A stretch of DNA of 64,000 bases from Ardenticatenaceae bacterium (GTDB taxonomy: Bacteria; Chloroflexota; Anaerolineae; Promineifilales; Promineifilaceae): the NCBI GenBank assembly GCA_020634415.1, contig JACKBT010000020.1, forward strand, positions 38,378-102,377, given 5' to 3'. Of the stretch, positions 1 to 64,000 are shown one piece after another (within the stretch, counting starts at the first letter, position 1; the number at the start of each line of letters is the position of its first letter). A program made the translations under genes and the position numbers. The notes under the pieces were generated by a model that was not told where the DNA came from, did not search any database, and saw only the letters and a list, made by a program, of their open reading frames with translations.

Positions 1-591
1 TGAAATACTCCCCAGAACGGCAAGCAGAAATTCTGCGAGCTTATCATGAAAGGTCAAGCCTACGAGGTTTGGCCAGAACCTTTGGCGTGGCTCGGCAAAC
101 AGTAGCCAAATGGTTAAAAAAAAGCCCAGACTCTACCACCCATTGCTCAGACCTTAGTGACCAGTAAAGGAGATGATGTTTTGGAACTGGATGAACTCTG
201 GTCATTTGTCTTGCATAAGGGCAACAAACGGTGGATTTGGATTGCCCTCTGTCGTCGCACTCGCCAAGTGGTTGCCTACTTTATTGGTGACCGTAGTGAG
301 GAAAGTTGCTGGCGTTTGTGGCAACGGATTCCCCGGGCTTACCGTCACTGTCAGACCTTCAGCGACTTCTGGGAGACCTATGCCACTGTTTTCGGCACTT
401 TGGCTAAAGAGCATCAATCGGTCGGCAAAGAAAGTGGTCAAACGGCTCACGTTGAACGCTGGAATAACACCTTGCGTCAACGCTTGGCACGCTTTGTACG
501 GAAGAGTCTCTCTTTTTCCAAATCGGATGAATTTCATGAAATTGCTCTCAAACTCTATCTGCATGAATACAATTTGAGGGTCATCAGTTGA
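1..591 (+). CDS. IS1-type transposase, two frames joined at an A8 run, 5' edge cut
   Basis: The first frame (from base 3, start codon apparently straddling the window edge) reads KYSPERQAEILRAYHERSSL and on through a helix-turn-helix (LRGLARTFGVARQTVAKWLK), as in the InsA half of IS1. A second frame carries the catalytic InsB half: VLELDELWSF with the first Asp, YFIGDRSEES, then HVERWNNTLRQRLARFVRKS with the Glu. The two frames meet at a run of eight A at 116-123; the second frame is open back to this run, so the join needs a +1 (or -2) slip. IS1 elements are known to make transposase by slippage at an A run, usually -1. The stop of the first frame lies near 167. I could not define the right terminal repeat. 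Lack of ACGGCCGT motifs fits a recent arrival. It may be active or frameshift-dead. Confidence 0.8.
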
Positions 592-613
592 GTGTTAACC
601 ATTACCTGATAAT

Positions 614-655
614 TACTCAATTACCCAATTACCCAATTACCCCATTACTCCCCAC
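614..655. repeat. Direct-repeat tract of the AATTACCC family
   Basis: Four tandem variants of AATTACCC/AATTACTC sit between the IS1 stop and the stop of the oppositely oriented GMC oxidoreductase. The same words recur at 4343-4390, 6945-6972, 31281-31304, 32551-32593 and 45301-45353, in several of them as inverted copies that can pair. No long stem forms here, so a terminator role is not evident at this copy. Confidence 0.6.
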
Positions 656-2216
656 TCAAAATCAAATCCGCACACTTCTCGCCAATCATAATGCAGGGGT
701 TGTTGGTGTTGGCGTTGATGATGAAGGGCATGATGGAGGCATCGGCCACACGCAGGCCCTGAATGCCGTGTACCTGCAAGCGGTCATTCACCACCGCCAT
801 GGGGTCGTGGCCCATTTTGCAGGTGCCGACGGGGTGATAGATATTCTGTGCCCAGTTGCGCACAAACTCGCGCAGCTCTTCATCACTTTGCACAGCGGCT
901 CCAGGCAAATATTCCTCCCCACGATAGGCATCAAACGCGGCCGAGTTTAAGATTTGGCGGGCGATTTTAATGCCCTCGACAATGACGGTCATGTCTTCTT
1001 CGGCCGACAGATAGTTGGGGTCAATGAGGGGTGGGTCGTGGGGGTCGGCGGAACGGAGGGTGAGATGGCCGACGCTTTTGCAGCCGACGATGCCGGAGGT
1101 GAGGGTGAAGCCATGCCCCTCGGGATTGCCTGCGCCGTGCAAGATGAACCAGCCAGGGGCGAAGTGGAATTGCAGTTCGGGCGCGGCCGATTCAGGGTTT
1201 AGTTTGAGAAAACCGCCCGCCTCACCCACGTTGGAGGTTAACATGCCTTTGCCTTCCTGGAACTTGGCGAACTGCTCTTCACTGGCGGCAGCGGTCAGGG
1301 TGATGGGTTGAGTAGCATGGTAGGCAACGGGGGCCATGAGATGATCTTGCAGGTTTTGGCCGACACCGGGTAAATCCATGACGACCTCAATGCCAAACTT
1401 TTCCAGCGTCTCACGGGGGCCAATGCCGGAGAGCATGAGGAGTTGGGGGGAGTTGATAGCACCGGTGCAGACGATGACTTCGTGGGCGGCGGTGGCGGTG
1501 TGGGCTGCGCCGTTTTTGTGGTAGACGGCTCCGGTGCAGCGTGGGCCATCGAAGGTGAGGTGTTGGACGTGGGCGTGGGGAACGGCCGTTAAATTTTCTC
1601 GTGTCAGTGCTGGATGCAGATAAGCCACAGCCGCACTATGGCGCATCCCATTCTTCTGTGTTACCTGATACAGGCCAAAGCCCTCCTGACTCGCGCCATT
1701 AAAATCATCGTTGATGGGGTAGCCCTGCTCACCAGCGGCCTGCACCAAAGCCTGAGAGAGGGGGCTGGGGTCACGCAGATCGGCCACGTTGATGGCCCCG
1801 CCAACGGCGTGATATTCCGATTCGCCGCGCTCCTGGTTTTGGGCTTTGCGGAAGTAGGGCAGCACATCCTCCCAGGCCCAGCCTTCGTTGCCCATTTCGG
1901 CCCAGGTGTTGTAGTTGGCGGGGTTGCCGCGCTGGTAGATCATGGCGTTGATGGAGCTAGAGCCGCCGAAGGCTTTGCCACGCGGCATGTATTCGATACG
2001 GCCGTTTAGATACTTCTGGGGTTCTGTTTCATAGGCCCAATCAAACGGGGTTTTGAACAACAGGGGGAAGGTGACGGGAACATGGATGTTTTGCTCATCA
2101 TCAGGGCCGCCCGCCTCGAGTAATAAGACCTGGTAACGGCCGTTCTCCGACAGCCGTGCGGCCACCGCGCAACCGGCTGACCCTGCGCCAATCACAATAT
2201 AATCGTACTGCATCAT
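645..2216 (-). CDS. GMC-family FAD-dependent oxidoreductase (choline dehydrogenase-like)
   Basis: 523 residues, normal length for glucose-methanol-choline oxidoreductases. The N-terminus has the FAD dinucleotide-binding motif YIVIGAGSAGCAVAARLSE. GMC signature 1 (RGKAFGGSSSINAMIYQRG, about residue 80-100) and signature 2 (TGAINSPQLLMLSGIGP, about 250) are present, and the C-terminal active-site region reads NIYHPVGTCKMGHD with the conserved His, followed by the flavin-proximal NANTNNPCIMIGEK. These enzymes oxidise primary alcohols at a flavin in the cytoplasm; choline, other alcohols or long-chain alcohols are all possible, and no betaine aldehyde dehydrogenase is adjacent, so I do not name it betA. 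The first of two adjacent ATGs is chosen because an AAGGAG lies four bases upstream. Confidence 0.9.
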   Translation of the reverse strand: MMQYDYIVIGAGSAGCAVAARLSENGRYQVLLLEAGGPDDEQNIHVPVTFPLLFKTPFDWAYETEPQKYLNGRIEYMPRGKAFGGSSSINAMIYQRGNPANYNTWAEMGNEGWAWEDVLPYFRKAQNQERGESEYHAVGGAINVADLRDPSPLSQALVQAAGEQGYPINDDFNGASQEGFGLYQVTQKNGMRHSAAVAYLHPALTRENLTAVPHAHVQHLTFDGPRCTGAVYHKNGAAHTATAAHEVIVCTGAINSPQLLMLSGIGPRETLEKFGIEVVMDLPGVGQNLQDHLMAPVAYHATQPITLTAAASEEQFAKFQEGKGMLTSNVGEAGGFLKLNPESAAPELQFHFAPGWFILHGAGNPEGHGFTLTSGIVGCKSVGHLTLRSADPHDPPLIDPNYLSAEEDMTVIVEGIKIARQILNSAAFDAYRGEEYLPGAAVQSDEELREFVRNWAQNIYHPVGTCKMGHDPMAVVNDRLQVHGIQGLRVADASIMPFIINANTNNPCIMIGEKCADLILSGE

Positions 2217-2316
2217 ATTTCTCCTTGTGTGATTTTTCCGAATGAGTTGTAGGCGTAAATGCTTTAGCTGCCCATTGTAGCACGGAAAACGGAAAACGGA
2301 ATGACCCGACGAGCCG

Positions 2317-4326
2317 TTATTGCTCTGGCGCAGCGTTGAACCACTGTTTTTGCGGCCAGGCGCGGGCGGCTTCGGCGGGGGTCATTTGGCCGGTGAGAAC
2401 GGCCGTTAGCTGCTCCCGCGTAAAATAGGCCTGTTCCTCAATGAGGACAGGGCGGGCAAAGGGGAAGGCGGTACGCATGGCATTGCCCAGCGGCAGCGGC
2501 AGTCTGGGCCAGAAGCCAATAAAACCAGCCACCGAAGGCCGCGCTGGAATAAGCCGAATGCGCTGTGTCGGCGGCTGATAGCTGAGATATTTGAGCCATT
2601 CCCAGGTGACTAACGGCCGTTCACTGCCCTGCACAATCACATTGCCCCGCACCCACAAAGGCGTAATGCCATCAAAGCGGTCGGAGCCGGGGAAGGGGAG
2701 AACGCCGATGGCATTCAAAAGGAGGTGATGTTCGTACTGCACGGGGTCTTCCACCCAGAAGAGAGACTGACGCTGCAATGACTGGGAGCGGAGCATAAAT
2801 AGTTCCAGTTCAGCCTCAGGCACTTGGGTCAGATCGGGGGTTTGGCCGGATGTGACCATCTGTTGATACCATTCGAGGGTGGCCGTGACGGCGGTGGCAT
2901 CTAACGGCCGTTGGCAGCGCACCGTTGCCTCCTCCGTACATTCATTCTTCCAGTTATAAGCATAGGAGTAAAGCGTGTCACGGGTGATGTCCAAATATCC
3001 ATACACCATATCTTCACTGGCATTAACCGCCAGAACCATGTCCATATCTTGCGCCATCTCCGCCCACGTCCACCGCAGCGTTGGCTCCGTCTGCGTGGCG
3101 TTGCGGTAGGCCATCGTATCGAAAAAGATAAGCTGCATTTCGGCCACATGGGGAACCTGCCACATACGCTCGTGCCAAAAAGATGCCAGCCACACCTGCT
3201 CATAAAAATCACCCGCCTCCAGCGTGCTGTCCCCTAAGGCAAAATCGGTAAGGTCATAAATGGTGCCGCTGGTAATCAGCTCCTCAGTCAGCCGCAGGGC
3301 CGCCCCATCCAACCCGACCAGTTCTGCCGGATCGGGTGGATTGGTGGAGAGGGGAACCAGTTCGATGGTGATGTGGGGGTTGAGGTGCATGAAGTTATCG
3401 GCGGCTTCCTGGTATTGGATGAAGGCTACATTATCTTCAGATGGTATGCCAAAGCGGACGGTGGCAGTGGCAGCCAGGTAGGCATCTACTTTTTGCTGCA
3501 GCAGTTGCCAAAAAATGGGTGCGGGACGGCCGTTTTCGTCCAAAGCCATCAGGTAAGGTGAAGGCACATAAATCTCACCCGCCAATGGTGTATCACGATA
3601 ATCATCACGTATCTGCACACGAATGGGAAAGCGGTCTTGGGGACAAACATCGTCACACAGCGAAGCCACAAAGCGGGAGGCACAATCCTCGGTCGGCTCT
3701 GGCACACTATTGCTATTCTGCTCAGGGCAATGCTCATTAACAATGCCGCTGATAAAGTTGCCAATCTCCCCTTGCCATTCCCAATCCGCTTCGTGCATGG
3801 TTAAGCTGCCCCAGTGGAAGGCCACTTGCTGCGGCAGGCCCCAAAAGTCGCCGGGTGGCGGCACATGCACCACCTGGGCATTTTGCTGGCGGAAGAAGGC
3901 AATGTTTTGCCAGGTTTGCCCATCGGCTTCCCAGGCCACATCGGCGCGAATGTTGGTGTTGAACTGTTCGGCGTGGGTAACGCGCATTCCGGCACGAGCT
4001 TTTGTCTGGTTGTAGGGCAGCAGTTGGGCGGCTTGCCAGGCTTCATCGTTGTTGAAGGCGGAGAGAAAGAGACGGCCGTTTCCCGCCAAATAAGCCTCGT
4101 GTTCCAGATCGAGCAAATCTTGAACGGCCGTTACCAACGCCTCCGCCGACTCATCATTGCGCGTCAAAATCTGGCGGCCCACAAAATAGCCGCCCAAAAT
4201 GACCACCACCAGCACAAGCCAGATGGGATGCACCGGCAAACGCGGCCCGCCACCAGAGGCGGGGCGGTTCATAAGTGCTTCGTTCTCTTCTTCTTCAACA
4301 ATGCGCCATTCAAACTGATCGCTCAT
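2317..4326 (-). CDS. Membrane-anchored extracellular solute-binding-like protein
   Basis: 669 residues. A short cytoplasmic head is followed by one hydrophobic segment (about residue 34-50, PIWLVLVVVILGGYFVGRQI), so the bulk should lie outside the cell. Residues about 250-600 have the look of an ABC sugar-type binding protein (ITIELVPL, FYEQVWLASFWHERMWQVPHVAEMQLIFFDT, TWAEMAQDMDM, VRGNVIVQGSERPLVTWEWL). There is no lipobox and no adjacent permease, so a sensor or enzyme-coupled role is as likely as transport. The 200-residue part before it (AEALVTAVQDLLDLEHEAYLAGN) resembles an NTF2-like or SBP-associated region, but I do not recognise it firmly. Several ACGGCCGT copies lie within the gene. 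Confidence 0.6.
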   Translation of the reverse strand: MSDQFEWRIVEEEENEALMNRPASGGGPRLPVHPIWLVLVVVILGGYFVGRQILTRNDESAEALVTAVQDLLDLEHEAYLAGNGRLFLSAFNNDEAWQAAQLLPYNQTKARAGMRVTHAEQFNTNIRADVAWEADGQTWQNIAFFRQQNAQVVHVPPPGDFWGLPQQVAFHWGSLTMHEADWEWQGEIGNFISGIVNEHCPEQNSNSVPEPTEDCASRFVASLCDDVCPQDRFPIRVQIRDDYRDTPLAGEIYVPSPYLMALDENGRPAPIFWQLLQQKVDAYLAATATVRFGIPSEDNVAFIQYQEAADNFMHLNPHITIELVPLSTNPPDPAELVGLDGAALRLTEELITSGTIYDLTDFALGDSTLEAGDFYEQVWLASFWHERMWQVPHVAEMQLIFFDTMAYRNATQTEPTLRWTWAEMAQDMDMVLAVNASEDMVYGYLDITRDTLYSYAYNWKNECTEEATVRCQRPLDATAVTATLEWYQQMVTSGQTPDLTQVPEAELELFMLRSQSLQRQSLFWVEDPVQYEHHLLLNAIGVLPFPGSDRFDGITPLWVRGNVIVQGSERPLVTWEWLKYLSYQPPTQRIRLIPARPSVAGFIGFWPRLPLPLGNAMRTAFPFARPVLIEEQAYFTREQLTAVLTGQMTPAEAARAWPQKQWFNAAPEQ

Positions 4327-4342
4327 AGTACCTGGGGGGTTA

Positions 4343-4390
4343 TGGGGTAATTGCGTAATGAAAGCAACGCCCCATTACGCAATTACCCCA
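4343..4390. terminator. 18-bp perfect hairpin in the PCMT/solute-binding gap
   Basis: The arms TGGGGTAATTGCGTAATG (4343-4360) and its exact complement (4373-4390) flank a 12-base loop. It lies just after the stop of the PCMT-like gene and before the next gene on the same strand. It has no long T run, so it could weaken rather than end transcription. It is built from the words of the AATTACCC family. Confidence 0.6.
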
Positions 4391-4398
4391 TTACTAAA

Positions 4399-5628
4399 TT
4401 ATTGCCACCGCAGCACAAACTGCTGCCACTGCTTGGGGATGATGCGTTCGTCGGGGCTGGGTTGGTAGGGATGGTTGAGAGGGTAGGCAGTGATAGATAG
4501 ATCGTTGATGGTGGGACGGCCGTTTCGTTCCCACTCGCTGATAACTGTCCACAAACGCTGCGCGGCCGTTGCTTGCGGGCCAAAGCCGCAAACAGCCAAC
4601 TCAATACGGGCCGGATCGTTGGTTTTTTGCGGAGCCAACACCGCCAAACTCTCCTTTGCCCACAACCCCATAGAGCTTTGCCATTTGCTGCTGTCAGTCT
4701 GGAAAAGCGGTGGCACCAGGCCAACATCTGCCGCTTCGCCATGCGCCACCAGATGGCAAAAGTGGCGTTCGCGCAGGGCCAGCCAGCCAGCCAGATCGCG
4801 CCCTAATTTGCGGCGCGTCAGCGTGATGCGGGTACGCTGTTGGGGGGCTGGCTGCTGCAGCCATTGGTAGATGGCATCGGCCTGATCGGGCAGCGGGGTG
4901 ATGGCCTGCAACGTCAGGTTGGGGATGGGGCCAAGAGTGAGAATGTACTCTGGCTCGGTGAAGGGGCCGCGCAGCCGCATGAAGCCGCAGGGGGCCACAG
5001 ATTGGCTGACAAAACGGCCGTTTTCCCGGTCAAAAGCGACGGATAGCTGGGGGCCATTGAGGGAGAGAGGCAGGAGCAGACGGCCGTTGGCCGCCAACTG
5101 CTCCACCCAAGCCGGGCTAATGTCCCAACCACCAACCGTCAGAATGATGCGATCATACGGAGCCTGGTCCACCCAGCCCAATGTGCCATCGGCACAGATG
5201 ACATGAACGGGAGCGGGAACGGCCGCTGCCGCCACATGCTCCCGTGCCGCCAGCACAATATCCTCATCAATATCCAGCGTCGTCACCCGCCCCGTTTCGC
5301 CCACAATGTGGGCCATGATGGCCGCGTTATACCCCGTGCCAGCCCCAATTTCCAGCACCCGATGGCCGGGCTGCAAATCAAGCTGCTCCAGCATAATCGC
5401 CATCATGGCTGGCTGGGAGGAGGAGCTGATGGCCCGGCCGTTTTCCATTTTGGTGGGAATGGCATCATCCTTATAGGCTTTTTCTAGGGGAATATCCGGT
5501 AAAAAGTGATGGCGCGGCACGGCGCGGAAGGCGGCCTCCACCCGCGACGACTGGATGAGTTTGTCGCTGGTGAGTTTGTCTATGAGGGCTTGATGGTAAA
5601 AGTTGGCTGCGTCTGATGGGTTGGACAT
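4399..5628 (-). CDS. Protein-L-isoaspartate O-methyltransferase-like protein with C-terminal extension
   Basis: 409 residues, about twice the length of a classical PCMT. Residues 1-200 match that family: VEAAFRAVPRHHFLP, DDAIPTKMENGRAISSSSQPAMMAIML (substrate loop) and the SAM-binding motif I HRVLEIGAGTGYNAAIMAHIVG, followed by the acidic VTTLDIDEDIV. PCMT repairs isoaspartyl residues in aged proteins by SAM-dependent methylation. The C-terminal 200 residues (LTLTRRKLGRDLAGWLALRERHFCHLV, VAHGEAADVGLVPPLF) are an extension seen in some methyltransferase relatives and may direct a different substrate, so repair activity is inferred. The start follows a hairpin-rich gap. Confidence 0.8.
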   Translation of the reverse strand: MSNPSDAANFYHQALIDKLTSDKLIQSSRVEAAFRAVPRHHFLPDIPLEKAYKDDAIPTKMENGRAISSSSQPAMMAIMLEQLDLQPGHRVLEIGAGTGYNAAIMAHIVGETGRVTTLDIDEDIVLAAREHVAAAAVPAPVHVICADGTLGWVDQAPYDRIILTVGGWDISPAWVEQLAANGRLLLPLSLNGPQLSVAFDRENGRFVSQSVAPCGFMRLRGPFTEPEYILTLGPIPNLTLQAITPLPDQADAIYQWLQQPAPQQRTRITLTRRKLGRDLAGWLALRERHFCHLVAHGEAADVGLVPPLFQTDSSKWQSSMGLWAKESLAVLAPQKTNDPARIELAVCGFGPQATAAQRLWTVISEWERNGRPTINDLSITAYPLNHPYQPSPDERIIPKQWQQFVLRWQ

Positions 5629-5640
5629 GCCGCTTTGTAG

Positions 5641-5709
5641 AATTATGAATTAGAAATTAAGAATTAGGAAAATGCCCCTTCATAATTCCTAATTCTTAAT
5701 TCATAATTT
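5641..5709. repeat. Imperfect AT-rich inverted repeat
   Basis: The left arm (5641-5670) and right arm (5687-5709) are complementary except for a seven-base bulge. Both are made of the words AATTATGAATTA/AATTAAGAATTAGG. It lies in the leader of the PCMT-like gene and downstream of the winged-helix gene. It is one of several gap palindromes made from short repeated words. Confidence 0.6.
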
Positions 5710-5733
5710 CTTCCTTGCGGCCATTATAACAGA

Positions 5734-5766
5734 AACGGCCGTTTCCCACTGGTGGAAACGGCCGTT
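5734..5766. repeat. Hairpin made of two ACGGCCGT motifs
   Basis: Two AACGGCCGTT-type copies are arranged as an inverted repeat: arms AACGGCCGTTTCC and GGAAACGGCCGTT with loop CACTGGT. Each motif is itself palindromic, so either a 13-bp stem or two small ones can form. It lies between two genes of the same strand. Confidence 0.65.
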
Positions 5767-5841
5767 CAAGAGGCAAAGAGCAAAACTGTTTACTTACGCT
5801 TAATGCGCCTGCTCCATCACCTCAGCCACCATGCTATTCAC

Positions 5842-6765
5842 TTACGGCTGCCACTCCTCACGCAAAACACGCAGCAGTTCGATGGTCTCCTCAATCTCCT
5901 CACCATTCAGGGCAATGTGCCAGGGCACATAAAAGTAATCATCGGTGCGGCGTTCGGCCTCAGCCTGGGTGATGCGACCTGCTTCGGTGAGGTGGTATGT
6001 CTCCCCTTCGGTCACCAGCCAGCCGCGCTCGGCCAATTGGTGCAGTGCCGCCGCAAAATCCTCTCGACTGTAACCACGATAGGCCAATTCGTTGAAGAGA
6101 GAAACGGCCGTATTCGCCCCCCCACTCGCCACCAACGAAAACGCCTCCCACTCATACCCCATCACCCCCAACGGCTGCCACGCCGCCATATGAGCATCAT
6201 CCCGGAAAGCATTAAAATCGCTGATCATATGCAGCAGCCGTGCCAACAAGGGCGCATCCGCATCCGGCGCACGGCGGTGCGAATAACGCAAACACCAACT
6301 GCCCGGCGGGTTGGGACAGCGCAAACTGGCCTCAATAACCCGACGCAGCAGCCCTTCCAGGCGAACCACAGCCACATTTTCTGGTGGTGTCACCTCACGC
6401 AGCAGCATCGTGGTGCGCCCCTTCAGCCGCAGCATCACCTCACGCCCTTCATCCGTCACATAATAATCATCCCCGCGCCGGTCCAGCCACTTTTCCCCGG
6501 CCATCATCTCCAGCAAAGCCAAGGCCATCGTCTGCGAAGCATAAATATCCCGCACCCGCAGTCTGGCAACCGACAACGGCTCCGGGTCAAACTCGGCCGC
6601 CTGGATCATGTACCAGGCCGGGCTTTCAGCCCGCCCCCGCTGCACCATCAGCAGGGGATGGGGCGTGGGCGGATCAGTTTGCTGCTGCTGTACGGCCATC
6701 ATGGCCTGGTAAAAGGGCATGGCTGTATTTTGGATGTCGTCATAAAAAGCTGCATCTAATTTCAT
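5842..6765 (-). CDS. Tandem winged-helix protein of unknown function
   Basis: 307 residues from the ATG at 6765, preferred over an upstream in-frame start because GGAGG lies seven bases before it. Two winged-helix-like stretches are visible: MALALLEMMAGEKWLDRRGDDYYVTDEGREVM (about residue 80-115) and FAAALHQLAERGWLVTEGETYHLTEAGRITQAEAE (about 245-280). Each has the helix, wing and TEGR/TEAGR ending seen in MarR- or HxlR-like domains. Between them is a helical part with DFNAFRDDAHMAAWQ. This organisation resembles a group of actinobacterial and chloroflexal proteins annotated as helix-turn-helix domain proteins, but I cannot name a ligand or target. It stands alone between divergent transcription units. 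Confidence 0.6.
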   Translation of the reverse strand: MKLDAAFYDDIQNTAMPFYQAMMAVQQQQTDPPTPHPLLMVQRGRAESPAWYMIQAAEFDPEPLSVARLRVRDIYASQTMALALLEMMAGEKWLDRRGDDYYVTDEGREVMLRLKGRTTMLLREVTPPENVAVVRLEGLLRRVIEASLRCPNPPGSWCLRYSHRRAPDADAPLLARLLHMISDFNAFRDDAHMAAWQPLGVMGYEWEAFSLVASGGANTAVSLFNELAYRGYSREDFAAALHQLAERGWLVTEGETYHLTEAGRITQAEAERRTDDYFYVPWHIALNGEEIEETIELLRVLREEWQP

Positions 6766-6944
6766 CGTGGCCTCCAAACTCAAAGTATAAGTGTCCTGAC
6801 TGTTGTAAGCGAGAACGGCCGTTTTTTATCAATCGCCGTAGTTGTAGCCTGCCCAATTTCGGGTAAGATTCGGGGATTAACGGCCGTTACCCTGTCACAT
6901 TCCTCGCCGCAACGGTGTTACTTGAAAAAACATTATCTAGCGGA

Positions 6945-6972
6945 TCAATTACCCAATTACCCAATTACCCAT
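6945..6972. repeat. Direct AATTACCC repeats before an ABC ATPase
   Basis: Three tandem AATTACCC words end five bases before the ATG of the ABC ATPase at 6977, so this short-word tract occupies the place of a normal ribosome-binding site. No clear Shine-Dalgarno is present. Confidence 0.55.
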
Positions 6973-6976
6973 CCCC

Positions 6977-7897
6977 ATGACTTACGCCATAGACACCCAA
7001 AACTTACGCAAAGAATTCGGCAAAAAAGTTGCCGTCGCCGACCTCACCCTGCAAGTGCAGCGCGGCGAAGTATTCGGCTTTTTGGGGCCAAACGGAGCCG
7101 GCAAAACCACCTCCGTTAAAATGCTGTTGGGGCTGATCCAGCCCACCAGCGGCACGGCCAATCTCCTCGACAAACCCTTAGGCGACCGTCTTACTCGCGC
7201 CAAAGTCGGCTTCTTACCCGAACATTTTCGCTTTCACGAATGGTTGAAAGCGGCCGAATTTTTGGACTTTCACGGCCGTTTATACGGCATGAGCCGAGAA
7301 CAGCGAGCCAACGTCATCCCCGACCTGCTCAAACTCGTCGGCCTGCACCAACGTGCCGACACCAAACTGGGGGCCTTCTCCAAAGGCATGTTGCAGCGCA
7401 TCGGCCTGGCCCAGGCCCTGCTCAACAGCCCCGATCTCGTCTTCCTCGATGAACCCACCTCTGGCCTCGACCCCATTGGCCGCCGCCTGGTGCGGGAGAT
7501 TATTGAGGGATTACGCGAAGAGGGAACGGCCGTCTTCCTCAACTCCCACCTGCTCAGCGAAATCGAAAAAACCTGCGACCGCGTGGCCTTCATCCGCGAG
7601 GGGCGGGTGCTGCAAACCAGCACCCTGGCCGACTTTGAGAAAGAGACCATCCGCGTAGCCCTGCGCGTGGGCCAACCCACCCCACAGTTGCTCACCGACC
7701 TGGCCCAGTTTGGCGATGCAGTAGAGATGGAGAAGGTAAACGGCCGTATCCACCTCACCCTCGCCAGCGAAGACAAACTACCCCAACTGGCCGCCTGGCT
7801 GCACAGCAACGGCCACGCCCTCTACGAACTCAGCCCCGAACGCACTTCCCTGGAAGATCGCTTTTTGCAAATTATTGGAACCGAATCAAATGAATAA
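6977..7897 (+). CDS. ABC transporter ATP-binding protein
   Basis: 306 residues, typical of ABC-2 type exporters. Walker A is FLGPNGAGKTTSVKML (about residue 36), the signature is FSKGMLQRIGLAQALL (about 136), Walker B is LVFLDEPTSGLDP and the switch His is in LNSHLLSEIEK. The C-terminal 80 residues (IRVALRVGQPTPQLLTDLAQFGDAV) are the usual accessory domain. It is followed 74 bp later by a six-helix permease on the same strand, with a family-A hairpin between. The pair probably moves a drug, lipid or glycan intermediate across the membrane; the substrate cannot be read from sequence. Confidence 0.9.
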   Translation: MTYAIDTQNLRKEFGKKVAVADLTLQVQRGEVFGFLGPNGAGKTTSVKMLLGLIQPTSGTANLLDKPLGDRLTRAKVGFLPEHFRFHEWLKAAEFLDFHGRLYGMSREQRANVIPDLLKLVGLHQRADTKLGAFSKGMLQRIGLAQALLNSPDLVFLDEPTSGLDPIGRRLVREIIEGLREEGTAVFLNSHLLSEIEKTCDRVAFIREGRVLQTSTLADFEKETIRVALRVGQPTPQLLTDLAQFGDAVEMEKVNGRIHLTLASEDKLPQLAAWLHSNGHALYELSPERTSLEDRFLQIIGTESNE

Positions 7898-7898
7898 G

Positions 7899-7964
7899 AG
7901 AGATTAGAGACCAGAAATTGGAGACTAATAGGCTCCAGTCTCCAGTCTCCAATCTCCTAATCTC
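7899..7964. repeat. GGAGACT/AGTCTCC inverted repeat (family A), copy 1
   Basis: The left arm is built of variants of AGAGACC and TTGGAGACT, the right arm of CCAGTCTCC and CTAATCTC, and they pair imperfectly around a short loop. It lies between the ABC ATPase and its permease and could lower permease expression. Further copies: 16136-16202, 19902-19955, 24220-24258, 26172-26210 and 41794-41837. Confidence 0.7.
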
Positions 7965-7971
7965 AAAAAAA

Positions 7972-8802
7972 ATGACCACACTCAACATCGCCTACCTCAC
8001 CTTCCGCGAAACCCAGCGCCGCCGCATCTTGTGGGTGGCCCTGGCTATGGGCATCGGCTTCCTCATCGTCTTCGCCCTCGGCTTCCACTACGTCTACAAA
8101 GATGTCTCCTCCTCCCGCATGAGGCAGGACGAAATAGACATGGTGGCTGGCTTCTTGCTAATGGCCGGTCTCTACGCCACCAACTTCCTCATCATCGTCA
8201 TGTCCGTCCTCACCTCCGTCACCACCATCTCCGGCGAAATAGATTCCCACACCGTCGAAAGCCTCGTCACCAAACCCATTCGCCGCTGGGAGTTAGTCTT
8301 GGGCAAATGGCTGGGCTACGCCCTGCTGCTGCTGGCCTACATCTTCCTCCTCGCTGGCGGCATCGTCCTCATCGTCTACCTGCTCTCTGGCATTACCGTC
8401 ACCAACCCCCTGCCCGGCATCGGCCTGATGGTGATGCAGGGCATGGTAGTCTTGTCTGTGTCTCTGTTGGGCGGCACACGGCTGTCTACCCTGGCCAACG
8501 GGGTTTTGGCCTTTATGCTTTATGGCGTAGCCTTTTTGGGCAGTTGGGTGGAGCAGATTGGGGCGTTTTTGAAGAACGAAACGGCCGTTAACATCGGCAT
8601 CATCACCAGTCTCATCATGCCCAGCGAAGTACTGTGGCGCAAAGCCGCCAGCCTCTTCCTGCCCCAATTCGTCAACAGCCCCTTCGCTGGCCCCTTCACC
8701 ATCTCCTCCCAACCCAGCCCCCTCATGCTCTGGTACGCCGTCTTTTATGCCATCGTCCTCCTCCTCCTCGCCCTCTGGAGCTTCTCCGCCCGCGATTTAT
8801 AA
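7972..8802 (+). CDS. ABC-2 type transporter permease
   Basis: 276 residues from the ATG at 7972; an earlier TTG at 7918 would run through the hairpin repeat and is unlikely. About six hydrophobic segments are visible: WVALAMGIGFLIVFALGF, GLYATNFLIIVMSVLTSVTT, ALLLLAYIFLLAGGIVLIVY, GIGLMVMQGMVVLSVSLLGG, GVLAFMLYGVAFLGSW and LWYAVFYAIVLLLLALWSF. The cytoplasmic motif ISGEIDSHTVESLVTKPIRRWELVLGKWLG is characteristic of this permease class. It partners the ATPase just upstream. Function beyond export is unknown. Confidence 0.85.
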   Translation: MTTLNIAYLTFRETQRRRILWVALAMGIGFLIVFALGFHYVYKDVSSSRMRQDEIDMVAGFLLMAGLYATNFLIIVMSVLTSVTTISGEIDSHTVESLVTKPIRRWELVLGKWLGYALLLLAYIFLLAGGIVLIVYLLSGITVTNPLPGIGLMVMQGMVVLSVSLLGGTRLSTLANGVLAFMLYGVAFLGSWVEQIGAFLKNETAVNIGIITSLIMPSEVLWRKAASLFLPQFVNSPFAGPFTISSQPSPLMLWYAVFYAIVLLLLALWSFSARDL

Positions 8803-8807
8803 TCATT

Positions 8808-8836
8808 GTAGAGACGGTGCAATGCACCGTCTCTAC
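8808..8836 (+). terminator. 14-bp perfect hairpin after the permease
   Basis: Arms GTAGAGACGGTGCA and its complement pair around a one-base loop six bases after the permease stop. It ends 13 bases before the MOSC gene start, with no T run. Related words recur in the large palindrome at 55628-55783. Confidence 0.6.
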
Positions 8837-8848
8837 AGAAAACAATAA

Positions 8849-9508
8849 ATGCAAGAAATTGGACAAATTATTCGCTTACAAATCCAGGTAGACAGTTTGA
8901 AGAGCGGGCAACGGCCGTTCGTCACCTACAGCCCCGCCCACATCCTCAGCGTCAACAGCCTGCGCCTCACCCCGCAAGGCGCATGGGGCCTGCTGCCCGA
9001 TGGCCCACCCGTGATGGATGCCCATCACGAAGCCCACCATGCCCACAAATATCGGGGTAACAACGGGCTTTCACTCAACTTTTCATCCCATTACGGCCGT
9101 ATCCAAGAACGCTTTGGCGAGCGACTGGCAATGGGCAGCGCCGGCGAAAACATTTTGGTAGAAACAGCCCAACCATACACACTCGCCCAACTGGGCCACC
9201 GCCTGCTCATCCAATCGGGCAATGGCCACACCACCGCCCTGCACCAGATCAGCGTCGCCGCGCCCTGCGAACCCTTCAGCCGCTACTGCCTCAACCTCGG
9301 CTCCCAACCACCCGCCGCTGCGATGAAAGCCACCCTCCAATTCCTCGACAACGGGATGCGCGGATTTTACCTAACAGTTGCCTCTAGCTCCCCCCAGTTC
9401 CCCCCAGTTCCTCAGAAGAACTCAGGGGAGCTAGGGGGAGTTCAAGAGCCATTGCAGGAAACGGCCGTCACCATCCACCTCGGCGACCGTCTCTTCCTTG
9501 ACAATTGA
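8849..9508 (+). CDS. MOSC-domain protein carrying an in-frame palindromic insert
   Basis: 219 residues. MOSC domains, known from molybdenum cofactor sulfurases, bind or transfer sulfur at a Cys; here MGSAGENILVE is the typical 'GEN' motif, and VAAPCEPFSRYCLN holds the conserved Cys. Near the C-terminus about 23 residues (SSSPQFPPVPQKNSGELGGV, nucleotides about 9382-9450) are encoded by an imperfect palindrome made of AGTTCCCCCC words. The family core resumes after it with TAVTIHLGDRLFL. The insert keeps the frame, so the protein may still fold. A matching insert occurs in the next gene. Confidence 0.75.
   Translation: MQEIGQIIRLQIQVDSLKSGQRPFVTYSPAHILSVNSLRLTPQGAWGLLPDGPPVMDAHHEAHHAHKYRGNNGLSLNFSSHYGRIQERFGERLAMGSAGENILVETAQPYTLAQLGHRLLIQSGNGHTTALHQISVAAPCEPFSRYCLNLGSQPPAAAMKATLQFLDNGMRGFYLTVASSSPQFPPVPQKNSGELGGVQEPLQETAVTIHLGDRLFLDN
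9382..9450 (+). repeat. In-frame coding palindromic element, copy 1
   Basis: The left arm carries CAGTTCCCCCCAGTTCC words; the right arm carries GAACTCAGGGGAGCTAGG, and they pair imperfectly over about 25 bases. It is translated within the MOSC gene as QFPPVPQKNSGELGG. The copy in the glycosyltransferase at 11262-11338 encodes QFPPVPRSEGNSGQL in the corresponding frame. Confidence 0.7.
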
Positions 9509-9626
9509 CAATTGACCATTAACCATTGACCGTAAGACACAGACCTCCGAGGTTTGAGAAACCTCGGAGGTCTTTTGCCAACTGCCTCTTCATTGACAAT
9601 TGACAATTGACCATTAACCATTGACA
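9498..9626. repeat. Direct repeats flanking a terminator
   Basis: A unit of about 33 bases made of TTGACAATTGACCATTAACC words occurs at 9498-9531 and again at 9592-9626, on either side of the hairpin at 9542-9576. The second copy ends 12 bases before the glycosyltransferase start. Confidence 0.65.
9542..9576 (+). terminator. Intrinsic terminator, 14-bp stem with TTTT
   Basis: Arms GACCTCCGAGGTTT and AAACCTCGGAGGTC pair perfectly around GAG and are followed by TTTT. It closes the transporter-MOSC transcription unit. The arm words match the hairpins at 30754-30806 and 35002-35054 apart from one base. Confidence 0.85.
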
Positions 9627-9637
9627 ATTGCTCCCCT

Positions 9638-12247
9638 ATGCTGCAAGCAGACGGCGCAACCATCATTCTCTTCCTCTTCAGCCTGGTCGGGGCCTTCACT
9701 TTTTGCCTCTGGTTGTGGGCCAAATGGGCCAGCCAACTGGACTGGCTGACGGGCCTGTTTGTGGCCTTCATTTCCGTAGTGACCTTCACCGGTTGGGTGG
9801 GCGTGGTCTTGGCCTCCTTTGGGCACTTTTCGTTGGGGGGGGTAACGGCCGTTCTCCTCATCACCTCTTTACTTTTAGCCGCATGGCAACGGCCGTTCCG
9901 CCGCCCCACCTTCCAACCCTCCGCCCCCACCGACCGCTACCTGGTACTCCTCCTCATCCTGCTCGCCTTCCTCTACTTTCACCCCCACGAATACATCATG
10001 GGCGGTGCCGACGCGGGCGGCTACATGAACATCGCCGCCACCCTGGCCCAAACCGGCGACTTCATCATCCACGACGAATGGACACCCCACCTGCGCCAAT
10101 ACCCCGAACTCACCCTGCGCCAACAGCCCGCCGTATGGCAAACCCGCTACCTCCAACTCGTCGGCTGGTACATTGACGACGATGACCCATCCCGCCTCAT
10201 CCCCCAATTCTTCCCGTTTCACCCCGTTCTCCTCGCCATCGCCATGAGCGTGGGTGGCCTGAAGGCCGGACTCTGGCTAACCCCCCTTTGGGGCACAATC
10301 GGCTTGTTGGCCGTCTACCTGCTCACCCGCAAATTATATGATGCCCCAATTGGCCTTCTGGCCGTTGGCCTGTTGGGTCTCACCCCCACCCACATCTTTT
10401 TCGCCCGCTACCCCACCACCGAGCCACTCACTTTGCTCTTGGTCTTTGCCCTCTTGCTGGTGTGGCAGCACCTATGGGATGAGGAAGCAGCACATCCTGC
10501 CTGGGGCGTGTTGGGCGGATTGCTGGTCGGTGCGGCCAATCTTACGCGCATTGATTTGCCGGTTTTGGTGATCCTGCTCGTCTTTTGGGGTGGTGTACGC
10601 TGGTGGCTGGGGCGTTGGTCGCGGGCCTGGACGATGTTGGGGGCAACGGCCGTTCCCCTTCTCCTCCACGCCATCCTCTCGGCCATCTGGCTCAATTGGC
10701 CCTACACCTGGAACACCTACGGCTCGGTTTTTCGTCTGCTGCAAAGTGGGGGCGTGGTAACGGCCGTTTTCCTCGCCGCCCTCCCCATCCTCCTCATCGC
10801 CCTCATGGCCTGGTGGCAGGGCGGGCTGCAGCCCGCCAACCTGGCCCGATTCAGTCAGGCTGCCTGGCTGCGCTGGCTGCTCGTCATCGGCATCATCAAT
10901 GCCAGCCTCTTCGCCTACTTCGTGCGCCCCATTCTCCAACCCGCCCTCAGCTATCCCACCTGGCCCGGCGGCCAAACCATCCCCCTGCTCGATGGCGAAA
11001 ATTGGGTGCGCCTGGGCTGGTACCTCACCCCCCTGGGGCTGGCCCTGGCTACCGGCGGCCTCTGCTGGCTGGTGCTGCGCCGCTTTGACCTGCGCTCTGG
11101 CCTCTTCCTGAGCGTGGGCGTGTTGATGACCGTGCAATATGTGTACCGCATCTTCAACACCCCCTACCACATCTACGCCATGCGCCGCTACGTGCCAGTT
11201 ATCATCCCCGTGTTAATGATTTACGCGGCGGCAGCCTTACTGGCAATTAGCCGCACCAAAGTTCCCCCCAATTCCCTCCAATTCCCCCCAGTTCCCCGCT
11301 CCGAGGGGAACTCAGGGCAACTCAGGGCAACTTCTCGGCTGTACTCTGGAATCAGTTTGGCCTTGACGGCCCTGCTGCTGTTGGGGCTGGTCTATCAATC
11401 GCGCTTCGTCCTGCCTCGCACCGATTATGCCGGAGCCATCAGCCAGTTGACCGCCTTCCACAACCTGCTGCAGCCAGATGCCCTCATCATCATCTGCGAT
11501 CCCCCTGAATCTATCTTTGCCGACCGCATAGGCACGCCGCTGCGCTTTTTGTGGGGACATGATGTGGCTACCATTCGCACGGATGGCCCAGAGTTGGCTG
11601 ATTTTGTGCAGGAGATGAAGGCCTATGCGGTGGAAAGGCAACGGCCGTTACAACTCATCGCCATCAACCCCATCCCCACCGCCGTGCGCCAACTCCTCAC
11701 CCTCCAGCCCGTCACCATGTCCCCCATCCGGCTGGACATGCTGCAAAACACTTTTACCGACTACCCTTCCGTGCGGCAAACGCTGTACTACGGCATTGAG
11801 ATTTATGATGTGGTGGAGAGTGGAGGGGAAACGGCCGTTACACCCCTCTCCATAGACATCGGCACACTAGACACAGCCTACATCGCCTCTGGTTTTTATT
11901 ATAAAGAGCAGCGCCCTGGTGATGTCACCATGCGCTGGACACAAACAGAAGCTCTCATCGAAATCCCAGCCTATCCAGGCGAAATTAACATCGAGGTGCG
12001 AGCCAAAATCTTCCGTCCCGAAACCGTCATCGCCACCCCCGTCACCGTCTGGTTAGACGGTGACGAAATCGGCCAATTCACCCCCGACAACACCTGGCAA
12101 ACCTATACCTTTAGCGGACAAACCAGCCCAGCAAACAGCACCTCCACCCTGCAATTCAACAGTGTTCCCTTCACCCCTGCCGACTTAGGCATAAACAACG
12201 ATACGCGCAGCTTGGGCTTTCTACTGGACTGGGTTAGAATAAAATGA
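9638..12247 (+). CDS. Polytopic membrane glycosyltransferase (GT39/ArnT-like)
   Basis: 869 residues. The first 560 are strongly hydrophobic with roughly twelve membrane segments. The first large loop has YIMGGADAGGYMNIAATLAQTG with the acidic site expected of lipid-phosphate-sugar-dependent (GT-C) transferases, and HIFFARYPTTEPLTLLLVFAL resembles the ArnT/PMT core. After the last membrane span a soluble region of about 270 residues ends in a beta-sandwich-like part (ITVWLDGDEIGQFTPDNTWQTYTFSG) that may bind carbohydrate. It probably transfers a sugar from a polyprenyl carrier to a glycan or protein outside the membrane. A palindromic insert of about 25 residues (KVPPNSLQFPPVPRSEGNSG) lies near residue 545-570. 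It heads the surface-glycan block. Confidence 0.75.
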   Translation: MLQADGATIILFLFSLVGAFTFCLWLWAKWASQLDWLTGLFVAFISVVTFTGWVGVVLASFGHFSLGGVTAVLLITSLLLAAWQRPFRRPTFQPSAPTDRYLVLLLILLAFLYFHPHEYIMGGADAGGYMNIAATLAQTGDFIIHDEWTPHLRQYPELTLRQQPAVWQTRYLQLVGWYIDDDDPSRLIPQFFPFHPVLLAIAMSVGGLKAGLWLTPLWGTIGLLAVYLLTRKLYDAPIGLLAVGLLGLTPTHIFFARYPTTEPLTLLLVFALLLVWQHLWDEEAAHPAWGVLGGLLVGAANLTRIDLPVLVILLVFWGGVRWWLGRWSRAWTMLGATAVPLLLHAILSAIWLNWPYTWNTYGSVFRLLQSGGVVTAVFLAALPILLIALMAWWQGGLQPANLARFSQAAWLRWLLVIGIINASLFAYFVRPILQPALSYPTWPGGQTIPLLDGENWVRLGWYLTPLGLALATGGLCWLVLRRFDLRSGLFLSVGVLMTVQYVYRIFNTPYHIYAMRRYVPVIIPVLMIYAAAALLAISRTKVPPNSLQFPPVPRSEGNSGQLRATSRLYSGISLALTALLLLGLVYQSRFVLPRTDYAGAISQLTAFHNLLQPDALIIICDPPESIFADRIGTPLRFLWGHDVATIRTDGPELADFVQEMKAYAVERQRPLQLIAINPIPTAVRQLLTLQPVTMSPIRLDMLQNTFTDYPSVRQTLYYGIEIYDVVESGGETAVTPLSIDIGTLDTAYIASGFYYKEQRPGDVTMRWTQTEALIEIPAYPGEINIEVRAKIFRPETVIATPVTVWLDGDEIGQFTPDNTWQTYTFSGQTSPANSTSTLQFNSVPFTPADLGINNDTRSLGFLLDWVRIK
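11262..11338 (+). repeat. In-frame coding palindromic element, copy 2
   Basis: The left arm repeats CCAATTCCCCCCAGTTCCCC words; the right arm repeats GGGGAACTCAGGGCAACTC, giving an imperfect hairpin. The translation NSLQFPPVPRSEGNSGQLR matches the insert in the MOSC protein, so both copies were inserted in the same orientation and frame. Confidence 0.7.
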
Positions 12248-12315
12248 GGCAAATTCAAACCCTTAAAAACACACCAAAGAAAAGTCGCGAACCCGAAGTA
12301 GCTTAAAGGAAGATA

Positions 12316-13173
12316 ATGGAACCAAAAATATCTTATATCATCTGCGCGACACCGCGCAGTGGCAGCCACCTGCTTTGCGAAGCTCTAAAAAACACAAAAC
12401 TAGCTGGCATACCAGATGAATACTTCATCACTCATGAAGGCAAACTACCAAACGAAACCGAGCATATCATCAAACGGTATGGCAAGAAAACACTTGAGGA
12501 GTTCCGCCAACTTGTGTTTGAGGTAGGCAGTACGCCCAATGGAGCATTTGGCATCTCAATTTTGCGGGGTGATATTCCTCATATTCTAAATAATTACCGT
12601 GAACTGCCTCAGTATCGAGAACTGACCGATCCTCAGTTAATGAACGTTCTCTTTAACAATCCCAAATATATTTGGCTCACACGCCAAGATAAAGTTCGGC
12701 AGGCGGTTTCTTTAGCCAAAGCCGTTCAGACTGATGTTTGGCGACAATCCACCCATGAACAGTTTGAGCGAAAACAGGAGCCAGTTTTTGATTTTCATAG
12801 CATAGATTTCCGTTACAACAGGCTTGTAGAAGATGATTTAGAGTGGTCACAGTTTTTCGCGCAACAAAATATCACTCCCTTCAAAGTGGTTTATGAGGAA
12901 TTAGTAAATAACTATGAACAAACGGCCGTTGCCATTCTTGATTATCTAAACATCTCTCACCCTGAAAAAATAGAGTTTGGTGAAAGGCGATTACAAAAAC
13001 AGGCCGACCGGCTTAGTGAAGAATGGGTTGCCAGGTATAATGAAACGAAGCAATATCACCAGTCTCGCCAGACTGGCCTTCCCAATATTGCTCAATATAA
13101 GTTCAAACTACAAGAACGGATTCGGCGTATTACGGTACGCCGTTGGTTAAAACAGCTATTTCGTAGAGGTTAG
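12316..13173 (+). CDS. Stf0-family sulfotransferase
   Basis: 285 residues. The N-terminal YIICATPRSGSHLLCEALKN is the 5'-phosphosulfate-binding loop typical of Stf0, the family of mycobacterial trehalose 2-sulfotransferase. Further family-like parts are GIPDEYF, IWLTRQDKVRQAVSLAKA (3'-phosphate-binding Arg/Ser region) and FKVVYEELVNNYEQT. It moves sulfate from PAPS to a sugar hydroxyl. A good AAGGA site precedes the ATG. The gene is visibly more AT-rich than its neighbours and has only one ACGGCCGT, suggesting recent horizontal arrival. It is followed nine bases later by a methyltransferase. Confidence 0.85.
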   Translation: MEPKISYIICATPRSGSHLLCEALKNTKLAGIPDEYFITHEGKLPNETEHIIKRYGKKTLEEFRQLVFEVGSTPNGAFGISILRGDIPHILNNYRELPQYRELTDPQLMNVLFNNPKYIWLTRQDKVRQAVSLAKAVQTDVWRQSTHEQFERKQEPVFDFHSIDFRYNRLVEDDLEWSQFFAQQNITPFKVVYEELVNNYEQTAVAILDYLNISHPEKIEFGERRLQKQADRLSEEWVARYNETKQYHQSRQTGLPNIAQYKFKLQERIRRITVRRWLKQLFRRG

Positions 13174-13182
13174 GCACAAAAA

Positions 13183-13977
13183 ATGGAATTAGAAGAATTA
13201 CAAAAACATTGGAATGCCTACGGTGCCGAAGATCCGATGTGGGCAATTTTAACCGTGCCTGAACTCAAAGGTGGCAAATGGGATCCGCAGGTCTTTTTCC
13301 AAAATGGTGTAGGCGAAATTGATAAACAGATGGCCCTAATCCAATCATTAGATATTGAGGTACATCCGGGCCGCGCTCTCGATTTTGGCTGCGGCGTCGG
13401 TCGTCTCACTCAAGCTTTGTGTAACCATTTTGCCGAATGTCACGGCGTAGATATTGCCCCCTCCATGATTGAAACAGCGCGTACCTTTAACCAACATGGT
13501 GATAAATGCCACTATCACCTCAATGAAAGCGATAATTTAAGCCGCTTTCCCGACAATTATTTCGATTTCATCTACACCGTGATTGTTTTGCAACACATGC
13601 GGCCCGTTTACAGCCGCCGCTATTTGCAAGAATTTATGCGGGTTTTAGCCCCTGGTGGTCTGTTGGTTTTCCAGCTTCCCTCTGGGCTAGTAAATCCGCA
13701 ACCAGCCGCGCCCAGGCAGCAAGCTGCGCCGCATCATCCCACACTACGACAGAGATTGTGGGGAGTATACGGCCGTTTCCGCCGCCGCCTCTTCCCCCCG
13801 CAAACACCGTCAGCCACTCCCAAACCCTTCCAGCCGCGCATGGAAATGCACGCCATCCCCCAAGAGGAAGTCCTCACCCTCCTCAGCCAGGCCGGGGGCA
13901 TCATCAAAGACATCAAACAGGATAGCTGGGCCGGGCCAGCCTGGCTCAGCTACACCTATTATGTTGCCAAACCGTAA
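13183..13977 (+). CDS. SAM-dependent class I methyltransferase
   Basis: 264 residues. Motif I is ALDFGCGVGRLTQALCNHF (about residue 66), followed by CHGVDIAPSMIETAR, NYFDFIYTVIVLQHM and LAPGGLLVFQLPSG, the ordered motifs of Methyltransf_11-type enzymes. A Pro/Gln-rich linker (NPQPAAPRQQAAPHHPTLRQ) interrupts the C-terminal part. It follows the sulfotransferase closely and probably decorates a glycan or lipid-linked sugar; the acceptor is not readable. The 5' half is AT-rich like the upstream gene, the 3' half GC-rich, so the pair may have been imported and then extended. Confidence 0.8.
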   Translation: MELEELQKHWNAYGAEDPMWAILTVPELKGGKWDPQVFFQNGVGEIDKQMALIQSLDIEVHPGRALDFGCGVGRLTQALCNHFAECHGVDIAPSMIETARTFNQHGDKCHYHLNESDNLSRFPDNYFDFIYTVIVLQHMRPVYSRRYLQEFMRVLAPGGLLVFQLPSGLVNPQPAAPRQQAAPHHPTLRQRLWGVYGRFRRRLFPPQTPSATPKPFQPRMEMHAIPQEEVLTLLSQAGGIIKDIKQDSWAGPAWLSYTYYVAKP

Positions 13978-14081
13978 CGCATTACTCAGAAAGTATACGG
14001 ACAGCCAACCCACACCCCAGTCCTGTTAGGGTGTAGGTTGGCCGTCCACTATCATCACCATTGCCAATGGAGATTACCTGT

Positions 14082-16136
14082 ATGAACAAAACCAGATTGG
14101 GATTAATTGCCACTCTTACCTTCGTTTTATTGGGCCTCAACACCGCCTTAGCTATCCCCCAGGCCACCACCTACCGTGTTGCCACCACCGGCAGCGATAA
14201 CAACAGTTGCGGCACAACAGCCGCACCCTGCCGCACCATCCAACACGCGGCCAGTTTAGCCGAAAGCGGCGATACGATTTTGGTAGCTGCGGGAACCTAT
14301 GCAGATAGCCAAAACTGTATCGTTGGCGTACAAACCGCCTTCGTTTGCATCCGAAATAAGCATCTGACCATATTAGGTGGCTACACCACAAACAACTGGA
14401 CAACGGCCGATCCCACCATCAATATTACCATCCTAGACGGCCAAAACAGCCATCGCCTCTTCTACATCTCCTCCTCTACTACCGACAATGGCTCTATACA
14501 CATGGAAGGCTTCACCATCCAAAATGGCCTGAATAAAGGGGCAAACAGCGGGGAAGATTTTCTGACCTCTGCCTTTGGCGGCGGCATTCTAGTAGACCAC
14601 GCCCAAGTCATCATGCGCCATATGATCTTCAAAAACAATCGCGCTATTGGCGGTAACACCAACAAGGACTATGGTGGAGCGGCAGGCGGGGGCGGCCTTG
14701 CCATTCGCGCCACCAATCCGGCCATACTAGAAAATATTCTCTTTGAAAATAATGAAGCGCGTGGCGGCACAGGTGTTGAACGAGGCGGTTTTGGCATTGG
14801 TGGAGGGTTATACACCTTCCAAACAGATATGAACGGAGGGTACATGACTTTTCGCAACAATCTGTCAATCGGTGGTTCCTCCAACGGTTCCGGCATAAGC
14901 AGCGGCTATTACGCTGATGCTCAAGGGGCTGGGGTCGCCTTCCAAAATGGCAGTATTGTTAATGTACACCACCTGGAAGTCTATGATAATCAGGCTACTG
15001 GTGGTAATGCTCCTAATGGTGAGGCTGGTGGAGCTTTTGGCGGTGGTATTTTTGCCGAAGTTGCTGAATTAATCCTGACCGATGTAAATGTATATGATAA
15101 CTTGGCCTTGGGGGGGAACGGCCGTAATGAAACCAACAAAGCTTCACTTGGCTTTGGGGGCGGCATTGCTACTGGCACAGCCGACATTACCCTAGAGCGC
15201 CTGCGCGTGGTCAACAACATCGCCCGCGGCGGCAATGGACAAACCTGGGCTGGTTCCGGTGGTGGTGGTGGTTACTATCTCAGCGGCTTCACCGAAGTCA
15301 CCATCGCCAACTCCATCTTCGCCAACAATCTGGTTGAAGTAGGCAGTGGCATATCACCCGGCGGCGGCGGCGGCGGCATCTTCGCCAACTTCGCCAACAT
15401 CAACGTCACCCACTCCACCTTCGCGGACAACCAACTCGGTGACTCGACCTTACAAGGCATCGGCCTCGTTGTCATCAATGGAGGCAGCATCAACCTCAAC
15501 TACAGCATCATCGCCAACCATACCCAATCCAGCTCGGCCTATGCTATCCATGCCCAGCCAAGCGGCACAGTCAATCTCAACAAAAACCTCTTCTACGGCA
15601 ACAACTTTGACACTGGCGGCGGCGGTACCTTCAATGGCATGGGCACAAATTTGAGCGGGAACCCCAACTTCCTGTCCCCCGGCTCCCCCAACTACGATTA
15701 CCACATCACCAGCGGTTCGGCCGCCATTGACCAGGCCACCGGCAGCACCACCCCCGTAGATTTTGACAACGAGAGCCGCACCACATCAGCCCCCGCTGAT
15801 GTGGGTGCGGATGAGTTTGTGCCCCTGTTCCTCAGCGCCATCCCTGGCAATGGTGCCTTGATGTTGAACTGGACGGCCGTTCCCGGACTCCTCACCAACT
15901 TAGACCATTACCAGGTCCTCGTCACCCCCAGCGCCGGAGCCAACCCACCCGCACAAGGCACATCCTTCGCCGTGGGCCTCAACACCAGCGCCACCCTCAC
16001 CGGCCTCACCAACTTCGCCAACTACACCATCCACATCGAAGCCCGCAACGGCGACAACAACACCATCGGCAAATCCAACACCATCACCCTCTATCCCACC
16101 GATATACAGCTCTTCTTGCCGTTTGTTAAGAGGTAG
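14082..16136 (+). CDS. Secreted right-handed beta-helix surface protein with FN3-like end
   Basis: 684 residues from the ATG at 14082, preceded by TGGAGAT. A signal peptide (NKTRLGLIATLTFVLLGLNT to ALA) is followed by a DUF1565-like start (TGSDNNSCGTTAAPCRTIQHAAS). Then come many short turns rich in Gly and Asn (GGGILVDHAQVI, GGGIFAEVAELI, GGGIATGTADIT), the pattern of a parallel beta-helix, a fold common in polysaccharide-binding or lyase proteins. Near residue 590-675 is a fibronectin-III-like domain (LNWTAVPGLLTNLDHYQVLVT). The protein ends in IQLFLPFVKR, a hydrophobic-aromatic tail I associate with secreted proteins of this phylum. It may be an adhesin or glycan-binding surface protein; catalytic residues are not evident. 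Confidence 0.75.
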   Translation: MNKTRLGLIATLTFVLLGLNTALAIPQATTYRVATTGSDNNSCGTTAAPCRTIQHAASLAESGDTILVAAGTYADSQNCIVGVQTAFVCIRNKHLTILGGYTTNNWTTADPTINITILDGQNSHRLFYISSSTTDNGSIHMEGFTIQNGLNKGANSGEDFLTSAFGGGILVDHAQVIMRHMIFKNNRAIGGNTNKDYGGAAGGGGLAIRATNPAILENILFENNEARGGTGVERGGFGIGGGLYTFQTDMNGGYMTFRNNLSIGGSSNGSGISSGYYADAQGAGVAFQNGSIVNVHHLEVYDNQATGGNAPNGEAGGAFGGGIFAEVAELILTDVNVYDNLALGGNGRNETNKASLGFGGGIATGTADITLERLRVVNNIARGGNGQTWAGSGGGGGYYLSGFTEVTIANSIFANNLVEVGSGISPGGGGGGIFANFANINVTHSTFADNQLGDSTLQGIGLVVINGGSINLNYSIIANHTQSSSAYAIHAQPSGTVNLNKNLFYGNNFDTGGGGTFNGMGTNLSGNPNFLSPGSPNYDYHITSGSAAIDQATGSTTPVDFDNESRTTSAPADVGADEFVPLFLSAIPGNGALMLNWTAVPGLLTNLDHYQVLVTPSAGANPPAQGTSFAVGLNTSATLTGLTNFANYTIHIEARNGDNNTIGKSNTITLYPTDIQLFLPFVKR

Positions 16137-16202
16137 AGACTGGAGACTAGAGATTGGAGACTAATTAGCCTCTAGTCTCCAGTCTCTAGTCTCTAGTCTC
16201 CT
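16136..16202 (+). repeat. GGAGACT/AGTCTCC inverted repeat (family A), copy 2
   Basis: It begins right at the beta-helix stop codon. The left arm GAGACTGGAGACTAGAGATT pairs with a right arm of CTAGTCTCCAGTCTCTAGTC words around TAATTAG, giving a strong imperfect hairpin. It lies nine bases upstream of the GT2 start and could end the beta-helix transcript. Confidence 0.7.
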
Positions 16203-16210
16203 GCTTATTT

Positions 16211-17509
16211 GTGAACGATCACCCAAGCAGCCACATGCAAATTTCACTCATCATCCCCGTCTGGTACGGGCAAGAGGTCATCGGGCAATGTTTAACGGCC
16301 GTCTACCAACACGCCACCCCCGCCCTCCACGAAATCATCTGCGTAGACAACGGCGCACCTGACAATGCTCCAGCCCTCATCGCTGCCCAATTCCCGCAGG
16401 TACGCCTGCTGCCCCAGCCCGTGAATTTAGGCTTTGCTGGCGGAGTCAACGCCGGCATGGCTGCCGCCACTGGGGATGTATTTGTCCTGCTCAATCAGGA
16501 CTGTCTGGTGCATGAGGGCTGGCTAACGGCCGTTACCCACACCTTCAGCCAAAACCCCAACGCCGCCATCCTCGGCGGCACCCTCTACAACGCCGACGGC
16601 AGCGTCAACCATGCCGGTGCCGTTATCCAAAAACCACTAGGCTATGGGCAGCACCTAACGGCCGTTCCCGCCACCAACCAACCCCAACCCATCGAGTACG
16701 TCACCGGCGCCCTCTACGCCATCCGCCGCAGCGCATGGCAAAAGATCGGGCCAATGGACGAAGGCTTCTACCCCGCCTACTTTGAAGAAAGCGACTACTG
16801 CTACCGCGCCCGCCAGCACGGCTTCGATGTCCTCTACGTCCCCGACCTGGCCGGAACCCACCTCTTCAGCAGCCGCCAATGGCAAAAAGACCCCGTGCGC
16901 CACAACATCCACCAACACCGCGCCCGCTACCGCTTCATCAGCAAACATTTTGCCGCCACCGAACTGGCCGACTTCTTCCAGGCCGAAACGGCCGCTCTCA
17001 CCGCCGACACCTACCACGACCAGACCATCGGCCGTTTCATCGCCGCCCAACACACCCTGCGCGACCTGCCCCACATCCTCACCAGCCGTCAACACGATCT
17101 GGCGCAAACCACCTCCGTTGCTCACGCTCGCCACCTCTACGTCGGCTTCCGCCACCTCAGCCAGCAAGCCTGGCAAAAATGGCAGCAGCCCACCGACCTC
17201 ACCCACCAACTAGCTGCCAGCCACAAACGACTGCAAAATTTGCGCCAGCAAGAGTACGACATCCTCAGCCGCATCTACTTCCGCGCCCCCAACGCCACCG
17301 AGCCAGAAACGGCCGTCCAACGCCTCTGGCGGCTCATCAAACGGCCGTTCAGCCTCCTCACCCTGCGCGACTACTTCCTCCAGGCCCAACTCAACACCCT
17401 CCATGTCGCCCGCCTCGACGAAATGGCCCAACGCCAACAATTGCTCGAACAACAGCACCATCACCACCTGCGCCTGCTAGAAATTGCTGCCCAATATGCT
17501 CACGATTAA
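16211..17509 (+). CDS. Family 2 glycosyltransferase
   Basis: 432 residues from GTG; an ATG at 16235 eight codons later is an equally good start. The GT-A fold is clear: ISLIIPVWYGQEVIGQCLTAV, the nucleotide-binding EIICVDNGAPDNA, the DxD-like region VFVLLNQDCLVHEGW, and the late YFEESDYCYRARQHGFDVLYVP. This matches rhamnosyl- or galactofuranosyl-type GT2 enzymes that act on lipid-linked glycans in the cytoplasm. The C-terminal 170 residues are helical and Gln/His-rich (AQRQQLLEQQHHHHLRLLE), perhaps for partner binding. It is the first of several glycosyltransferases in the block. Confidence 0.85.
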   Translation: MNDHPSSHMQISLIIPVWYGQEVIGQCLTAVYQHATPALHEIICVDNGAPDNAPALIAAQFPQVRLLPQPVNLGFAGGVNAGMAAATGDVFVLLNQDCLVHEGWLTAVTHTFSQNPNAAILGGTLYNADGSVNHAGAVIQKPLGYGQHLTAVPATNQPQPIEYVTGALYAIRRSAWQKIGPMDEGFYPAYFEESDYCYRARQHGFDVLYVPDLAGTHLFSSRQWQKDPVRHNIHQHRARYRFISKHFAATELADFFQAETAALTADTYHDQTIGRFIAAQHTLRDLPHILTSRQHDLAQTTSVAHARHLYVGFRHLSQQAWQKWQQPTDLTHQLAASHKRLQNLRQQEYDILSRIYFRAPNATEPETAVQRLWRLIKRPFSLLTLRDYFLQAQLNTLHVARLDEMAQRQQLLEQQHHHHLRLLEIAAQYAHD

Positions 17510-17535
17510 CCCCTTCATCCAGGCGGTTAAAACCG

Positions 17536-17620
17536 CAGCCACGACTACAAAGCCCGAATGGGCCACCCGCCTCGCGGGCTACTCAGTCGGCGAAGGCCGA
17601 CTTCGTAGTCGTTGCCGCGA
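17536..17620. repeat. Complex inverted repeat between glycosyltransferases
   Basis: GCAGCCACGACTACAAAG pairs with CTTCGTAGTCGTTGC; inside are the smaller hairpins CCCGCctCGCGGG and GTCGGcgaAGGCCGAC. It ends about 20 bases before the next gene start and fills the gap after the GT2 stop. Confidence 0.6.
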
Positions 17621-17640
17621 ATTCATTCGCCCCATCCGAA

Positions 17641-19914
17641 ATGACCACTAACCACACCTTCTCCCTCGTCGTCAACACCATTGATCGGGCCGCCCCCCTC
17701 CAAACCCTGCTGCTGGCCCTCGACAACCAGGCTTATCCCCATTTTGAAGTCATCGTCGTCGTCGGCCCCACCAAAGACCACACCTTAGAGATGTTGGCGG
17801 CATTTAACGGCCGTCTTCGCCTCCTCCGCTGCCCCACCGCCAACCTCAGCCAATCCCGCAACATCGGCCTGCTGGCCGCTCGCGGCGATATCGTCGCCTT
17901 CATAGACGATGATGCCGTCCCCAGCCACCACTGGCTCACCCAACTCAACCGCCTCTTCGCCGACCCCCTCCTCGTCGGCACAGGCGGCAAAGTCTACCGC
18001 ATCCACCCCGACAAACCCATCGTCCAGCACCACATCGGCACTGCCTCCGGCCTGGCCGAACAGGTAGACGTGCGCACCTCCTGGCTCGATGCCATCATTC
18101 CCCCCGGCACAGGGCGGCAGTGGCACGGCCGCATGATGGGCACAAACATGGTCTTCCGCCGCCAAGAACTCATCACCGCGGGCGGCTTCGACGAATTCTA
18201 TCAATGGGTCTACGACGACACCGATGTAGCCCTGCACCTCGTCAACCAGGGCAAACTCGTCCATCCCGTCAAAGAAACCGTCGTCTACCACATCCCCGCC
18301 TCCAGCCGCAACCGCACCGTCAACACCTCCGTCGGCAATTGGTGGATTCAGACCAAAGCCGCCTTCTATTTCAGCCTCAAAAATGGAGCATCAGGCGGCA
18401 ACCGCCGCGCCGACATTTTCCGCCGCTGCCTACACCTGTGGCACGGCCATCTACTCTGGTACAGCTATCTGCGCCGCCAAAATTTAATCACCCCCCGCCA
18501 ACATTGGCAGATGCGGCTGCAAGAGGCCCGTGGTGCCCTCAGCGGCTCCTATTACGGCCTGTTGCCGTCAGCCAAACGCCTGCCCCCAGCCAGTATGACA
18601 GCTTCCTCAACTGACCCCATCACCCCCTTCCAAAATGAAGATTCGGCTTTGCAGCCCACCGTTGACCCCATCAGCGGGCGGCGGCCTGAGATTACCCTCA
18701 CCGAGCCGCCGCTGCGCATCTGCCTGTTGAGTATGTCCTACCCGCCACACCAGTATGAGGGCGTAGGGCGGCACACCCACCTGATGGCGCAAGGGCTGTT
18801 TGAACTAGGCCATCAGGTGCATGTCATCACGCGGGGGCAGGGGGATGCGGTCTCTTTTTATGATGGGGCCTATGTGCATCAAACGCCTTATGATAGACGG
18901 CGTTACGGCCGTTATCGCCTCTTCCCCCGCCTGCACAACACCCTCAACTACAGCCACGCCGTCTATGAGCAGGTGCGCCGCTTGCAGTTGAATGACGGCA
19001 TTCAGGTAGTAGATTCGCCACTGTGGGGGCTGGATGGGCTGGTCACGGCCGTTTCCGGCGACATCCCCCTGGTGTTAAGGCTGCAAACGGCCGTCAAACA
19101 GATCGCCAGCCTGCAACAAAACAGCGACACCGACTCCCGCCTGCTAGGCGACATGGAACAAAACTTCATCCACCAGGCCACCCACCTCGTCCCCAACTCC
19201 CAGGCCACCGTCAACGCCATGCAAAAAGTGTACAACACTGCCCCCCAACCGGAACGCATGACCATTATTCCGCATGGCATTGTGCCGGTGGCGGAAGAGG
19301 AGATACGGCCGTTTAACCACCAACACCCACCCGCCACCCTCACTGTCCTCTACGTAGGGCGGCTGGAAAAACGCAAAGGCATCCGCGACCTCTACGCCGC
19401 CATTCCCCAGGTAGCCCAACGGCTGCCCCACGTCCGCTTCATCATCGTCGGCGCCGATAACAGCCGCCAGGATGGTTTTCTGGCCCAGCACGGAGCCGAT
19501 TACGCCACCATCTTCCACAAACAGCACCCCGAACTGGCGCAGCGCGTCCACTTCACCGGCGCAGTCAGCGAAGAAGAGCTGTACCAGCAGTACCAAAACT
19601 GCGATCTCTTCGTCGCCCCCTCACTCTACGAATCCTTTGGCCTGATCTACCTGGAAGCGATGAACTACGCCAAACCCACCATCGGCTGCCGCGCTGGCGG
19701 CATCCCCGAAGTGGTGGAGCATGGCGTAACGGGTCTGCTCGTGGAACCCGAAGCCCCCACTGCTTTAGCCGAGGCCATGCTCACGCTGTTACAATCCCCA
19801 CAAAAATTGTACGAAATGGGTCTGGCTGGGCGGCAGCGGCTGTTACAATATTTCACTCATATCGAAATGGCGCGGCAATTTACGGCCGTTTATCGCCAAG
19901 TGACTAGGGACTAG
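17641..19914 (+). CDS. Bifunctional glycosyltransferase: GT2 domain fused to GT4 domain
   Basis: 757 residues from the ATG at 17641. The frame is open further upstream, but that part only shadows the GT2 gene. Residues 1-310 form a GT2 domain (FSLVVNTIDRAAPLQTLLLAL, GDIVAFIDDDAVPSHHWL with the DDD motif, GGFDEFYQWVYDDTDVALHL). After a linker, residues about 355-757 form a GT4 (GT-B) enzyme: LRICLLSMSYPPHQYEGVGRHTHLMAQ, VLYVGRLEKRKGIRDLYAA, and the E-x7-E region SLYESFGLIYLEAMNYAKPT. One chain could therefore add two successive sugars. It ends in family-A repeat words. Confidence 0.85.
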   Translation: MTTNHTFSLVVNTIDRAAPLQTLLLALDNQAYPHFEVIVVVGPTKDHTLEMLAAFNGRLRLLRCPTANLSQSRNIGLLAARGDIVAFIDDDAVPSHHWLTQLNRLFADPLLVGTGGKVYRIHPDKPIVQHHIGTASGLAEQVDVRTSWLDAIIPPGTGRQWHGRMMGTNMVFRRQELITAGGFDEFYQWVYDDTDVALHLVNQGKLVHPVKETVVYHIPASSRNRTVNTSVGNWWIQTKAAFYFSLKNGASGGNRRADIFRRCLHLWHGHLLWYSYLRRQNLITPRQHWQMRLQEARGALSGSYYGLLPSAKRLPPASMTASSTDPITPFQNEDSALQPTVDPISGRRPEITLTEPPLRICLLSMSYPPHQYEGVGRHTHLMAQGLFELGHQVHVITRGQGDAVSFYDGAYVHQTPYDRRRYGRYRLFPRLHNTLNYSHAVYEQVRRLQLNDGIQVVDSPLWGLDGLVTAVSGDIPLVLRLQTAVKQIASLQQNSDTDSRLLGDMEQNFIHQATHLVPNSQATVNAMQKVYNTAPQPERMTIIPHGIVPVAEEEIRPFNHQHPPATLTVLYVGRLEKRKGIRDLYAAIPQVAQRLPHVRFIIVGADNSRQDGFLAQHGADYATIFHKQHPELAQRVHFTGAVSEEELYQQYQNCDLFVAPSLYESFGLIYLEAMNYAKPTIGCRAGGIPEVVEHGVTGLLVEPEAPTALAEAMLTLLQSPQKLYEMGLAGRQRLLQYFTHIEMARQFTAVYRQVTRD

Positions 19915-19955
19915 AGACTGGAGACTCATCAGTCTCCAGTCTCCAGTCCCCCTAG
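19902..19955 (+). repeat. GGAGACT/AGTCTCC inverted repeat (family A), copy 3
   Basis: The last codons and stop of the GT2-GT4 gene already belong to the left arm (GACTAGGGACTAGAGACTGG); the right arm AGTCTCCAGTCTCCAGTCCC follows. The hairpin is about 20 bp and imperfect, ending nine bases before the next start. Confidence 0.7.
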
Positions 19956-19964
19956 ATATCTATT

Positions 19965-20618
19965 ATGAAAAACATACTAACCGCTCAAGACGTGTTAAAC
20001 GATATTGAATTTGAACTGGTGCAAGGGGCCATCTCCAAAGATGAGTTGGGTCGCGGCGTGGCCCAGGTGAAGGAGTACCAAAACAAACTTCGCAGCGAAC
20101 TATTCCAACCAGGGCAAAAGACCCCCGATTGGCAAGAGGTGGCCGCCCACCAATTCCAATTGAACGACATGCTGCTGACGCTGCTGCAAGAGATGGCGGC
20201 GGCCCACCAGGAGCGCACGGTGCAAGCGCGGCGGCAGGCAGAACGGCCGTCTCCTCCCCCAGCCCTCCCCACCACCCACTCTGTTCCCGCAGATGACCAC
20301 CTCTGGCGCGATACGGCCGATATTGAAGCCGCTCTCAGCGACAACCTGGAAATCCGCCTCGACCCCCGCCCCACCAACATCCCCATCGTCGGCGCACTTT
20401 TCCATCGCCTCAAACATGAAATACACAACCTGGTCATCTACTATTTGCAAAAGCTGGCCGAACGGCAAACGGCCGTTAACCGCACCTACGGCCGCTGGCT
20501 CCTCCACTTCGATGCCCTCCACCGCTACCAAGACCAGCAAATCCAAACCCAATTGGCTGAGTTGGAGAGGAGAGTAACGGCCGTTGAAAACAACACCAAC
20601 TCCCAAAATAAACAGTAG
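19965..20618 (+). CDS. Coiled-coil-prone protein of unknown function in the glycan block
   Basis: 217 residues, not recognised. The N-terminal half is helical and charged (LNDIEFELVQGAISKDELGRG, VAQVKEYQNKLRSELF, LLTLLQEMAAAHQERTVQARRQ). A Pro-rich linker follows, then a pattern resembling glycosyltransferase-associated helical regions (ALFHRLKHEIHNLVIYYLQKLAERQTAVNRTYGRWL). It ends in a heptad-like stretch (QDQQIQTQLAELERRVTAVEN). There is no signal peptide or clear membrane span. Position between glycosyltransferase and sulfotransferase genes suggests a structural or regulatory partner of the glycan machinery. Confidence 0.5.
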   Translation: MKNILTAQDVLNDIEFELVQGAISKDELGRGVAQVKEYQNKLRSELFQPGQKTPDWQEVAAHQFQLNDMLLTLLQEMAAAHQERTVQARRQAERPSPPPALPTTHSVPADDHLWRDTADIEAALSDNLEIRLDPRPTNIPIVGALFHRLKHEIHNLVIYYLQKLAERQTAVNRTYGRWLLHFDALHRYQDQQIQTQLAELERRVTAVENNTNSQNKQ

Positions 20619-20736
20619 TTACGTGTGTACATATGACGAATGCAAAGGCTCACAAATAAAATGATAAGATCCGTATTCCCCCCCATTCGTGAGAGAAACC
20701 AACTCTTTATCCTAACTTACGCCTAATTATCTCCCT

Positions 20737-21564
20737 ATGTTCACGCCCATCCCCACCAACCACCCCCTCATCTTCCTCCACATCCCCAAAACAGCCGGAA
20801 CCACCCTCCAACGCATCCTGAAGCGGCAATATTGGCCCCGCCACCTCTACCACGTCGGCAGTGCCGCCGACAGCATCGCCAATTTCCAGCAGCTACCCGC
20901 CGCCCAACGCGCCCCCATCCGCCTGCTCATGGGCCATTTCGAGATGGGCATAGATGCCAGTTTACCCACACCATCCACCTACTTCACCATCCTGCGCGAA
21001 CCCGTCGCCCGCATCATCTCCTACTACGCCCACGTGCGCCGCGACCCCGACCATTACTGCCACCAGTTGGTCAACGAGCAGCAAATGGATTTAGAAACCT
21101 TCATCCGCAGCGGCGCGGATGTGATGGTGGACAATGGACAAACACGCATGATCGCTGGCCTGTTATACGACATCCCCTTCGGCCAATGTGGCCCCGACGT
21201 GTTGGCACTCGCCAAGCAGAATGTGGCCCAGCGTTTTGCTTGCGTAGGGCTGACAGAGCAGTTTGATGAGTCGCTGCTGCTGATGCAAGCCCTCTTTGGC
21301 TGGCGCATGGTTTATTATGCCAGCCGCAATGCTACACCGCGTAAACGTAATGGCATAACGGCCGTTGCCCACCAAGCCATCACCCAATGCAACCAACTCG
21401 ACCTCGCCCTCTACGCCTTCGCCCAAGAACAGCTCGCCGCCCAAATCGCGGCACAAGGAGCCGCTTTTCCGCAAAAATTGCACCGCTTCCAACAGCGCAA
21501 CCGCCAACTCAGCCCCTTCGTCCATCTTCTAGACGAACTACTCATCCGCCTCTTCCGAACCTGA
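20737..21564 (+). CDS. Sulfotransferase family protein
   Basis: 275 residues. The PAPS-binding loop is LIFLHIPKTAGTTLQRILKRQYW, of the type seen in heparan 2-O- and chondroitin-type sulfotransferases (Sulfotransfer_2). The 3'-phosphate region is TYFTILREPVARIISYYAHVRRD with the conserved Arg and Ser. GLTEQFDESLLLMQALFGW is also typical of the family. It is the second, unrelated sulfotransferase of the block, so the glycan may carry sulfate at more than one position. Its stop codon overlaps the next start by one base, implying translational coupling to the GT4 gene. Confidence 0.85.
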   Translation: MFTPIPTNHPLIFLHIPKTAGTTLQRILKRQYWPRHLYHVGSAADSIANFQQLPAAQRAPIRLLMGHFEMGIDASLPTPSTYFTILREPVARIISYYAHVRRDPDHYCHQLVNEQQMDLETFIRSGADVMVDNGQTRMIAGLLYDIPFGQCGPDVLALAKQNVAQRFACVGLTEQFDESLLLMQALFGWRMVYYASRNATPRKRNGITAVAHQAITQCNQLDLALYAFAQEQLAAQIAAQGAAFPQKLHRFQQRNRQLSPFVHLLDELLIRLFRT

Positions 21565-22811
21565 TGCGCATCCTCATGCTCACCCCCGCCTTCCCCCCCT
21601 TCCCTGGTGGCGGCGAACGGTATATCCGCTCCCTGGCCCGCCATCTGGCGCAGCGCGGCCACGCCGTCACCGTGTTGACCAGTGCGGCGCAGGTAGAGCG
21701 GGAACTGTGGCAGGGCTGTGGCGATGGTGTGACCCATGAGCAGGTTGATGGATTGGAACTGATTCGCTGCCCCATTCGCCGCCTGCCCGGCGGCTGGCCC
21801 ATGCTCTTAGCCTGGCGCAAGTTGATGGTGCTGATGTCGCTGCTGCCTGGGGATGAAACGGCCGTTCTCCAACACCTCGCCCGCGCCATCCCCCCCATCC
21901 AGCAAATGCCGCAAACTTTGGCAAAATTAGGCAACCGCTTTGACCTCATACACGGCTTCAACATCTCTTGGGAATATCCGCTGCTGCTAGGCTGGCAATG
22001 GGCCAAACAGTGGCAAATCCCCTTTGCCGTCACCCCCTTCGCCCATTTAGGCGCAGGCCAACGTGACCGCGTGGCGCTAAACTCCACAATGGATCATCAG
22101 CGGCGGGTGCTGCAAGCCGCCGCTGTGGTGTTCACGCTGACGACGATAGAGCAGCAGGGTTTGCAGGCGCGAGGGATTGAGATGCGGCAAGTAACGGCCG
22201 TTGGCAGCGGACTCGATCCCTTACCAGACAATTGGCAAACGGCCGATCCGCTCACCAAGCACCAACTCCAGCCCCCCTTCGCCCTCTTCTTAGGCCGTGC
22301 CAACCACAGCAAAGGTGCCGTCCACACCTTGCAAGCCATCGCCCAACTGCACCTGGAAGGTGTACCCGTCACTCTGGTTTTGGCGGGGCAAACCACCGCC
22401 GAATTTGAACAAGCTCTGGCGCAACTGCCAGCCAACGTTCGGGGGTGGATACGGCCGTTAGGCATCGTCAGCGAAACCGAAAAACATGCCCTGCTTGAAG
22501 CGGCGGCCATGCTCGTCATGCCCTCCCACGCCGACTCCTTCGGCATCGTCTTCCTCGAAGCCTGGGCGCATGGCAAACCCGTCATCGGCGCATGGGCTGG
22601 CGGCATCCCCGGCGTGGTAGACGACGGCCAAAATGGCCTGCTCGTCCCCTTTGGCGATGTCCCCGCGCTGGCCCAAGCCATGCGCCATTTGCTGACCCAG
22701 CCTGATGTGGCGCAAACGTTGGGGGCAAACGGCCGTATCAAAACCCACACCCACTACACCTGGCCCCACGTTACAGATCAGGTAGAAGCTTATTATGAGC
22801 AAATTCAGTAG
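21564..22811 (+). CDS. Family 4 glycosyltransferase
   Basis: 415 residues from the ATG at 21564, sharing one base with the previous stop (TGATG). GT-B fold: MRILMLTPAFPPFPGGGERYIRSLARHLAQRGHAVTVLT with the Gly-rich acceptor loop, IHGFNISWEYPLLLG, FALFLGRANHSKGAVHTLQAI, and the donor-site region MPSHADSFGIVFLEAWAHGKPVIGAWAGGIPGVVDDGQNGLLVPFGD with the E-x7-E pair. It is a cytoplasmic retaining transferase using a nucleotide sugar. Its last codons run into a set of hairpins at 22826-22926. Confidence 0.9.
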   Translation: MRILMLTPAFPPFPGGGERYIRSLARHLAQRGHAVTVLTSAAQVERELWQGCGDGVTHEQVDGLELIRCPIRRLPGGWPMLLAWRKLMVLMSLLPGDETAVLQHLARAIPPIQQMPQTLAKLGNRFDLIHGFNISWEYPLLLGWQWAKQWQIPFAVTPFAHLGAGQRDRVALNSTMDHQRRVLQAAAVVFTLTTIEQQGLQARGIEMRQVTAVGSGLDPLPDNWQTADPLTKHQLQPPFALFLGRANHSKGAVHTLQAIAQLHLEGVPVTLVLAGQTTAEFEQALAQLPANVRGWIRPLGIVSETEKHALLEAAAMLVMPSHADSFGIVFLEAWAHGKPVIGAWAGGIPGVVDDGQNGLLVPFGDVPALAQAMRHLLTQPDVAQTLGANGRIKTHTHYTWPHVTDQVEAYYEQIQ

Positions 22812-22825
22812 ATCGAAATCCTTGT

Positions 22826-22926
22826 AGAGCGATTTGCAAAATCGCTCTGACGATTTACAAAATCGCCCCACAACACACTCGTAATCTGTTTCGATCTACT
22901 GAGATTCAGTAGATCGAAACAGATTA
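22826..22926 (+). terminator. Two consecutive hairpins after the GT4 gene
   Basis: AGAGCGATTT/AAATCGCTCT with loop TGCA-like lies at 22826-22848. A perfect 21-bp stem with loop GAT spans 22882-22926, its arms containing GTTTCGATCTACTGA. The words CAGTAGATCGAAA also occur just before, at the GT4 stop, so the second hairpin arose by inverted duplication of the gene end. The first belongs to the family at 37221-37306 and 54357-54420. Confidence 0.7.
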
Positions 22927-22977
22927 ACACAAAGGCGCAAAGACTTAGAAGGAAAAAGCCGAAAAACCCTATCCCCC

Positions 22978-24216
22978 ATGAAAATCCTCCACCTCGTCCA
23001 CCAATACCTGCCCGAATTCATCGGCGGCACAGAACTGTATACCCAAACTTTGGCCCGTTATCAGGTGGCGGCAGGCCATTCTGTGGCCGTTTTTTACCCC
23101 TCGCAGGCCAAGGGAGATATGTGGCAAAAGGAGGAGGAGGGTATTCGCGTGTATGGCGCGGCGGCTGGCCCACGCAGCCGTACTCGTGTTTTTCTGAGTA
23201 CATTCGGCGACAAAAATTTGCATGAGATGTTTACGGCCGTTCTGCAGCGCGAACAGCCCGACCTCATCCACATTCAGCACCTCATGGGCTTGCCCACCAG
23301 CCTGATAGAGGCCATCCAAGTCCCCTTTGTCATCACCCTGCACGATTATTGGTACGGCTGTGGCAACGCCCAACTGATTACCAACTATGACAACACCATC
23401 TGTGCAGGGCCAGATCGCTGGTTTGTGAACTGTGGCCGCTGTGCTTTGGCGCGGGCGGGGCAGCCGCAATGGCTGGCTCTGCTGATGGCTCCGCTGATGG
23501 CTGGGCGCAACGGCCGTCTGCGCACCATCCTCCACCGTGCCTACAAAGTCATCGCCCCCTCCCACTTCGTCCAGCAAATCTACACCGAATTGGGGCTGGC
23601 GGGTGACAACCTGGTCGTCATTCCGCACGGCATCGAAGTGCCGCAAGCGCAGATTGAGGGTATTTTGGCAAAACGGCCACCACACCAACCCGGCACGCTG
23701 CACATTGGCTTCATTGGCAGCTTGGGTTGGCAAAAGGGGGTGCATAACCTGATTGCGGCGGTGAATGAGCTGCCGCAGGAGGGGGTGCGGTTGACGGTAT
23801 ACGGCCGTTTAGACACCTTCCCCGATTATGTCAAGCAGCTACAGGCCCAAGCCCGCCATCCTGGCATCCACTTTGCTGGCCCTGTTTCTCGTGATGATTT
23901 GTGGGCGGCTCTGGCTGAATTCGATGTGGTGGTGATGCCCACGCTCTGGTACGAGGCTTCACCGCTGACGATTCAGGAGGCTTTTGCCGTGAAAGTGCCG
24001 ATTGTGGCTTCCCGAATTGGGGCGATGGTGGAAAAGATTCAGGATGGAGTAGACGGCCGTTTAGTTCCCCCTAACGACATTTCAGCTTTACATAAAACCT
24101 TACTAGAGCTACTGGAAAATCCCTCCCCTCTCGCCCAACTGCGCCAAAACATCCATCCTGTGCGCACGATGACGGAACAGGTGCAGGAGATTGAGGCACT
24201 TTACCAGACGCTTTAA
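22978..24216 (+). CDS. Family 4 glycosyltransferase (intact copy)
   Basis: 412 residues. MKILHLVHQYLPEFIGGTELYTQTLARYQ gives the acceptor loop; ITLHDYWYGCG, VIPHGIEVPQAQ, LHIGFIGSLGWQKGVHNLIAA and MPTLWYEASPLTIQEAFAVKVPIVASRIGAMVEKIQDGVDG are GT-B donor-site features with the Glu residues in place. A Cys-containing stretch (CGNAQLITNYDNTICAGPDRWFVNCGRCAL) resembles a zinc-binding insert found in some GT4 enzymes. Its 3' 58% was later copied to 25462-26160. It closes the glycan block. Confidence 0.9.
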   Translation: MKILHLVHQYLPEFIGGTELYTQTLARYQVAAGHSVAVFYPSQAKGDMWQKEEEGIRVYGAAAGPRSRTRVFLSTFGDKNLHEMFTAVLQREQPDLIHIQHLMGLPTSLIEAIQVPFVITLHDYWYGCGNAQLITNYDNTICAGPDRWFVNCGRCALARAGQPQWLALLMAPLMAGRNGRLRTILHRAYKVIAPSHFVQQIYTELGLAGDNLVVIPHGIEVPQAQIEGILAKRPPHQPGTLHIGFIGSLGWQKGVHNLIAAVNELPQEGVRLTVYGRLDTFPDYVKQLQAQARHPGIHFAGPVSRDDLWAALAEFDVVVMPTLWYEASPLTIQEAFAVKVPIVASRIGAMVEKIQDGVDGRLVPPNDISALHKTLLELLENPSPLAQLRQNIHPVRTMTEQVQEIEALYQTL

Positions 24217-24219
24217 GTG

Positions 24220-24258
24220 TTGGAGACTGGAGACTAGAGACTGATTAGTCTCCAGTCC
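24220..24258. repeat. GGAGACT/AGTCTCC inverted repeat (family A), copy 4
   Basis: TTGGAGACTGGAGACTAGAG pairs with CTGATTAGTCTCCAGTCC words directly after the GT4 stop. The MITE-like element at 24259 is inserted within this tract, because its continuation GTCTCC appears at 24365. A copy lies at 26172-26210. Confidence 0.65.
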
Positions 24259-24366
24259 CTAGCAGGCTGTCGGAAAAGTGGCCGTAGGCGCGGTATCCTT
24301 ACCGCGCTCCCCGTGCGCGAAAGGGATTTCGCGGCTACAAATTGGGGTTCTCCGACAAACTGCTAG
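24259..24366. mobile_element. 108-bp MITE-like element, copy 1
   Basis: The ends CTAGCAGGCTGTCGGAAAA and (reverse) CTAGCAGTTTGTCGGAGAA form a terminal inverted repeat of about 17 bases. Inside are hairpins GCGCGGTATCCTTACCGCGC and CGCGAAAGGGATTTCGCG. There is no coding capacity. It splits a family-A tract, as an insertion would. A second copy at 26212-26319 was carried along by the 0.94 kb duplication, so independent mobility is not proven. Confidence 0.55.
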
Positions 24367-24384
24367 TCTCCAAGTAAATTCAGG

Positions 24385-24390
24385 TATAAT
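24385..24390 (+). promoter_or_regulatory. -10 box for the MNT/HEPN pair, probably leaderless
   Basis: A perfect TATAAT ends eight bases before the ATG at 24398, so transcription should begin at or within a base or two of the start codon. No Shine-Dalgarno fits between. A convincing -35 is not visible, and an in-frame ATG at 24389 overlaps the box and is less likely. Confidence 0.55.
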
Positions 24391-24397
24391 GCACTTC

Positions 24398-24808
24398 ATG
24401 GAACAACAGTGGCAAGAAAAGATAGAAGCATGGTGTCGGGAACGGCCGTTACGCCTCTGCGTCCTCTTTGGTTCCCAAGCCACTGGCCGCAGCCACGCCC
24501 AAAGCGATGTGGACTTGGCTGTTTGGCCGGCCAAACCCGTCCCCGCTATGACCAAATTGCAATGGCTGGTTGAATTGCAAAAGCTGCTAGATAAGGAGGT
24601 GAGTCTGGTGCTGGTGACACCCGATTTAGACCCTGTGTTGGGTTTTGAGATTGTACGAGACGGCCGTTTGCTCTACGAACGCGACCCCAATACCTGGCTC
24701 AAGGCCCGCTCCCAACTATGGTACGCCTACAACGACAGCCTGCCCTTCCGCCGCGCCGCCCGCGAACAACTGCGTCAATTTGCCCAGGAGATACGGCGTG
24801 GCACTTGA
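24398..24808 (+). CDS. mntA: MNT nucleotidyltransferase antitoxin (MntA-like)
   Basis: 136 residues. The minimal nucleotidyltransferase signature is complete: LRLCVLFGSQATGRSHAQSD followed by VDLAVW (GSxxxG and SDxDL). VSLVLVTPDLDPVLGFEIVRDGRLLYERD follows, as in MntA proteins. In known HEPN/MNT pairs MntA adds AMP to the HEPN toxin and so silences it. The next gene overlaps by 11 bases and is the HEPN partner, which supports this role. The first 50 bases plus the promoter were duplicated to 26338-26402. Confidence 0.85.
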   Translation: MEQQWQEKIEAWCRERPLRLCVLFGSQATGRSHAQSDVDLAVWPAKPVPAMTKLQWLVELQKLLDKEVSLVLVTPDLDPVLGFEIVRDGRLLYERDPNTWLKARSQLWYAYNDSLPFRRAAREQLRQFAQEIRRGT

Positions 24809-25211
24809 TGTCCTCATCCGCAAATTGAACTATCTGCGCCAGTTGCTCCTTGACCTGGCCCCTTATGAAGAGGCCACGCTGGCCCAAGTTGAAGCCGATC
24901 ATTACAAATTAGAACGCCTATTTGAACTTCTGGTTGTGACCGCCACCGATTTGCTGCAACATCTTTTGGCCGAGCAGCAACTTGTGCCGGACTCTTATCG
25001 CGCCGCTTTTGCCTTAGCCGCGTCGCAAAACATATTGCCTCAGGAGTTAGCCGATCGCTTACAACAAGCGGCAGGTATGAGGAATGTGATTGTGCATCTG
25101 TACGAGGATATTGATTACACTATTTTGCACGAGAGTATCGGTTTAGCTCTGCAAGACTTCAACCAGTTCGTCGCTATTTTGGCAGCCCGTTTGGATGACC
25201 ACACTGCTTAA
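24798..25211 (+). CDS. hepT: HEPN-domain RNase toxin (HepT-like)
   Basis: 137 residues starting at GTG 24798 inside the 3' end of mntA. The family is all-helical (DUF86/HepT). The catalytic motif R-x4-H-x-Y is intact as [14 protein letters not shown], about residue 93-106; in studied members this cleaves RNA or tRNA. The length and the order antitoxin-toxin match type VII HEPN/MNT systems. It is immediately followed, on the opposite strand, by the kinase fragment, the stop codons overlapping by two bases. Confidence 0.88.
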
Positions 25212-25470
25212 ATCGTTTGCCGAATTCTATCTAACTCCGCCGCTACCTGACGCATACGGCCGTTTCGCCCCTCCCGCTCCTTCACCAACATCTCCTCAAT
25301 CAGCCGCACCAGTGCAGGTGGCACATCTGAGCGCAAGGCCAGCAAATCAGGTGTTGGCTCGTCCAAAATAGCAAAAATAGTGGCCGTGATGTGATCTCGA
25401 TGGAAAGGCGGCGTACCCGTCAGCATTTCATACAACACGATGCCGAAAGACCAGATGTCGGAACGGCCGT
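25208..25470 (-). pseudogene. C-terminal fragment of a Ser/Thr protein kinase
   Basis: Reading leftward from the motif at 25470, the frame gives [22 protein letters not shown], kinase subdomain IX-X (DxWSxG), then [30 protein letters not shown], subdomain XI, to a normal stop. Everything upstream (ATP-binding lobe, HRD and DFG motifs) is missing: at AACGGCCGT 25462-25470 the sequence switches to duplicated glycosyltransferase DNA. The kinase was therefore cut exactly at the palindrome. No rest of the kinase is seen in the window. Confidence 0.85.
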
Positions 25471-26160
25471 CTGCGCACCATCCTCCACCGTGCCTACAAA
25501 GTCATCGCCCCCTCCCACTTCGTCCAGCAAATCTACACCGAATTGGGGCTGGCAGGTGACAATCTGGTCGTCATTCCGCACGGCATCGAAGTACCGCAGG
25601 CGCAGATTGAGCGCATTTTGGCAAAACGCCCACCACACCAACCCGGCACGCTGCACATCGGCTTCATTGGCAGTTTGGGCTGGCAAAAGGGGGTGCATAA
25701 CCTGATTGCGGCGGTGAATGAGCTGCCGCAGGAGGGGGTGAGGTTGACGGTATACGGCCGTTTAGACACTTTCCCCGATTATGTCAAGCAGTTACAGGCG
25801 CAAGCGCAGCATCCTGGCATCCACTTTGCTGGCCCTGTTTCTCGTGATGATTTGTGGGCGGCTCTGGCTGAATTCGATGTGGTGGTGATGCCCACGCTCT
25901 GGTACGAGGCTTCACCGCTGACGATTCAGGAGGCGTTTGCCGTGAAAGTGCCGATTGTGGCTTCCCGTATTGGGGCGATGGTGGAAAAGATTCAGGATGG
26001 AGTAGACGGCCGTTTGGTCCCCCATAACGACATTCCAGCTTTACATAAAACATTGCTAGAGCTTCTGGAAAATCCCGCCAGCCTCGCCCAACTGCGCCAA
26101 AACATCCAGCCCGTGCGCACGATGACGGAACAGGCGCAGGAGATTGAGGCACTTTACTAG
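25471..26160 (+). pseudogene. Duplicated 3' part of the GT4 gene
   Basis: It reads in the same frame as residues about 178-409 of the intact enzyme at 22978, with about a dozen replacements (for example RPPH to RPPH-preserving silent changes, ARHP to AQHP, PPND to PHND). The last codons changed CAG to TAG, giving an early stop three residues from the end. It lacks the acceptor domain and a start signal, so it is not a functional enzyme. Its open frame is nevertheless preserved. Confidence 0.8.
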
Positions 26161-26211
26161 ACGCTTTAAGTGTTGGAGACTGGAGACTAGAGACTGATTA
26201 GTCTCCAGTCC

Positions 26212-26319
26212 CTAGCAGGCTGTCGGAAAAGTGGCCGTAGGCGCGGTATCCTTACCGCGTTCCCCGTGCGCGAAAGGGATTTCGCGGCTACAAATTGGGG
26301 TTCTCCGACAAACTGCTAG
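26212..26319. mobile_element. 108-bp MITE-like element, copy 2
   Basis: Nearly identical to 24259-24366 and within the duplicated block, so moved with it. Confidence 0.55.
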
Positions 26320-26350
26320 TCTCCAAGTAAATTCAGGTATAATGCACTTC

Positions 26351-26446
26351 ATGGAACAACAGTGGCAAGAAAAGATAGAAGCATGGTGTCGGGAACGGCC
26401 GTTCCCTACTCCCCCAACTCCGACAACTCCAACCACCGCTCCATGA
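26351..26446 (+). pseudogene. Truncated mntA start
   Basis: The TATAAT at 26338-26343 and the codons MEQQWQEKIEAWCRERP are copied, then the frame runs across the AACGGCCGTT junction into unrelated DNA (PTPPTPTTPTTAP) and stops. The promoter may still fire toward the ABC-F gene end, giving antisense RNA. Confidence 0.65.
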
Positions 26447-28313
26447 TATTGTCTAACTCCGCTTCTACCACCTGCAAACGGCCGACCAGCCCCTCTAATC
26501 GCTCATAATCCTCACCAATATTGTTGATCGCCCCTTGCAATTCAGCCTGTTCTTCTTCCAACTGAGCCACCTGCCCATCCAGGGCTTCCAACTCCCGCTT
26601 TTCATTCCAGGAAAGTTTGCGCGGACGGTCAGGGCGGGCTTCGCGGGGTAGTGGGGGGGCAACGGCCGTCTTCTTCACCACCACTTCCGCTTCCTCAGCC
26701 CGTCGTGCTTGATACGCTTCATAAGGGGCAGGATAGCGGGGGGAGAAACGGCCGTCTTCAAACACCGCCAAAAAATCCACCGTCCGATCCAGAAAATAGC
26801 GGTCATGACTCACCACCACCACACAGCCCTTAAAATGATCCAAAAACTCCTCCAACACCGTCAGCGTAGGAATATCCAAATCATTCGTCGGCTCATCTAG
26901 CAGCAGCACATTGGGCTGGCGCACCAACACACTCAGCAAATAAAGCCGCCGCCGTTCACCACCGCTCAACGAGCTAACACGCGACTGCTGCTGCGGGCGC
27001 GTAAACATGAACCACTCCAACATCTGCGCCGCCTCAATACGATGGCCGTCATCCGTCTGCACCAGCGGTGCCAGCTCATTAATAAACTCAATCACCCGCA
27101 AATTTTTAGCCGCCGCCGCCCGCAACCCCCGACTTTGCTGGTCATAATAGCCCAACTGCACCGTCTCGCCCCACTTCACCTCACCCGCATCTGGCTGGGT
27201 AAATCCCGCCAAAATATCCAGCAGCGTGCTTTTGCCCACCCCATTTGGCCCAATAATGCCAATCCGATCCCCCGACACAAGTTCAAAATTCACCTCATGG
27301 AACAGTTGCAAATCGCCATAAGCCTTGCTCAAATTGGCCGCTTCCAGCACCCGCTTGCCCAGCCGCCGACTGGCTAAAGCCATGGCAATATTATTGCTGC
27401 CGCTGTCGTGTTCAAGCTGCTGTAACTCTTCAATGCGCTGTTTACGGGCTTTTTGCTTGGTGCCCCGCGCCGTTGGCGCACGGCGCAGCCACTCCAACTC
27501 CCGCTTCAAAAACTGCTGCCGCTTTTGCTCACCCACGAGCAACTGCTCCTGCCGCTCGGCCTTCAACTCGACATAACGACTGTAATTACCAGGATAACTG
27601 ACCAGTTCCCGCCGGTCCAATTCCACAATCCGGTTGGCAACCCGATCCAAAAAGTAGCGATCATGGGTAACGAGAAGAAGCGAAACGGCCGTTTTGGCCA
27701 CATACTCCTCCAACCAGGCAATCGTATCAGCATCAATATGGTTCGTCGGCTCATCCAAAATCAGCAAATCGGCCGGATCAATCAAGGCGCGGGCCAGGGC
27801 CACCCGCTTGCGCTGTCCGCCGCTCAACGTGCCAATCCGCGCCTCAAAGTCGGTGATGCCCAGGCGCGTTAAAACCGCCTTCACATTAGCCTCAGCCGCC
27901 CAACCACCCGTTGCCTCCATCTCGTTGGTTAGGTTGGCTAATTGCGCTTGGAGAGTGGTGTCAGACGGCCGTTGTCGCAGCCGCTGGCTCACATCCTCAT
28001 ACCGCTGCAAGAGACGCACTTGCGGTGAATCGCTGTCAAACAACTGCTCCAACACCGTAAACGCATCATTCAACTGCGGCTCCTGGCTCAAATATTGAAT
28101 CCGCACCCCTCCCCACACCGTTACAGTGCCGCCAGATGACGCATTATCCGGCTGCTCCAAACCGGCCACAATGCGCAGCAGCGTTGTTTTGCCGCTGCCA
28201 TTCACGCCAATCAGCCCAATCCGGTCGCCTTCGTTGATGAGCAAGGAGATGTTGGTGAATAACGGCCGTTCGCCGTATTGTTTGCTTATGTTTTCCAGAG
28301 TAACAAGGTTCAT
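26406..28313 (-). CDS. ABC-F family ATPase (Uup-like)
   Basis: 635 residues, two ABC domains without membrane spans. Domain 1: IGVNGSGKTTLLRIV, LSGGQRKRVALARALI, LLILDEPTNHID. Linker with RREL...RGTKQKARKQRIEELQQ, the ABC-F arm. Domain 2: GIIGPNGVGKSTLLDIL, LSGGERRRLYLLSVL, NVLLLDEPTNDLD. The C-terminus (LSWNEKRELEALDGQVAQLEEEQAEL...YERLEGLVGRL) is a coiled coil as in Uup. ABC-F proteins act on ribosomes (or, for Uup, also affect transposon excision and DNA). The gene ends four bases from the duplication boundary yet is intact. Confidence 0.9.
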   Translation of the reverse strand: MNLVTLENISKQYGERPLFTNISLLINEGDRIGLIGVNGSGKTTLLRIVAGLEQPDNASSGGTVTVWGGVRIQYLSQEPQLNDAFTVLEQLFDSDSPQVRLLQRYEDVSQRLRQRPSDTTLQAQLANLTNEMEATGGWAAEANVKAVLTRLGITDFEARIGTLSGGQRKRVALARALIDPADLLILDEPTNHIDADTIAWLEEYVAKTAVSLLLVTHDRYFLDRVANRIVELDRRELVSYPGNYSRYVELKAERQEQLLVGEQKRQQFLKRELEWLRRAPTARGTKQKARKQRIEELQQLEHDSGSNNIAMALASRRLGKRVLEAANLSKAYGDLQLFHEVNFELVSGDRIGIIGPNGVGKSTLLDILAGFTQPDAGEVKWGETVQLGYYDQQSRGLRAAAAKNLRVIEFINELAPLVQTDDGHRIEAAQMLEWFMFTRPQQQSRVSSLSGGERRRLYLLSVLVRQPNVLLLDEPTNDLDIPTLTVLEEFLDHFKGCVVVVSHDRYFLDRTVDFLAVFEDGRFSPRYPAPYEAYQARRAEEAEVVVKKTAVAPPLPREARPDRPRKLSWNEKRELEALDGQVAQLEEEQAELQGAINNIGEDYERLEGLVGRLQVVEAELDNIMERWLELSELGE

Positions 28314-28424
28314 AAAGTGTAAAGTAGTTTACAGTGATGCTGTATTAAAGGTGTCTGGTGATCCAGGTAGAGACAGGCTAATATTCTGTTTATCCTCTTA
28401 TTTCCTCTTTTTCTCCTCTTCCCG

Positions 28425-28454
28425 CAAAAGGCCTTGCTCACGCAAGGTCTTTTG
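28425..28454 (-). terminator. Intrinsic terminator of the M50 protease gene
   Basis: CAAAAGGCCTTGC and GCAAGGTCTTTTG pair around TCAC with one wobble and give a T-run on the minus strand. It lies just past the stop of the M50 gene and upstream of the ABC-F start. The rest of this gap (28314-28424) shows only a pyrimidine-rich stretch. Confidence 0.75.
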
Positions 28455-28458
28455 GTTT

Positions 28459-29628
28459 CTAGGGAAGTTGGGCGCGTTGCAGAATATCCCGACACCAATC
28501 AGATTCTGCCAAAACCATCCCCGTAGGCACTTCCTGCTGTAAAGTTGCCAGCCCCGAAGCTGCCAACGCCTGGGCCGCCTCATACTTGCCTTCGGCCAAC
28601 AGAATAGCCGCTTCGGCCCGTTGTTGTAACGGCCGTATACCACGTCGCTGCCGCACCTGCTCAAACCAGTGACGAGCATCATCCACATTGCGCCGGTGAT
28701 GGGCCAAAAAATAAGCCTTCTCCAACGTCAAACTGATCCGCGCTCCCGACATCCAGGCCGCCCAATTCTCCAGAGCCTCATCCAAAAGCCGCCAGGCCAT
28801 ATCCAAACGGCCGCTGTCTAATGCCCACTGGTAGCCCAAAATCCGCGCCGACAGATCATCATGCGTGCCATCGGCCAGCGTCATCGCTTTATAAACCAGA
28901 GCCGCGTCCCAGTCACGCGGGCGCAGCCCCAGCGCATCTACGCCGTTGAGCATAACCAGCGTACACCAACGTTCGGCCATCTTGTCACCTTGCAGCAAGC
29001 TGGCAATGCGCCCGCCATCGGCCGGCAGCCCCGTGTGATAAAGGCCAGGCTTCATGGAGGAAAAAAAGAAGATAAGAGAAGCAACGGCCGCAGCCGCCGC
29101 CACCTCCACCACCCAGCCCATCTCACGCAAAAAGGCAAAATCCCGCCGATAATGAAAGAAAACAAAAGCACTCACCCCTGCCAGCACCACACTAGCCAGC
29201 GGGCCACCCGCCGCAAAAGCCAGCATCCGCCACCGCAGTCGGTCATCATTTTCCGGCAAACAGGCCGTTAGCCCACTAAACAGTGAATTACTCCACTGCC
29301 ACTGCACCCGCAGCCCATCGCGTTTACGCTGGATTTTGAGAGGGCCAATCACCAACAGGTGAAAGCGAAAACCTACCCACTTCCCCGCCAGCAAATGACC
29401 CAATTCATGCACAGCCCCCGAGGCAAACAAAACCGCCACCGCCGTTACCAGCAGCAGCCAAGCACTTTCAAAAACGCTCACACCACCTGCTAACTGCCCC
29501 AGCAACCGAAACTCATCTAGATTCATCACCAATGCAATCAGCAGCAGATAAATGCTCAAATTTAACAGCCAATTCCAAAAGGTGATGATGGGGGGAATAG
29601 CGCGGCGGGCGGGTTTACGCAGGAACAT
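28459..29628 (-). CDS. M50-type membrane metalloprotease
   Basis: 389 residues. A hydrophobic N-terminus (WLLNLSIYLLLIALVM) precedes ASGAVHELGHLLAGKWVGFRFHLLVIGPL, with the zinc motif HELGH of site-2-protease relatives. A second site GLPADGGRIASLLQGD corresponds to the DG motif. Several membrane spans follow (AGGPLASVVLAGVSAFVFF, VAAAAAVASLIFFFS). The last 160 residues are soluble with TPR-like helices (WRLLDEALENWAAWMSGARISL). Such enzymes cut membrane-bound regulators, but the substrate is not evident and no anti-sigma factor is adjacent. Confidence 0.75.
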   Translation of the reverse strand: MFLRKPARRAIPPIITFWNWLLNLSIYLLLIALVMNLDEFRLLGQLAGGVSVFESAWLLLVTAVAVLFASGAVHELGHLLAGKWVGFRFHLLVIGPLKIQRKRDGLRVQWQWSNSLFSGLTACLPENDDRLRWRMLAFAAGGPLASVVLAGVSAFVFFHYRRDFAFLREMGWVVEVAAAAAVASLIFFFSSMKPGLYHTGLPADGGRIASLLQGDKMAERWCTLVMLNGVDALGLRPRDWDAALVYKAMTLADGTHDDLSARILGYQWALDSGRLDMAWRLLDEALENWAAWMSGARISLTLEKAYFLAHHRRNVDDARHWFEQVRQRRGIRPLQQRAEAAILLAEGKYEAAQALAASGLATLQQEVPTGMVLAESDWCRDILQRAQLP

Positions 29629-29636
29629 AAAACAGG

Positions 29637-29675
29637 CAGGGCGGGGAGAGGGGGTGAACCAATCTCCCCACCCTG
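29637..29675 (-). terminator. Terminator hairpin of the malate dehydrogenase gene
   Basis: CAGGGCGGGGAGA and TCTCCCCACCCTG pair with one mismatch around a 13-base loop, eight bases after the mdh stop and partly before the M50 start. Confidence 0.65.
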
Positions 29676-29682
29676 TAGAAGA

Positions 29683-30663
29683 TTACAACAAGTCAGCGAC
29701 GACAGCTTTTTCTTCGCGCAGTTCAGCCAAAGTAGCGGCAATCTTCTCTTGAGCAAAATCGCTCAGGGAAAGACCTTGCACAATGGTATAGCCGCCTTCC
29801 CCATCGCTAACGAGAGGGAAGGAGAAGATAAGTCCTTCATCAATGCCATAGCTGCCATCAGAAGCAACGGCCGCTGAGAACCAGTTGCCTTCTGCTGTTT
29901 TATGGGCAAAACTTTTGACATGATCTAGCGCGGCATTGGCCGCCGACATGGCCGAAGACAGGCCGCGTGCGGCAATAATCGCCGCGCCACGCTTCTGCAC
30001 TGTGGCAATGAATTCCCCGCGCAGCCACTCATGATCCGTGATAACGTCCATAGCCGGCTGGCCATTGATTTTGGCGTTTTCGGCATCGGGATATTGGGTG
30101 GCGCTGTGGTTGCCCCAAATGGTGACATTGCTGACATCATTGACCGTTACGCCCGCCTTTTGCGCCAATTGAGCATAAGCGCGGTTTTGGTCGAGACGGG
30201 TGAGCGCACTAAAGCGTTCGTTGGGGATGGCTTTGGCGTTGTTCATGGCGATGAGGCAGTTGGTGTTAGCGGGGTTGCCAACCACAGCCACCCGCACATC
30301 GCTGGCGGCACGTTCCAGGGCTTTGCCCTGCCCCACAAAGATGGGGCCATTTTCGCGGATGAGATCGCCGCGCTCCATGCCTTTGCTGCGCGGCTTGGAG
30401 CCGATGAGCAAGGCCCAGTTCACGCCATCAAAAGCCACGTTGGCATCGTCGGTGACGACGATATTGTTGAGGTTAGGGAAGGCACAGTCGTCGAGTTCCA
30501 TGACCACGCCTTTTAAGGCGGGTAACACGGGGGTGATTTCTAGCAGGTGCAGGTCTACTTTTACATCGTGACCGAACACTTCGCCAGAGGCCAGGCGGGG
30601 CAAGATGGCATAGCCGATCTGTCCTGCGGCGCCGGTTACAGCAACTTTTACTACTTTGGACAT
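29683..30663 (-). CDS. mdh: Malate dehydrogenase
   Basis: 326 residues, the length of NAD-dependent malate dehydrogenases of the cytosolic/bacterial mdh type. NAD-binding [21 protein letters not shown] at the start; substrate Arg in [34 protein letters not shown]; catalytic His in [27 protein letters not shown]. It interconverts malate and oxaloacetate in the TCA cycle. AGGAG precedes the ATG. The leader holds a perfect palindrome GTCATTACGTAATGAC 18 bases upstream. It has no exact ACGGCCGT copy, as is typical here of conserved genes. Confidence 0.95.
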
Positions 30664-30680
30664 GATTTTCTCCTGTATGA

Positions 30681-30696
30681 GTCATTACGTAATGAC
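30681..30696. promoter_or_regulatory. Perfect 16-bp palindrome GTCATTACGTAATGAC in the mdh leader
   Basis: It lies 17-33 bases upstream of the mdh start and is followed by a degenerate repeat (GTAATAACGTAATT). It could be an operator, but the same words form the palindrome at 60689-60710 in the pot cluster, so it may be one of the spreading repeat families. Confidence 0.45.
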
Positions 30697-30753
30697 GTAA
30701 TAACGTAATTGTGATTAGTATTTGAAATACTTTGGATTTCAGTAACTACTAAC

Positions 30754-30806
30754 CCTCCGGGAGGTTTCCATCAAGAAGTTTGCTCCTGGCATAAACCTCC
30801 CGGAGG
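30754..30806. repeat. CCTCCGGGAGG-type hairpin (family D), copy 1
   Basis: CCTCCGGGAGGTTT (30754-30767) and its complement (30793-30806) flank a 25-base loop; each arm is itself nearly palindromic. It lies between the VOC gene stop and the mdh start. Copy 2 is at 35002-35054. Confidence 0.7.
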
Positions 30807-30878
30807 ATCACACCAGAGAGGCTTAGTAGATACGGATTTCAATGATTAATTATCGTCAAACGGCCGTTTCCTGCAATA

Positions 30879-31271
30879 TCAGGCCAGATAATGAGCAATC
30901 TCTACCAGGTTATTATCCGGGTCGCGGATATAGACAGAGCGAATCGGGCCAGCAGCCCCCGTGCGTGGGCCGGGACCTTCTTCAACAGCCACCCCGCAGC
31001 TTTGCAGATGCTCCACTATCTGCTGCATGGGCAAATCGGTGATGAGGCAGAAATCGGCCGAACCGGGGGTGGGATTGAGGGCATTGGGCATAAACTCGCG
31101 TCCTGCCTGGTGCAGGTTGATCTTTTGGCGGTTGTGGCGGCCAAAGTGGAGGGCGATACGGCCGTTTTCCCTCACCACCTTCTCCATACCCAACACCCGC
31201 ACATAAAAATCACACGTCGCCTCCAGATCGCGCACCGTCAAAACAAAGTGGTCAAGTCTGTCGAGTTTCAT
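30879..31271 (-). CDS. VOC-family (glyoxalase/fosfomycin-resistance-like) protein
   Basis: 130 residues, one VOC domain pair. LDRLDHFVLTVRDLEATCDFYVRVLGMEKV gives the first metal ligand His; NLHQAG the second; SVYIRDPDNNLVEIAHY the Glu of the C-terminal motif. These metal enzymes act on glutathione or thiol adducts, dioxygenase substrates and others; the substrate cannot be assigned. It is alone on its strand, next to an IS630 remnant. Confidence 0.85.
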   Translation of the reverse strand: MKLDRLDHFVLTVRDLEATCDFYVRVLGMEKVVRENGRIALHFGRHNRQKINLHQAGREFMPNALNPTPGSADFCLITDLPMQQIVEHLQSCGVAVEEGPGPRTGAAGPIRSVYIRDPDNNLVEIAHYLA

Positions 31272-31304
31272 AGGTTCATGGGAAGGTAATTAGGTAATTG
31301 AGTA

Positions 31305-32550
31305 ATGCTTAGTTAAGAAAAATTTTACACTATCAAAGAAGAGCGTACAATTACGCTCATGAGTAAACATAGAAAAATAACCTTAACAACCGAAGAAAGA
31401 ACAAGTTTAACCAGCATCATCAGAAGTGGGCAAACGGCGGCTCGTACCCAAACACGAGCACGCATCCTCTTGCTAACAGATTACAGTCAAGGGGAGCATT
31501 GGACAAATGACAGGATAGCTGAGGCCATGCAGGTGAGTAAGAAAACAGTGGCTAATATTAGGAAACGCTACTTGGATGAAGGGATGGAAGCCACCTTATA
31601 TGACAAACCTCGGTCAGGGTCTCCCCCAAAACTAACAGGGGAGGTAGAAGCGCAATTAACGCTTTTGGCCTGTAGCGACCCACCAGAGGGAGTGAGTAAG
31701 TGGACAATGAGATTGTTAGCCGAGCAGCTGGTAGAACTAGAAGTCATAGAGAGCATTAGCCACGTAGCCGTCTGGGAACGGTTAAAAAAAACGACCTCAA
31801 GCCATGGCGAGTGAAAAGCTGGTGTATCGGTAAACCCTCAGCCCAGTACGTGGCTAAGATGGAAGATGTTTTGGAAGTGTATCAACGACCTTTTGACCCC
31901 AAGCGACCCTAAGTTTGCCTGGATGAACAAAGTGTGACCTTGCATGAAACGCCTCGGGGCCATTTACCGATGACCCCTGGTGAGGTAGTTCGTCAGGATT
32001 ATCAGTACACACGTAACGGGACTGTCAACCTTTTATCAAGGTACAACCTTTGACAGGCTGGCGCAGGGTTCATGTCACCAACCGACGCACAAGTCTGGAT
32101 ATGGCTCAAGAGCTACGCCTTTTGGTGGATGAGGACTTTCCTGAGGCGGAGAAGATTGTCCTTATCACCGACAATCTCAATACTCACTCCCCTGCCTGCC
32201 TTTATGCAGCCTTCCCCCCCCTCAAGAAGCCAGACGCATTGCGGCCAAGTTAGAATGGCATTACACGCCTGAACACGGCTCTTGGCTTAATGTGGCCGAA
32301 TGTGAACTTTCCGTTCTCACCCGTCAATGTCTTAATCGTCGCTTGCCGAACAAGGAGACTGTCGCTCAGGAAGTTGCCGCTTGGCAGCTTCGGCGCAATT
32401 CCCTACAGGCTAAGATTCATTGGCAATTCACGGCTGAGGATGCTCGTATCAAACTGAGAAAACTTTATCCGGTTGTTAAAGAACAATGAACGACGATTTT
32501 GGCTATTTTGTAGCCCTACATATTGTGTAAAAATTAACTTAACTAAGCAG
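31305..32550 (+). mobile_element. IS630-type element with TA flanks, decayed
   Basis: Terminal inverted repeats of 26 bases (22 matching) begin at 31305 and end at 32550, with the shared core GCTTAGTTAAG and an outer ACAC. Both ends are flanked by TA (31303-31304 and 32551-32552), the target duplication expected of IS630. The element is 1246 bp. It interrupts an AATTACCC-family tract whose two halves would otherwise form a hairpin. It contains no ACGGCCGT. Confidence 0.85.
31359..32487 (+). pseudogene. IS630 transposase, frameshifted
   Basis: The first frame (31359-31814) holds the helix-turn-helix part: ILLLTDYSQGEHWTNDRIAEAMQVSKKTVANIRKRYLDEG. The frame then changes within a run of A near 31786, where the sequence continues as NDLKPWRVKSWCIGKPS...VCLDEQS. 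A stop and a further shift follow around 31910 and 32040. The DDE part continues with TGWRRVHVTNRRTSLDMAQELRLL, KIVLITDNLNTHSPACLY, and, in another frame, WHYTPEHGSWLNVAECELS. With at least three disruptions it cannot make transposase. Confidence 0.85.
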
Positions 32551-32570
32551 TAATTGGGTAATTGGCCCAA

Positions 32571-33401
32571 TTATTCAATTACTCCATTACTTCTTCTTTG
32601 CCGCACAACTTCATACAACAACAAGGCTGTGGCTGTTGCCAAATTCAGGCTGTCGGCGGTGCCGTGCATGGGGATGCGCACCTGGGCGGCGGCGGCATCC
32701 AGCCATTGTGGGCTGAGGCCGAAGGCTTCGCTGCCTGTTACCAGGGCGACAGGGGTTTGCAGGTTAACGGCCGTATACAACCGTTCCGCCTCTGGTGTTG
32801 CCACCACAATCTGAATGCCACGTGTCCGTAACCAATCAATCGTCTCACTCGTCTTGGCAGCGGCGACGGGTACGGCAAACAGCGTGCCCAAACTGGCGCG
32901 GATGACATTGGGGTTGTGCAAATCGGTGCTGGCCGTGCCATCGCTGCACACAATCACGCCATCTACACCAGCAGCATCGGCCGTGCGCAAAATCGCCCCC
33001 AAATTGCCCGGCTTTTCCACGTTTTCGATGATGGCGAAAAAGGGATTGGCACTCAGGGGCAGGTTGTGGAGGGACTGCTGCAAATAGGGGATGACCAGCA
33101 GTAGGCCGCCGCTGTCGCCGCGATAGGCGATTTTGGCAAAGATTTCGGGGGTGATTTCAAAGAGCTGTGTTTGGCCGCTGGCGGCTAACTGCTGTAGGCG
33201 GGTAACGGCGGCAGCGGTTTCGTCGTTGAGCAGGTCGGGGCAGAGGTAGGCTTCGGGGGGGATAAGGCCGTGCTGTAGGGCGCGGCTGACTTCGCGGCTG
33301 CCCTCCACAACGGTTTGCTGGCAGGCATCACGCTGTCGTCGGTTGTTGAGTTTGACGATCTGTTTGATACGGCCGTTTTGCAAACTGGTGATACGGAGCA
33401 T
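32571..33401 (-). CDS. SpoU/TrmH-family RNA 2'-O-methyltransferase
   Basis: 276 residues from the ATG at 33401; the frame is open further but that part is the hairpin repeat. N-terminal substrate-binding domain (NNRRQRDACQQTVVEGSREVSRAL), then the SPOUT core: motif 1 FFAIIENVEKPGNLGAILRTADAAGVDGVIV, motif 2 VALVTGSEAFGLSPQWLDAA, motif 3 RIPMHGTADSLNLATATALLLYEV. It methylates a ribose in tRNA or 23S rRNA; the exact target is not readable. Confidence 0.9.
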   Translation of the reverse strand: MLRITSLQNGRIKQIVKLNNRRQRDACQQTVVEGSREVSRALQHGLIPPEAYLCPDLLNDETAAAVTRLQQLAASGQTQLFEITPEIFAKIAYRGDSGGLLLVIPYLQQSLHNLPLSANPFFAIIENVEKPGNLGAILRTADAAGVDGVIVCSDGTASTDLHNPNVIRASLGTLFAVPVAAAKTSETIDWLRTRGIQIVVATPEAERLYTAVNLQTPVALVTGSEAFGLSPQWLDAAAAQVRIPMHGTADSLNLATATALLLYEVVRQRRSNGVIE

Positions 33402-33411
33402 GGGGCAAGGG

Positions 33412-33451
33412 GCAGGTGGCAGGTGGCAAGTTTCTGCCACCTGCCACCTGC
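33412..33451. repeat. 17-bp perfect hairpin of GCAGGTGGC words
   Basis: GCAGGTGGCAGGTGGCA pairs exactly with 33435-33451 around AGTTTC. It lies between the carbonic anhydrase stop (33461) and the RNA methyltransferase start (33401), on a unit read right to left. Confidence 0.7.
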
Positions 33452-33460
33452 TACACTCAG

Positions 33461-33970
33461 TCAATAAATCCCGTTTCGATACGCCTCTTTGTGATGCACA
33501 TAATTATCTACACCCCGTTGGGCCAACTGCTTTTTGGTCTCATCCAAAGGCCCAATGTTTTTGGCCGGTACGCCCACGACCATTGTTTCGGGGGGTACCA
33601 CCATGCCGGGTGGAACCAATGCGCCCGCGGCCACAATCGCGCCGCGCCCGATTACGGCACCATCCAGCACAATGGCCCCCATGCCGATGAGAACGCCATC
33701 TTCTACGGTGCAGCCATGCACAATGGCCTGATGGCCGATGGTGACATTGGCCCCCACGCGGCAGGGAAAGCCTTGAGAAATGTGCAGCAGTGCGCCATCC
33801 TGGATGTTGGTGTTATCGCCAACGGTCACTGGCTCGTCTTCGGCGCGGATGACGGCCCCAAACCAGACGCTGACATGCTCACCCAGGGTGACATGGCCGC
33901 GCACTCGCGCTGTGTCTGCAATCCAGGCTGTTGGGGGAATAATTGGCCGAATCTTCTCTCCACTCTCCAC
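33461..33970 (-). CDS. Gamma-class carbonic anhydrase-like hexapeptide protein
   Basis: 169 residues of left-handed beta-helix repeats: VSVWFGAVIRAEDEPVTVGDNTNIQDGALLHISQG, RVGANVTIGHQAIVHGCTVEDG, LIGMGAIVLDGAVIGRGAIVAAGALVPPGMVVPPE. The three zinc His are present (HISQG, IGHQAIVH). It matches the YrdA/Cam-like family; carbonic anhydrase activity is not assured for every member. The start chosen is GTG within a CTCTCCAC direct-repeat tract; the region upstream is too short for an alternative. CtaG follows on the same strand upstream. Confidence 0.85.
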   Translation of the reverse strand: MESGEKIRPIIPPTAWIADTARVRGHVTLGEHVSVWFGAVIRAEDEPVTVGDNTNIQDGALLHISQGFPCRVGANVTIGHQAIVHGCTVEDGVLIGMGAIVLDGAVIGRGAIVAAGALVPPGMVVPPETMVVGVPAKNIGPLDETKKQLAQRGVDNYVHHKEAYRNGIY

Positions 33971-33983
33971 TCTCCACTCTCCT

Positions 33984-34835
33984 CTATTTATTGGTAGGTT
34001 GTAAGCCAGGGGCTAACATGGCCTCTTCGGTGTCCCAAATGGCATTAGGCAGGGCTGGTTTATCGTCTTCGCTGGCTAACCATTGGCGCATAAGGTAAAC
34101 GGCCGTCCATGAATAAACAATGCCGCCTAACACCCAAATCATCACTCCGCCCAAACTCTCACCATCAAACACGAAGCCGGTGTTGAGGGGCTGCGGGTAG
34201 AGGTAGATGGTTTCCGGCACGAAGAGCAAAATCAGCCCCACAATTTTGATGGGCATGGTGGCGGCGACGGTGAAGGCGACGCGGGCCATGAGGGAAAGCT
34301 GGTTGTGTAAATGGGGCGCGGCTCCCGTGACGTGCCACCAGTAGAGCAGTGCGGGGGCGAGCAGCATGGGGATTTCGAGGCCGCGCAGCCAGGGGTGGGC
34401 CAGGGTGGCGGCGTGCAGGGTGGGATCATACCACAGCCAAAAGCTGCAAATAAGCATGAGCCAGACGGTGCCGGGGGCGGTGAGGAAGCACAGGGGGGCA
34501 GACGGCCGTTTGCCACACAGCCATTGTCTTACCCGCTCTGGGCACCCGGCCAGCAGCAGCGGGCAGGGGTCGGCGGCCATGAACAGGGCCGGAACCCAGG
34601 CGATGAGCAGCAGGTGTTGGGCGGTGCGGGCAAAGAAGTATTGGGAAGCTAACTGGTGCAGGGGGGTGGCCAGGATGATGAGCAGCAGGCCGAGGCTGGC
34701 GTAGAAGAGGGTGAGGGCGCGATACGGCCGTTGGGGTTTTTGCTGCTGCCAACCACGATAGTAAAGGAGGGCCAGGGGAAGGAGAACGGCCGTTACCCCG
34801 CCCCGCCAAAGCCATATGCCCACAAGTGATGCCAT
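33984..34835 (-). CDS. ctaG: Cytochrome c oxidase assembly factor CtaG-like membrane protein
   Basis: 283 residues with seven likely membrane spans. It matches the caa3-type CtaG family: LFYASLGLLLIILATPLHQLASQYFFARTAQHLLLIAWVPALFMAADPCPLLLAG, LMLICSFWLWYDPTLHAATLAHPWLRGLEIPMLLAPALLYWW. These proteins help insert copper into haem-copper oxidase. No oxidase genes are nearby. It implies aerobic respiration in this organism. It sits 13 bases upstream of the carbonic anhydrase start. Confidence 0.85.
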   Translation of the reverse strand: MASLVGIWLWRGGVTAVLLPLALLYYRGWQQQKPQRPYRALTLFYASLGLLLIILATPLHQLASQYFFARTAQHLLLIAWVPALFMAADPCPLLLAGCPERVRQWLCGKRPSAPLCFLTAPGTVWLMLICSFWLWYDPTLHAATLAHPWLRGLEIPMLLAPALLYWWHVTGAAPHLHNQLSLMARVAFTVAATMPIKIVGLILLFVPETIYLYPQPLNTGFVFDGESLGGVMIWVLGGIVYSWTAVYLMRQWLASEDDKPALPNAIWDTEEAMLAPGLQPTNK

Positions 34836-35001
34836 GTGATGGATTGTACCAGTGGACAGAGTGAAAGGGTAATGGCCTTAGAAAGGGTTCAGGTAGGGAA
34901 GTGGGCAACGTTAGGACTTGTTAGAATAGCTGGTAAAATCCCCAAGATCACTTGAGGCAATCTTATCAATCAGGGTAACTACTCAGCCTCTCTGGGATGA
35001 T

Positions 35002-35054
35002 CCTCCGGGAGGTTTATCTCAGACGTAAAGGTCTCAACCGAAACCTCCCGGAGG
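35002..35054. repeat. CCTCCGGGAGG-type hairpin (family D), copy 2
   Basis: The same 14-base arms as at 30754-30806 flank a different 25-base loop. Here it is in the leader of the ClC gene, 28 bases before the start. The remainder of the 34836-35001 gap shows no gene. Confidence 0.7.
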
Positions 35055-35082
35055 GTCAGTAGTTATCAATCAGGAAAGAATT

Positions 35083-37134
35083 ATGTTAGAACAGCAGCCA
35101 GCGGAGCTAGAGGCAACCACCTTCAAAAGACTGAACCAACAGGTACGTGAATACATTGATCGGGTACAGCCACCCGATTCGTTGGTTTTGGTGCTAACGG
35201 CCGTCATTATTGGGGTAGGCACCGGGTTGGGGGCTGTTGTTTTTGTCTGGGCTTTAGACCAGGTGGGCGCATTTGTGGGTTGGCTGGAAGGTCAGGTCGG
35301 GGAGATTTTGGGCCTTTTGCTGGCTATGGGTATCGCTGGCTTGTTAGTTGGTTATGTGGTGGAACGGTGGGCAAGAGAGGCGAAGGGACATGGTGTGCCG
35401 GAGGTGATGGAGGCGATTGCGCTGCGGAACGGCCGTATTCGTCCCCGCGTTGCCTCCCTTAAAGTACTGGCGTCCTCCCTCACCATTGGCACGGGCGGCT
35501 CGGCCGGCCGCGAAGGGCCAATTGTCCAGGTTGGCTCCGCCTTAGGCTCCACGGTGGGGCAGATATTGCATTTTTCGGCCGACCGGGTGCGGACGCTGGT
35601 GGCTTGCGGCGCAGCGGCCGGCATTGCCGCCACCTTCAACGCCCCCATTGCTGGCTCCATTTTTGCCCTGGAAGTCATTTTAGGCCGCTTCACAGTGCGC
35701 TACTTTGGCGCAGTCGTCATTAGCTCCGTCTCGGCCAGCATTATTGGCCGCATTTTTCTAAGCGATAAGCCCGCCTTTGATGTGCCCGCTTATCCCTTCC
35801 AACCCAGTGAACTGCCGCTCTATACATTGCTGGGGATATTGGCCGCGCTGGTGGCGGTGCTGTTTATCCGCTCGTTATACTGGTTTGAGAATCTGTTCGA
35901 TGAATGGTCATGGCATCCGGCTTACAAGGCGGCGGTGGGGATGTTGTTAACGGCCGTTGTCGGACTCCTGCTGCCTGGACGAGAAGTGTTGGGGCCGGGG
36001 CTGCATTTCATTGGCGAAGCCATCGCCGAAGATATTGGCTTATCGGTGGGGTTGATGTTCGTATTGCTGATCCTCAAACTGCTTACCACCTGCTTCACGT
36101 TGGGTTCGGGAAACTCAGGCGGTGTGTTTGCGCCCGGTTTGTTCATGGGGGCCTTGGTGGGGGGCATGGTGGGTACGGTGGCGCATGGCCTATGGCCGGA
36201 ATTAGCCCGCAATCCAGGCGCGTATGCCATTGTGGGGATGGCGGCCGTTTTTTCCGCCGCAGCGCGGGCACCGATAACGGCCGTACTCATCGTCTTCGAA
36301 ATGTCCAACGACTACCAACTCATCCTGCCCCTCATGCTCGCCAGCGTCCTCTCCACCCTCCTGGCCGAACATCTCTTCAGCGAATCCATCTACACCCTCA
36401 AGCTCAAACTCAAAGGCATCACCCTGCAACGTGGCCGCGATCTCGATTTGCTGCAAAGCATCAAAGTCAGCGAAGTGATGAAAAAAGACCCCTATCTGGT
36501 ACAAGAAGATATGCCGGTGACGCAACTCGGCCGTTTCCTCTACGAAACCCACTCCCACAGCTTCGCCGTCGTAGACCATGACCTAAAACTTATCGGCATG
36601 GTTAGCTTGAGCGATTACGAAAAAGTCGCCGACGCTGCCAACCTGGATCAGCTCCAGGTCAAAGACATCGCCACCACCGGTACCATTCTCGTGGCCTACG
36701 ATGATGAGCCGCTCAGCGACGTGATTCAGCGGTTGGCCGTGCGTAGTGTCCACAAACTCCCCGTCGTTTTGCGCGACCAACCCAACAAAGTCGTTGGCTC
36801 CATTCGCCGCGATGATGTCGTCCGTGCCTACAACATCGCCCTTACCCGTAAGAATTTAGATGTAGACAAAATGGAACTGCGCAAGGTTGGGCAGATGGAA
36901 CTGCTAGAGGTGGAACTGCCTGCCAACAGCCGTGCTGTCGGCCAATCGGTCGCTCATTTGGCCCGCGACCTGCCCCATGATTGTGTCATCGTCTTCATCC
37001 GCCGCAACGGCAGCGTCCTCATTCCCCACGGGGACACCGTGCTGCAACCAGGCGATGAAGTTCACGCCTTCTTGCGCGAATCAGATGAAGCCCAACTGCG
37101 TGACTGTCTGCTCAAACAAGTTGAAGCCGTTTAA
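35083..37134 (+). CDS. ClC-family chloride channel/antiporter with CBS and TrkA-C domains
   Basis: 683 residues. Membrane part (1-430) with the ClC selectivity motifs GTGGSAGREGPIVQVGSALGS (about residue 140), SGNSGGVFAPGLFMGALVGG (about 345) and the helix-N region FSAAARAPITAVLIVFEMSNDY. Two CBS domains follow (VSEVMKKDPYLVQEDMPVTQL and VKDIATTGTILVAYDDEPLSD), then a TrkA-C-like end (VELPANSRAVGQSVAHLARDLPHDCVIVFIRR). CBS pairs commonly sense adenine nucleotides. It moves chloride across the membrane, perhaps coupled to protons; the gating Glu is in GREGP. Confidence 0.93.
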   Translation: MLEQQPAELEATTFKRLNQQVREYIDRVQPPDSLVLVLTAVIIGVGTGLGAVVFVWALDQVGAFVGWLEGQVGEILGLLLAMGIAGLLVGYVVERWAREAKGHGVPEVMEAIALRNGRIRPRVASLKVLASSLTIGTGGSAGREGPIVQVGSALGSTVGQILHFSADRVRTLVACGAAAGIAATFNAPIAGSIFALEVILGRFTVRYFGAVVISSVSASIIGRIFLSDKPAFDVPAYPFQPSELPLYTLLGILAALVAVLFIRSLYWFENLFDEWSWHPAYKAAVGMLLTAVVGLLLPGREVLGPGLHFIGEAIAEDIGLSVGLMFVLLILKLLTTCFTLGSGNSGGVFAPGLFMGALVGGMVGTVAHGLWPELARNPGAYAIVGMAAVFSAAARAPITAVLIVFEMSNDYQLILPLMLASVLSTLLAEHLFSESIYTLKLKLKGITLQRGRDLDLLQSIKVSEVMKKDPYLVQEDMPVTQLGRFLYETHSHSFAVVDHDLKLIGMVSLSDYEKVADAANLDQLQVKDIATTGTILVAYDDEPLSDVIQRLAVRSVHKLPVVLRDQPNKVVGSIRRDDVVRAYNIALTRKNLDVDKMELRKVGQMELLEVELPANSRAVGQSVAHLARDLPHDCVIVFIRRNGSVLIPHGDTVLQPGDEVHAFLRESDEAQLRDCLLKQVEAV

Positions 37135-37143
37135 TAGACAAAA

Positions 37144-37171
37144 AAGGCGTTGAGCCACTGCCCAACGCCTT
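37144..37171 (+). terminator. Terminator hairpin of the ClC gene
   Basis: AAGGCGTTG and CAACGCCTT pair around a ten-base loop, preceded by an A run and ten bases after the stop. Confidence 0.65.
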
Positions 37172-37220
37172 ACCCAATTAAGCGAAGATTGGGCCAATCT
37201 TGTTGCAGATTAAAAAATAA

Positions 37221-37306
37221 ATCGGGTAATGGGTGTGGGACGATTTTGTAAATCGTCCGAGCAATTTACAAAATCGCTCTACATTTATTACCCGATCAAT
37301 TATTTA
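37221..37306. repeat. Nested hairpin of AATCGTCC/GAGCGATTT words
   Basis: Outer arms AATCGGGTAAT and ATTACCCGAT enclose GGACGATTTtgtAAATCGTCC and GAGCAATTTACAAAATCGCTC. It lies between the convergent ClC and Hsp20 genes. The same composite occurs at 54357-54420, and partly at 22826-22848. Confidence 0.65.
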
Positions 37307-37343
37307 AAGACCAAGAAGATTGACCACATCCAGGTATTTTCAG

Positions 37344-37781
37344 TTACGAGTTCCCATTCACTTTAATGCCAATCCGCTTGGGTTTCACTTCCTCAGCCTT
37401 GGGCACGGTCAGGGTTAAAACACCATGCTCATATTGTGCCTCAACCGCTGCGGCATTGACCAGCACAGGGAAATTCACTGTCCGGCTAAAGCTGCCTGTG
37501 CGACGCTCACGCAAATGATAGCGTTCGTTCTCGTTTTCTTCTTCCTGAACATACTCACCCTGAATGGTTAAGGTGTTGTCTTCTAAGGTGATTTCGATGT
37601 CGTCTGGGTTCAGGCCAGGGACAGAGGCTTTTACGGTGTAAACATCCCCTTTCTCGGTAACATCCAATTCCAAGCCCCAGTTGCGGGGTGCTTGCCACAG
37701 CGGGGGGGCTTCAAATAAGCGATCAAATTCATTGATTAAACGAGGCCGACGTACAGGGTTCCAGCGAATTAAAGTTGTCAT
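37344..37781 (-). CDS. Hsp20/alpha-crystallin small heat-shock protein
   Basis: 145 residues. The alpha-crystallin domain runs from LELDVTEKGDVYTVKASVPGLNPDDIEITLEDNTLTIQGEYV to YHLRERRTGSFSRTVNFP and VEAQYEHGVLTLTVPKAEEVKPKRI (the GxLxxxxP-like motif GVLTLTVPK). It ends in IGIKVN, the I-x-I type tail used for oligomer contacts. It holds unfolding proteins in the cytoplasm. AAGGAG-like bases precede the start. I see no CIRCE or other heat-shock operator in the 250 bases upstream. Confidence 0.93.
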   Translation of the reverse strand: MTTLIRWNPVRRPRLINEFDRLFEAPPLWQAPRNWGLELDVTEKGDVYTVKASVPGLNPDDIEITLEDNTLTIQGEYVQEEENENERYHLRERRTGSFSRTVNFPVLVNAAAVEAQYEHGVLTLTVPKAEEVKPKRIGIKVNGNS

Positions 37782-37974
37782 TGTATCTACTCCTTTCTTT
37801 GTTAGGTGAAGGTTATTTATGTTTTCAAGATGTTCATGATTCTAGGCGGCTTGTGTTAGAGAAATGTATATCGTGTGTAAGAGATGTATATGAGGCACGT
37901 TGGAGAAATGTTAGTGCGGGTGTGGTATTGGCTAGATCTGTTTTGTTATGCTTTGAGCGATCTATACAAATCGA

Positions 37975-38113
37975 GTGGTAAAAACGGCCGTTCCCCCCTA
38001 AAATATCATTATCCACTTTCAGTACAGGGTTAGGCGCATGAACCAACTCTCCCTCGACAACCTGCAAACGGCCGTCCACTCCGCCCTCAAATCCTGGGGC
38101 AAAAGCCGCGATG
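37975..38113 (+). repeat. 139-bp duplicate of the NB-ARC gene start (copy of 38819-38957)
   Basis: The upstream 63 bases and the first 25 codons match 38819-38957 with few changes. The two copies are direct repeats that bracket the membrane protein gene at 38150-38737. Each contains two ACGGCCGT motifs. Confidence 0.85.
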
Positions 38114-38118
38114 AGTGA
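38038..38118 (+). pseudogene. Truncated copy of the NB-ARC N-terminus
   Basis: Reads MNQLSLDNLQTAVHSALKSW then GKSRDE and stop; the first 22 residues match the start of the gene at 38882 (MTQLSLDNLQTAVHSALKTW). It could make a 26-residue peptide if its copied leader is active. Confidence 0.7.
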
Positions 38119-38149
38119 TCGTACAAATAGGGTGTTGTGTCGCCCAAAT

Positions 38150-38737
38150 TTAGTCATGAGCAGATGGCAAAGAATCCGGTTGGTTTTGGTGCAACCAGAT
38201 GACGCCCCAACCTGTGATGAGGCCAAAAGCTATACCTGGTACACCCACATTGATAAGCCCACCAATAATTAGGCTAAGGATAATATCTAAAATCACGAAA
38301 ACAATCCACCAACCAGCAAGATGCAATTGTCGTATGACCCACCATTGGCATAGCCCTACACTGATACCGCCAATGATGATAGTCATCATCGCCAACGTAA
38401 TGAGTGCAGGTTTGTGCCCAGAATTGTCTGGAATTTGGAAATATAATGTCAGCAAGGTTAGGCTCCAACCAACAGTGGTGGCTACTACCCATAAGCCAAT
38501 TTGACGGAAGTGCTTTCTGAGAATGAACCATTGCCCGATCCCTAATGAGGCCGAGGCTATACCAGAAAAGGTAACTACGCTCAGGAATACTTCTAGTGAA
38601 TGCCAGCCAACATCGCCAAAAGCAATGCCGAGTAATAGGGTGAAGCCACCAAATTCAGCCAAAACCATGATTATGGAATTGATAACGACCCACAACAAAT
38701 AAAAACGCCGTCCAGGTAAATTTGATTTCGTGATCAT
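38150..38737 (-). CDS. Polytopic membrane protein of unknown function
   Basis: 195 residues from the ATG at 38737; the longer open frame to 39043 overlaps the NB-ARC gene and is not used. About five hydrophobic segments: FYLLWVVINSIIMVLAEFGGFTLLLGIAF, VFLSVVTFSGIASASLGIGQWFIL, LWVVATTVGWSLTLLTLYF, ALITLAMMTIIIGGISVGLCQWWVI and WWIVFVILDIILSLIIGGLINVGVPGIAFGLI. The two WFIL/WWVI repeats (GQWFILRKHFRQIGLWVV and CQWWVIRQLHLAGWWIV) suggest an internal duplication. It is AT-rich, lacks ACGGCCGT and is bracketed by the 139-bp direct repeats, so it was probably inserted. Confidence 0.65.
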   Translation of the reverse strand: MITKSNLPGRRFYLLWVVINSIIMVLAEFGGFTLLLGIAFGDVGWHSLEVFLSVVTFSGIASASLGIGQWFILRKHFRQIGLWVVATTVGWSLTLLTLYFQIPDNSGHKPALITLAMMTIIIGGISVGLCQWWVIRQLHLAGWWIVFVILDIILSLIIGGLINVGVPGIAFGLITGWGVIWLHQNQPDSLPSAHD

Positions 38738-38881
38738 GTAACACTCGTTAGCAGCGAAGTATAAGCGAGAATCTCTGCGCGAGTATGGCAAAAGTGTGCG
38801 AATTTGTGCGGAAGTTAGGTGGTAAAAACGGCCGTTCCCCTCTAAAATACCATTATCCACTTTCAGTACAGGGTTAGGCGC

Positions 38882-40297
38882 ATGACACAACTCTCCCTCG
38901 ACAACCTGCAAACGGCCGTCCACTCCGCCCTCAAAACCTGGGGCAAAAACCTCGATGCCGAAGCCGAACCCCTGCAACAACTCCTCCTCGTCCAAAACCA
39001 GCTTGGTGAGCACAGTGCCGCCTCCCTCAACACCCTGCGCCACGCCATAGACCGAGTGCTAATGGATGGCATAAACCTGCTGGCGGCACAGGATGAAATA
39101 GGAGCGAAAGTGCTAAACGGCCGTTTCCTTGACAACCAAATCACCCGCAAAGTCGCCCAACAACTGCACGCCAGCCCCGATCAAGTCAATCGCTGGCAGC
39201 GCATCGCCCTGGAACTGTTAACCCAACTGCTGTGGCAGCAAGAACAAGTTCTGCGCCAAATCCGCCTGGAAAAGTTAGAGAAAAACCTGCCCCCCGCCCC
39301 CTACATCCGCCTCTTCGGCCTCGACGAGGCGCGGCAAAACCTGCAAACCCTGCTGCTGGCCGACACAAACCCCTGGCTCATCAGCATCATGGGCATCGGC
39401 GGCATCGGCAAAACCAGCCTGGCCGATTGCGTCGTTCGCGCCGTTTTACCCACCATGCACTACCAGCAGGCCGCCTGGGTGCGCGTAGACCACGAACCCA
39501 TGAGCGGCCAGGTGCTGCCCGCCGCCCCAGCCTTCGCCCAAGTCATGCGCGATCTGGCGGCGCAATTATGGCCGGAGGGCGGTGGCAGTGACCCCCTGCC
39601 GCAGCAGTTGCAGCGGCTGCACCACGCCTGCCAGGATCAACCCCATCTCATTATCATTGACAACCTGGAAACAGAGGCGCAAATCAGCCACTTTGCCCAG
39701 CAGTTGGCTCCAATGACTAAACCCAGCCGCTTCTTGTTCACCTCCCGTGCACGGCCTGTGGGCACAACGGCCGTCTACAGCCACACCCTCACCGAACTCC
39801 CCTTCGCCGATGCCCAAGCCCTGGTCCGCTACCAGGCCGGGGCCATGGGCCTGGTGGAGTTGGCGCAGGCGGAAACGGCCGTTATCCAAACCATCTACGA
39901 CATCAGCGGCGGCAACCCCCTGGCCCTCAAACTCGTCGTCAGCCTGGCCGACGTGCTGCCCCTGCCCCAAATCCTGGCCGATTTGGCCCAGAATCGCGTT
40001 GGCCCCATCGAAGATTTATACCGTCACATCTACTGGCAAGCCTGGCACAACCTCAGCCCGCCCGCCCAAGACCTGCTGCAAGCCATGCCCCTCGTGGCCG
40101 CTTCGGGCGCACTGCCAGAGCAAATGCAAATGATGGCGGGTTTGGCGGATGATGCTTTTTGGACGGCCGTTCACGAACTCAGCACCCGCTCCCTCCTGGA
40201 AATACGCGGCACCATCCACCAACGCCGCTACAGCATCCACCGGCTCACCGAAACCTTCCTCCGCACCGAGATTGTGCGGTGGGAAGGTGATCAGTAA
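38882..40297 (+). CDS. NB-ARC (STAND) NTPase
   Basis: 471 residues. The N-terminal 130 residues are helical with an HTH-like stretch (DNQITRKVAQQLHASPDQVNRW). The NB-ARC core has Walker A ISIMGIGGIGKTSLADCVV (about residue 165-185), Walker B QPHLIIIDNLETE, sensor RFLFTSRARP, GGNPLALKLVVSL (GLPL-like) and a winged-helix part ending in RYSIHRLTETFLRTEIV. STAND proteins are signal-activated switches, many acting in antiviral defence or regulation. The sensor domain that usually follows is encoded by the next gene in the same frame, separated by a hairpin with stops. Confidence 0.82.
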   Translation: MTQLSLDNLQTAVHSALKTWGKNLDAEAEPLQQLLLVQNQLGEHSAASLNTLRHAIDRVLMDGINLLAAQDEIGAKVLNGRFLDNQITRKVAQQLHASPDQVNRWQRIALELLTQLLWQQEQVLRQIRLEKLEKNLPPAPYIRLFGLDEARQNLQTLLLADTNPWLISIMGIGGIGKTSLADCVVRAVLPTMHYQQAAWVRVDHEPMSGQVLPAAPAFAQVMRDLAAQLWPEGGGSDPLPQQLQRLHHACQDQPHLIIIDNLETEAQISHFAQQLAPMTKPSRFLFTSRARPVGTTAVYSHTLTELPFADAQALVRYQAGAMGLVELAQAETAVIQTIYDISGGNPLALKLVVSLADVLPLPQILADLAQNRVGPIEDLYRHIYWQAWHNLSPPAQDLLQAMPLVAASGALPEQMQMMAGLADDAFWTAVHELSTRSLLEIRGTIHQRRYSIHRLTETFLRTEIVRWEGDQ

Positions 40298-40299
40298 TC

Positions 40300-40342
40300 G
40301 GTAATCGGTGATCCGTAATCGGATTACGGATCACCGATTACC
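40300..40342 (+). repeat. Perfect 21-bp hairpin splitting NB-ARC from TPR
   Basis: The arms (40300-40320 and 40322-40342, containing CGGTGATCCGTAATC) are exactly complementary around a single G. The unit brings in-frame stops at 40295 and 40316 in the frame shared by both genes. Words TAATCGG are shared with the hairpin at 62370-62407. Confidence 0.85.
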
Positions 40343-40351
40343 GTCTTCCCC

Positions 40352-41530
40352 ATGCCTTCTCCCTCCTTCATCCGCAGCATCGCTGCCAACATCGCCTACT
40401 GGCAGCAGGCCACCCAAAACCTGACGGACGAAACCCTGCCCACCATCGAGCAGGATCGGCAAAATCTCTATCGGGCAATTGAGTTTGGGGCGCAGTTAGA
40501 GGAGACGTGGCGGGAAACGGCCGTTCTCGCCCTGCAATGTTATCCCCTCATCGAGCGGCGTGGTTACTGGCACGAATGGATTCCCCTGCTGGAACGGCTG
40601 CGTCAGGCCCCTGGTGGGGATGATTTGATTGTGATCGGCCGTTTGCTCAACCAACTGGGCATCTTCTACCGCTACAACCACCAGCTAGAAAAATCCCTGG
40701 CAGCCCATTGGCAAGAAATCGAACTAGGCCGCCTGATGGCCGACGACTGGCGGCTGGCCCATGCCCACATCAACCTGGCCGCCACCAACCGCGAACTACA
40801 CCAGTACGACGAAGCCGAACAACACGCCATCGCCGCCCGTGACCATTTCCGCATTATCAAAGCCGCCCCCATTAAATTTGCCTTCGTTGCTAAAGAAATG
40901 GGCCTCATCGCCCAGGCGCGAGGACAGTGGGACAAAGCCGAAGCCCAACAGCGCCAGGCCATTGCACTCTGGCGCGAGATCAACCAGCCCATCCTATTGG
41001 TCGAATCGCTCCGGCTGCTCGGCCAGGTTTTGTGGAAGCAAACCCGGCTCGACGAAGCCCTGGCTATTTACCAGGAAGCCTTAGCCCTCCTCGAGGCAAC
41101 GGATAGTGAACTGAACAAATCTCGGGTATTTATAGATATAGGCGCCCTGTACTACGATAAGGGCGATTGGGAAAAAGCAGAAGCCTACTTTTTACAGGCC
41201 GATTCACCCACCATGCGCTATTCTGGCAACCTGTTTGCCCAGGCGCAACTAAAGGGCAATTTGGGCAATGTTTATCTCATGAACGGCCGTCTCGACAAAG
41301 CCACCAGTTGCCTGCAACAAGCCATCACCTTCTGGCAGCAAACCGACGATCACCTTCGTTTAGCCAACGCCCTGGGCACACTAGCCGAAGTACATGTGGC
41401 CCAGGGGGAGGCCGCGTCCGCAGTGCCACTCTTACACCAGGCCCTAACACTGCTGGCCGACTACCCCGACGATGCCTGGAGTCAACGCTTGCAAACAAAT
41501 TTTGGGCGAATACTCGCTGAGATTTCATAA
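40352..41530 (+). CDS. TPR-repeat protein, sensor-like partner of the NB-ARC protein
   Basis: 392 residues, all helical. TPR units are recognisable from about residue 80: GRLLNQLGIFYRYNHQLEKSLAAHWQEIELGRL, AHINLAATNRELHQYDEAEQHAIAARD, KEMGLIAQARGQWDKAEAQQRQAIALWRE, LGQVLWKQTRLDEALAIYQEALALLE, FIDIGALYYDKGDWEKAEAYFLQAD, KGNLGNVYLMNGRLDKATSCLQQAITFW and ALGTLAEVHVAQGEAASAVPLLHQALTLL. It is exactly the kind of domain that follows NB-ARC in single-chain STAND proteins and is in the same frame as the gene before it. No Shine-Dalgarno is visible at the ATG. It may work as a separate subunit. Confidence 0.8.
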   Translation: MPSPSFIRSIAANIAYWQQATQNLTDETLPTIEQDRQNLYRAIEFGAQLEETWRETAVLALQCYPLIERRGYWHEWIPLLERLRQAPGGDDLIVIGRLLNQLGIFYRYNHQLEKSLAAHWQEIELGRLMADDWRLAHAHINLAATNRELHQYDEAEQHAIAARDHFRIIKAAPIKFAFVAKEMGLIAQARGQWDKAEAQQRQAIALWREINQPILLVESLRLLGQVLWKQTRLDEALAIYQEALALLEATDSELNKSRVFIDIGALYYDKGDWEKAEAYFLQADSPTMRYSGNLFAQAQLKGNLGNVYLMNGRLDKATSCLQQAITFWQQTDDHLRLANALGTLAEVHVAQGEAASAVPLLHQALTLLADYPDDAWSQRLQTNFGRILAEIS

Positions 41531-41545
41531 TAAGTTTCTTCAATT

Positions 41546-41592
41546 GGAGTCGAGGCTTTAGCCCGGCCATTTCCGGCTAAAGCCTCGACTCC
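41546..41592. terminator. 18-bp perfect hairpin between convergent genes
   Basis: GGAGTCGAGGCTTTAGCC pairs exactly with 41575-41592 around an 11-base loop, between the TPR gene stop and the stop of the small secreted peptide. Confidence 0.7.
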
Positions 41593-41602
41593 GGTGCGCT
41601 TT

Positions 41603-41761
41603 TTACCCAGTGCAAGAATTGCCAGCTTGCGCCCCCTCACAATCGCCAGCGTAAGTGGAGGCCGCAGGCATAGCCAAAAGAAATGAGAGCAGCAGTGCCA
41701 ATACACACAACCAACGGAGCAAAACATATTTGGGTCTCTGAACAAAAGTCTTCATTAACAT
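41603..41761 (-). CDS. Small secreted or membrane peptide (about 50 residues)
   Basis: From ATG 41761 (or 41755) the frame reads MLMKTFVQRPKYVLLRW, a hydrophobic core LCVLALLLSFLLAMPAAST, then YAGDCEGAQAGNSCTG and stop. This has the charged head, hydrophobic stretch and AxA-like cleavage site of a signal peptide, leaving a mature part of about 15 residues with two Cys. GAGAGGTGAT stands at the right distance before the ATG. It lies between two STAND NTPase genes, on the opposite strand. Function unknown; it could be a secreted signal, a toxin or a gene remnant. Confidence 0.45.
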   Translation of the reverse strand: MLMKTFVQRPKYVLLRWLCVLALLLSFLLAMPAASTYAGDCEGAQAGNSCTG

Positions 41762-41793
41762 CTCATCACCTCTCATAAACTTTTAGAAATGGG

Positions 41794-41837
41794 AGAATTG
41801 GCGACTAGAGACTGGTCAACCTCTAGTTTCCAATCCC
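41794..41837. repeat. Family-A inverted repeat, degenerate copy
   Basis: GGCGACTAGAGACTGG pairs loosely with CCTCTAGTTTCCAATC in the gap between the small peptide start and the NACHT gene. Confidence 0.5.
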
Positions 41838-41967
41838 CCCGAACAACCTTTTCATGCTTTCAGCCTATGTTCAGAGGCCCTTAAGTTGAACGGGGTACTG
41901 CTTAAATTCGCTCAAGTCCTGCTTAAAAAGTTGTGGTATCCTTATTACTGCCCTGATGAGAGGATGG

Positions 41968-42029
41968 GACCCAAAGGGTTTGTTCGTGTTAAGGCGGCCG
42001 CACCGGTCATAAAACCCTTTGGGTCTTTT
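41968..42029 (+). promoter_or_regulatory. Attenuator-like hairpin in the leader of the NACHT gene
   Basis: GACCCAAAGGGTTT and AAACCCTTTGGGTC pair exactly over 14 bp around a 30-base loop that contains GCGGCCGC, and TTTT follows. It ends 15 bases before the start codon at 42044, leaving room only for the GAGGAGAAG ribosome site. As placed, it would stop transcription before the gene unless disrupted. It may instead be a spreading repeat. Confidence 0.55.
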
Positions 42030-42043
42030 GAGAGGAGAAGTGC

Positions 42044-44449
42044 ATGGACAGCTTTGGACAAATATTGCGCCACCTGCGACGACAAAGCCGTGATCCATTA
42101 CGCGGTGGACTGTTAACACAGGAACGACTGGGAGAGATGCTGGGCGATGTGCTGGGGGATGCCGGTTATTCGGGAGCGGCCGTTTCCGATTGGGAGCGCG
42201 ACAAAAGCAAAATCAACGAGGATGATCGCCTAGTGCTGCTGGCCCTGATGACAGTTTTGCGCGACTGCGGCGCAGTTCAGCAAAGCAGCCAGGCCAACCA
42301 ACTGCTGCTGGCAGGCAACTACCGCCGCTTAAACGGCACCGAACAAGCCCAACTATTTCCTGCGGAAGCGAGGCTCGCGCCACGCCCCCCAGAAGAACGG
42401 GAACCCCGCCCCCTGCCCCCCGAACGGCGCAAACAGCTTCTTTTGCTGGAAAAGGTGAAACATTTTTGGGTAGATGGCGTGTTAGCCAAGTCCGTGCAAA
42501 ATGGGGTGCTGTTGGATGTATCGCGGCAGCGGCAAGATACGGCCGTTGCCCAACCCTGGCTCTCCGTCATGGGCACAGACGTTACCCCCCTCCACACCCA
42601 AACCACAACCGCCACCGTTCTAGAAAGCTTCCACACCACCGACCGGGCTTTGCTCATCCTCGGCGCACCTGGTTCGGGCAAAACCACCACCCTCATCACC
42701 CTGGCCCGCGACCTCATCGCCCTGGCCGAAAGCCGTGACAGCGAGCCAATTCCTGTCATTCTCAATCTCACCTCATGGGCCGAACAGCGAACGGCCGTTG
42801 CCGACTGGATCATCGAAGAACTCACCACCAAATACCAAATACCCCGCACCCTGGGCCGCAGTTGGCTGGCCGACGACATGCTCACTCCCCTACTCGATGG
42901 CCTGGACGAAGTGCCGACAGCCCATCAGGCCGCCTGCATCAAAGCCATCAACAGCTACCGTGAGCAGCATGGCCTCAAAGGCATCGCCATCTGCTGCCGC
43001 ACCGACACCTATAACGCCCTCAACACCCCCCTCAACCTGGGCGGAGCCATCCAACTACAGCCCCTCACGCCCGACCAAATTGACAACTACCTGGCGGTAG
43101 GCGGCACACCATTGCAACCCTTGCGCACCGCCATTTGCCAGGATGAGCGGCTGCAAGAACTGGCGCACACACCCCTCACCCTGAGCGTCATGAGCAGCTT
43201 GTACCAGGTCAACAGCCCGGAGCAGGGCCAGGCCAGCCTCATGGAAGACCTCGACGAAGTGCCGCACTATCCGCAGCATCTCTTTGCCGTCTATTTGCAG
43301 CGCATGTATGCGCGGCGCGGCAATTTCCGCTACACGCCAGCCCAAACCACGCAGTGGCTCTCTTGGCTGGCCGGGCAGATGTCGGCCAATAATCAGGCCA
43401 TGTTTCTCATCGAGAAGATGCAGCCCAGTTGGCTGCCCAACCGCACCTGGCGCTGGCTCTACATTTTCGGCTCGCGCCTGGGCGACAGCCTCTTCGTGGG
43501 CCTCTTTTTGTGGCTTTATTGGCTGCTCACTCTGCAAGCCCGCCCCGATTTTGACCTGGACTGGAGTGGGCAGCTTTTGGGTTGGCTGCAAATCCCCATC
43601 ATCTGGCGTGATTTGTTGGCGACGCTGATACGCACCTTCATGGTTGGCTTTCTGGTGGCTGTGTTTGATGCCTTTCTTTATGAGCGCCGTCTCACCAGGG
43701 CCGTGCTCACGAAGCGGCAGATGTGGGGGGAAACGGCCGTTGTCGGCCTCATCGCCCTCAGCACCGCCACCCTTCTGCTTTACCTTTCCACCTGGCACTT
43801 CCTCACCTCGCTTGCCTTTGGCTTTGCTACTGGCGTCGCCTTCATGCTTTTCACCTTCTACGTTCACGGCCACCACTACCAGGGCGACATCCGCACCCTG
43901 GAAGCCCTCACCTGGTCTTGGGCCGGCGCTCTCAAAGGCATCGGCATTGGTTTGATTATTACGGCCGTTATTGAGCTGTTTGAGTGGCGGCTGTATGGCC
44001 CCACTGCCCTGGTACGCACCACTCTCATGGTGGGAACAGCCTTTTTCTTGCTGGGCGGATTAAGCGGCAAGCGGGTGGCCGTCACCAATCGCCCCAATCA
44101 TGGCATTCGCCTCTCGGTGTGGAATTCTGTACTGGTGGCTGTGGTTCTGGGCATTCCGGTGGGGATATTAGGCACAGTGATGTGGCACTGGTTGTATGGC
44201 CTGATCGGGGGTGTGCTGTTGGCCCTGATGGCGGGTACGCTGCACGGGGGGCGCAATGTGGCCAACCATTATTATTTGCGCCTGCTGTTGTGGCTGCAAA
44301 AATGTTTGCCCTGGTCTTATGCCCGTTTTTTGGATGAAACGGCCGATCGCATCATCATGCGCAAAGTGGGCGGCGGCTACATCTTCATCCATCGTTTCTT
44401 GCAAGACTACTTTGAACAAAACGGCCGATCGGCACAGACAACCACCTAA
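42044..44449 (+). CDS. HTH-NACHT NTPase with a C-terminal multi-span membrane region
   Basis: 801 residues. Residues 1-95: XRE-like helix-turn-helix (FGQILRHLRRQSRD, LTQERLGEMLGD, AAVSDWERDKSKINEDDRL). Residues about 150-420: NACHT domain with Walker A LLILGAPGSGKTTTLITLARD, EPIPVILNLTSWAEQ, Walker B MLTPLLDGLDEVPTAHQ with the typical D-GLDE, then GLKGIAICCRTDTYN. Residues about 470-750: about eight membrane spans (SLFVGLFLWLYWLLTL, TFMVGFLVAVFDAFL, FATGVAFMLFTFYV, GIGIGLIITAVIELF, VWNSVLVAVVLGIPVGIL, GLIGGVLLALMAG). The end YIFIHRFLQDYFEQNG is the usual post-NACHT motif. Bacterial NACHT proteins include antiphage sensors; the HTH and membrane part are an uncommon mix. GAGGAG precedes the ATG. 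Confidence 0.82.
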   Translation: MDSFGQILRHLRRQSRDPLRGGLLTQERLGEMLGDVLGDAGYSGAAVSDWERDKSKINEDDRLVLLALMTVLRDCGAVQQSSQANQLLLAGNYRRLNGTEQAQLFPAEARLAPRPPEEREPRPLPPERRKQLLLLEKVKHFWVDGVLAKSVQNGVLLDVSRQRQDTAVAQPWLSVMGTDVTPLHTQTTTATVLESFHTTDRALLILGAPGSGKTTTLITLARDLIALAESRDSEPIPVILNLTSWAEQRTAVADWIIEELTTKYQIPRTLGRSWLADDMLTPLLDGLDEVPTAHQAACIKAINSYREQHGLKGIAICCRTDTYNALNTPLNLGGAIQLQPLTPDQIDNYLAVGGTPLQPLRTAICQDERLQELAHTPLTLSVMSSLYQVNSPEQGQASLMEDLDEVPHYPQHLFAVYLQRMYARRGNFRYTPAQTTQWLSWLAGQMSANNQAMFLIEKMQPSWLPNRTWRWLYIFGSRLGDSLFVGLFLWLYWLLTLQARPDFDLDWSGQLLGWLQIPIIWRDLLATLIRTFMVGFLVAVFDAFLYERRLTRAVLTKRQMWGETAVVGLIALSTATLLLYLSTWHFLTSLAFGFATGVAFMLFTFYVHGHHYQGDIRTLEALTWSWAGALKGIGIGLIITAVIELFEWRLYGPTALVRTTLMVGTAFFLLGGLSGKRVAVTNRPNHGIRLSVWNSVLVAVVLGIPVGILGTVMWHWLYGLIGGVLLALMAGTLHGGRNVANHYYLRLLLWLQKCLPWSYARFLDETADRIIMRKVGGGYIFIHRFLQDYFEQNGRSAQTTT

Positions 44450-44497
44450 AAGCCGACCTCAACTTGAGCGTCACCAACCCAAACCTATGGCTCCTGT

Positions 44498-45139
44498 CTA
44501 CTGGGGGAAAACCACATTTTCCCGCCCTGCCAGGCGATCCTGAATCCGCTCAATCACAATATCCAAATGCTGCGGCTTGTTAACAAAATCCAGTTCAGCG
44601 GCCGGAATGGTGAGGACGGGGCACAAATCGAAGGTTTGCATCCAGTCGTTGTAAAACGAGTCGAGGAGGGAGAGGTAATCGGCCGTTATGCCACTCTCAA
44701 TCTTGCGCCCCCGCTGCTGAATCCGCTCCAACAGCACCGGCACGGGAGCTTGCAAATAGAGCAGCAAATCCGGCTTCGGCAAACTTTCTACAACCAGATC
44801 AAACACCTCTTTATAAGCCTGAAACCCCCGCTCATCCATATTGCCCAAATGCAGCGAAGCCCGCGTGAAGATATAGGCATCTTCATAAATGCTGCGGTCA
44901 GCAATGGCCGAGTGCGGGCTGTTTGCCAGGGCAATATGCTGCCGCGCCCGATGGCCCAAAAAGAAAACCTGCAAGTGAAACACCCACTGCCGCATATCGC
45001 CATAAAAATCGGCCAGATAGGGATTATCGGCTACGGATTCAAAGGCTGTCTGCCAGCCCAAACGCGAGCCAATTCGTTCGGTGAGGGAGGTTTTGCCGGA
45101 GCCGATGTTACCGGCTACAAGGACGAGGTGTTTGGTCAT
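44498..45139 (-). CDS. Deoxynucleoside kinase
   Basis: 213 residues from the ATG at 45139. P-loop LVLVAGNIGSGKTSLTERIG; substrate-site Glu in FESVADNPYLADFYGD; the DRS-type motif SAIADRSIYEDAYIF; lid RIQQRGRKIESGITADYLSLLDSFYNDW. This is the dGK/dAK/dCK-type family that phosphorylates deoxynucleosides in the salvage pathway. It is transcribed away from gyrA. Confidence 0.9.
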   Translation of the reverse strand: MTKHLVLVAGNIGSGKTSLTERIGSRLGWQTAFESVADNPYLADFYGDMRQWVFHLQVFFLGHRARQHIALANSPHSAIADRSIYEDAYIFTRASLHLGNMDERGFQAYKEVFDLVVESLPKPDLLLYLQAPVPVLLERIQQRGRKIESGITADYLSLLDSFYNDWMQTFDLCPVLTIPAAELDFVNKPQHLDIVIERIQDRLAGRENVVFPQ

Positions 45140-45239
45140 AAGAGTATCTCCTGCTGAGAGCTTGATGAACGGCCGTAATCCTACCGTTTTAAGTGGTGTG
45201 CGGCAAACGGCCGTAGTTCGTTTTAAGGCCAAAATGAGG

Positions 45240-45245
45240 TATAAT
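45240..45245 (+). promoter_or_regulatory. Likely -10 box for gyrA
   Basis: TATAAT, with a weak TTCGTT 17 bases upstream, stands 134 bases before the gyrA start. An AATTACC-family tract (45301-45353) would lie in the mRNA leader. A companion ACGGCCGT is at about 45208. Confidence 0.4.
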
Positions 45246-45300
45246 TACGTGGTTGCAAATGACACAATTACCATCATTCGATGAAACTTTTGGATAAATG

Positions 45301-45353
45301 ATTAGGTAATTAAGTAATTGAGAAATTATCAATTACCTAATTGCTCAATTACC
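45301..45353. repeat. AATTACC-family inverted tract in the gyrA leader
   Basis: ATTAGGTAATTAAGTAATTG pairs imperfectly with CAATTACCTAATTGCTCAATTACC. It ends 26 bases before the gyrA start, just upstream of the GGAGG site. Confidence 0.6.
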
Positions 45354-45378
45354 TTCCCCCAACCTCTGGAGGTTACAC

Positions 45379-47913
45379 TTGGAAATAGGCACAATCAGCA
45401 CCATAGACATTAACGACGAAATGAGGAGTTCATACCTCGACTACGCTATGAGTACCATCGTTTCGCGTGCGTTGCCAGATGCTCGTGATGGTCTCAAACC
45501 AGTACACCGCCGCATCCTCTATGCCATGCACGATATGGGCATCCGCCCCAACAGCCCCCATCGCAAAAGCGCCCGTATCGTCGGTGAAGTACTCGGTAAA
45601 TACCATCCACACGGCGACTCCTCCGTCTATGATGCGATGGTTCGTATGGCGCAAGACTTCTCCATGCGCTACATGCTCGTAGACGGCCAAGGCAACTTCG
45701 GCAGCATAGACGGCGACAGCGCCGCCGCCATGCGTTACACCGAAGCCCGCCTCGCCGCCATCGCCACCGAGCTGCTAGAAGATATAGACAAAAACACCGT
45801 AGATTTCGGCCCCAACTTCGACGACAGTCTGGAAGAACCAGAACTACTGCCAGCCCGGCTGCCCAATCTACTGCTCAACGGCTCCTCCGGCATCGCTGTA
45901 GGCATGGCCACCAACATCCCGCCCCACAATCTCAACGAACTTTGCGAGGCCATTGTTTACCTCATTGACCGCCAAGACGACTGGGATAACGTCACCCTCG
46001 ACGAACTGATGCAGTTCGTCAAAGGCCCCGACTTCCCCACCGGCGGCATCCTCATCGGCAACGAAGGCATTCGCAGTGCCTACGCCACCGGGCGCGGGCG
46101 CGTCATCATGCGGGCCGTCGCCGAAGTGGAAGAACTGCCGCGCAACCCCGACCGCCAACAGATTCACATCACCGAAATCCCCTACCAGGTCAATAAATCC
46201 CTGCTCATCGAACGCATTGCCGAACTGGTCACCAAAGGCGTTATCACCGAAATCTCCGATTTGCGTGATGCCTCCGATCGCAACGGCTTATCCATCATCA
46301 TCGAGCTGAAGCGCAACACACAGCCGCTTAAAGTGCTTAACCAACTGTACAAACACACCGCTCTGCAAACCACCTTTGGTGTGCAGATTTTGGCCTTAGT
46401 AGATAAACAGCCACGTCTTTTGTCGCTCAAACGGGCCTTGCAAATTCATATTGAGCATCGGGTCGTGGTCATCACCCGCCGCACCCAGTTTGAGTTGGAT
46501 AAGGCCCTCAAGCGGCAGCACATTTTGGCAGGGCTGCTCATTGCGCTGGAGCATCTGGATGATGTCATTGAAACCATTCGCCGTTCCGATAGTGCTGATG
46601 ATGCCCGTACCCAATTGATGGAACGTTTTGGCCTGTCCGAAGCTCAATCTACGGCTATTTTGGATATGCAACTGCGGCGGTTGGCCGCGTTGGAGCGGCA
46701 GAAGATTGACGATGAGTATAAAGAGGTTTCCGCCCACATTGAATATTTGCAGGGCTTGTTAGCCGATCAGCGCAAAATATTGGCTCTCATCAAAGAAGAT
46801 ATTTTGCAATTGAAAGAAAAGTTCGGTGATGAACGTCGTTCACAAATTGCTTTGGGGCTGGATGCGGATCTCAATATCGAGGATTTGATTCAGGATGAGG
46901 ATGTGCTGATCTCGATTACGCAGCGTGGCTATGTTAAGCGGACACCAGTGGTGGCTTATCGTAAGCAGCAGCGCGGTGGCAAAGGCTTGATTGGCATGAC
47001 GACGCGGGATGAGGATGAGTTGGTGCAGTTGTTTGCCGCCGGTACGCTGAACAGCATTCTCTTTTTCTCGGATCGCGGCAAGGTTTATTCGGAGAAGGCG
47101 TACCAGATTCCCGAAGGCAGCCGCACGGCACGAGGGGCATCGTTGATGAGTATTTTGCCGCTGATGCCGGATGAGAAGATAACGGCCGCTCTGCCTGTCC
47201 ACTCCTTTGAAGATGCCGAATATCTTACGATGATTACGCGCAAAGGGCGCATCAAGCGTGTAGAGGTGAATGCCTTTGCCAATGTGCGCTCATCGGGCTT
47301 GATTGCCCTGAATTTGGATGAGGATGACAGTCTGGGCTGGGTAAAGCTGACTGGCGGCGAACAAGATTTAATCATCATCAGTGAGCAGGGCAAAGGGATT
47401 CGGTTTAGTGAGGAAGATGTGCGGCCAATGGGCCGCACGGCCGCTGGTGTATATGCCATTCGTCTGGATGAATGGGATTATGTTGCCGGAGCCGATGCTA
47501 TTGACCCCAACGATGAAGAGTGCCTCTTGATTATTACCGAGAAAGGCTATGGCAAGCAGACCTCTGTGGATGAATATCGTCGCCAATATCGGTATGGGCA
47601 AGGGGTGCGAGCGATGGTGCTAGACCCCAACCGCACGGGGCGCATTGTGAGTGCGCGGGTTGTGGCCGAAGGGGATGAGGTGACGTGTATCTCATCTAAT
47701 GGTATTATGCTGCGCACTTCGGTGGATGCTATTTCGATGCAGGGGCGCATTACGCAAGGGGTACGGGTGATGGATTTGCGTGGTGGTGATACGGTTGCTT
47801 CGGTGGCTGTAATTCGGGAAGGTCGGTTATCGCGTGTGGAGGAAAAGGATGAAGAGGAAGAGGAAGGGGTTGAGATGGAAACGGCCGTTTCCCCCAATGG
47901 CGCCGCCTCATAA
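45379..47913 (+). CDS. gyrA: DNA gyrase subunit A
   Basis: 844 residues from TTG, with GGAGG nine bases upstream. N-terminal breakage-reunion domain: [74 protein letters not shown] (quinolone-pocket region), and [11 protein letters not shown] with the catalytic Tyr. Beta-pinwheel repeats in the C-terminal third include [19 protein letters not shown] (GyrA box-like), [13 protein letters not shown] and [12 protein letters not shown]. The acidic end [18 protein letters not shown] contains the only ACGGCCGT of the gene. It introduces negative supercoils with GyrB, which is not adjacent. Confidence 0.96.
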
Positions 47914-47995
47914 ATCACCCCCTTATTTCCTATGTTTCTCTGTCGAGGGAGAACATATACTAGGTTAGCTGTGAATCAGTCGGAAGAGGTAAGGT

Positions 47996-49384
47996 ATGTT
48001 TTCAGAAGAATTAGCTAAATTATTAACTCCCGCGACAACATTAGAAGAATTAGGTGTCCCCGAAGTCATCGTCACCGACATCATTTTTCGCATTTTGTTC
48101 AGTGAAGGGTCTGTCAATGTCGGCCGTTTTTCCCAAATCATGGGCATTCACGGCCGTATTCTCGACAGCATTCTTTCTCACATGAAGCAAGAACATCTGG
48201 TAGAAGTGACACGGGCGGGCACACTGGGGAGTTTAAGTTTTACCTATGGCCTCACCGACGCTGGCACCAAGCGGGCACGAGACGCTTATGAGCGTAACCA
48301 ATACATCGGCCTCGTTCCTGTTCCAATAGAACACTATAACCAGGCCATCCTCACTCAAACCAGAGAAACCGAGCGAATTACCCCCCGCGCTGTGCAACAA
48401 GCTTTGGGCCACCTCATTTTGCCCGAAAATTTCCACCGGCAGATTGGCCCGGCGGTGAATGCGGGGACTTCTGTTTTTCTTTATGGCCCGCCCGGTAATG
48501 GTAAAACAACCATTGCCGAAGCCATGGCCGTCTTGCTGGGTTCCCACAGCCCCATCTGGCTGCCCGATACCATTACCACCAGCGGTCAGATTATTCGTGT
48601 GTACGATCCACTCGTCCATACTCCTCTAAGTGACGAAGATGCCGATTTGCATATGGGCATTACCAGTGAGACGAGTACCCTGAAACGGCCGAAATATGAC
48701 AAACGGTGGCGGCTCTTCAAACGGCCGTCTGTCATGGTCGGTGGCGAACTAACCATGGACTCACTCGACCTCCGCTACGAGCCAGTCGCCAAAGTCTACG
48801 AAGCCCCCCTCCAACTCAAAGCCAACGGCGGCATGTTCCTCATTGACGACTTCGGCCGACAGATGATCAGCCCCTCCGAACTCCTCAACCGCTGGATCGT
48901 CCCCCTCGAAAGCAGCATAGACTTCCTGCGCCTCCAATCCGGCCAAACCCTGGAAGTCCCCTTCAAACAATTCATCGTCTTCTCCACCAACCTCGATCCC
49001 GGCGAACTGGTAGATGGCGCATTCCTCCGCCGCATCCAGATGAAAGTCGAAGTAGGCGGCCCCGACGAAAAACTGTTCTACCAAATCTTCGTCCGCATGT
49101 GCCAACACTACAACATCCCCTTCGACAAAAACGCCTTCCTCTACCTGCTGCAAAAATGGTATCGTGAACCAGGGCGCGTCATGCAGTCCGTCCATCCCCG
49201 CGACATCCTCAAAACCATCATCGCCATCTGCGACTACGACGACACCCCCGCCACCTTAACCCCCGCCCTCATAGACGAAGCCTGCCGCAGCTACTTCGTA
49301 GATGCCGTCATGAACCCCCATGCCTCCCCATTAGCCGGCAAAGGTAACGGCGCAAAATCCAAAGTGCCACAAATGGCTACCTAA
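47996..49384 (+). CDS. AAA+ ATPase with N-terminal winged-helix-like part
   Basis: 462 residues. The first 130 contain a winged-helix-like arrangement (FRILFSEGSVNVGRFSQIMGIHGRILDSILSHMKQEHLVEVTRAG). Walker A is VFLYGPPGNGKTTIAEAMAVLLG (about residue 160); Walker B is GGMFLIDDFGRQMISPSELLNRW; the sensor is FKQFIVFSTNLDPGELVDGAFLRRIQMKVE with an Arg finger region. The C-terminal lid follows (RVMQSVHPRDILKTIIAICDYDD). I do not know the target; similar proteins often accompany pilus or secretion genes, which are not seen here. It is followed by a canonical terminator. Confidence 0.75.
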   Translation: MFSEELAKLLTPATTLEELGVPEVIVTDIIFRILFSEGSVNVGRFSQIMGIHGRILDSILSHMKQEHLVEVTRAGTLGSLSFTYGLTDAGTKRARDAYERNQYIGLVPVPIEHYNQAILTQTRETERITPRAVQQALGHLILPENFHRQIGPAVNAGTSVFLYGPPGNGKTTIAEAMAVLLGSHSPIWLPDTITTSGQIIRVYDPLVHTPLSDEDADLHMGITSETSTLKRPKYDKRWRLFKRPSVMVGGELTMDSLDLRYEPVAKVYEAPLQLKANGGMFLIDDFGRQMISPSELLNRWIVPLESSIDFLRLQSGQTLEVPFKQFIVFSTNLDPGELVDGAFLRRIQMKVEVGGPDEKLFYQIFVRMCQHYNIPFDKNAFLYLLQKWYREPGRVMQSVHPRDILKTIIAICDYDDTPATLTPALIDEACRSYFVDAVMNPHASPLAGKGNGAKSKVPQMAT

Positions 49385-49390
49385 GCAACA

Positions 49391-49422
49391 AAAAAGGGCA
49401 TCCGCAAGTGGGATGCCCTTTT
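49391..49422. terminator. Bidirectional intrinsic terminator
   Basis: AAAAGGGCATCC and GGATGCCCTTTT pair around GCAAGTG with A and T runs on either side, seven bases after the AAA+ stop. It serves that gene and probably the convergent TIGR00266 gene. Confidence 0.88.
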
Positions 49423-49445
49423 CATTTCTCCAACTTCACAAACAG

Positions 49446-50234
49446 TTAGCTTTGCAGCAAATCCGTCACACCTTTGATGATGGAGCCTTCCCCCTGAGAA
49501 CGGCCGCCGCCCGCAGACGGCGCATTCGCCAAAATCCGATCCGCCAGCCGCGAGAAAGGCAGCGATTGCAGCCACACCCGGCCCGTGCCTTGCAGCGTCG
49601 CCAAGAACAAACCTTCCCCACCAAACAACATAGACTTCATATTGCCCGCCCGTTGAATGTCGTAATTAATGGTAGATTCAAAGGCGACGATACAGCCCGT
49701 ATCCACACGCAAGGTTTCACCCGTCAACCGCTTCTCTACAATCGTACCGCCCGCATGGATGAAAACCATGCCATCACCCCGCAGCCGCTGTAGAATGAAC
49801 CCCTCACCACCAAACAACCCGGCGCCCAACTTCTTGTTAAAAGCGATACTAACATTAGTGCCTAAGGCCGCACATAGAAAAGAATCTTTCTGGCAAATCA
49901 GTTCACCCTGGGCTTCATCCAGGTCAATGGCAATAATTTTGCCAGGATAAGCCGCCGCAAAGGCTACATGCTTTTTGCCTTGACTCTGATTGGTGAAATG
50001 GGTCATAAACAGTGATTCACCCGTAATGGCCCGTTTAGCCATGCCGCCTAACTTGCCCAAAAAACCCGCATCGGCCTGGGAGCCATCGCCCATTTTGGCT
50101 TCAAACGAGACACCATCTTCCACATACATCATCGCGCCTGCTTCGGCAATAACAGTCTCTTGCGGGTCAAGCTCCACCTCCACAAACTGCAAATCATCTC
50201 CATAAACTTGATAATCTACTACGTGACTTTTCAT
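49446..50234 (-). CDS. TIGR00266/AIM24-family protein
   Basis: 262 residues. [35 protein letters not shown], then [97 protein letters not shown] and [32 protein letters not shown] are the family's characteristic Gly-rich beta elements. Bacterial members have an antiparallel beta-solenoid-like fold and no settled biochemical role. It stands alone. Confidence 0.9.
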
Positions 50235-50336
50235 GATAATTTAAGCTCCTTATCTGTTGCTATTCTTGCGGGATCCATAAACGTAATACGCAATACGTAA
50301 GGTTCTCGATTACGTTTTATGCCTAAGATATATCAT

Positions 50337-51761
50337 CTATTGTTCGTTGACGATGGCGGGTTTTTGCCGCCACAAGCCTGTGGCTTGTTCAAAAGCATAT
50401 GCCAATTGTAACACACCAAAGTCGTCTTGATGACGGCCGATTATCTGCAAACCCACTGGCAGCCCATCATCCGTAAAACCACAAGGCACCGAAATGGCCG
50501 GCAGCCCGGTGACGGTGATGAAATAACAGGATTTCATCCAGTCAATATAGGTGTCCATGGGCACACCGTTGATTTCGGTGATGTACTCCTGGGTGAGGGG
50601 AAACGGCCGTACTTGGCTCACCGGCATCACCAAAAATTCATACGTCTCCATAAACTCGCGCACCCGATGATAGAGCGCCGCCCGCTTCTTCTCAGCTTGT
50701 GACAACTGTGCCGCGCTCAACTTCATGCCCTCTTCCGTGTTCCAGATCACCGTCTCCTTCATCTGGTGGCGCTGGGTTTTTAACAATTCAGCATTGCCAG
50801 CGGCGAAGGACCAGGCCCGCCACACTTTGAATATCTCATCGGCATCGCTGAAATCTGGTTCGCCATCTTCGACAATGCAGCCCAGTGAGGCAAAAGTGGC
50901 GCGGTGGGGGTTGATAACGGCCGTTACCCCCGCATCCATCGGCAGCATCCCCAAATCCTCACTCCAGGCAATCTTCACCCCCGCAAAATCACGCGCCAGC
51001 GGCCGCAAAAAGCGCGTACCCGGCTCCAAAATAGCACGCGGTTCTCGCGGGTCTGGCCCCGCCATCGCCGCCAGCAGCAGCGCCACATCACCCACCGTCC
51101 GCGCCATTGGCCCCGACACCGACAGTGACGACCAGGGCATATCCGTCGGGTAAGCCGGAACGCGCCCAATAGACGGCCGAAAGCCCACCACATTACAATA
51201 ATTGGCCGGATTGCGTAACGAGCCGCCTAAATCACTGCCATCGGCAATGGGCAGCAGGCCGCAGGCCAGAGCCACCGCCGCGCCGCCACTGCTGCCGCCA
51301 CAAGTGCGCGTCAGATCATAAGGGTTGTGCGTCGCCCCAAACACCGGGTTAAACGTCTGCGAACCTGCGCCAAATTCCGGCGTGTTCGTCTTGCCAATGG
51401 TGATGGCCCCCGCCTGCTTCACGCGCTCCACGATGAGATCATCTTTTTCCGGCACATTATCCGCAAAAATAGGCGAGCCATAGGTCGTGCGAATACCCGC
51501 CGTATCCACCAAATCTTTGAAGGCGATGGGCAGGCCATGTAAAAGACCCAAGCCCTCACCCCGCGCCTGCGCCTCATCGGCGGCGGCCGCACCCGCCATT
51601 GCCTGCTCCGGCAGCAGCGTGACGATGGCATTGACGTGCGGGTTCACCCGCTCGATTTGCGCCAGATGTGCCGCCATCACCTCCCGCGCCGAAAGTTCCT
51701 TCTTGTATATGGCCTGGGCCAATGCTGTGGCTGGTAAAAAGCAAAGTTCTTGTTCGTTCAT
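50337..51761 (-). CDS. Amidase signature family protein
   Basis: 474 residues from the ATG at 51761. The Ser-Ser-Lys triad is complete: Lys in GLPIAFKDLVDTAGI, the Ser pair in RTCGGSSGGAAVALACGLLPIADGSDLGGSLRNPA. GFRPSIGRVP and SVSGPMARTVGDVALLLAAMAG follow as in the family. Such enzymes hydrolyse amides, for example amino-acid amides or other nitrogenous substrates. It is not associated with gatB/gatC, and the sequence YIDWMKSCYFITVTGLPAISVPCGF supports a stand-alone amidase. Five bases separate it from the HNH gene. Confidence 0.9.
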   Translation of the reverse strand: MNEQELCFLPATALAQAIYKKELSAREVMAAHLAQIERVNPHVNAIVTLLPEQAMAGAAAADEAQARGEGLGLLHGLPIAFKDLVDTAGIRTTYGSPIFADNVPEKDDLIVERVKQAGAITIGKTNTPEFGAGSQTFNPVFGATHNPYDLTRTCGGSSGGAAVALACGLLPIADGSDLGGSLRNPANYCNVVGFRPSIGRVPAYPTDMPWSSLSVSGPMARTVGDVALLLAAMAGPDPREPRAILEPGTRFLRPLARDFAGVKIAWSEDLGMLPMDAGVTAVINPHRATFASLGCIVEDGEPDFSDADEIFKVWRAWSFAAGNAELLKTQRHQMKETVIWNTEEGMKLSAAQLSQAEKKRAALYHRVREFMETYEFLVMPVSQVRPFPLTQEYITEINGVPMDTYIDWMKSCYFITVTGLPAISVPCGFTDDGLPVGLQIIGRHQDDFGVLQLAYAFEQATGLWRQKPAIVNEQ

Positions 51762-51765
51762 GGGG

Positions 51766-52185
51766 TTAGTCTGGTGGATGGTAGCCTGCTTCAACCCATA
51801 TGGCACGAGATCGTTGACGTAATTCGCTGTTTAAGGAAAGGGCTTCAATGGTGGCTCGGCCGACGGCCGTTAATCCCACCATAATCGTCCCATTTTCATG
51901 CCAACGAAAATGATCGTGCCATATTTGATAGCGTGGATTGAATAACGGTACCATTTCACCTGTTTGGGGGTCTTGATGTTCTGTCAGAACATGTTTGGCC
52001 TCATTGCACAAACGACATGAAAGCCACAAATTTTCTGTCTCATCAGAACCATCTTTAGCTTGGGGCACAATATGTTCTAAGGTTAGAGGTATTCCACTTA
52101 CAACCTCTTGCATCAAACAATAACCGCAGCGATGCTTGGCTTCAGCAGCAATTTGGTCGCGTATTTTGCGGGGCACCTGGCTCAT
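51766..52185 (-). CDS. HNH endonuclease
   Basis: 139 residues. Zinc and active-site motif: CGYCLMQEVVSGIPLTLEHIVPQAKDG, then ENLWLSCRLCNEAK, that is two CxxC pairs and the H(I)V...N...of HNH. FRWHENGTIMVGLTAVGRATIEALSLN is typical of the short HNH proteins of cyanobacteria and Chloroflexota. It overlaps the preceding ribbon-helix-helix-like gene by four bases. Target specificity is unknown; phage-like and restriction-like roles are both possible. Confidence 0.85.
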   Translation of the reverse strand: MSQVPRKIRDQIAAEAKHRCGYCLMQEVVSGIPLTLEHIVPQAKDGSDETENLWLSCRLCNEAKHVLTEHQDPQTGEMVPLFNPRYQIWHDHFRWHENGTIMVGLTAVGRATIEALSLNSELRQRSRAIWVEAGYHPPD

Positions 52186-52604
52186 TGCACACGTGGTAGT
52201 TCATCAGGTTTAGGTGGTTGATATCCCTGTCGCTTTAGGAGAACGGCCGCATACCCTTTACGAAACATTAAAACATCAGCTTCGTGCCGTAAGGCATCTA
52301 ATTCCGTTTGTTCAACGGCCGTTAATGCCCTCTCCTTTCGCTGCTCAAGCAAAGCTTCATAACGCTGCCATCGTTCGCCATCGAATATGCGACGTGTTTC
52401 CTGTTGCAACTCTACAATACTCATTTGCAATAAGGGGAAAACATCAGCCTGATAATCGGCCGGGATATCTTCCAGCAAAGGCGGTAGAATGTGCGCCAAA
52501 CTACTGGCAACAATCTCTTCAATAGGCTGGCGCGATAAAGTTGCTGTCCGCTTAAGCTTTGCATATAGAGTATCAGGCAAAGTAATCGTTATCGCTTGTG
52601 TCAT
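52182..52604 (-). CDS. RHH-type protein partner of the HNH endonuclease
   Basis: 140 residues. The N-terminus AITITLPDTLYAKLKRTATLSRQPIEEIVASSLAHIL has the ribbon-helix-helix look of a CopG-like DNA-binding antitoxin. The rest is helical (LQQETRRIFDGERWQRYEALLEQRKERALTAVEQTELDALRHEADVLMFRKGYAAVLLKRQG). The stop overlaps the HNH start (ATGA), so the two are co-translated. The arrangement recalls an antitoxin-nuclease pair, but such pairs with HNH proteins are not an established TA type as far as I know. Confidence 0.7.
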   Translation of the reverse strand: MTQAITITLPDTLYAKLKRTATLSRQPIEEIVASSLAHILPPLLEDIPADYQADVFPLLQMSIVELQQETRRIFDGERWQRYEALLEQRKERALTAVEQTELDALRHEADVLMFRKGYAAVLLKRQGYQPPKPDELPRVQ

Positions 52605-52697
52605 TTCACACTTGTCCCAAGTAAATTCAAAATCTCATTATAGCAGACACGAAGAGGTTTGAGATTGAGAGATTCGATCTCCCAATCTCTTGCTCTC

Positions 52698-54338
52698 CTA
52701 TTTTCTGCCTTTGCGATTCGGGGCCGGGAAGGTAAGCCCCCAGGGGCTAGGCATTTCGCCGACGGGGATTTCGATGAGGGTGGGGCCTTTTTCGGCCAGC
52801 CCGGCGCGGATGGCATGGCGCAGTTCGTCGGGCGAATGGGCGCGGATGCCCTGTGCGCCAAAGGCTTCGGCCATTTTAACAAAATCCGGGTTGTGTAGGT
52901 CGGAGGCGATGAGGCGGTTGCCGTAGTCCTGTTTTTGCATCCGGCGCACGTTGCCAAAGGCACCATCGGCAAAGACCATGGTGACGAGGCCGATTTGATG
53001 CTGAACGGCCGTTGCCAACTCCTGCACATTAAACATGAAACCACCATCACCCGTCACATTCAGCACTGGCTTGTCAGGATTGCCAGCCTTCACACCCAGT
53101 GCGGTGGGGAAGCCAAAGCCCAATGTGCCCTGGTAGCCCGTAGAGATGTAGCTGCGGGGCTGATAGATGGGCATCATGAAGCGGGCGGTAAAACCAATCT
53201 GCGTCACCTCATCCACAAAAAGGCCATCGTCGGGCATTTCGTCGCTGATGGCTTTGACGAAGGAGTATTGCGGCTCAAGTTGGGCATATTGGGCATCCAT
53301 TTTGGCTTTGTAGGCCAGCATTTCGTCACGGCGAGACGGCCGTTTCCGATTGTACTTACCCACCGCCGCCACCAACGCCTTCATCGCCTCACTACTGTCG
53401 GCCACAATAGGCAAATCCGGGGCAACAATGGGATCCATCGCGTCAGGATCAATATCAATGCGGATGATCTTGATGTCATCATCCACGCCCCAGCGGGAGA
53501 GTGAGCGGTACATGCGTGAACCAATGCCAATCGCCACATCACACTGGCCCCACAGTTCATAACCATCTTCACCCGGCATACTCAGGTAATGAGCATTGCT
53601 AACCACACCGCGCCCGTTGCGGCCCGAAATGACCGGAGCTTGCAGCATTTCGGCCAATTCCAACACCGCTTCCCGCGCTTCAAACGCACCACCCCCCACC
53701 ACAATCATGGGATTTTGCGCTTCGCCCAGCAGTTTGGCAGCCTTTTCGATGGCCTCCAAATCGAGCGGCGGTGTCTCGATTTCCGGCTCTACCTGGGTCA
53801 AATCTACGCTGCCCATTTTCGCCAGCACATCGGGCGGCACTTCCAGGCCCACCGGGCGCGGCCGACCAGAGAGCAGTTGGCTAAAGGCTTCGGTAAGTTT
53901 GCCCGGCACTTCTTCCGGCGCATTGATGCGGGTGGCCCACTTCGTCAGCCGCTCGATGATGCCCAACTGATCGGGGATTTCGTGCAGCAGGCCGATGTTT
54001 TTGCCAATGGCGTTGGAGGCAATTTGGCCGGTGAGGCAGAGGACTTTGGCGTTAACGGCGTAGGCGGTGGAGAGGGCACCGGTGGTGTTGAGAAAGCCAG
54101 GGCCGGGCACGACGCTGTATACGCCGGGGCGATCCAGCGACAGGGCGTAGCCCATTGCCATGTAAGCCGCGCCTTGTTCATGGCGCGTGTGGATGACGCG
54201 GATTTTGTCTTTGTGGTCGTGCAGGGCATTAAATAGATGATCGTTTTGCACACCGGGCAGGGCAAAAATGGTGTCTACGCCGAGGGCTACTAGCGAGTGA
54301 ACAATGGCTTCGCCACCTGTGAGTTGGGTTGTGGTCAT
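52698..54338 (-). CDS. Thiamine-diphosphate enzyme (acetolactate-synthase large-subunit-like)
   Basis: 546 residues. N-terminal PYR domain with the catalytic Glu in VIHTRHEQGAAYMAMGYA, central NAD/FAD-like fold (GGGAFEAREAVLELAEMLQAPVISGRNGRG), and C-terminal PP domain with GDGGFMFNVQELATAVQHQIGLVTMVFADGAFGNVRRMQ (ThDP motif GDG...N). There is no adjacent small subunit or ilvC, so a true acetolactate synthase is uncertain. It may be a decarboxylase or lyase of the same family. The gap to the RHH gene holds a GAGATTGAGAG-type repeat. Confidence 0.85.
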   Translation of the reverse strand: MTTTQLTGGEAIVHSLVALGVDTIFALPGVQNDHLFNALHDHKDKIRVIHTRHEQGAAYMAMGYALSLDRPGVYSVVPGPGFLNTTGALSTAYAVNAKVLCLTGQIASNAIGKNIGLLHEIPDQLGIIERLTKWATRINAPEEVPGKLTEAFSQLLSGRPRPVGLEVPPDVLAKMGSVDLTQVEPEIETPPLDLEAIEKAAKLLGEAQNPMIVVGGGAFEAREAVLELAEMLQAPVISGRNGRGVVSNAHYLSMPGEDGYELWGQCDVAIGIGSRMYRSLSRWGVDDDIKIIRIDIDPDAMDPIVAPDLPIVADSSEAMKALVAAVGKYNRKRPSRRDEMLAYKAKMDAQYAQLEPQYSFVKAISDEMPDDGLFVDEVTQIGFTARFMMPIYQPRSYISTGYQGTLGFGFPTALGVKAGNPDKPVLNVTGDGGFMFNVQELATAVQHQIGLVTMVFADGAFGNVRRMQKQDYGNRLIASDLHNPDFVKMAEAFGAQGIRAHSPDELRHAIRAGLAEKGPTLIEIPVGEMPSPWGLTFPAPNRKGRK

Positions 54339-54356
54339 GAGGGATTCCTTTTGTAA

Positions 54357-54420
54357 TTGATCGGGTAATAGATGTAGAGCGATTTTGCAAATTGCTCGGA
54401 CGATTTACAAAATCGTCCTA
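54357..54420. repeat. Hairpin of GAGCGATTT/GGACGATTT words
   Basis: ATCGGGTAATAGATGTAGAG, GAGCGATTTTGCAAATTGCTC and GGACGATTTACAAAATCGTCC form two adjacent stems. It is a second copy of the composite at 37221-37306, here between the HisC-like stop and the TPP-enzyme start. Confidence 0.65.
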
Positions 54421-54449
54421 CCTTGTCTTAAACTGCAAATGCGATGTCT

Positions 54450-55565
54450 CTACGAACGCAAAATTTTGGACATTACTTCTACAAACCGCTGGTTTTGGTC
54501 GGGCAGGCCGACGGTGACGCGGATGTGGTTGGGGAGGGCAAAGCGGCGCTGGCCGGAGGTGACCATCACGCCATGCTGGAGGAGCTTTGGGGTGATTTCT
54601 TCGCTGGTGAAACCGGGAACGGCCATAAGCAGGAAGTTGCCCCAACTGGGCCAGACTTGCACGCCGAGTTCGGCCATTTGCTGGGTGAGCCAGCCGCGCC
54701 CGCTGGTGATGGTGCTGATGGTTTGGCGGATGTGTGCCTGATCGGCAACGGCCGCCAGGCCAGCGGCAATGGTGAGACGGCCGAGGTGGAACGGCCGTTT
54801 CAGCCGCGCCAAATAGGTGACAATCTCGGGCCGGGCAATGCCATAACCCAGACGCAAACCGGCCAGCCCAAATACTTTGGAGAAGCTGTAGAGTTGGAGG
54901 AGATTACGGCCGTTGTGAATGTAGCGCGTGGTGTCGGGGAAGTCGTCGCCAGCAAAGTGGGCGTAAGCCTCGTCGGAGATGACCAGGATGTTGTCGGGCA
55001 GGCCATCGAGCAGTTGCTCATACATCTCGATGGTGACGAGGTTGCCAGTGGGATTGTTGGGATTGCACAGGTAGATGATGCGCGTCTGCTCGGTGACGGC
55101 GGCGCGAACGGCCGCTACGTCGTAGTCGAAGTTGGCGGTGAGCGGCACATTTTTGACGACAGCACCCAGGCGGCTGGCGGCGGTGTCTAAAAAGCCAAAG
55201 GTGGGGTGGCTGGTGATTAGTTCGGTGCCGGGGCGCAGCAAACCGCGTACGGCAAAGTCGAGGATGTCTAGCCCGCCGTTGCCGAGGACGAGATAGTCGC
55301 CAGTGAGCGAACGGCCGTGCATGGCGGCCAGGGCGCTGCGCAATTTTTGTTCGCCATCACCGGGGGGGTAGAGGGCGAGTCCGGCGGCTTCGGCTTGAAC
55401 GGCCGTTACCACCTGCGGCGAACAGCCCAGCGCATTTTCGTTGGCCGACAGTTTGACAATGGCCGCCGGGTCGAGGTCGGAAGGGAAGCTGGCCATGGGC
55501 CGACCGCGATCAAAAGTGGGGGCCGTTTGGATGTGGGGGTCGAAGGGTAAATCTGAATGGGTCAT
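54450..55565 (-). CDS. Histidinol-phosphate aminotransferase-like enzyme
   Basis: 371 residues from the ATG at 55565. Class I/II PLP fold: VKLSANENALGCSPQVVTAV, DYLVLGNGGLDILDFAVRGLLRPG, IIYLCNPNNPTGNLVTIEMYEQLLDGLP, VISDEAYAHFA, and the PLP Lys in LQLYSFSKVFGLAGLRLGYGI. The C-terminal Arg for the substrate carboxylate is in ANHIRVTVGLPDQNQRF-like RVTVGLPDQN. It fits HisC, which also accepts aromatic amino acids. No other his genes are adjacent, so the physiological substrate is uncertain. Confidence 0.88.
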   Translation of the reverse strand: MTHSDLPFDPHIQTAPTFDRGRPMASFPSDLDPAAIVKLSANENALGCSPQVVTAVQAEAAGLALYPPGDGEQKLRSALAAMHGRSLTGDYLVLGNGGLDILDFAVRGLLRPGTELITSHPTFGFLDTAASRLGAVVKNVPLTANFDYDVAAVRAAVTEQTRIIYLCNPNNPTGNLVTIEMYEQLLDGLPDNILVISDEAYAHFAGDDFPDTTRYIHNGRNLLQLYSFSKVFGLAGLRLGYGIARPEIVTYLARLKRPFHLGRLTIAAGLAAVADQAHIRQTISTITSGRGWLTQQMAELGVQVWPSWGNFLLMAVPGFTSEEITPKLLQHGVMVTSGQRRFALPNHIRVTVGLPDQNQRFVEVMSKILRS

Positions 55566-55627
55566 AGACAACTCCTGTGGGGAGGTAGGATTGTCTATAA
55601 GTGTAACAAAATGATGGGGTGCGTCGA

Positions 55628-55783
55628 GTAGAGACGTTGCAGGCGGGTGCACGAACAACTTGTCAGGCAAATATTCAACTCACGCAAAGGCGCAAAGGCG
55701 CAAAGGAAAAAACTTAGCGACTTTGCGACTTTGCGCGAGCCTCAATGACAACTTGTTCGTAGACGTTGCAGGCAACGTCTCTA
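55628..55783. repeat. 156-bp nested palindrome
   Basis: Three concentric stems: outer GTAGAGACGTTGC/GCAACGTCTCTAC, middle ACGAACAACTTGTCA/TGACAACTTGTTCGT (one mismatch), inner GCAAAGGCGCAAAGG/CTTTGCGACTTTGCG. It lies upstream of the HisC-like gene, between it and a broken gene. No coding is seen. It is the longest inverted structure in the window. Confidence 0.75.
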
Positions 55784-55814
55784 CGGGTCTTTTGCCAAAT
55801 AACGAGAGCGCGGC

Positions 55815-57165
55815 CTAATCGCCAAACTTTTCCGCTGCTTGCCCTGATGTCTCGGCCAGGGTGATGTAGAAGAAGTCGCGTTGGTATTGGCGCAGGAAGC
55901 GGTCGGGCTGGTTGGACATGTCGTTGAGGAGGGGAACGGCCGTTAATTCACCATCTTCTGGCTGGAAAGTGGTGAAATGCACCCAGTGGTGGTTGATGTC
56001 TAACAACATGCCTTGATAGACACCGGCTGTGACGTGGCCTGACCGAGGGCGGGCATGTTGAGGCTGGGGCCAGCGAAGTAGAGTGAGGGTACAGCATCTT
56101 CGCTCAAGCCTAATCCCGAACGCCAGGTGACGACTTCGTTGTTGATGCTGCCGCTCCAGTAGTAGAGGAGTTGGCTTCGGTTTCGGGGTGATGGTGCCGT
56201 TGTGGACGACGAGATGGGCGTTTTGCCGCCAGAAGAGCCAGTTGTTGTCGGGCTGAATTTCTTCACCCCATTGGCCGATGTGAATACGGCCGTTTTTCCC
56301 CACCGCCACCGTTGCCAGGCCATCTTTGGGGGCACACTTCCAGGTCGTGGGCCATCGCGCCATATTGGCCGTGTGTGCCATGAAGCCGCCGTTGAAGGCC
56401 GCCAGCAGGTGTCCAGCGATTTGTCGTCGGTAGACAGACAGCCGCTGCCATGTACCCACCGGGCAAAGCGGGTTCTTCGCTGCCGAGGACGAAGTTGAGA
56501 TCAACGGCCGTTACATCAAAAGCCACGACGGCGACGACAGTAAACGGCCGATCAGGATCGGGCTGCAAAAAGGTGCGGTAGGCGACGGGATGGCCCGTTG
56601 CGGGGTGCAACAGGTAGGGCGACCAGATGCCTTCGCCAGCCAGTGTGCCCAGCAGGGGTGAGGGCGGCGGGCTGCCAGGGGTGGCCGTTGGTGTGGGGGT
56701 GGCCGTTGGCGGCAGGGGGTGGGCGTGGTGGTAACAGTTGCGTTACCACGTTATTGGTATCTACCAGAACAGGCTGGGGGCAGGCTGGTGGGTGTGGGTG
56801 TGGGCAGGATGGGGGTAGGGGTGGGAACGGCCGTTGACACAGCAGCAACCGTTGGCAAAACAGCGTCCGCCACCTGCCAGGGGCTTCGGCTTCAGCCAAA
56901 CCGACTTCGTGGGTGAACTGTTTGCCGCATCTTGGGCGGTGAACAGCCAGGTTTCCAGTTGGGCCACCGCGTCGTTGCCGATGATGTGGCGCAGGGGATC
57001 GGCGGGAATTGGCGGCGTTGGCCAGAGCCAGTTTGGCGATGAGCAGCAGGGTGAATATACCTGCCATGATGAGCAGCCAACGAGTAGGAACTGCGCCGAT
57101 TGCAGGGGTGCGGGGCAGGGAACAGGGGCGAATGACGGCCGTTTCAGGTCGGTGAGTGTGGTCAT
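55815..57165 (-). pseudogene. Phosphodiester glycosidase-like (DUF2233/NAGPA) protein, frameshifted
   Basis: From 57165 the frame reads MTTLTDLKRPSFAPVPCPAP, then the reading shifts to a membrane anchor (WLLIMAGIFTLLLIAKLAL), a Pro/Val-rich linker, and, in another frame, HPATGHPVAYRTFLQPDPDRPFTVVAVVAFD and GSEEPALPGGYMAAA. A further frame carries AFNGGFMAHTANMARWPTTWKC and VAVGKNGRIHIGQWGEEIQPDNNWLFWRQNAHLVVHNG, the FNGGF hallmark of phosphodiester glycosidase domains, ending at VYQGMLLDINHHWVHFTTF. At least four single-base shifts are needed. Conserved parts remain clear, so the damage is either recent or due to sequencing. Confidence 0.75.
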
Positions 57166-57239
57166 GTTTGGGAATCCTCGGGTGTGCCAAGATAGGTACA
57201 TGATAGAGGTTAGGGGAGGCGGTGGCGCATGACGGCCGT

Positions 57240-59480
57240 TGCACGACTAACCGATCATAAAAATACGACTTGTACGTTTGGTGAGAGAGAATTTGGCAGA
57301 ACGGGCGACCGCTAGCTGATCACTACGACAGATTGATCGGCAACTCATGGACATAATTTTCAAATGTTGTTTGGGCGTAATTTTGCTGACAGCCCGTTCA
57401 TTTCACGCTGATGCCATGATGGGGATGTTCTCGAAAGACCTCAAGTCTTTGTCGTTGGTAATCAATCTGTTTCGGCACTTTGGCGTTGCTCATCATTAGG
57501 CCACGCGCTGTCGCAAAACTCATGTTTTGTTGGCGTAACCATTCAGGAGCTGGTCTAGACTCGTCTCAGGAAGGCATTTAACTGTTTCTGGAACAAGGCT
57601 AAGGCCATTTTTTCCAGGATCTGTGCAACAAAAAACAGCTTGAATTCTTCTTCGGTTCTATACTCGTGAAATTTCGTATATGGCAAGAGGTTGAGATGTA
57701 TTCGACCGTCAAGCGTGACGATTTTGCCAGACATCAGGGGTTAGGTGATGCGTTCAGTAGTTGTTGATCTTTCATAGATGACTCTCTCTGATTTTTGGCT
57801 GTCAATGGTGCCTTTATACCTTAACGACATTTTTCTTATTTGCTCTAAGGAGGAATTGTTGGCTCTTACGCAAATCAACTACATCGTTCAAGAATATGAC
57901 TCATTCTTTTCATCATTGGTATAAAATGGATAAACTATTCTTATGTAATTATCTTGGTTTATTTGATGCTTATCTTCAATTGTTTTAGCATTTCTTCCTC
58001 CTATGTCGTACTAAATAAAACCTTAGAATCTACAATTCATGCTTGACTATACTTCATGCTCATATATGTACTTGCTAGCTGCTAATGTTCATAGTCTTTG
58101 TTATTAAGGATAATTTGAGGCAAAAGATCGACAATGTCGACTTTCCATCCTCAAACAACAATAGCTATAAAGGATATTCTTGTTTCGACATAACGATGGG
58201 TTACCTTCACCTCAGGGGTACCTTGATGCAAGACCATCAAGAATCTTACCTAATGCATAGCAAGTTGAGTCTAAATCAACAAGTTGCTCCATCAATTGCC
58301 GTCAACATTTGACTGGTGTGTTAGCTGTAAACTCATTGTAGATTGTTTTGCTAATTTTGACTCTAGCGCCAGTTGATACAATCATATTCCATGTTTTTTG
58401 CGTAGTGGCTTCAACTAAATTCCCATAATTTTTGTTAGTTGTTTGTGTAATGTTCTTGAATATTCGTTTAGTATCAACAAAAATTCTCTCGTCAACAAGA
58501 TCGAGGTAACGGGGTTGCCATAATGCTCCTCAGATGTTACACACACAAGCTCCCAAGTATAGTGTTTAGTAAAAATAATTGTGAACAAGTCCTCGCTCGC
58601 TGATCGTTAAGCAACTCTCTACACCAATGATATAAGCCGATCCTGAGCTTATTTCGCCTGACGCATTTCTAGTAGTTTTCTTACAGCACGATATTCTTGT
58701 AATCATCAGGTGATGCAAGGACAGTGTTTGCTCGACTTGGATGATTTTCCGAAATCATCCCTAATCCTTCCGCACCTTCGTATCGCATTGATGAGATAGC
58801 ATTCAGGCTAAAAGCCCATGTAACCCATCAAGATTTGCCCAGCACATGCTGTGAACATGAACCTCTGCTATACCCTTACTTCATCATCATTTCTTCTGAA
58901 AAATGGACCAGGGTTGACTGTCAGAACTTTTGAGCACATCCAAAATTCATTTACAGTTGCATTGGTAACGATGTTTCAATTCATTCTATCGAATTATCTT
59001 TAGCAATGAGTAATGAGACTCGAATAAATTACGTTCAAATTGAAGGACTACAGAAGAACCAACTAGAACTGGTAAAAAAATGCTAATTCATTGTAAAATC
59101 ATGTCTATTAATAACTTCTACAGCAGTTTTATTGCTTTTATTTTCGGCGGTCGATTTTCTTGGAACACCTGGATGAGAATGAAAAATATGGCGTTCTTCG
59201 TCTATAGCTTCTATGCTTTTAGCTGTTCAGAACTTCGTGAAATGGTTTGGCGCTACACAATCTTCTGCACACAGGGTGTCGTCTGCACGTTCTTCACTAA
59301 TATCCAGAAAATACTGGAATTGCTGGATCAGTTGAAATATCCTTTCAGCTGCAACTTTTACACCTATTCGAAAATGGGGTTGATAACCCCACATGAAGTA
59401 TTCAAGTATATGCATCTATTTTCTCTCTACTTTGCTTGTATTTGCACTTACCTCTAGGTTATCACTTTTGTAGATTACAG
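57240..59480. other. AT-rich stretch without intact genes or ACGGCCGT
   Basis: About 2.2 kb with clearly lower GC than both sides and not one ACGGCCGT between about 57235 and 59768. No long open frame survives. On the minus strand, patches of protein-like sequence are visible: a 59-residue frame at 57555-57734 (MSGKIVTLDGRIHLNLLPYT), a following patch KVPKQIDYQRQRLEVFREHP, and the patches listed at 58302. A plus-strand frame at 59080-59457 looks like an antisense shadow (MLIHCKIMSINNFYSSFIAF). I recognise no family. It may be a decayed import. Confidence 0.6.
58302..58800 (-). pseudogene. Unrecognised minus-strand gene in several frames
   Basis: Reading leftward, protein-like patches in changing frames are SMRYEGAEGLGMISENHPSR, ANTVLASPDDYKNI, LFTIIFTKHYTWELVCVTSE, then LDLVDERIFVDTKRIFKNIT, GNLVEATTQKTWNMIVSTGA and RVKISKTIYNEFTANTPVKC to a stop at 58302. 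The order is compatible with one protein of about 160 residues broken by at least two base shifts. I do not recognise its family. Confidence 0.4.
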
Positions 59481-59500
59481 GTTGCACAGGATTCATGGAA

Positions 59501-60677
59501 CTAATCCGTCAGCACCTGGGCGTTTTCGGCGGCCCAGTGGATGTAGACGGGGTCGCCGGGGCGGAAGGTGGTGTCGTAGCGGCTGCCGAAGTTTTGCATA
59601 CGCGACAGACAGGTTTCTACGGCCTTTGAGCGCGTCGGTAGTTAGATGGCTTCCTGGTCCTCGCACCATTGTTCTTCTCCAACTGCAAATAGTCGCGGGC
59701 ATCCCGAATGGTGTTGGGCACACGCCCACCCAAAAACTGGGACAGTTCCTCACCGCCTAAGCCGATTTCCGTTTGGAGAATGTCAATACGGCCGTGTGGG
59801 TACAGGTTAATCTTCTCTGGGCGAATGGCAAGGGTGACAGGTTGATCGGGGGTCAGCGAACGGCCGTCGGCCGTCCCCAACGCCTGCACACCATTGACCC
59901 TAACCGTCACAAAATTATCCACCACAGCCACCGAACCAGGCAGAAAGTTCGTCTCGCCAATAAAGTCGGCCACGAAGCGGTTGTTGGGATGCTCGTAAAT
60001 CTCGCGGGGCGTGCCCACCTGCTGCACCACACCCTCATTCATCACAGCGATGCGGTTGGACATGGTAAGAGCCTCTTCCTGATCGTGGGTCACGTAGATG
60101 AAGGTGATGCCAGATGGTCTTGTAGCTGTTTGAGTTCAACTGAACAGCCTTACGCAGTTTCAAATCCAACGCGCCAATGGCTCATCCAACAGCAAAACGG
60201 CCGGTTCATTGACAGAAGAGCTCGCAAAGCCACCCGCTGCTGCTGCCCACCCAAAGCTGGGAGGGTCTACGACTGCCAAATTGGGCAGTTGCACCAGAGA
60301 TAAAGCTTCCTGCACCCGCCGCTGGCGTTCACCTGCTGGCACACGCTTCACCTTCAGGCCAAAGCCCACGTTGTCCTCCACGCTCAAGTGGGGAAGAGGG
60401 CATAATTTTGGAAGACGGTGTTAACGGGGCGGCGATTGGGCGGCACATGGCTGACGGGCTGGCCTTCGATGAAAGATTTCGCCGCTGCTGGGCTGCTCGA
60501 AGCCAGCGATCATGCGCAGGGTGGTGGTTTGCCACAACCGCTTAGCCCCAACTATGGTGAAGAATTCACCCTGGGGAATGGAGAGAGTTCATACGGGCAA
60601 CAGCCGTTGCTTCGCACTGCCCGCCCACCTGGAAATACTTTGGTTACGTCTCTTAGTTCAACGGCCGTTTCGCTCAT
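59501..60677 (-). pseudogene. potA: Spermidine/putrescine ABC transporter ATPase, multiply frameshifted
   Basis: The start at 60677 reads MSETAVELRDVTKVFPGG. Then single-base changes shift the frame: Walker A appears as LSGCGK and loses a base; [37 protein letters not shown] and [37 protein letters not shown] follow in different frames. The signature region is scrambled. NEPAVLLLDEP (Walker B) is present, and from [20 protein letters not shown] onward the accessory domain reads cleanly ([26 protein letters not shown]), shifting again before the true end FRPGDPVYIHWAAENAQVLT. Base losses sit in short homopolymers. Because potB, potC and potD next door are intact, either this is recent inactivation or local sequence error. 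Confidence 0.85.
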
Positions 60678-60688
60678 AGTTAAAGCGG

Positions 60689-60710
60689 TAATTACGTCAT
60701 GACGTAATTA
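60689..60710. repeat. Perfect 22-bp palindrome in the potA-potC gap
   Basis: TAATTACGTCA and its exact complement meet at 60699/60700, followed by a further CGTCATTA. It lies between the potC stop and the potA start. The words match the palindrome in the mdh leader (30681). Confidence 0.65.
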
Positions 60711-60715
60711 CGTCA

Positions 60716-61507
60716 TTATGAATCACTCCCCACTCGTCTTAACCTCTCTGCCAAAATAATAATCACCACCGAAGCGGCCATGATGATCGCCCCCAGGGCA
60801 ACAACAACCGGCAGGCGGCGGGGAAAGCGCAGCAAGGAAAAAATATAAACTGGCAGCGTGGCATCCGTGCCAATGACAAACACGCTCATGGCGTATTCGT
60901 CGAAGGAAGTGGTAAAAGCAGTCAAAAAGGCAGCCACCAACGCCGGCAAGCTAATAGGCAGCGTCACACGCAGTTGCGCCCCCCAATAACTCGTGCCCAA
61001 ATCCATCGCCGCTTCTTCCAGATTGTCAGGAAAACCGGCCAAGCGTGCTGCCACAATCAGCATGACAACCGGAATGTTAACCACCACATGTCCCAGCCCC
61101 ACTGTCCACAAACTCAACTCCACGTCAAACACCAGCCGATACAAAATCAGCAAAGCCACACCGATGACCACCGAAGGAATGACCAACGGCAGTGCCGAAA
61201 CTGCCAAAAAGGCAGTGCGCCCAATAAAGTTGAAGCGGATAATGGCGATGGCGGCCATTGTGCCCAAAACCGTAGCGGCTAATGATGAAAGGAGGCCGAC
61301 AACGACGCTGTTTTTAGCCGCATCAATCAGGCCGCTGGTGCGCAGCATCTCGCTGTACCAGCGCGTGGTAAAGCCAGACAGGGGAAAGCGCAGCGATTCG
61401 GAGTCGTTGAAGGAAAAGATGACGAGAATAATGATGGGTAAGTAGAGGAATAAAACGAGGAACCAGTAGAAAAAAGAGCCAAAAGAGAACCAGTCACGTC
61501 GCTGCAT
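60716..61507 (-). CDS. potC: Spermidine/putrescine ABC transporter permease PotC-like
   Basis: 263 residues from the ATG at 61507. Six membrane spans, starting WFLVLFLYLPIIILVIFSFND, as in PotC/PotI. The cytoplasmic coupling loop is LEEAAMDLGTSYWGAQLRVTLPISLPALVAAFLTAFTTSFDEYAMSVFVIG (EAAxDLGxS...ITLP type). It pairs with PotB directly upstream, the two genes separated by a single base. Confidence 0.92.
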   Translation of the reverse strand: MQRRDWFSFGSFFYWFLVLFLYLPIIILVIFSFNDSESLRFPLSGFTTRWYSEMLRTSGLIDAAKNSVVVGLLSSLAATVLGTMAAIAIIRFNFIGRTAFLAVSALPLVIPSVVIGVALLILYRLVFDVELSLWTVGLGHVVVNIPVVMLIVAARLAGFPDNLEEAAMDLGTSYWGAQLRVTLPISLPALVAAFLTAFTTSFDEYAMSVFVIGTDATLPVYIFSLLRFPRRLPVVVALGAIIMAASVVIIILAERLRRVGSDS

Positions 61508-61508
61508 G

Positions 61509-62357
61509 TTAGATTCCTGCCAGATCGGATAAGCGTACAAAACGGCCGACTATAAACAGCGGCACCAATATCAACACCAACATCGCCAGACTCATCAACG
61601 AGCCAAGCGGCCAGTTTAGACCACGCAAGAACTGGTCAAAGATCATGTTGCCAAACATAATGCCCGATGGCCCGCCGACCAGAGCCGGTGTTACATATTC
61701 ACCTACAGTGGGGATGAACACGAAGAGAAATCCGGCCACCACACCGGGCAAACTAAGCGGCAGCGTCACCCGCAAAAAGGCTTCCACTTTGCCACAGCCC
61801 AAATCAGCCGCCGCTTCCAACAAGCTGCGATCAATCCGCTCCAACGCGGCAAAAATAGGCAGAGCCACAAAGGGAATCCAGACGTAAACGAGCGTCACCA
61901 CCACCGCATTGGTGCTGTAAATGAGGATGGGGCCGCTGGGTTCAAAGCCAATGCTTTGCAGCAAGGAGGCCAATACGCCGTTGCCACCCAAGATCACTTT
62001 CCACGACAACACACGCAGCAGGTAGCTGACCCAGGCAGGCACAATGATGATGGTGAGTAAAAAGAGGCGCAGTTCGCCAGTGCGGAAGACGAGGAAGTAG
62101 GCAACTGGATAAGCAAGGATGATGGTAAAGAGGGAGATGCGGAAGGAGAGGACGGTGGAGCGCCACAGAAGCCGCTGGAAGGTGGTGTTGGCGGCGAATT
62201 CGCGGTAATGATCGAGGGTGAAAACCTGGCTGGCCTCACCAAAGGTGCCAGCGCGGAAGGTGTAGAGGGCCATGATGCCCAGCGGTAACAAGAACAGGAC
62301 GACCAGAAAAACGGCCGATGGCGAAATCAGGGCGATAATGCGGTTGCGGTTTTCCAT
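61509..62357 (-). CDS. potB: Spermidine/putrescine ABC transporter permease PotB-like
   Basis: 282 residues with six membrane spans (PSAVFLVVLFLLPLGIMALYTF, LFTIILAYPVAYFLVF, LFLLTIIIVPAWVSYLLRVLSWKVILGGNGVL). The ABC coupling loop reads LLEAAADLGCGKVEAFLRVTLPLSLPGVVAGFLFVFIPTVGEYVTPALVGG. It forms the membrane channel with PotC. The gap to potD holds a 14-bp hairpin, so the binding protein can be expressed more than the permeases. Confidence 0.92.
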   Translation of the reverse strand: MENRNRIIALISPSAVFLVVLFLLPLGIMALYTFRAGTFGEASQVFTLDHYREFAANTTFQRLLWRSTVLSFRISLFTIILAYPVAYFLVFRTGELRLFLLTIIIVPAWVSYLLRVLSWKVILGGNGVLASLLQSIGFEPSGPILIYSTNAVVVTLVYVWIPFVALPIFAALERIDRSLLEAAADLGCGKVEAFLRVTLPLSLPGVVAGFLFVFIPTVGEYVTPALVGGPSGIMFGNMIFDQFLRGLNWPLGSLMSLAMLVLILVPLFIVGRFVRLSDLAGI

Positions 62358-62369
62358 TGTAGGGCTTGA

Positions 62370-62407
62370 TAATCGGTAATCGGATGATGTTTACCGATTA
62401 CCGATTA
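62370..62407 (-). terminator. 14-bp hairpin between potD and potB
   Basis: TAATCGGTAATCGG and its exact complement flank a ten-base loop. It follows the potD stop and precedes the potB start, the usual place of a stem-loop that protects or attenuates binding-protein mRNA. Its words match those at 40300-40342. Confidence 0.7.
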
Positions 62408-62420
62408 CCTCTTGTTAAGA

Positions 62421-63614
62421 CTAAGGCGCGGCTTTCACCTCATCCCAAATGCCAACCATGATCTGCCGCTTTTCTTCGGATATGGGGTCAGGGAAGTAGG
62501 TACGCTCAAACAGCGTATCCATCTGGTCTAACTCCATAAACTCCACAGGAAATTCGTCAATCAGGGGCAGAGCATCCTGATTAGCGGCCCCATACCAATA
62601 GACATTGGCTAAAGCAGCCATAGAATCAGGGCTGATGGCAGAATCTAAATACTCATAAATCAAGTCGAGGTTGGTAGCATCTTTGCCAATGCCATATCCG
62701 CAAACCCAACCAAGCCGCTTTTCGGTGGGGTTGACATAAGCAACTTCGTAGCCTTCACTCAACAAATAACCGTAGGCATCGGGCCAGGTATTGGTCAAAA
62801 TCCAGGCATCACCTGTCTGGGGCAAGTCATAGGCTTCGGTGTAATCTACCCAATAGGTGAGGATGTTGGACTTCAAATCCAACAGGTGTTGTTTAATTTG
62901 CTCATCCTGTTCTGGTGTGGCGTGAACGGGGTCTTCAATACCCAAAGAGAGACCGGCCATCACAAAGTTGCTTTCGGCCGAATCCCAGGGAACCACATGC
63001 CCGGCATACTCATCGCTCCAGACATCGGCCCACGATTCGGGGACGTTTTCAACTAAATCAGTACGCACCAAAATGCTTTCGTAGCCCCAATCCCAGGGGA
63101 CGAAATACTGCTCGCCATTAAAGTTGCCTAAAGCGGCTAATTCGGGGTGGATGCCAGACCAGTTACTGAGGCGTGAGGTGTCAATAGGCTGCAGCAGTCC
63201 GGCTTCAACATACAGTCCCCACCAGGAGTGGCAGGGGTGTACCAGGTCGGCACCGACGTTGGTTTGCATTTTGGTGAAGGCTTCGGCATCGTCGGCGAAG
63301 AGGGTGTATTCAACGGCCGCTTCCAGGGTAGGTGTGTATTTTTCGGTGAAGGGCACAAACATGTAGGGGACTTCGGGGGCGGTGTAGCCAGACCATTCGA
63401 GGACAAGAAGAGGTTCGTCGGGGAAAACGACATCATCGGTGGTGGTATCGGCCGTTTCTGGTTCACTGGCTTCTTCATCACTGGTAGCTGGCTCATCCGC
63501 ATTGGGTTCTGTTTCGGCTTCTTCACCGCCGCCACAGGCCACCAACACAAAGGCCAAAATCAGGGGCAGCACCAGGCTTACCCATAAAACTGCCACTTTA
63601 CGATACATTTTCAT
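62421..63614 (-). CDS. potD: Spermidine/putrescine-binding lipoprotein PotD-like
   Basis: 397 residues from the ATG at 63614, chosen over one at 63638 because AAGGAG lies eight bases upstream. A lipoprotein signal (VSLVLPLILAFVLVAC) with Cys at the lipobox is followed by an acidic, Thr/Glu-rich tether (EEAETEPNADEPATSDEEAS). The binding fold is PotD/SBP type: LVLEWSGYTAPEV, YTLFADDAEAFTKMQTNVGADLVHPCHSWWGLYVEAGLLQPIDTS, FVPWDWGYESILVRTDLV, EKRLGWVCGYGIGKDATN. Gene order is potD-B-C-A, all on one strand. The anionic pocket cannot be verified, so putrescine, spermidine or another polyamine is possible. Confidence 0.93.
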   Translation of the reverse strand: MKMYRKVAVLWVSLVLPLILAFVLVACGGGEEAETEPNADEPATSDEEASEPETADTTTDDVVFPDEPLLVLEWSGYTAPEVPYMFVPFTEKYTPTLEAAVEYTLFADDAEAFTKMQTNVGADLVHPCHSWWGLYVEAGLLQPIDTSRLSNWSGIHPELAALGNFNGEQYFVPWDWGYESILVRTDLVENVPESWADVWSDEYAGHVVPWDSAESNFVMAGLSLGIEDPVHATPEQDEQIKQHLLDLKSNILTYWVDYTEAYDLPQTGDAWILTNTWPDAYGYLLSEGYEVAYVNPTEKRLGWVCGYGIGKDATNLDLIYEYLDSAISPDSMAALANVYWYGAANQDALPLIDEFPVEFMELDQMDTLFERTYFPDPISEEKRQIMVGIWDEVKAAP

Positions 63615-63776
63615 CTCTCTTCTCCTTTTCAAGAACATGCCAGTCCATCGTAACCAGTTGGAACAGCTTACTGCCTGAGGACTGGTAAGGCAGGGCTATT
63701 TATATAGAGCGGAAGCGAGGATGTTAGCGACAGTGCCGGATAGATTGTAACATGCTGTCTTGATTTGAAAATAAAA

Positions 63777-63807
63777 GACCCCATAAGTTAGTCTACCTTA
63801 TAGGGTC
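63777..63807 (-). terminator. Intrinsic terminator of the Lrp/AsnC gene
   Basis: GACCCCATAAG and CTTATAGGGTC pair with one mismatch around a nine-base loop; on the minus strand TTTTATTTT follows. Confidence 0.8.
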
Positions 63808-63847
63808 GAGGGTGGAGAAACGGCCGTATAACCCTGCCTATCTCATC

Positions 63848-64000
63848 TCAAGGAATCCCCCACTGATACGTATTCTTTACAATCTCCAAATACATAAACG
63901 TCTCCGAAGAGCGCACCCCACTGATTTTGGAGATGTCAGTGATGAGATCAACCAGGTGCGTGTTGTCGCGGCAGACCACCTCAATTTGGATGTCGTAGGA
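63848..64000 (-). CDS. Lrp/AsnC-family transcriptional regulator, C-terminal part
   Basis: Fifty residues to a normal stop: SYDIQIEVVCRDNTHLVDLI then TDISKISGVRSSETFMYLEI and VKNTYQWGIP. This is the end of the effector-binding (RAM/AsnC) domain, with the G-V-x-x-S/T-x-T-x pattern of the family. The DNA-binding half lies beyond the window. It precedes potD on the same strand and could control it, though a terminator lies between. Confidence 0.85.
   Translation of the reverse strand, partial: SYDIQIEVVCRDNTHLVDLITDISKISGVRSSETFMYLEIVKNTYQWGIP

Follow-up and report, generated by a model that had tools for sequence, protein, structure and literature searches.

A highly iterated palindromic octamer in one order of Anaerolineae (Chloroflexota), akin to cyanobacterial HIP1

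Introduction

Why does one palindromic octamer, ACGGCCGT, recur throughout a stretch of DNA from an uncultured member of the Chloroflexota? The nearest comparison is with the highly iterated palindromes (HIPs) of Cyanobacteria, which are palindromic oligomers and extreme genome-wide frequency outliers at about 500–2500 per Mb; HIP1 (GCGATCGC) is the octameric example (Elhai 2015; PMC4390886). The parts of PMC4390886 that deal with HIP1 give its core hexamer as CGATCG, place deviations mostly at the outer base, describe palindromic extensions in some genomes and associated orphan methyltransferases, and call its function a mystery (section 3.3). Our best reading is that ACGGCCGT belongs to a HIP-type system outside Cyanobacteria, for which we infer methylation and a mechanism of maintenance. 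Uncultured Chloroflexota with an octamer every ~500 to 1000 bases would thus provide a second, independent system for studying the unexplained HIP1 repeats. The original prediction knew of no counterpart in this phylum, and among the matches listed in our search, which left most of the subscription literature outside, HIPs were described for cyanobacteria only.

Results and Discussion

The octamer in the 64-kb window

The window is the whole stretch of DNA analysed, 64,000 nt in length. It contains 121 exact copies of ACGGCCGT, dispersed over positions 1..64000 (first start 1582, last start 63820) at a mean spacing of 519 bp, close to the predicted 120 copies at one per 530 bases. The octamer is its own reverse complement, as can be read directly from it, and occurs on both strands alike. 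Base composition gives an expectation of 1.4 copies, in agreement with the predicted one or two, and Markov models of order 1–4 give 0.95–1.77 with the octamers masked or 1.06–14.1 with them unmasked. The maximal-order Markov figure (108) is uninformative because the octamer itself inflates its sub-words. Within the ORF set there are 107 copies, compared with 12.4 ± 3.2 (maximum 19) in 60 synonymous-codon shuffles.

As had been claimed, the octamers lie in all three coding frames (53/34/20) and in gaps. Thirteen copies fall outside the ORF set and one more straddles an ORF boundary, for a density of 1.44 per kb outside versus 1.95 inside. HIPs occur in coding and non-coding DNA with no frame restriction, and ACGGCCGT is spread in the same way. 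HIP1 itself is absent from the window (0 copies of GCGATCGC). The statement that most copies extend to AACGGCCGTT was too strong, since 52 exact copies of the extended form were counted and both flanks are thus present in 52/121 (43%). The consensus around the octamer is a degenerate palindrome reaching beyond 8 bp.

Spacing cannot be told from random, with a CV of 1.04 and a Fano factor of 1.02 per 2 kb; the closest pair (5735..5765) starts at 5735 and 5758, a minimum spacing of 23 bp. The gyrA gene, which served as our phylogenetic anchor (45379..47913, + strand, 844 aa; best matches in Anaerolineae/Chloroflexi MAGs), holds a single octamer at 47881..47888, near its 3' end.

Distribution among genomes

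By whole-genome count, half of the 56 genomes from one Anaerolineae order (28) have ACGGCCGT as their dominant octamer, at 437–2102 per Mb, with 27 of the 28 exceeding 990 per Mb. Only 10 genomes in a class sample of 298 exceeded 400 per Mb, all of them within that order, and outside it the octamer reached at most ~119 per Mb. Of the 17 genomes whose GyrA is 75–82% identical to that of the window, 16 carry 2984–15031 copies apiece and one, G013, only 155. The two outcomes named beforehand as speaking against the prediction, a genome-wide frequency near Markov expectation and a motif limited to this contig, therefore did not occur. High-density ACGGCCGT is genome-wide and, among the sampled genomes, restricted to one order. 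The GyrA tree left out 10 of 63 sequences as partial or paralogous, and contig G338:C1 consists of N only.

Nothing was found to suggest that base composition, codon usage or assembly gives rise to the octamer. That possibility is negligible, having already been refuted by the Markov, codon-shuffle, intergenic and cross-genome evidence.

A fixed core with a switchable outer base pair

In two genomes ACGGCCGT is replaced by TCGGCCGA (G318, 9414 copies; G121, 7668), and in a third, G205, GCGGCCGC is dominant with 12040 copies. The density in these genomes is 1207–1505 per Mb, which, like that of ACGGCCGT, is a HIP frequency. Six further genomes lack a dominant flank and are enriched 9.6–18.9x for CGGCCG (overlapping loci were dropped before pooling). 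G322 has TGCCGGCA in place of a CGGCCG-core octamer. Variants that differ from the octamer at one position are enriched 1.6–5.3x when the outer base deviates and 0.4–1.3x at core positions (G319 left out), the outer-biased pattern of a HIP. The octamer is a fixed CGGCCG core enclosed by an outer base pair (A..T, T..A or G..C) that varies with the lineage, and related genomes show no enrichment, the hexamer alone or the full octamer. These three states, the three flanks that share a core, the replacement in G322 and the natural losses in G013, G320 and G321 make the reader of the core separable from the reader of the flank.

The HIP1-like reading is supported by a palindromic octamer at ~1–2 copies per kb genome-wide, in all frames and in intergenic DNA, and by a hexamer core, one-off enrichment at the outer base only and restriction to a lineage. 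Both systems have comparable densities and an associated orphan methyltransferase (here a candidate). They differ in phylum, in core (CGGCCG rather than CGATCG), in the switching of the outer pair between related Chloroflexota genomes and in the existence of hexamer-only relatives. Alternate HIPs of single cyanobacteria, for which cognate methyltransferases were inferred, include GGCGCC, rCCGGy, GCsGC, GGGATCCC and TCGATCGA in the part of PMC4390886 concerned. There too one highly iterated palindrome supplants another, and TCGATCGA keeps the CGATCG core and differs in its flank. Unlike those cases, the main pattern in the Anaerolineae order is flank change on one fixed core, with a core change in G322 only.

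Imprint on proteins

The tripeptide Thr-Ala-Val (TAV) is over-used 6.7-fold in ACGGCCGT genomes (510 observed vs 76 expected; G319 left out), and the octamer spells 481 of the 510. In the two T-type genomes TAV stands at 0.9x, but SAE and SAD reach 5.9x and 3.9x. We compared 936 pairs of putative orthologues, taken as best matches from sampled stretches of the genomes. Of 480 directional comparisons in which a TAV was kept between orthologues, 461 had it spelled by the octamer; both partners shared the octamer in 442 of those 461, set against a generic codon identity of 42%. In this test and in the conserved-octamer skew test below, identical ORFs alone were removed, so overlapping stretches may count twice. 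The 936-pair comparison replaced one on GyrA only, which was too small (0–5 allowed sites per gene) and ran in the opposite direction in its lowest-identity bin (30/45 vs 15/17 in the control). Pressure at the DNA level keeps the octamer, overriding codon and even amino-acid choice. So strong a measured imprint on the proteome is a further difference from HIP1. A DNA word that dictates protein sequence genome-wide matters for selection tests and for ancestral reconstruction.

Strand asymmetry centred on the octamer

Octamers are the centre of a GC skew. The 5' flank is G-rich, with a skew of 0.47 at 3–4 bp that decays exponentially with a length of ~18 bp. It is present around intergenic octamers and around octamers in all three frames, at A-, T- and G-type octamers and at TGCCGGCA; it is larger at conserved octamers (0.32 vs 0.20) and weak in hexamer-only genomes. 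The control palindromes examined showed no site-centred skew. On cyanobacterial plasmids HIP1 differs, with no skew beyond 4 bp at 145 sites in five of six stretches. The skew is a measurable footprint through which HIPs may be linked to a DNA transaction of ~18 nt. Like the flank switching and the proteome imprint, it was out of sight for the original prediction.

Hairpin or cruciform extension was rejected: the first flanking bases are complementary more often than chance would give (z 3.6), and of 11 further offsets one alone reached z 2.3. No 10.5-bp helical period was found in the octamer flanks, and DNA wrapping was rejected on that ground. The same absence counts against a binding site for an abundant sequence-specific nucleoid or chromosome-organising protein, which would fit the genome-wide coverage and the degenerate palindromic consensus past 8 bp. 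Random spacing also speaks against such a protein, and flank switching among related genomes would require a new specificity each time. We consider this explanation improbable.

A candidate methyltransferase and its neighbours

The search for a cognate methyltransferase that the original prediction had called for yielded a candidate orphan enzyme that may plausibly be the cognate one. Whole or partial, its putative gene is found in 29 of 31 octamer genomes vs 14 of 25 others. Among the octamer genomes, G004, G007, G121, G319, G323, G324, G325 and G327 show the gene solely as incomplete or split matches, most of which lie at the end of a contig. Of the non-octamer genomes with the gene, G320, G331 and G340 likewise have incomplete matches only. 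G013 has neither the gene nor octamer enrichment. The methyltransferase is associated with the octamer state and is not sufficient for it; as a predictor across the class, its presence alone fails.

The candidate matches PF01555 (DNA N4/N6 amino-methyltransferase) at 1.9e-15, over the cut-off, and the SAM-binding motif I (DPM-GGGTT) and catalytic motif (TDPPY) are invariant in 37 sequences. Its AlphaFold model has a pLDDT of 87.3, with CcrM as the first Foldseek match (E 4.9e-4); VIA-align and Foldseek returned no structure deciding between DNA and RNA as the substrate. An m5C methyltransferase (PF00145) was rejected as the general cognate, since seven high-octamer genomes (G001, G003, G006, G007, G008, G009 and G012) gave no match. 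Set against the HIP1 system, the candidate is cysteine-rich and partly DUF1156-like.

That partial similarity to DUF1156 anti-phage methyltransferases, along with octamer densities of up to 3.7 per kb on viral and plasmid-like contigs, would suit a self-mark for defence (restriction-modification or anti-phage) or a DNA-uptake signal. Two members of the family, however, match DUF1156_antiphage along part of their length with 66.4 and 75.7 bits, far under the curated cut-off of 1000 bits, and the Pfam match to DUF1156 (E 0.021) is below its cut-off. Restriction sites are usually avoided, whereas the octamer is enriched, and the DNA-uptake sequences known to us are non-palindromic. A type II restriction-modification self-site would have a cognate endonuclease gene next to the methyltransferase; among the neighbours found conserved in 20 loci, those scanned were NurA, HerA and a ~210-aa protein with no Pfam match, which also counts against a defence role. 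A role in defence or uptake accordingly has a low probability.

NurA is the next gene downstream of the methyltransferase in 5 of the 20 loci, and coordinates place it beside the gene in G007, G008 and G323 as well. A HerA-like ATPase lies near it in 3 of 20 loci, one of the three being Pfam-confirmed. Such a neighbourhood in deep branches favours a selected landmark for homologous recombination or end-processing, a palindromic, bidirectional Chi-like site at which a resection enzyme such as HerA-NurA would halt or switch its mode. Selection on DNA repair would keep one site per 500–1000 bp, and recombinase would load onto the 3'-ended strand, represented by the G-rich 5' flank. The strand asymmetry centred on the site is also in its favour, as is the fact that orthologues which keep the tripeptide nearly always share the octamer too. 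Chi, which attenuates a RecBCD/AddAB-type nuclease, is an over-represented octamer that is non-palindromic and orientation-biased. ACGGCCGT shares the over-representation and a possible link to end-processing enzymes, but it is its own reverse complement, hence neither non-palindromic nor oriented, and it is randomly rather than evenly spaced. Regardless of octamer state, 50 of the order's 56 genomes have NurA, and selection making ~85% of TAVs at thousands of sites would be hard to sustain. We regard a landmark as rather unlikely, though it deserves consideration.

Proposed mechanism

The account to which we lean, at slightly under an even chance, is that ACGGCCGT is a HIP of this Anaerolineae order, akin to HIP1, in which the core is methylated and repair or conversion initiated at the site maintains the octamer. 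An orphan amino-methyltransferase, probably linked ancestrally to NurA(-HerA), would methylate the CGGCCG core, most likely at N4-cytosine because the G-type octamer has no adenine. A second factor would sense the outer base pair, so the flank could change independently of the methyltransferase. This factor would make the octamer a starting point for short-patch repair or gene conversion biased towards the complete octamer over its one-off variants, and composition suggests an outward patch of ~18 nt re-synthesised from it. Such a bias would ratchet octamers up to ~1 per 500–1000 bp and would leave an exponentially decaying strand skew.

In E. coli, very-short-patch repair at Dcm sites pushes near-sites towards the methylated palindrome. 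The proposed process would likewise act in short site-specific patches, with a length read from composition alone. The G-meC mismatch-repair model explains the importance of the outer base in HIP1 by the G-meC that this base creates. By our reasoning G-meC is present in a GGmCC core whatever the flank, and the model alone would not predict flank fixation here. It is also possible, and we suggest it more tentatively, that a self-reinforcing drive, by site-initiated repair or conversion, and not per-site selection produces octamer HIPs. The skew would then be its direct footprint, and the target flank (in G322, the core) would be switchable as the process continues. If true, a repair or conversion drive rewrites genomes and proteomes.

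Viral and plasmid sequences

Skew is not a general trait of octamer-rich DNA: viral loci gave 0.04 ± 0.01 at 5–20 bp, in a set of 20 of 120 loci chosen for having 5 or more octamers at a density of 1 per kb or higher (3 loci were skipped because of overlap). A smaller viral set of 10 loci, including two overlapping pairs, gave a like result. A comparison of the NB-ARC protein with plasmids returned one irrelevant match. A phage-borne source of the methyltransferase was rejected, as its 30 viral homologues are distant, with 22–33% identity over the longer matches. Identity between them and the candidate is highest, up to 68%, in a stretch of 28 residues around a motif.

Octamer enrichment in the window and in related genomes

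The original prediction of about 120 copies of the palindromic octamer ACGGCCGT, where one or two would be expected, held up well. An exact count gave 121 in the window, and both base composition and masked Markov models predict 1–2. As also proposed, copies occur in every reading frame and in non-ORF DNA. The ORFs contain 107 copies, compared with 12.4 ± 3.2 after synonymous shuffling (60 shuffles). Spacing along the window was Poisson-like. Beyond the octamer the consensus continues as a degenerate palindrome, with A favored at −1 and −2 and G farther out. The window carries gyrA and other chromosomal genes; the top matches of its GyrA were MAGs titled Anaerolineae or Chloroflexi, with identity up to 82%. 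Directly upstream of gyrA, domain searches place an NB-ARC ATPase, a TPR protein and a weak match to NACHT side by side (window 38882–44449, + strand), which has the look of a STAND-type conflict or signalling cluster. An FxLD-system methyltransferase (window 4399–5628, − strand; NCBIfam TIGR04364, above cut-off) suggests a peptide-modification system.

Among 80 GyrA loci from public genomes, 17 had 75% identity or more to the window's GyrA, and all of these but locus L013 were octamer-rich; the remaining 63 had 0 or 1 octamer apiece. The whole genomes behind the 17 loci held 2984–15031 copies in 16 cases and 155 in genome G013, so the octamer is genome-wide in relatives and extends beyond one contig. 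Whole-genome counts in 11 more distant genomes were 7–131. In a sample of 298 genomes of the class Anaerolineae, 10 exceeded 400 per Mb, all of them members of our list of 56 genomes from one order; outside that order the density reached at most about 119 per Mb (G260). Of the 56 genomes, 28 have ACGGCCGT as their dominant octamer, at 437–2102 per Mb, and it is numerous without dominance in G298 (514 per Mb) and G176 (421 per Mb). In the available excerpts of the literature matches listed, no highly iterated palindrome was described beyond cyanobacteria. A Thermoflexales BIN20 contig (L051) has CGATCG enriched ~9x, with 42 copies in 13.7 kb and more than one kind of outer flank; this may be an iterated palindrome of the hexamer type that shares its core with cyanobacterial HIP1 but belongs to a Chloroflexota genome.

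Flank switching on a fixed core

K-mer surveys of fetched stretches and whole-genome counts revealed other flanks on the same CGGCCG core: TCGGCCGA (T-type) in G318 (9414 copies, 1207/Mb) and G121 (7668, 1504/Mb), and GCGGCCGC (G-type) in G205 (12040, 1505/Mb). Six hexamer-only genomes (G176, G298, G226, G336–338) have CGGCCG enriched 9.6–18.9x with no dominant flank, the top one being only 1.2–3.2 times the next when A, T and G types are compared. Enrichment was 1.7–4.4x in a GC-rich group (G063, G095, G140 and others) and 1.2–1.5x in G013, G320 and G321, which we term lost genomes. G322 has TGCCGGCA, which had been counted as the reversed-pattern control, in place of the octamer (3665 copies in 4.0 Mb). 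In a tree of 53 GyrA sequences including that of the window (10 of 63 were omitted as partial or paralogous), a hexamer-only clade (G226, G298, G337, G338) is sister to the remainder, T-type G318 pairs with hexamer-only G176, the GC-rich group branches from among ACGGCCGT genomes, and the ACGGCCGT clade also contains G013.

Maintenance and protein imprint

We compared 936 best-hit pairs of putative orthologues (45–92% identity) from sampled stretches of ACGGCCGT genomes. Conserved Thr-Ala-Val was spelled ACG-GCC-GT in 461 of 480 directional comparisons, and both orthologues had the octamer in 442 of those 461, against a generic codon identity of 42%. At conserved [NYDH]-Gly-Arg, the octamer was shared in 278/323, compared with 8/63 for other spellings. 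Thr-Ala-Val is over-used 6.7x in ACGGCCGT genomes (510 vs 76 expected, 481 of them octamer-encoded) and 8.4x in the window. It is normal (0.9x) in the two TCGGCCGA genomes, where Ser-Ala-Glu (5.9x) and Ser-Ala-Asp (3.9x) are in excess, and stands at 1.0x in lost genomes and 0.6x in outgroup genomes. These tripeptides are therefore set by the DNA word and not by protein function. Without conditioning on amino acids, 93 of the 312 octamer sites covered by two or more aligned orthologues were shared with none; octamer sites therefore turn over. Enrichment of one-off variants was limited to the outer base, and no excess of decay products was seen among core one-offs.

Site-centered GC skew

Octamer flanks are G-rich on the 5′ side and C-rich on the 3′ side. 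The skew is 0.47 at 3–4 bp and about 0.3 at 5–10 bp, decaying exponentially (length 18 bp, residue 0.03), and is present at 159 intergenic sites and in frames 0, 1 and 2 (n = 505, 336 and 136). At 5–20 bp it was 0.37 ± 0.02 in the window, 0.10–0.35 in 26 of 28 other ACGGCCGT genomes (0.02 in G319 and G327, n = 13 and 8), 0.15–0.29 in T- and G-type genomes, and, of the same type, 0.34 ± 0.06 at 14 TGCCGGCA sites of G322 sampled from L194, L195 and L245. Over the same distance, hexamer-only genomes gave 0.04–0.09, and the skew was 0.08 at outer one-offs, −0.01 at other CGGCCG and 0.00–0.13 around all GGCC in ACGGCCGT genomes; no comparable skew was seen at other palindromes examined as controls. 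Conserved octamers had a higher skew (0.32) than unshared ones (0.20). Flank complementarity was confined to the first base (among 11 other offsets, one reached z 2.3), and no helical period was found in the octamer flanks.

In 20 viral loci rich in the octamer, with 339 copies between them, skew was 0.04 at 5–20 bp, and there was little past 4 bp at 145 HIP1 sites of cyanobacterial plasmids (five of six stretches), which disfavors skew as a universal rule. IMG/VR viral or plasmid-like contigs L330, L367, L318 and L326 carry ACGGCCGT at 3.0–3.7 per kb, denser than host chromosomes, and flanking skew is almost absent from such octamer-bearing contigs; the products of L330 include proteins resembling ParA, anti-repressor, endolysin and FtsK. 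Octamer density may help identify hosts of uncultured mobile elements.

Candidate methyltransferase and proposed mechanism

Enrichment, a core with a switchable flank, DNA-level pressure and skew are all observed. From them we infer that the core is methylated, that some factor is sensitive to the flank, and that short-patch repair or conversion starting at the site is biased toward the octamer. The G-meC mismatch-repair model for cyanobacteria, as outlined in section 3.4 of PMC4390886, would alone leave flank fixation of the Chloroflexota octamer unexplained, because a GGmCC core would already hold G-meC. Excerpts of PMC6560206 give GG-m4C-C as the M.Ssp6803II product; those of PMC6329791 on CL500-11-like Chloroflexi list methylated GANTC, TTAA and GCWGC, with CGGCCG not among them.

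Profile scans with PF01555 and PF00145 for a candidate METHYLTRANSFERASE enzyme singled out one conserved protein of about 650–700 aa, with motif I DPMMGGGTT, a cysteine-rich middle and a catalytic TDPPYFD. Its AlphaFold model (pLDDT 87.3) has a Rossmann-type methyltransferase fold; the top match was CcrM in Foldseek and tRNA N2-G methyltransferases in VIA-align, so the substrate may be DNA or RNA. The gene, whole or in part (E ≤ 1e-15), is found in 29/31 octamer genomes vs 14/25 others (Fisher p 0.0013, uncorrected for phylogeny); 8 of the 29 positives are fragments or split genes, mostly at contig ends. G013 has neither gene nor octamer, and of the sister pair, octamer genome G318 has the gene and hexamer genome G176 does not. 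However, eight GC-rich genomes retain it at 92–179 octamers per Mb, it was not found in octamer genomes G016 and G332, strong hexamer enrichment also occurs without it, and homologues exist in 53/298 class genomes (E ≤ 1e-40), with CGGCCG enrichment absent in 6 of 8 samples taken outside the order. Since the methyltransferase tree does not place G205 by flank type, the flank is probably read by another factor.

The main rival to biased repair or conversion is a Chi-like or NurA-HerA landmark under selection. NurA lies immediately downstream of the methyltransferase in 5/20 loci (gene coordinates put it there in G007, G008 and G323 as well), and a HerA-like ATPase follows in 3/20 (PF01935 checked for one), but NurA is widespread in the order regardless (50/56 genomes). 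The G121 gene is split over two overlapping ORFs (G121:C1:577107-579027) despite that genome's abundant TCGGCCGA, and the G205 copy has one in-frame TGA; either decay or sequencing error could account for these.
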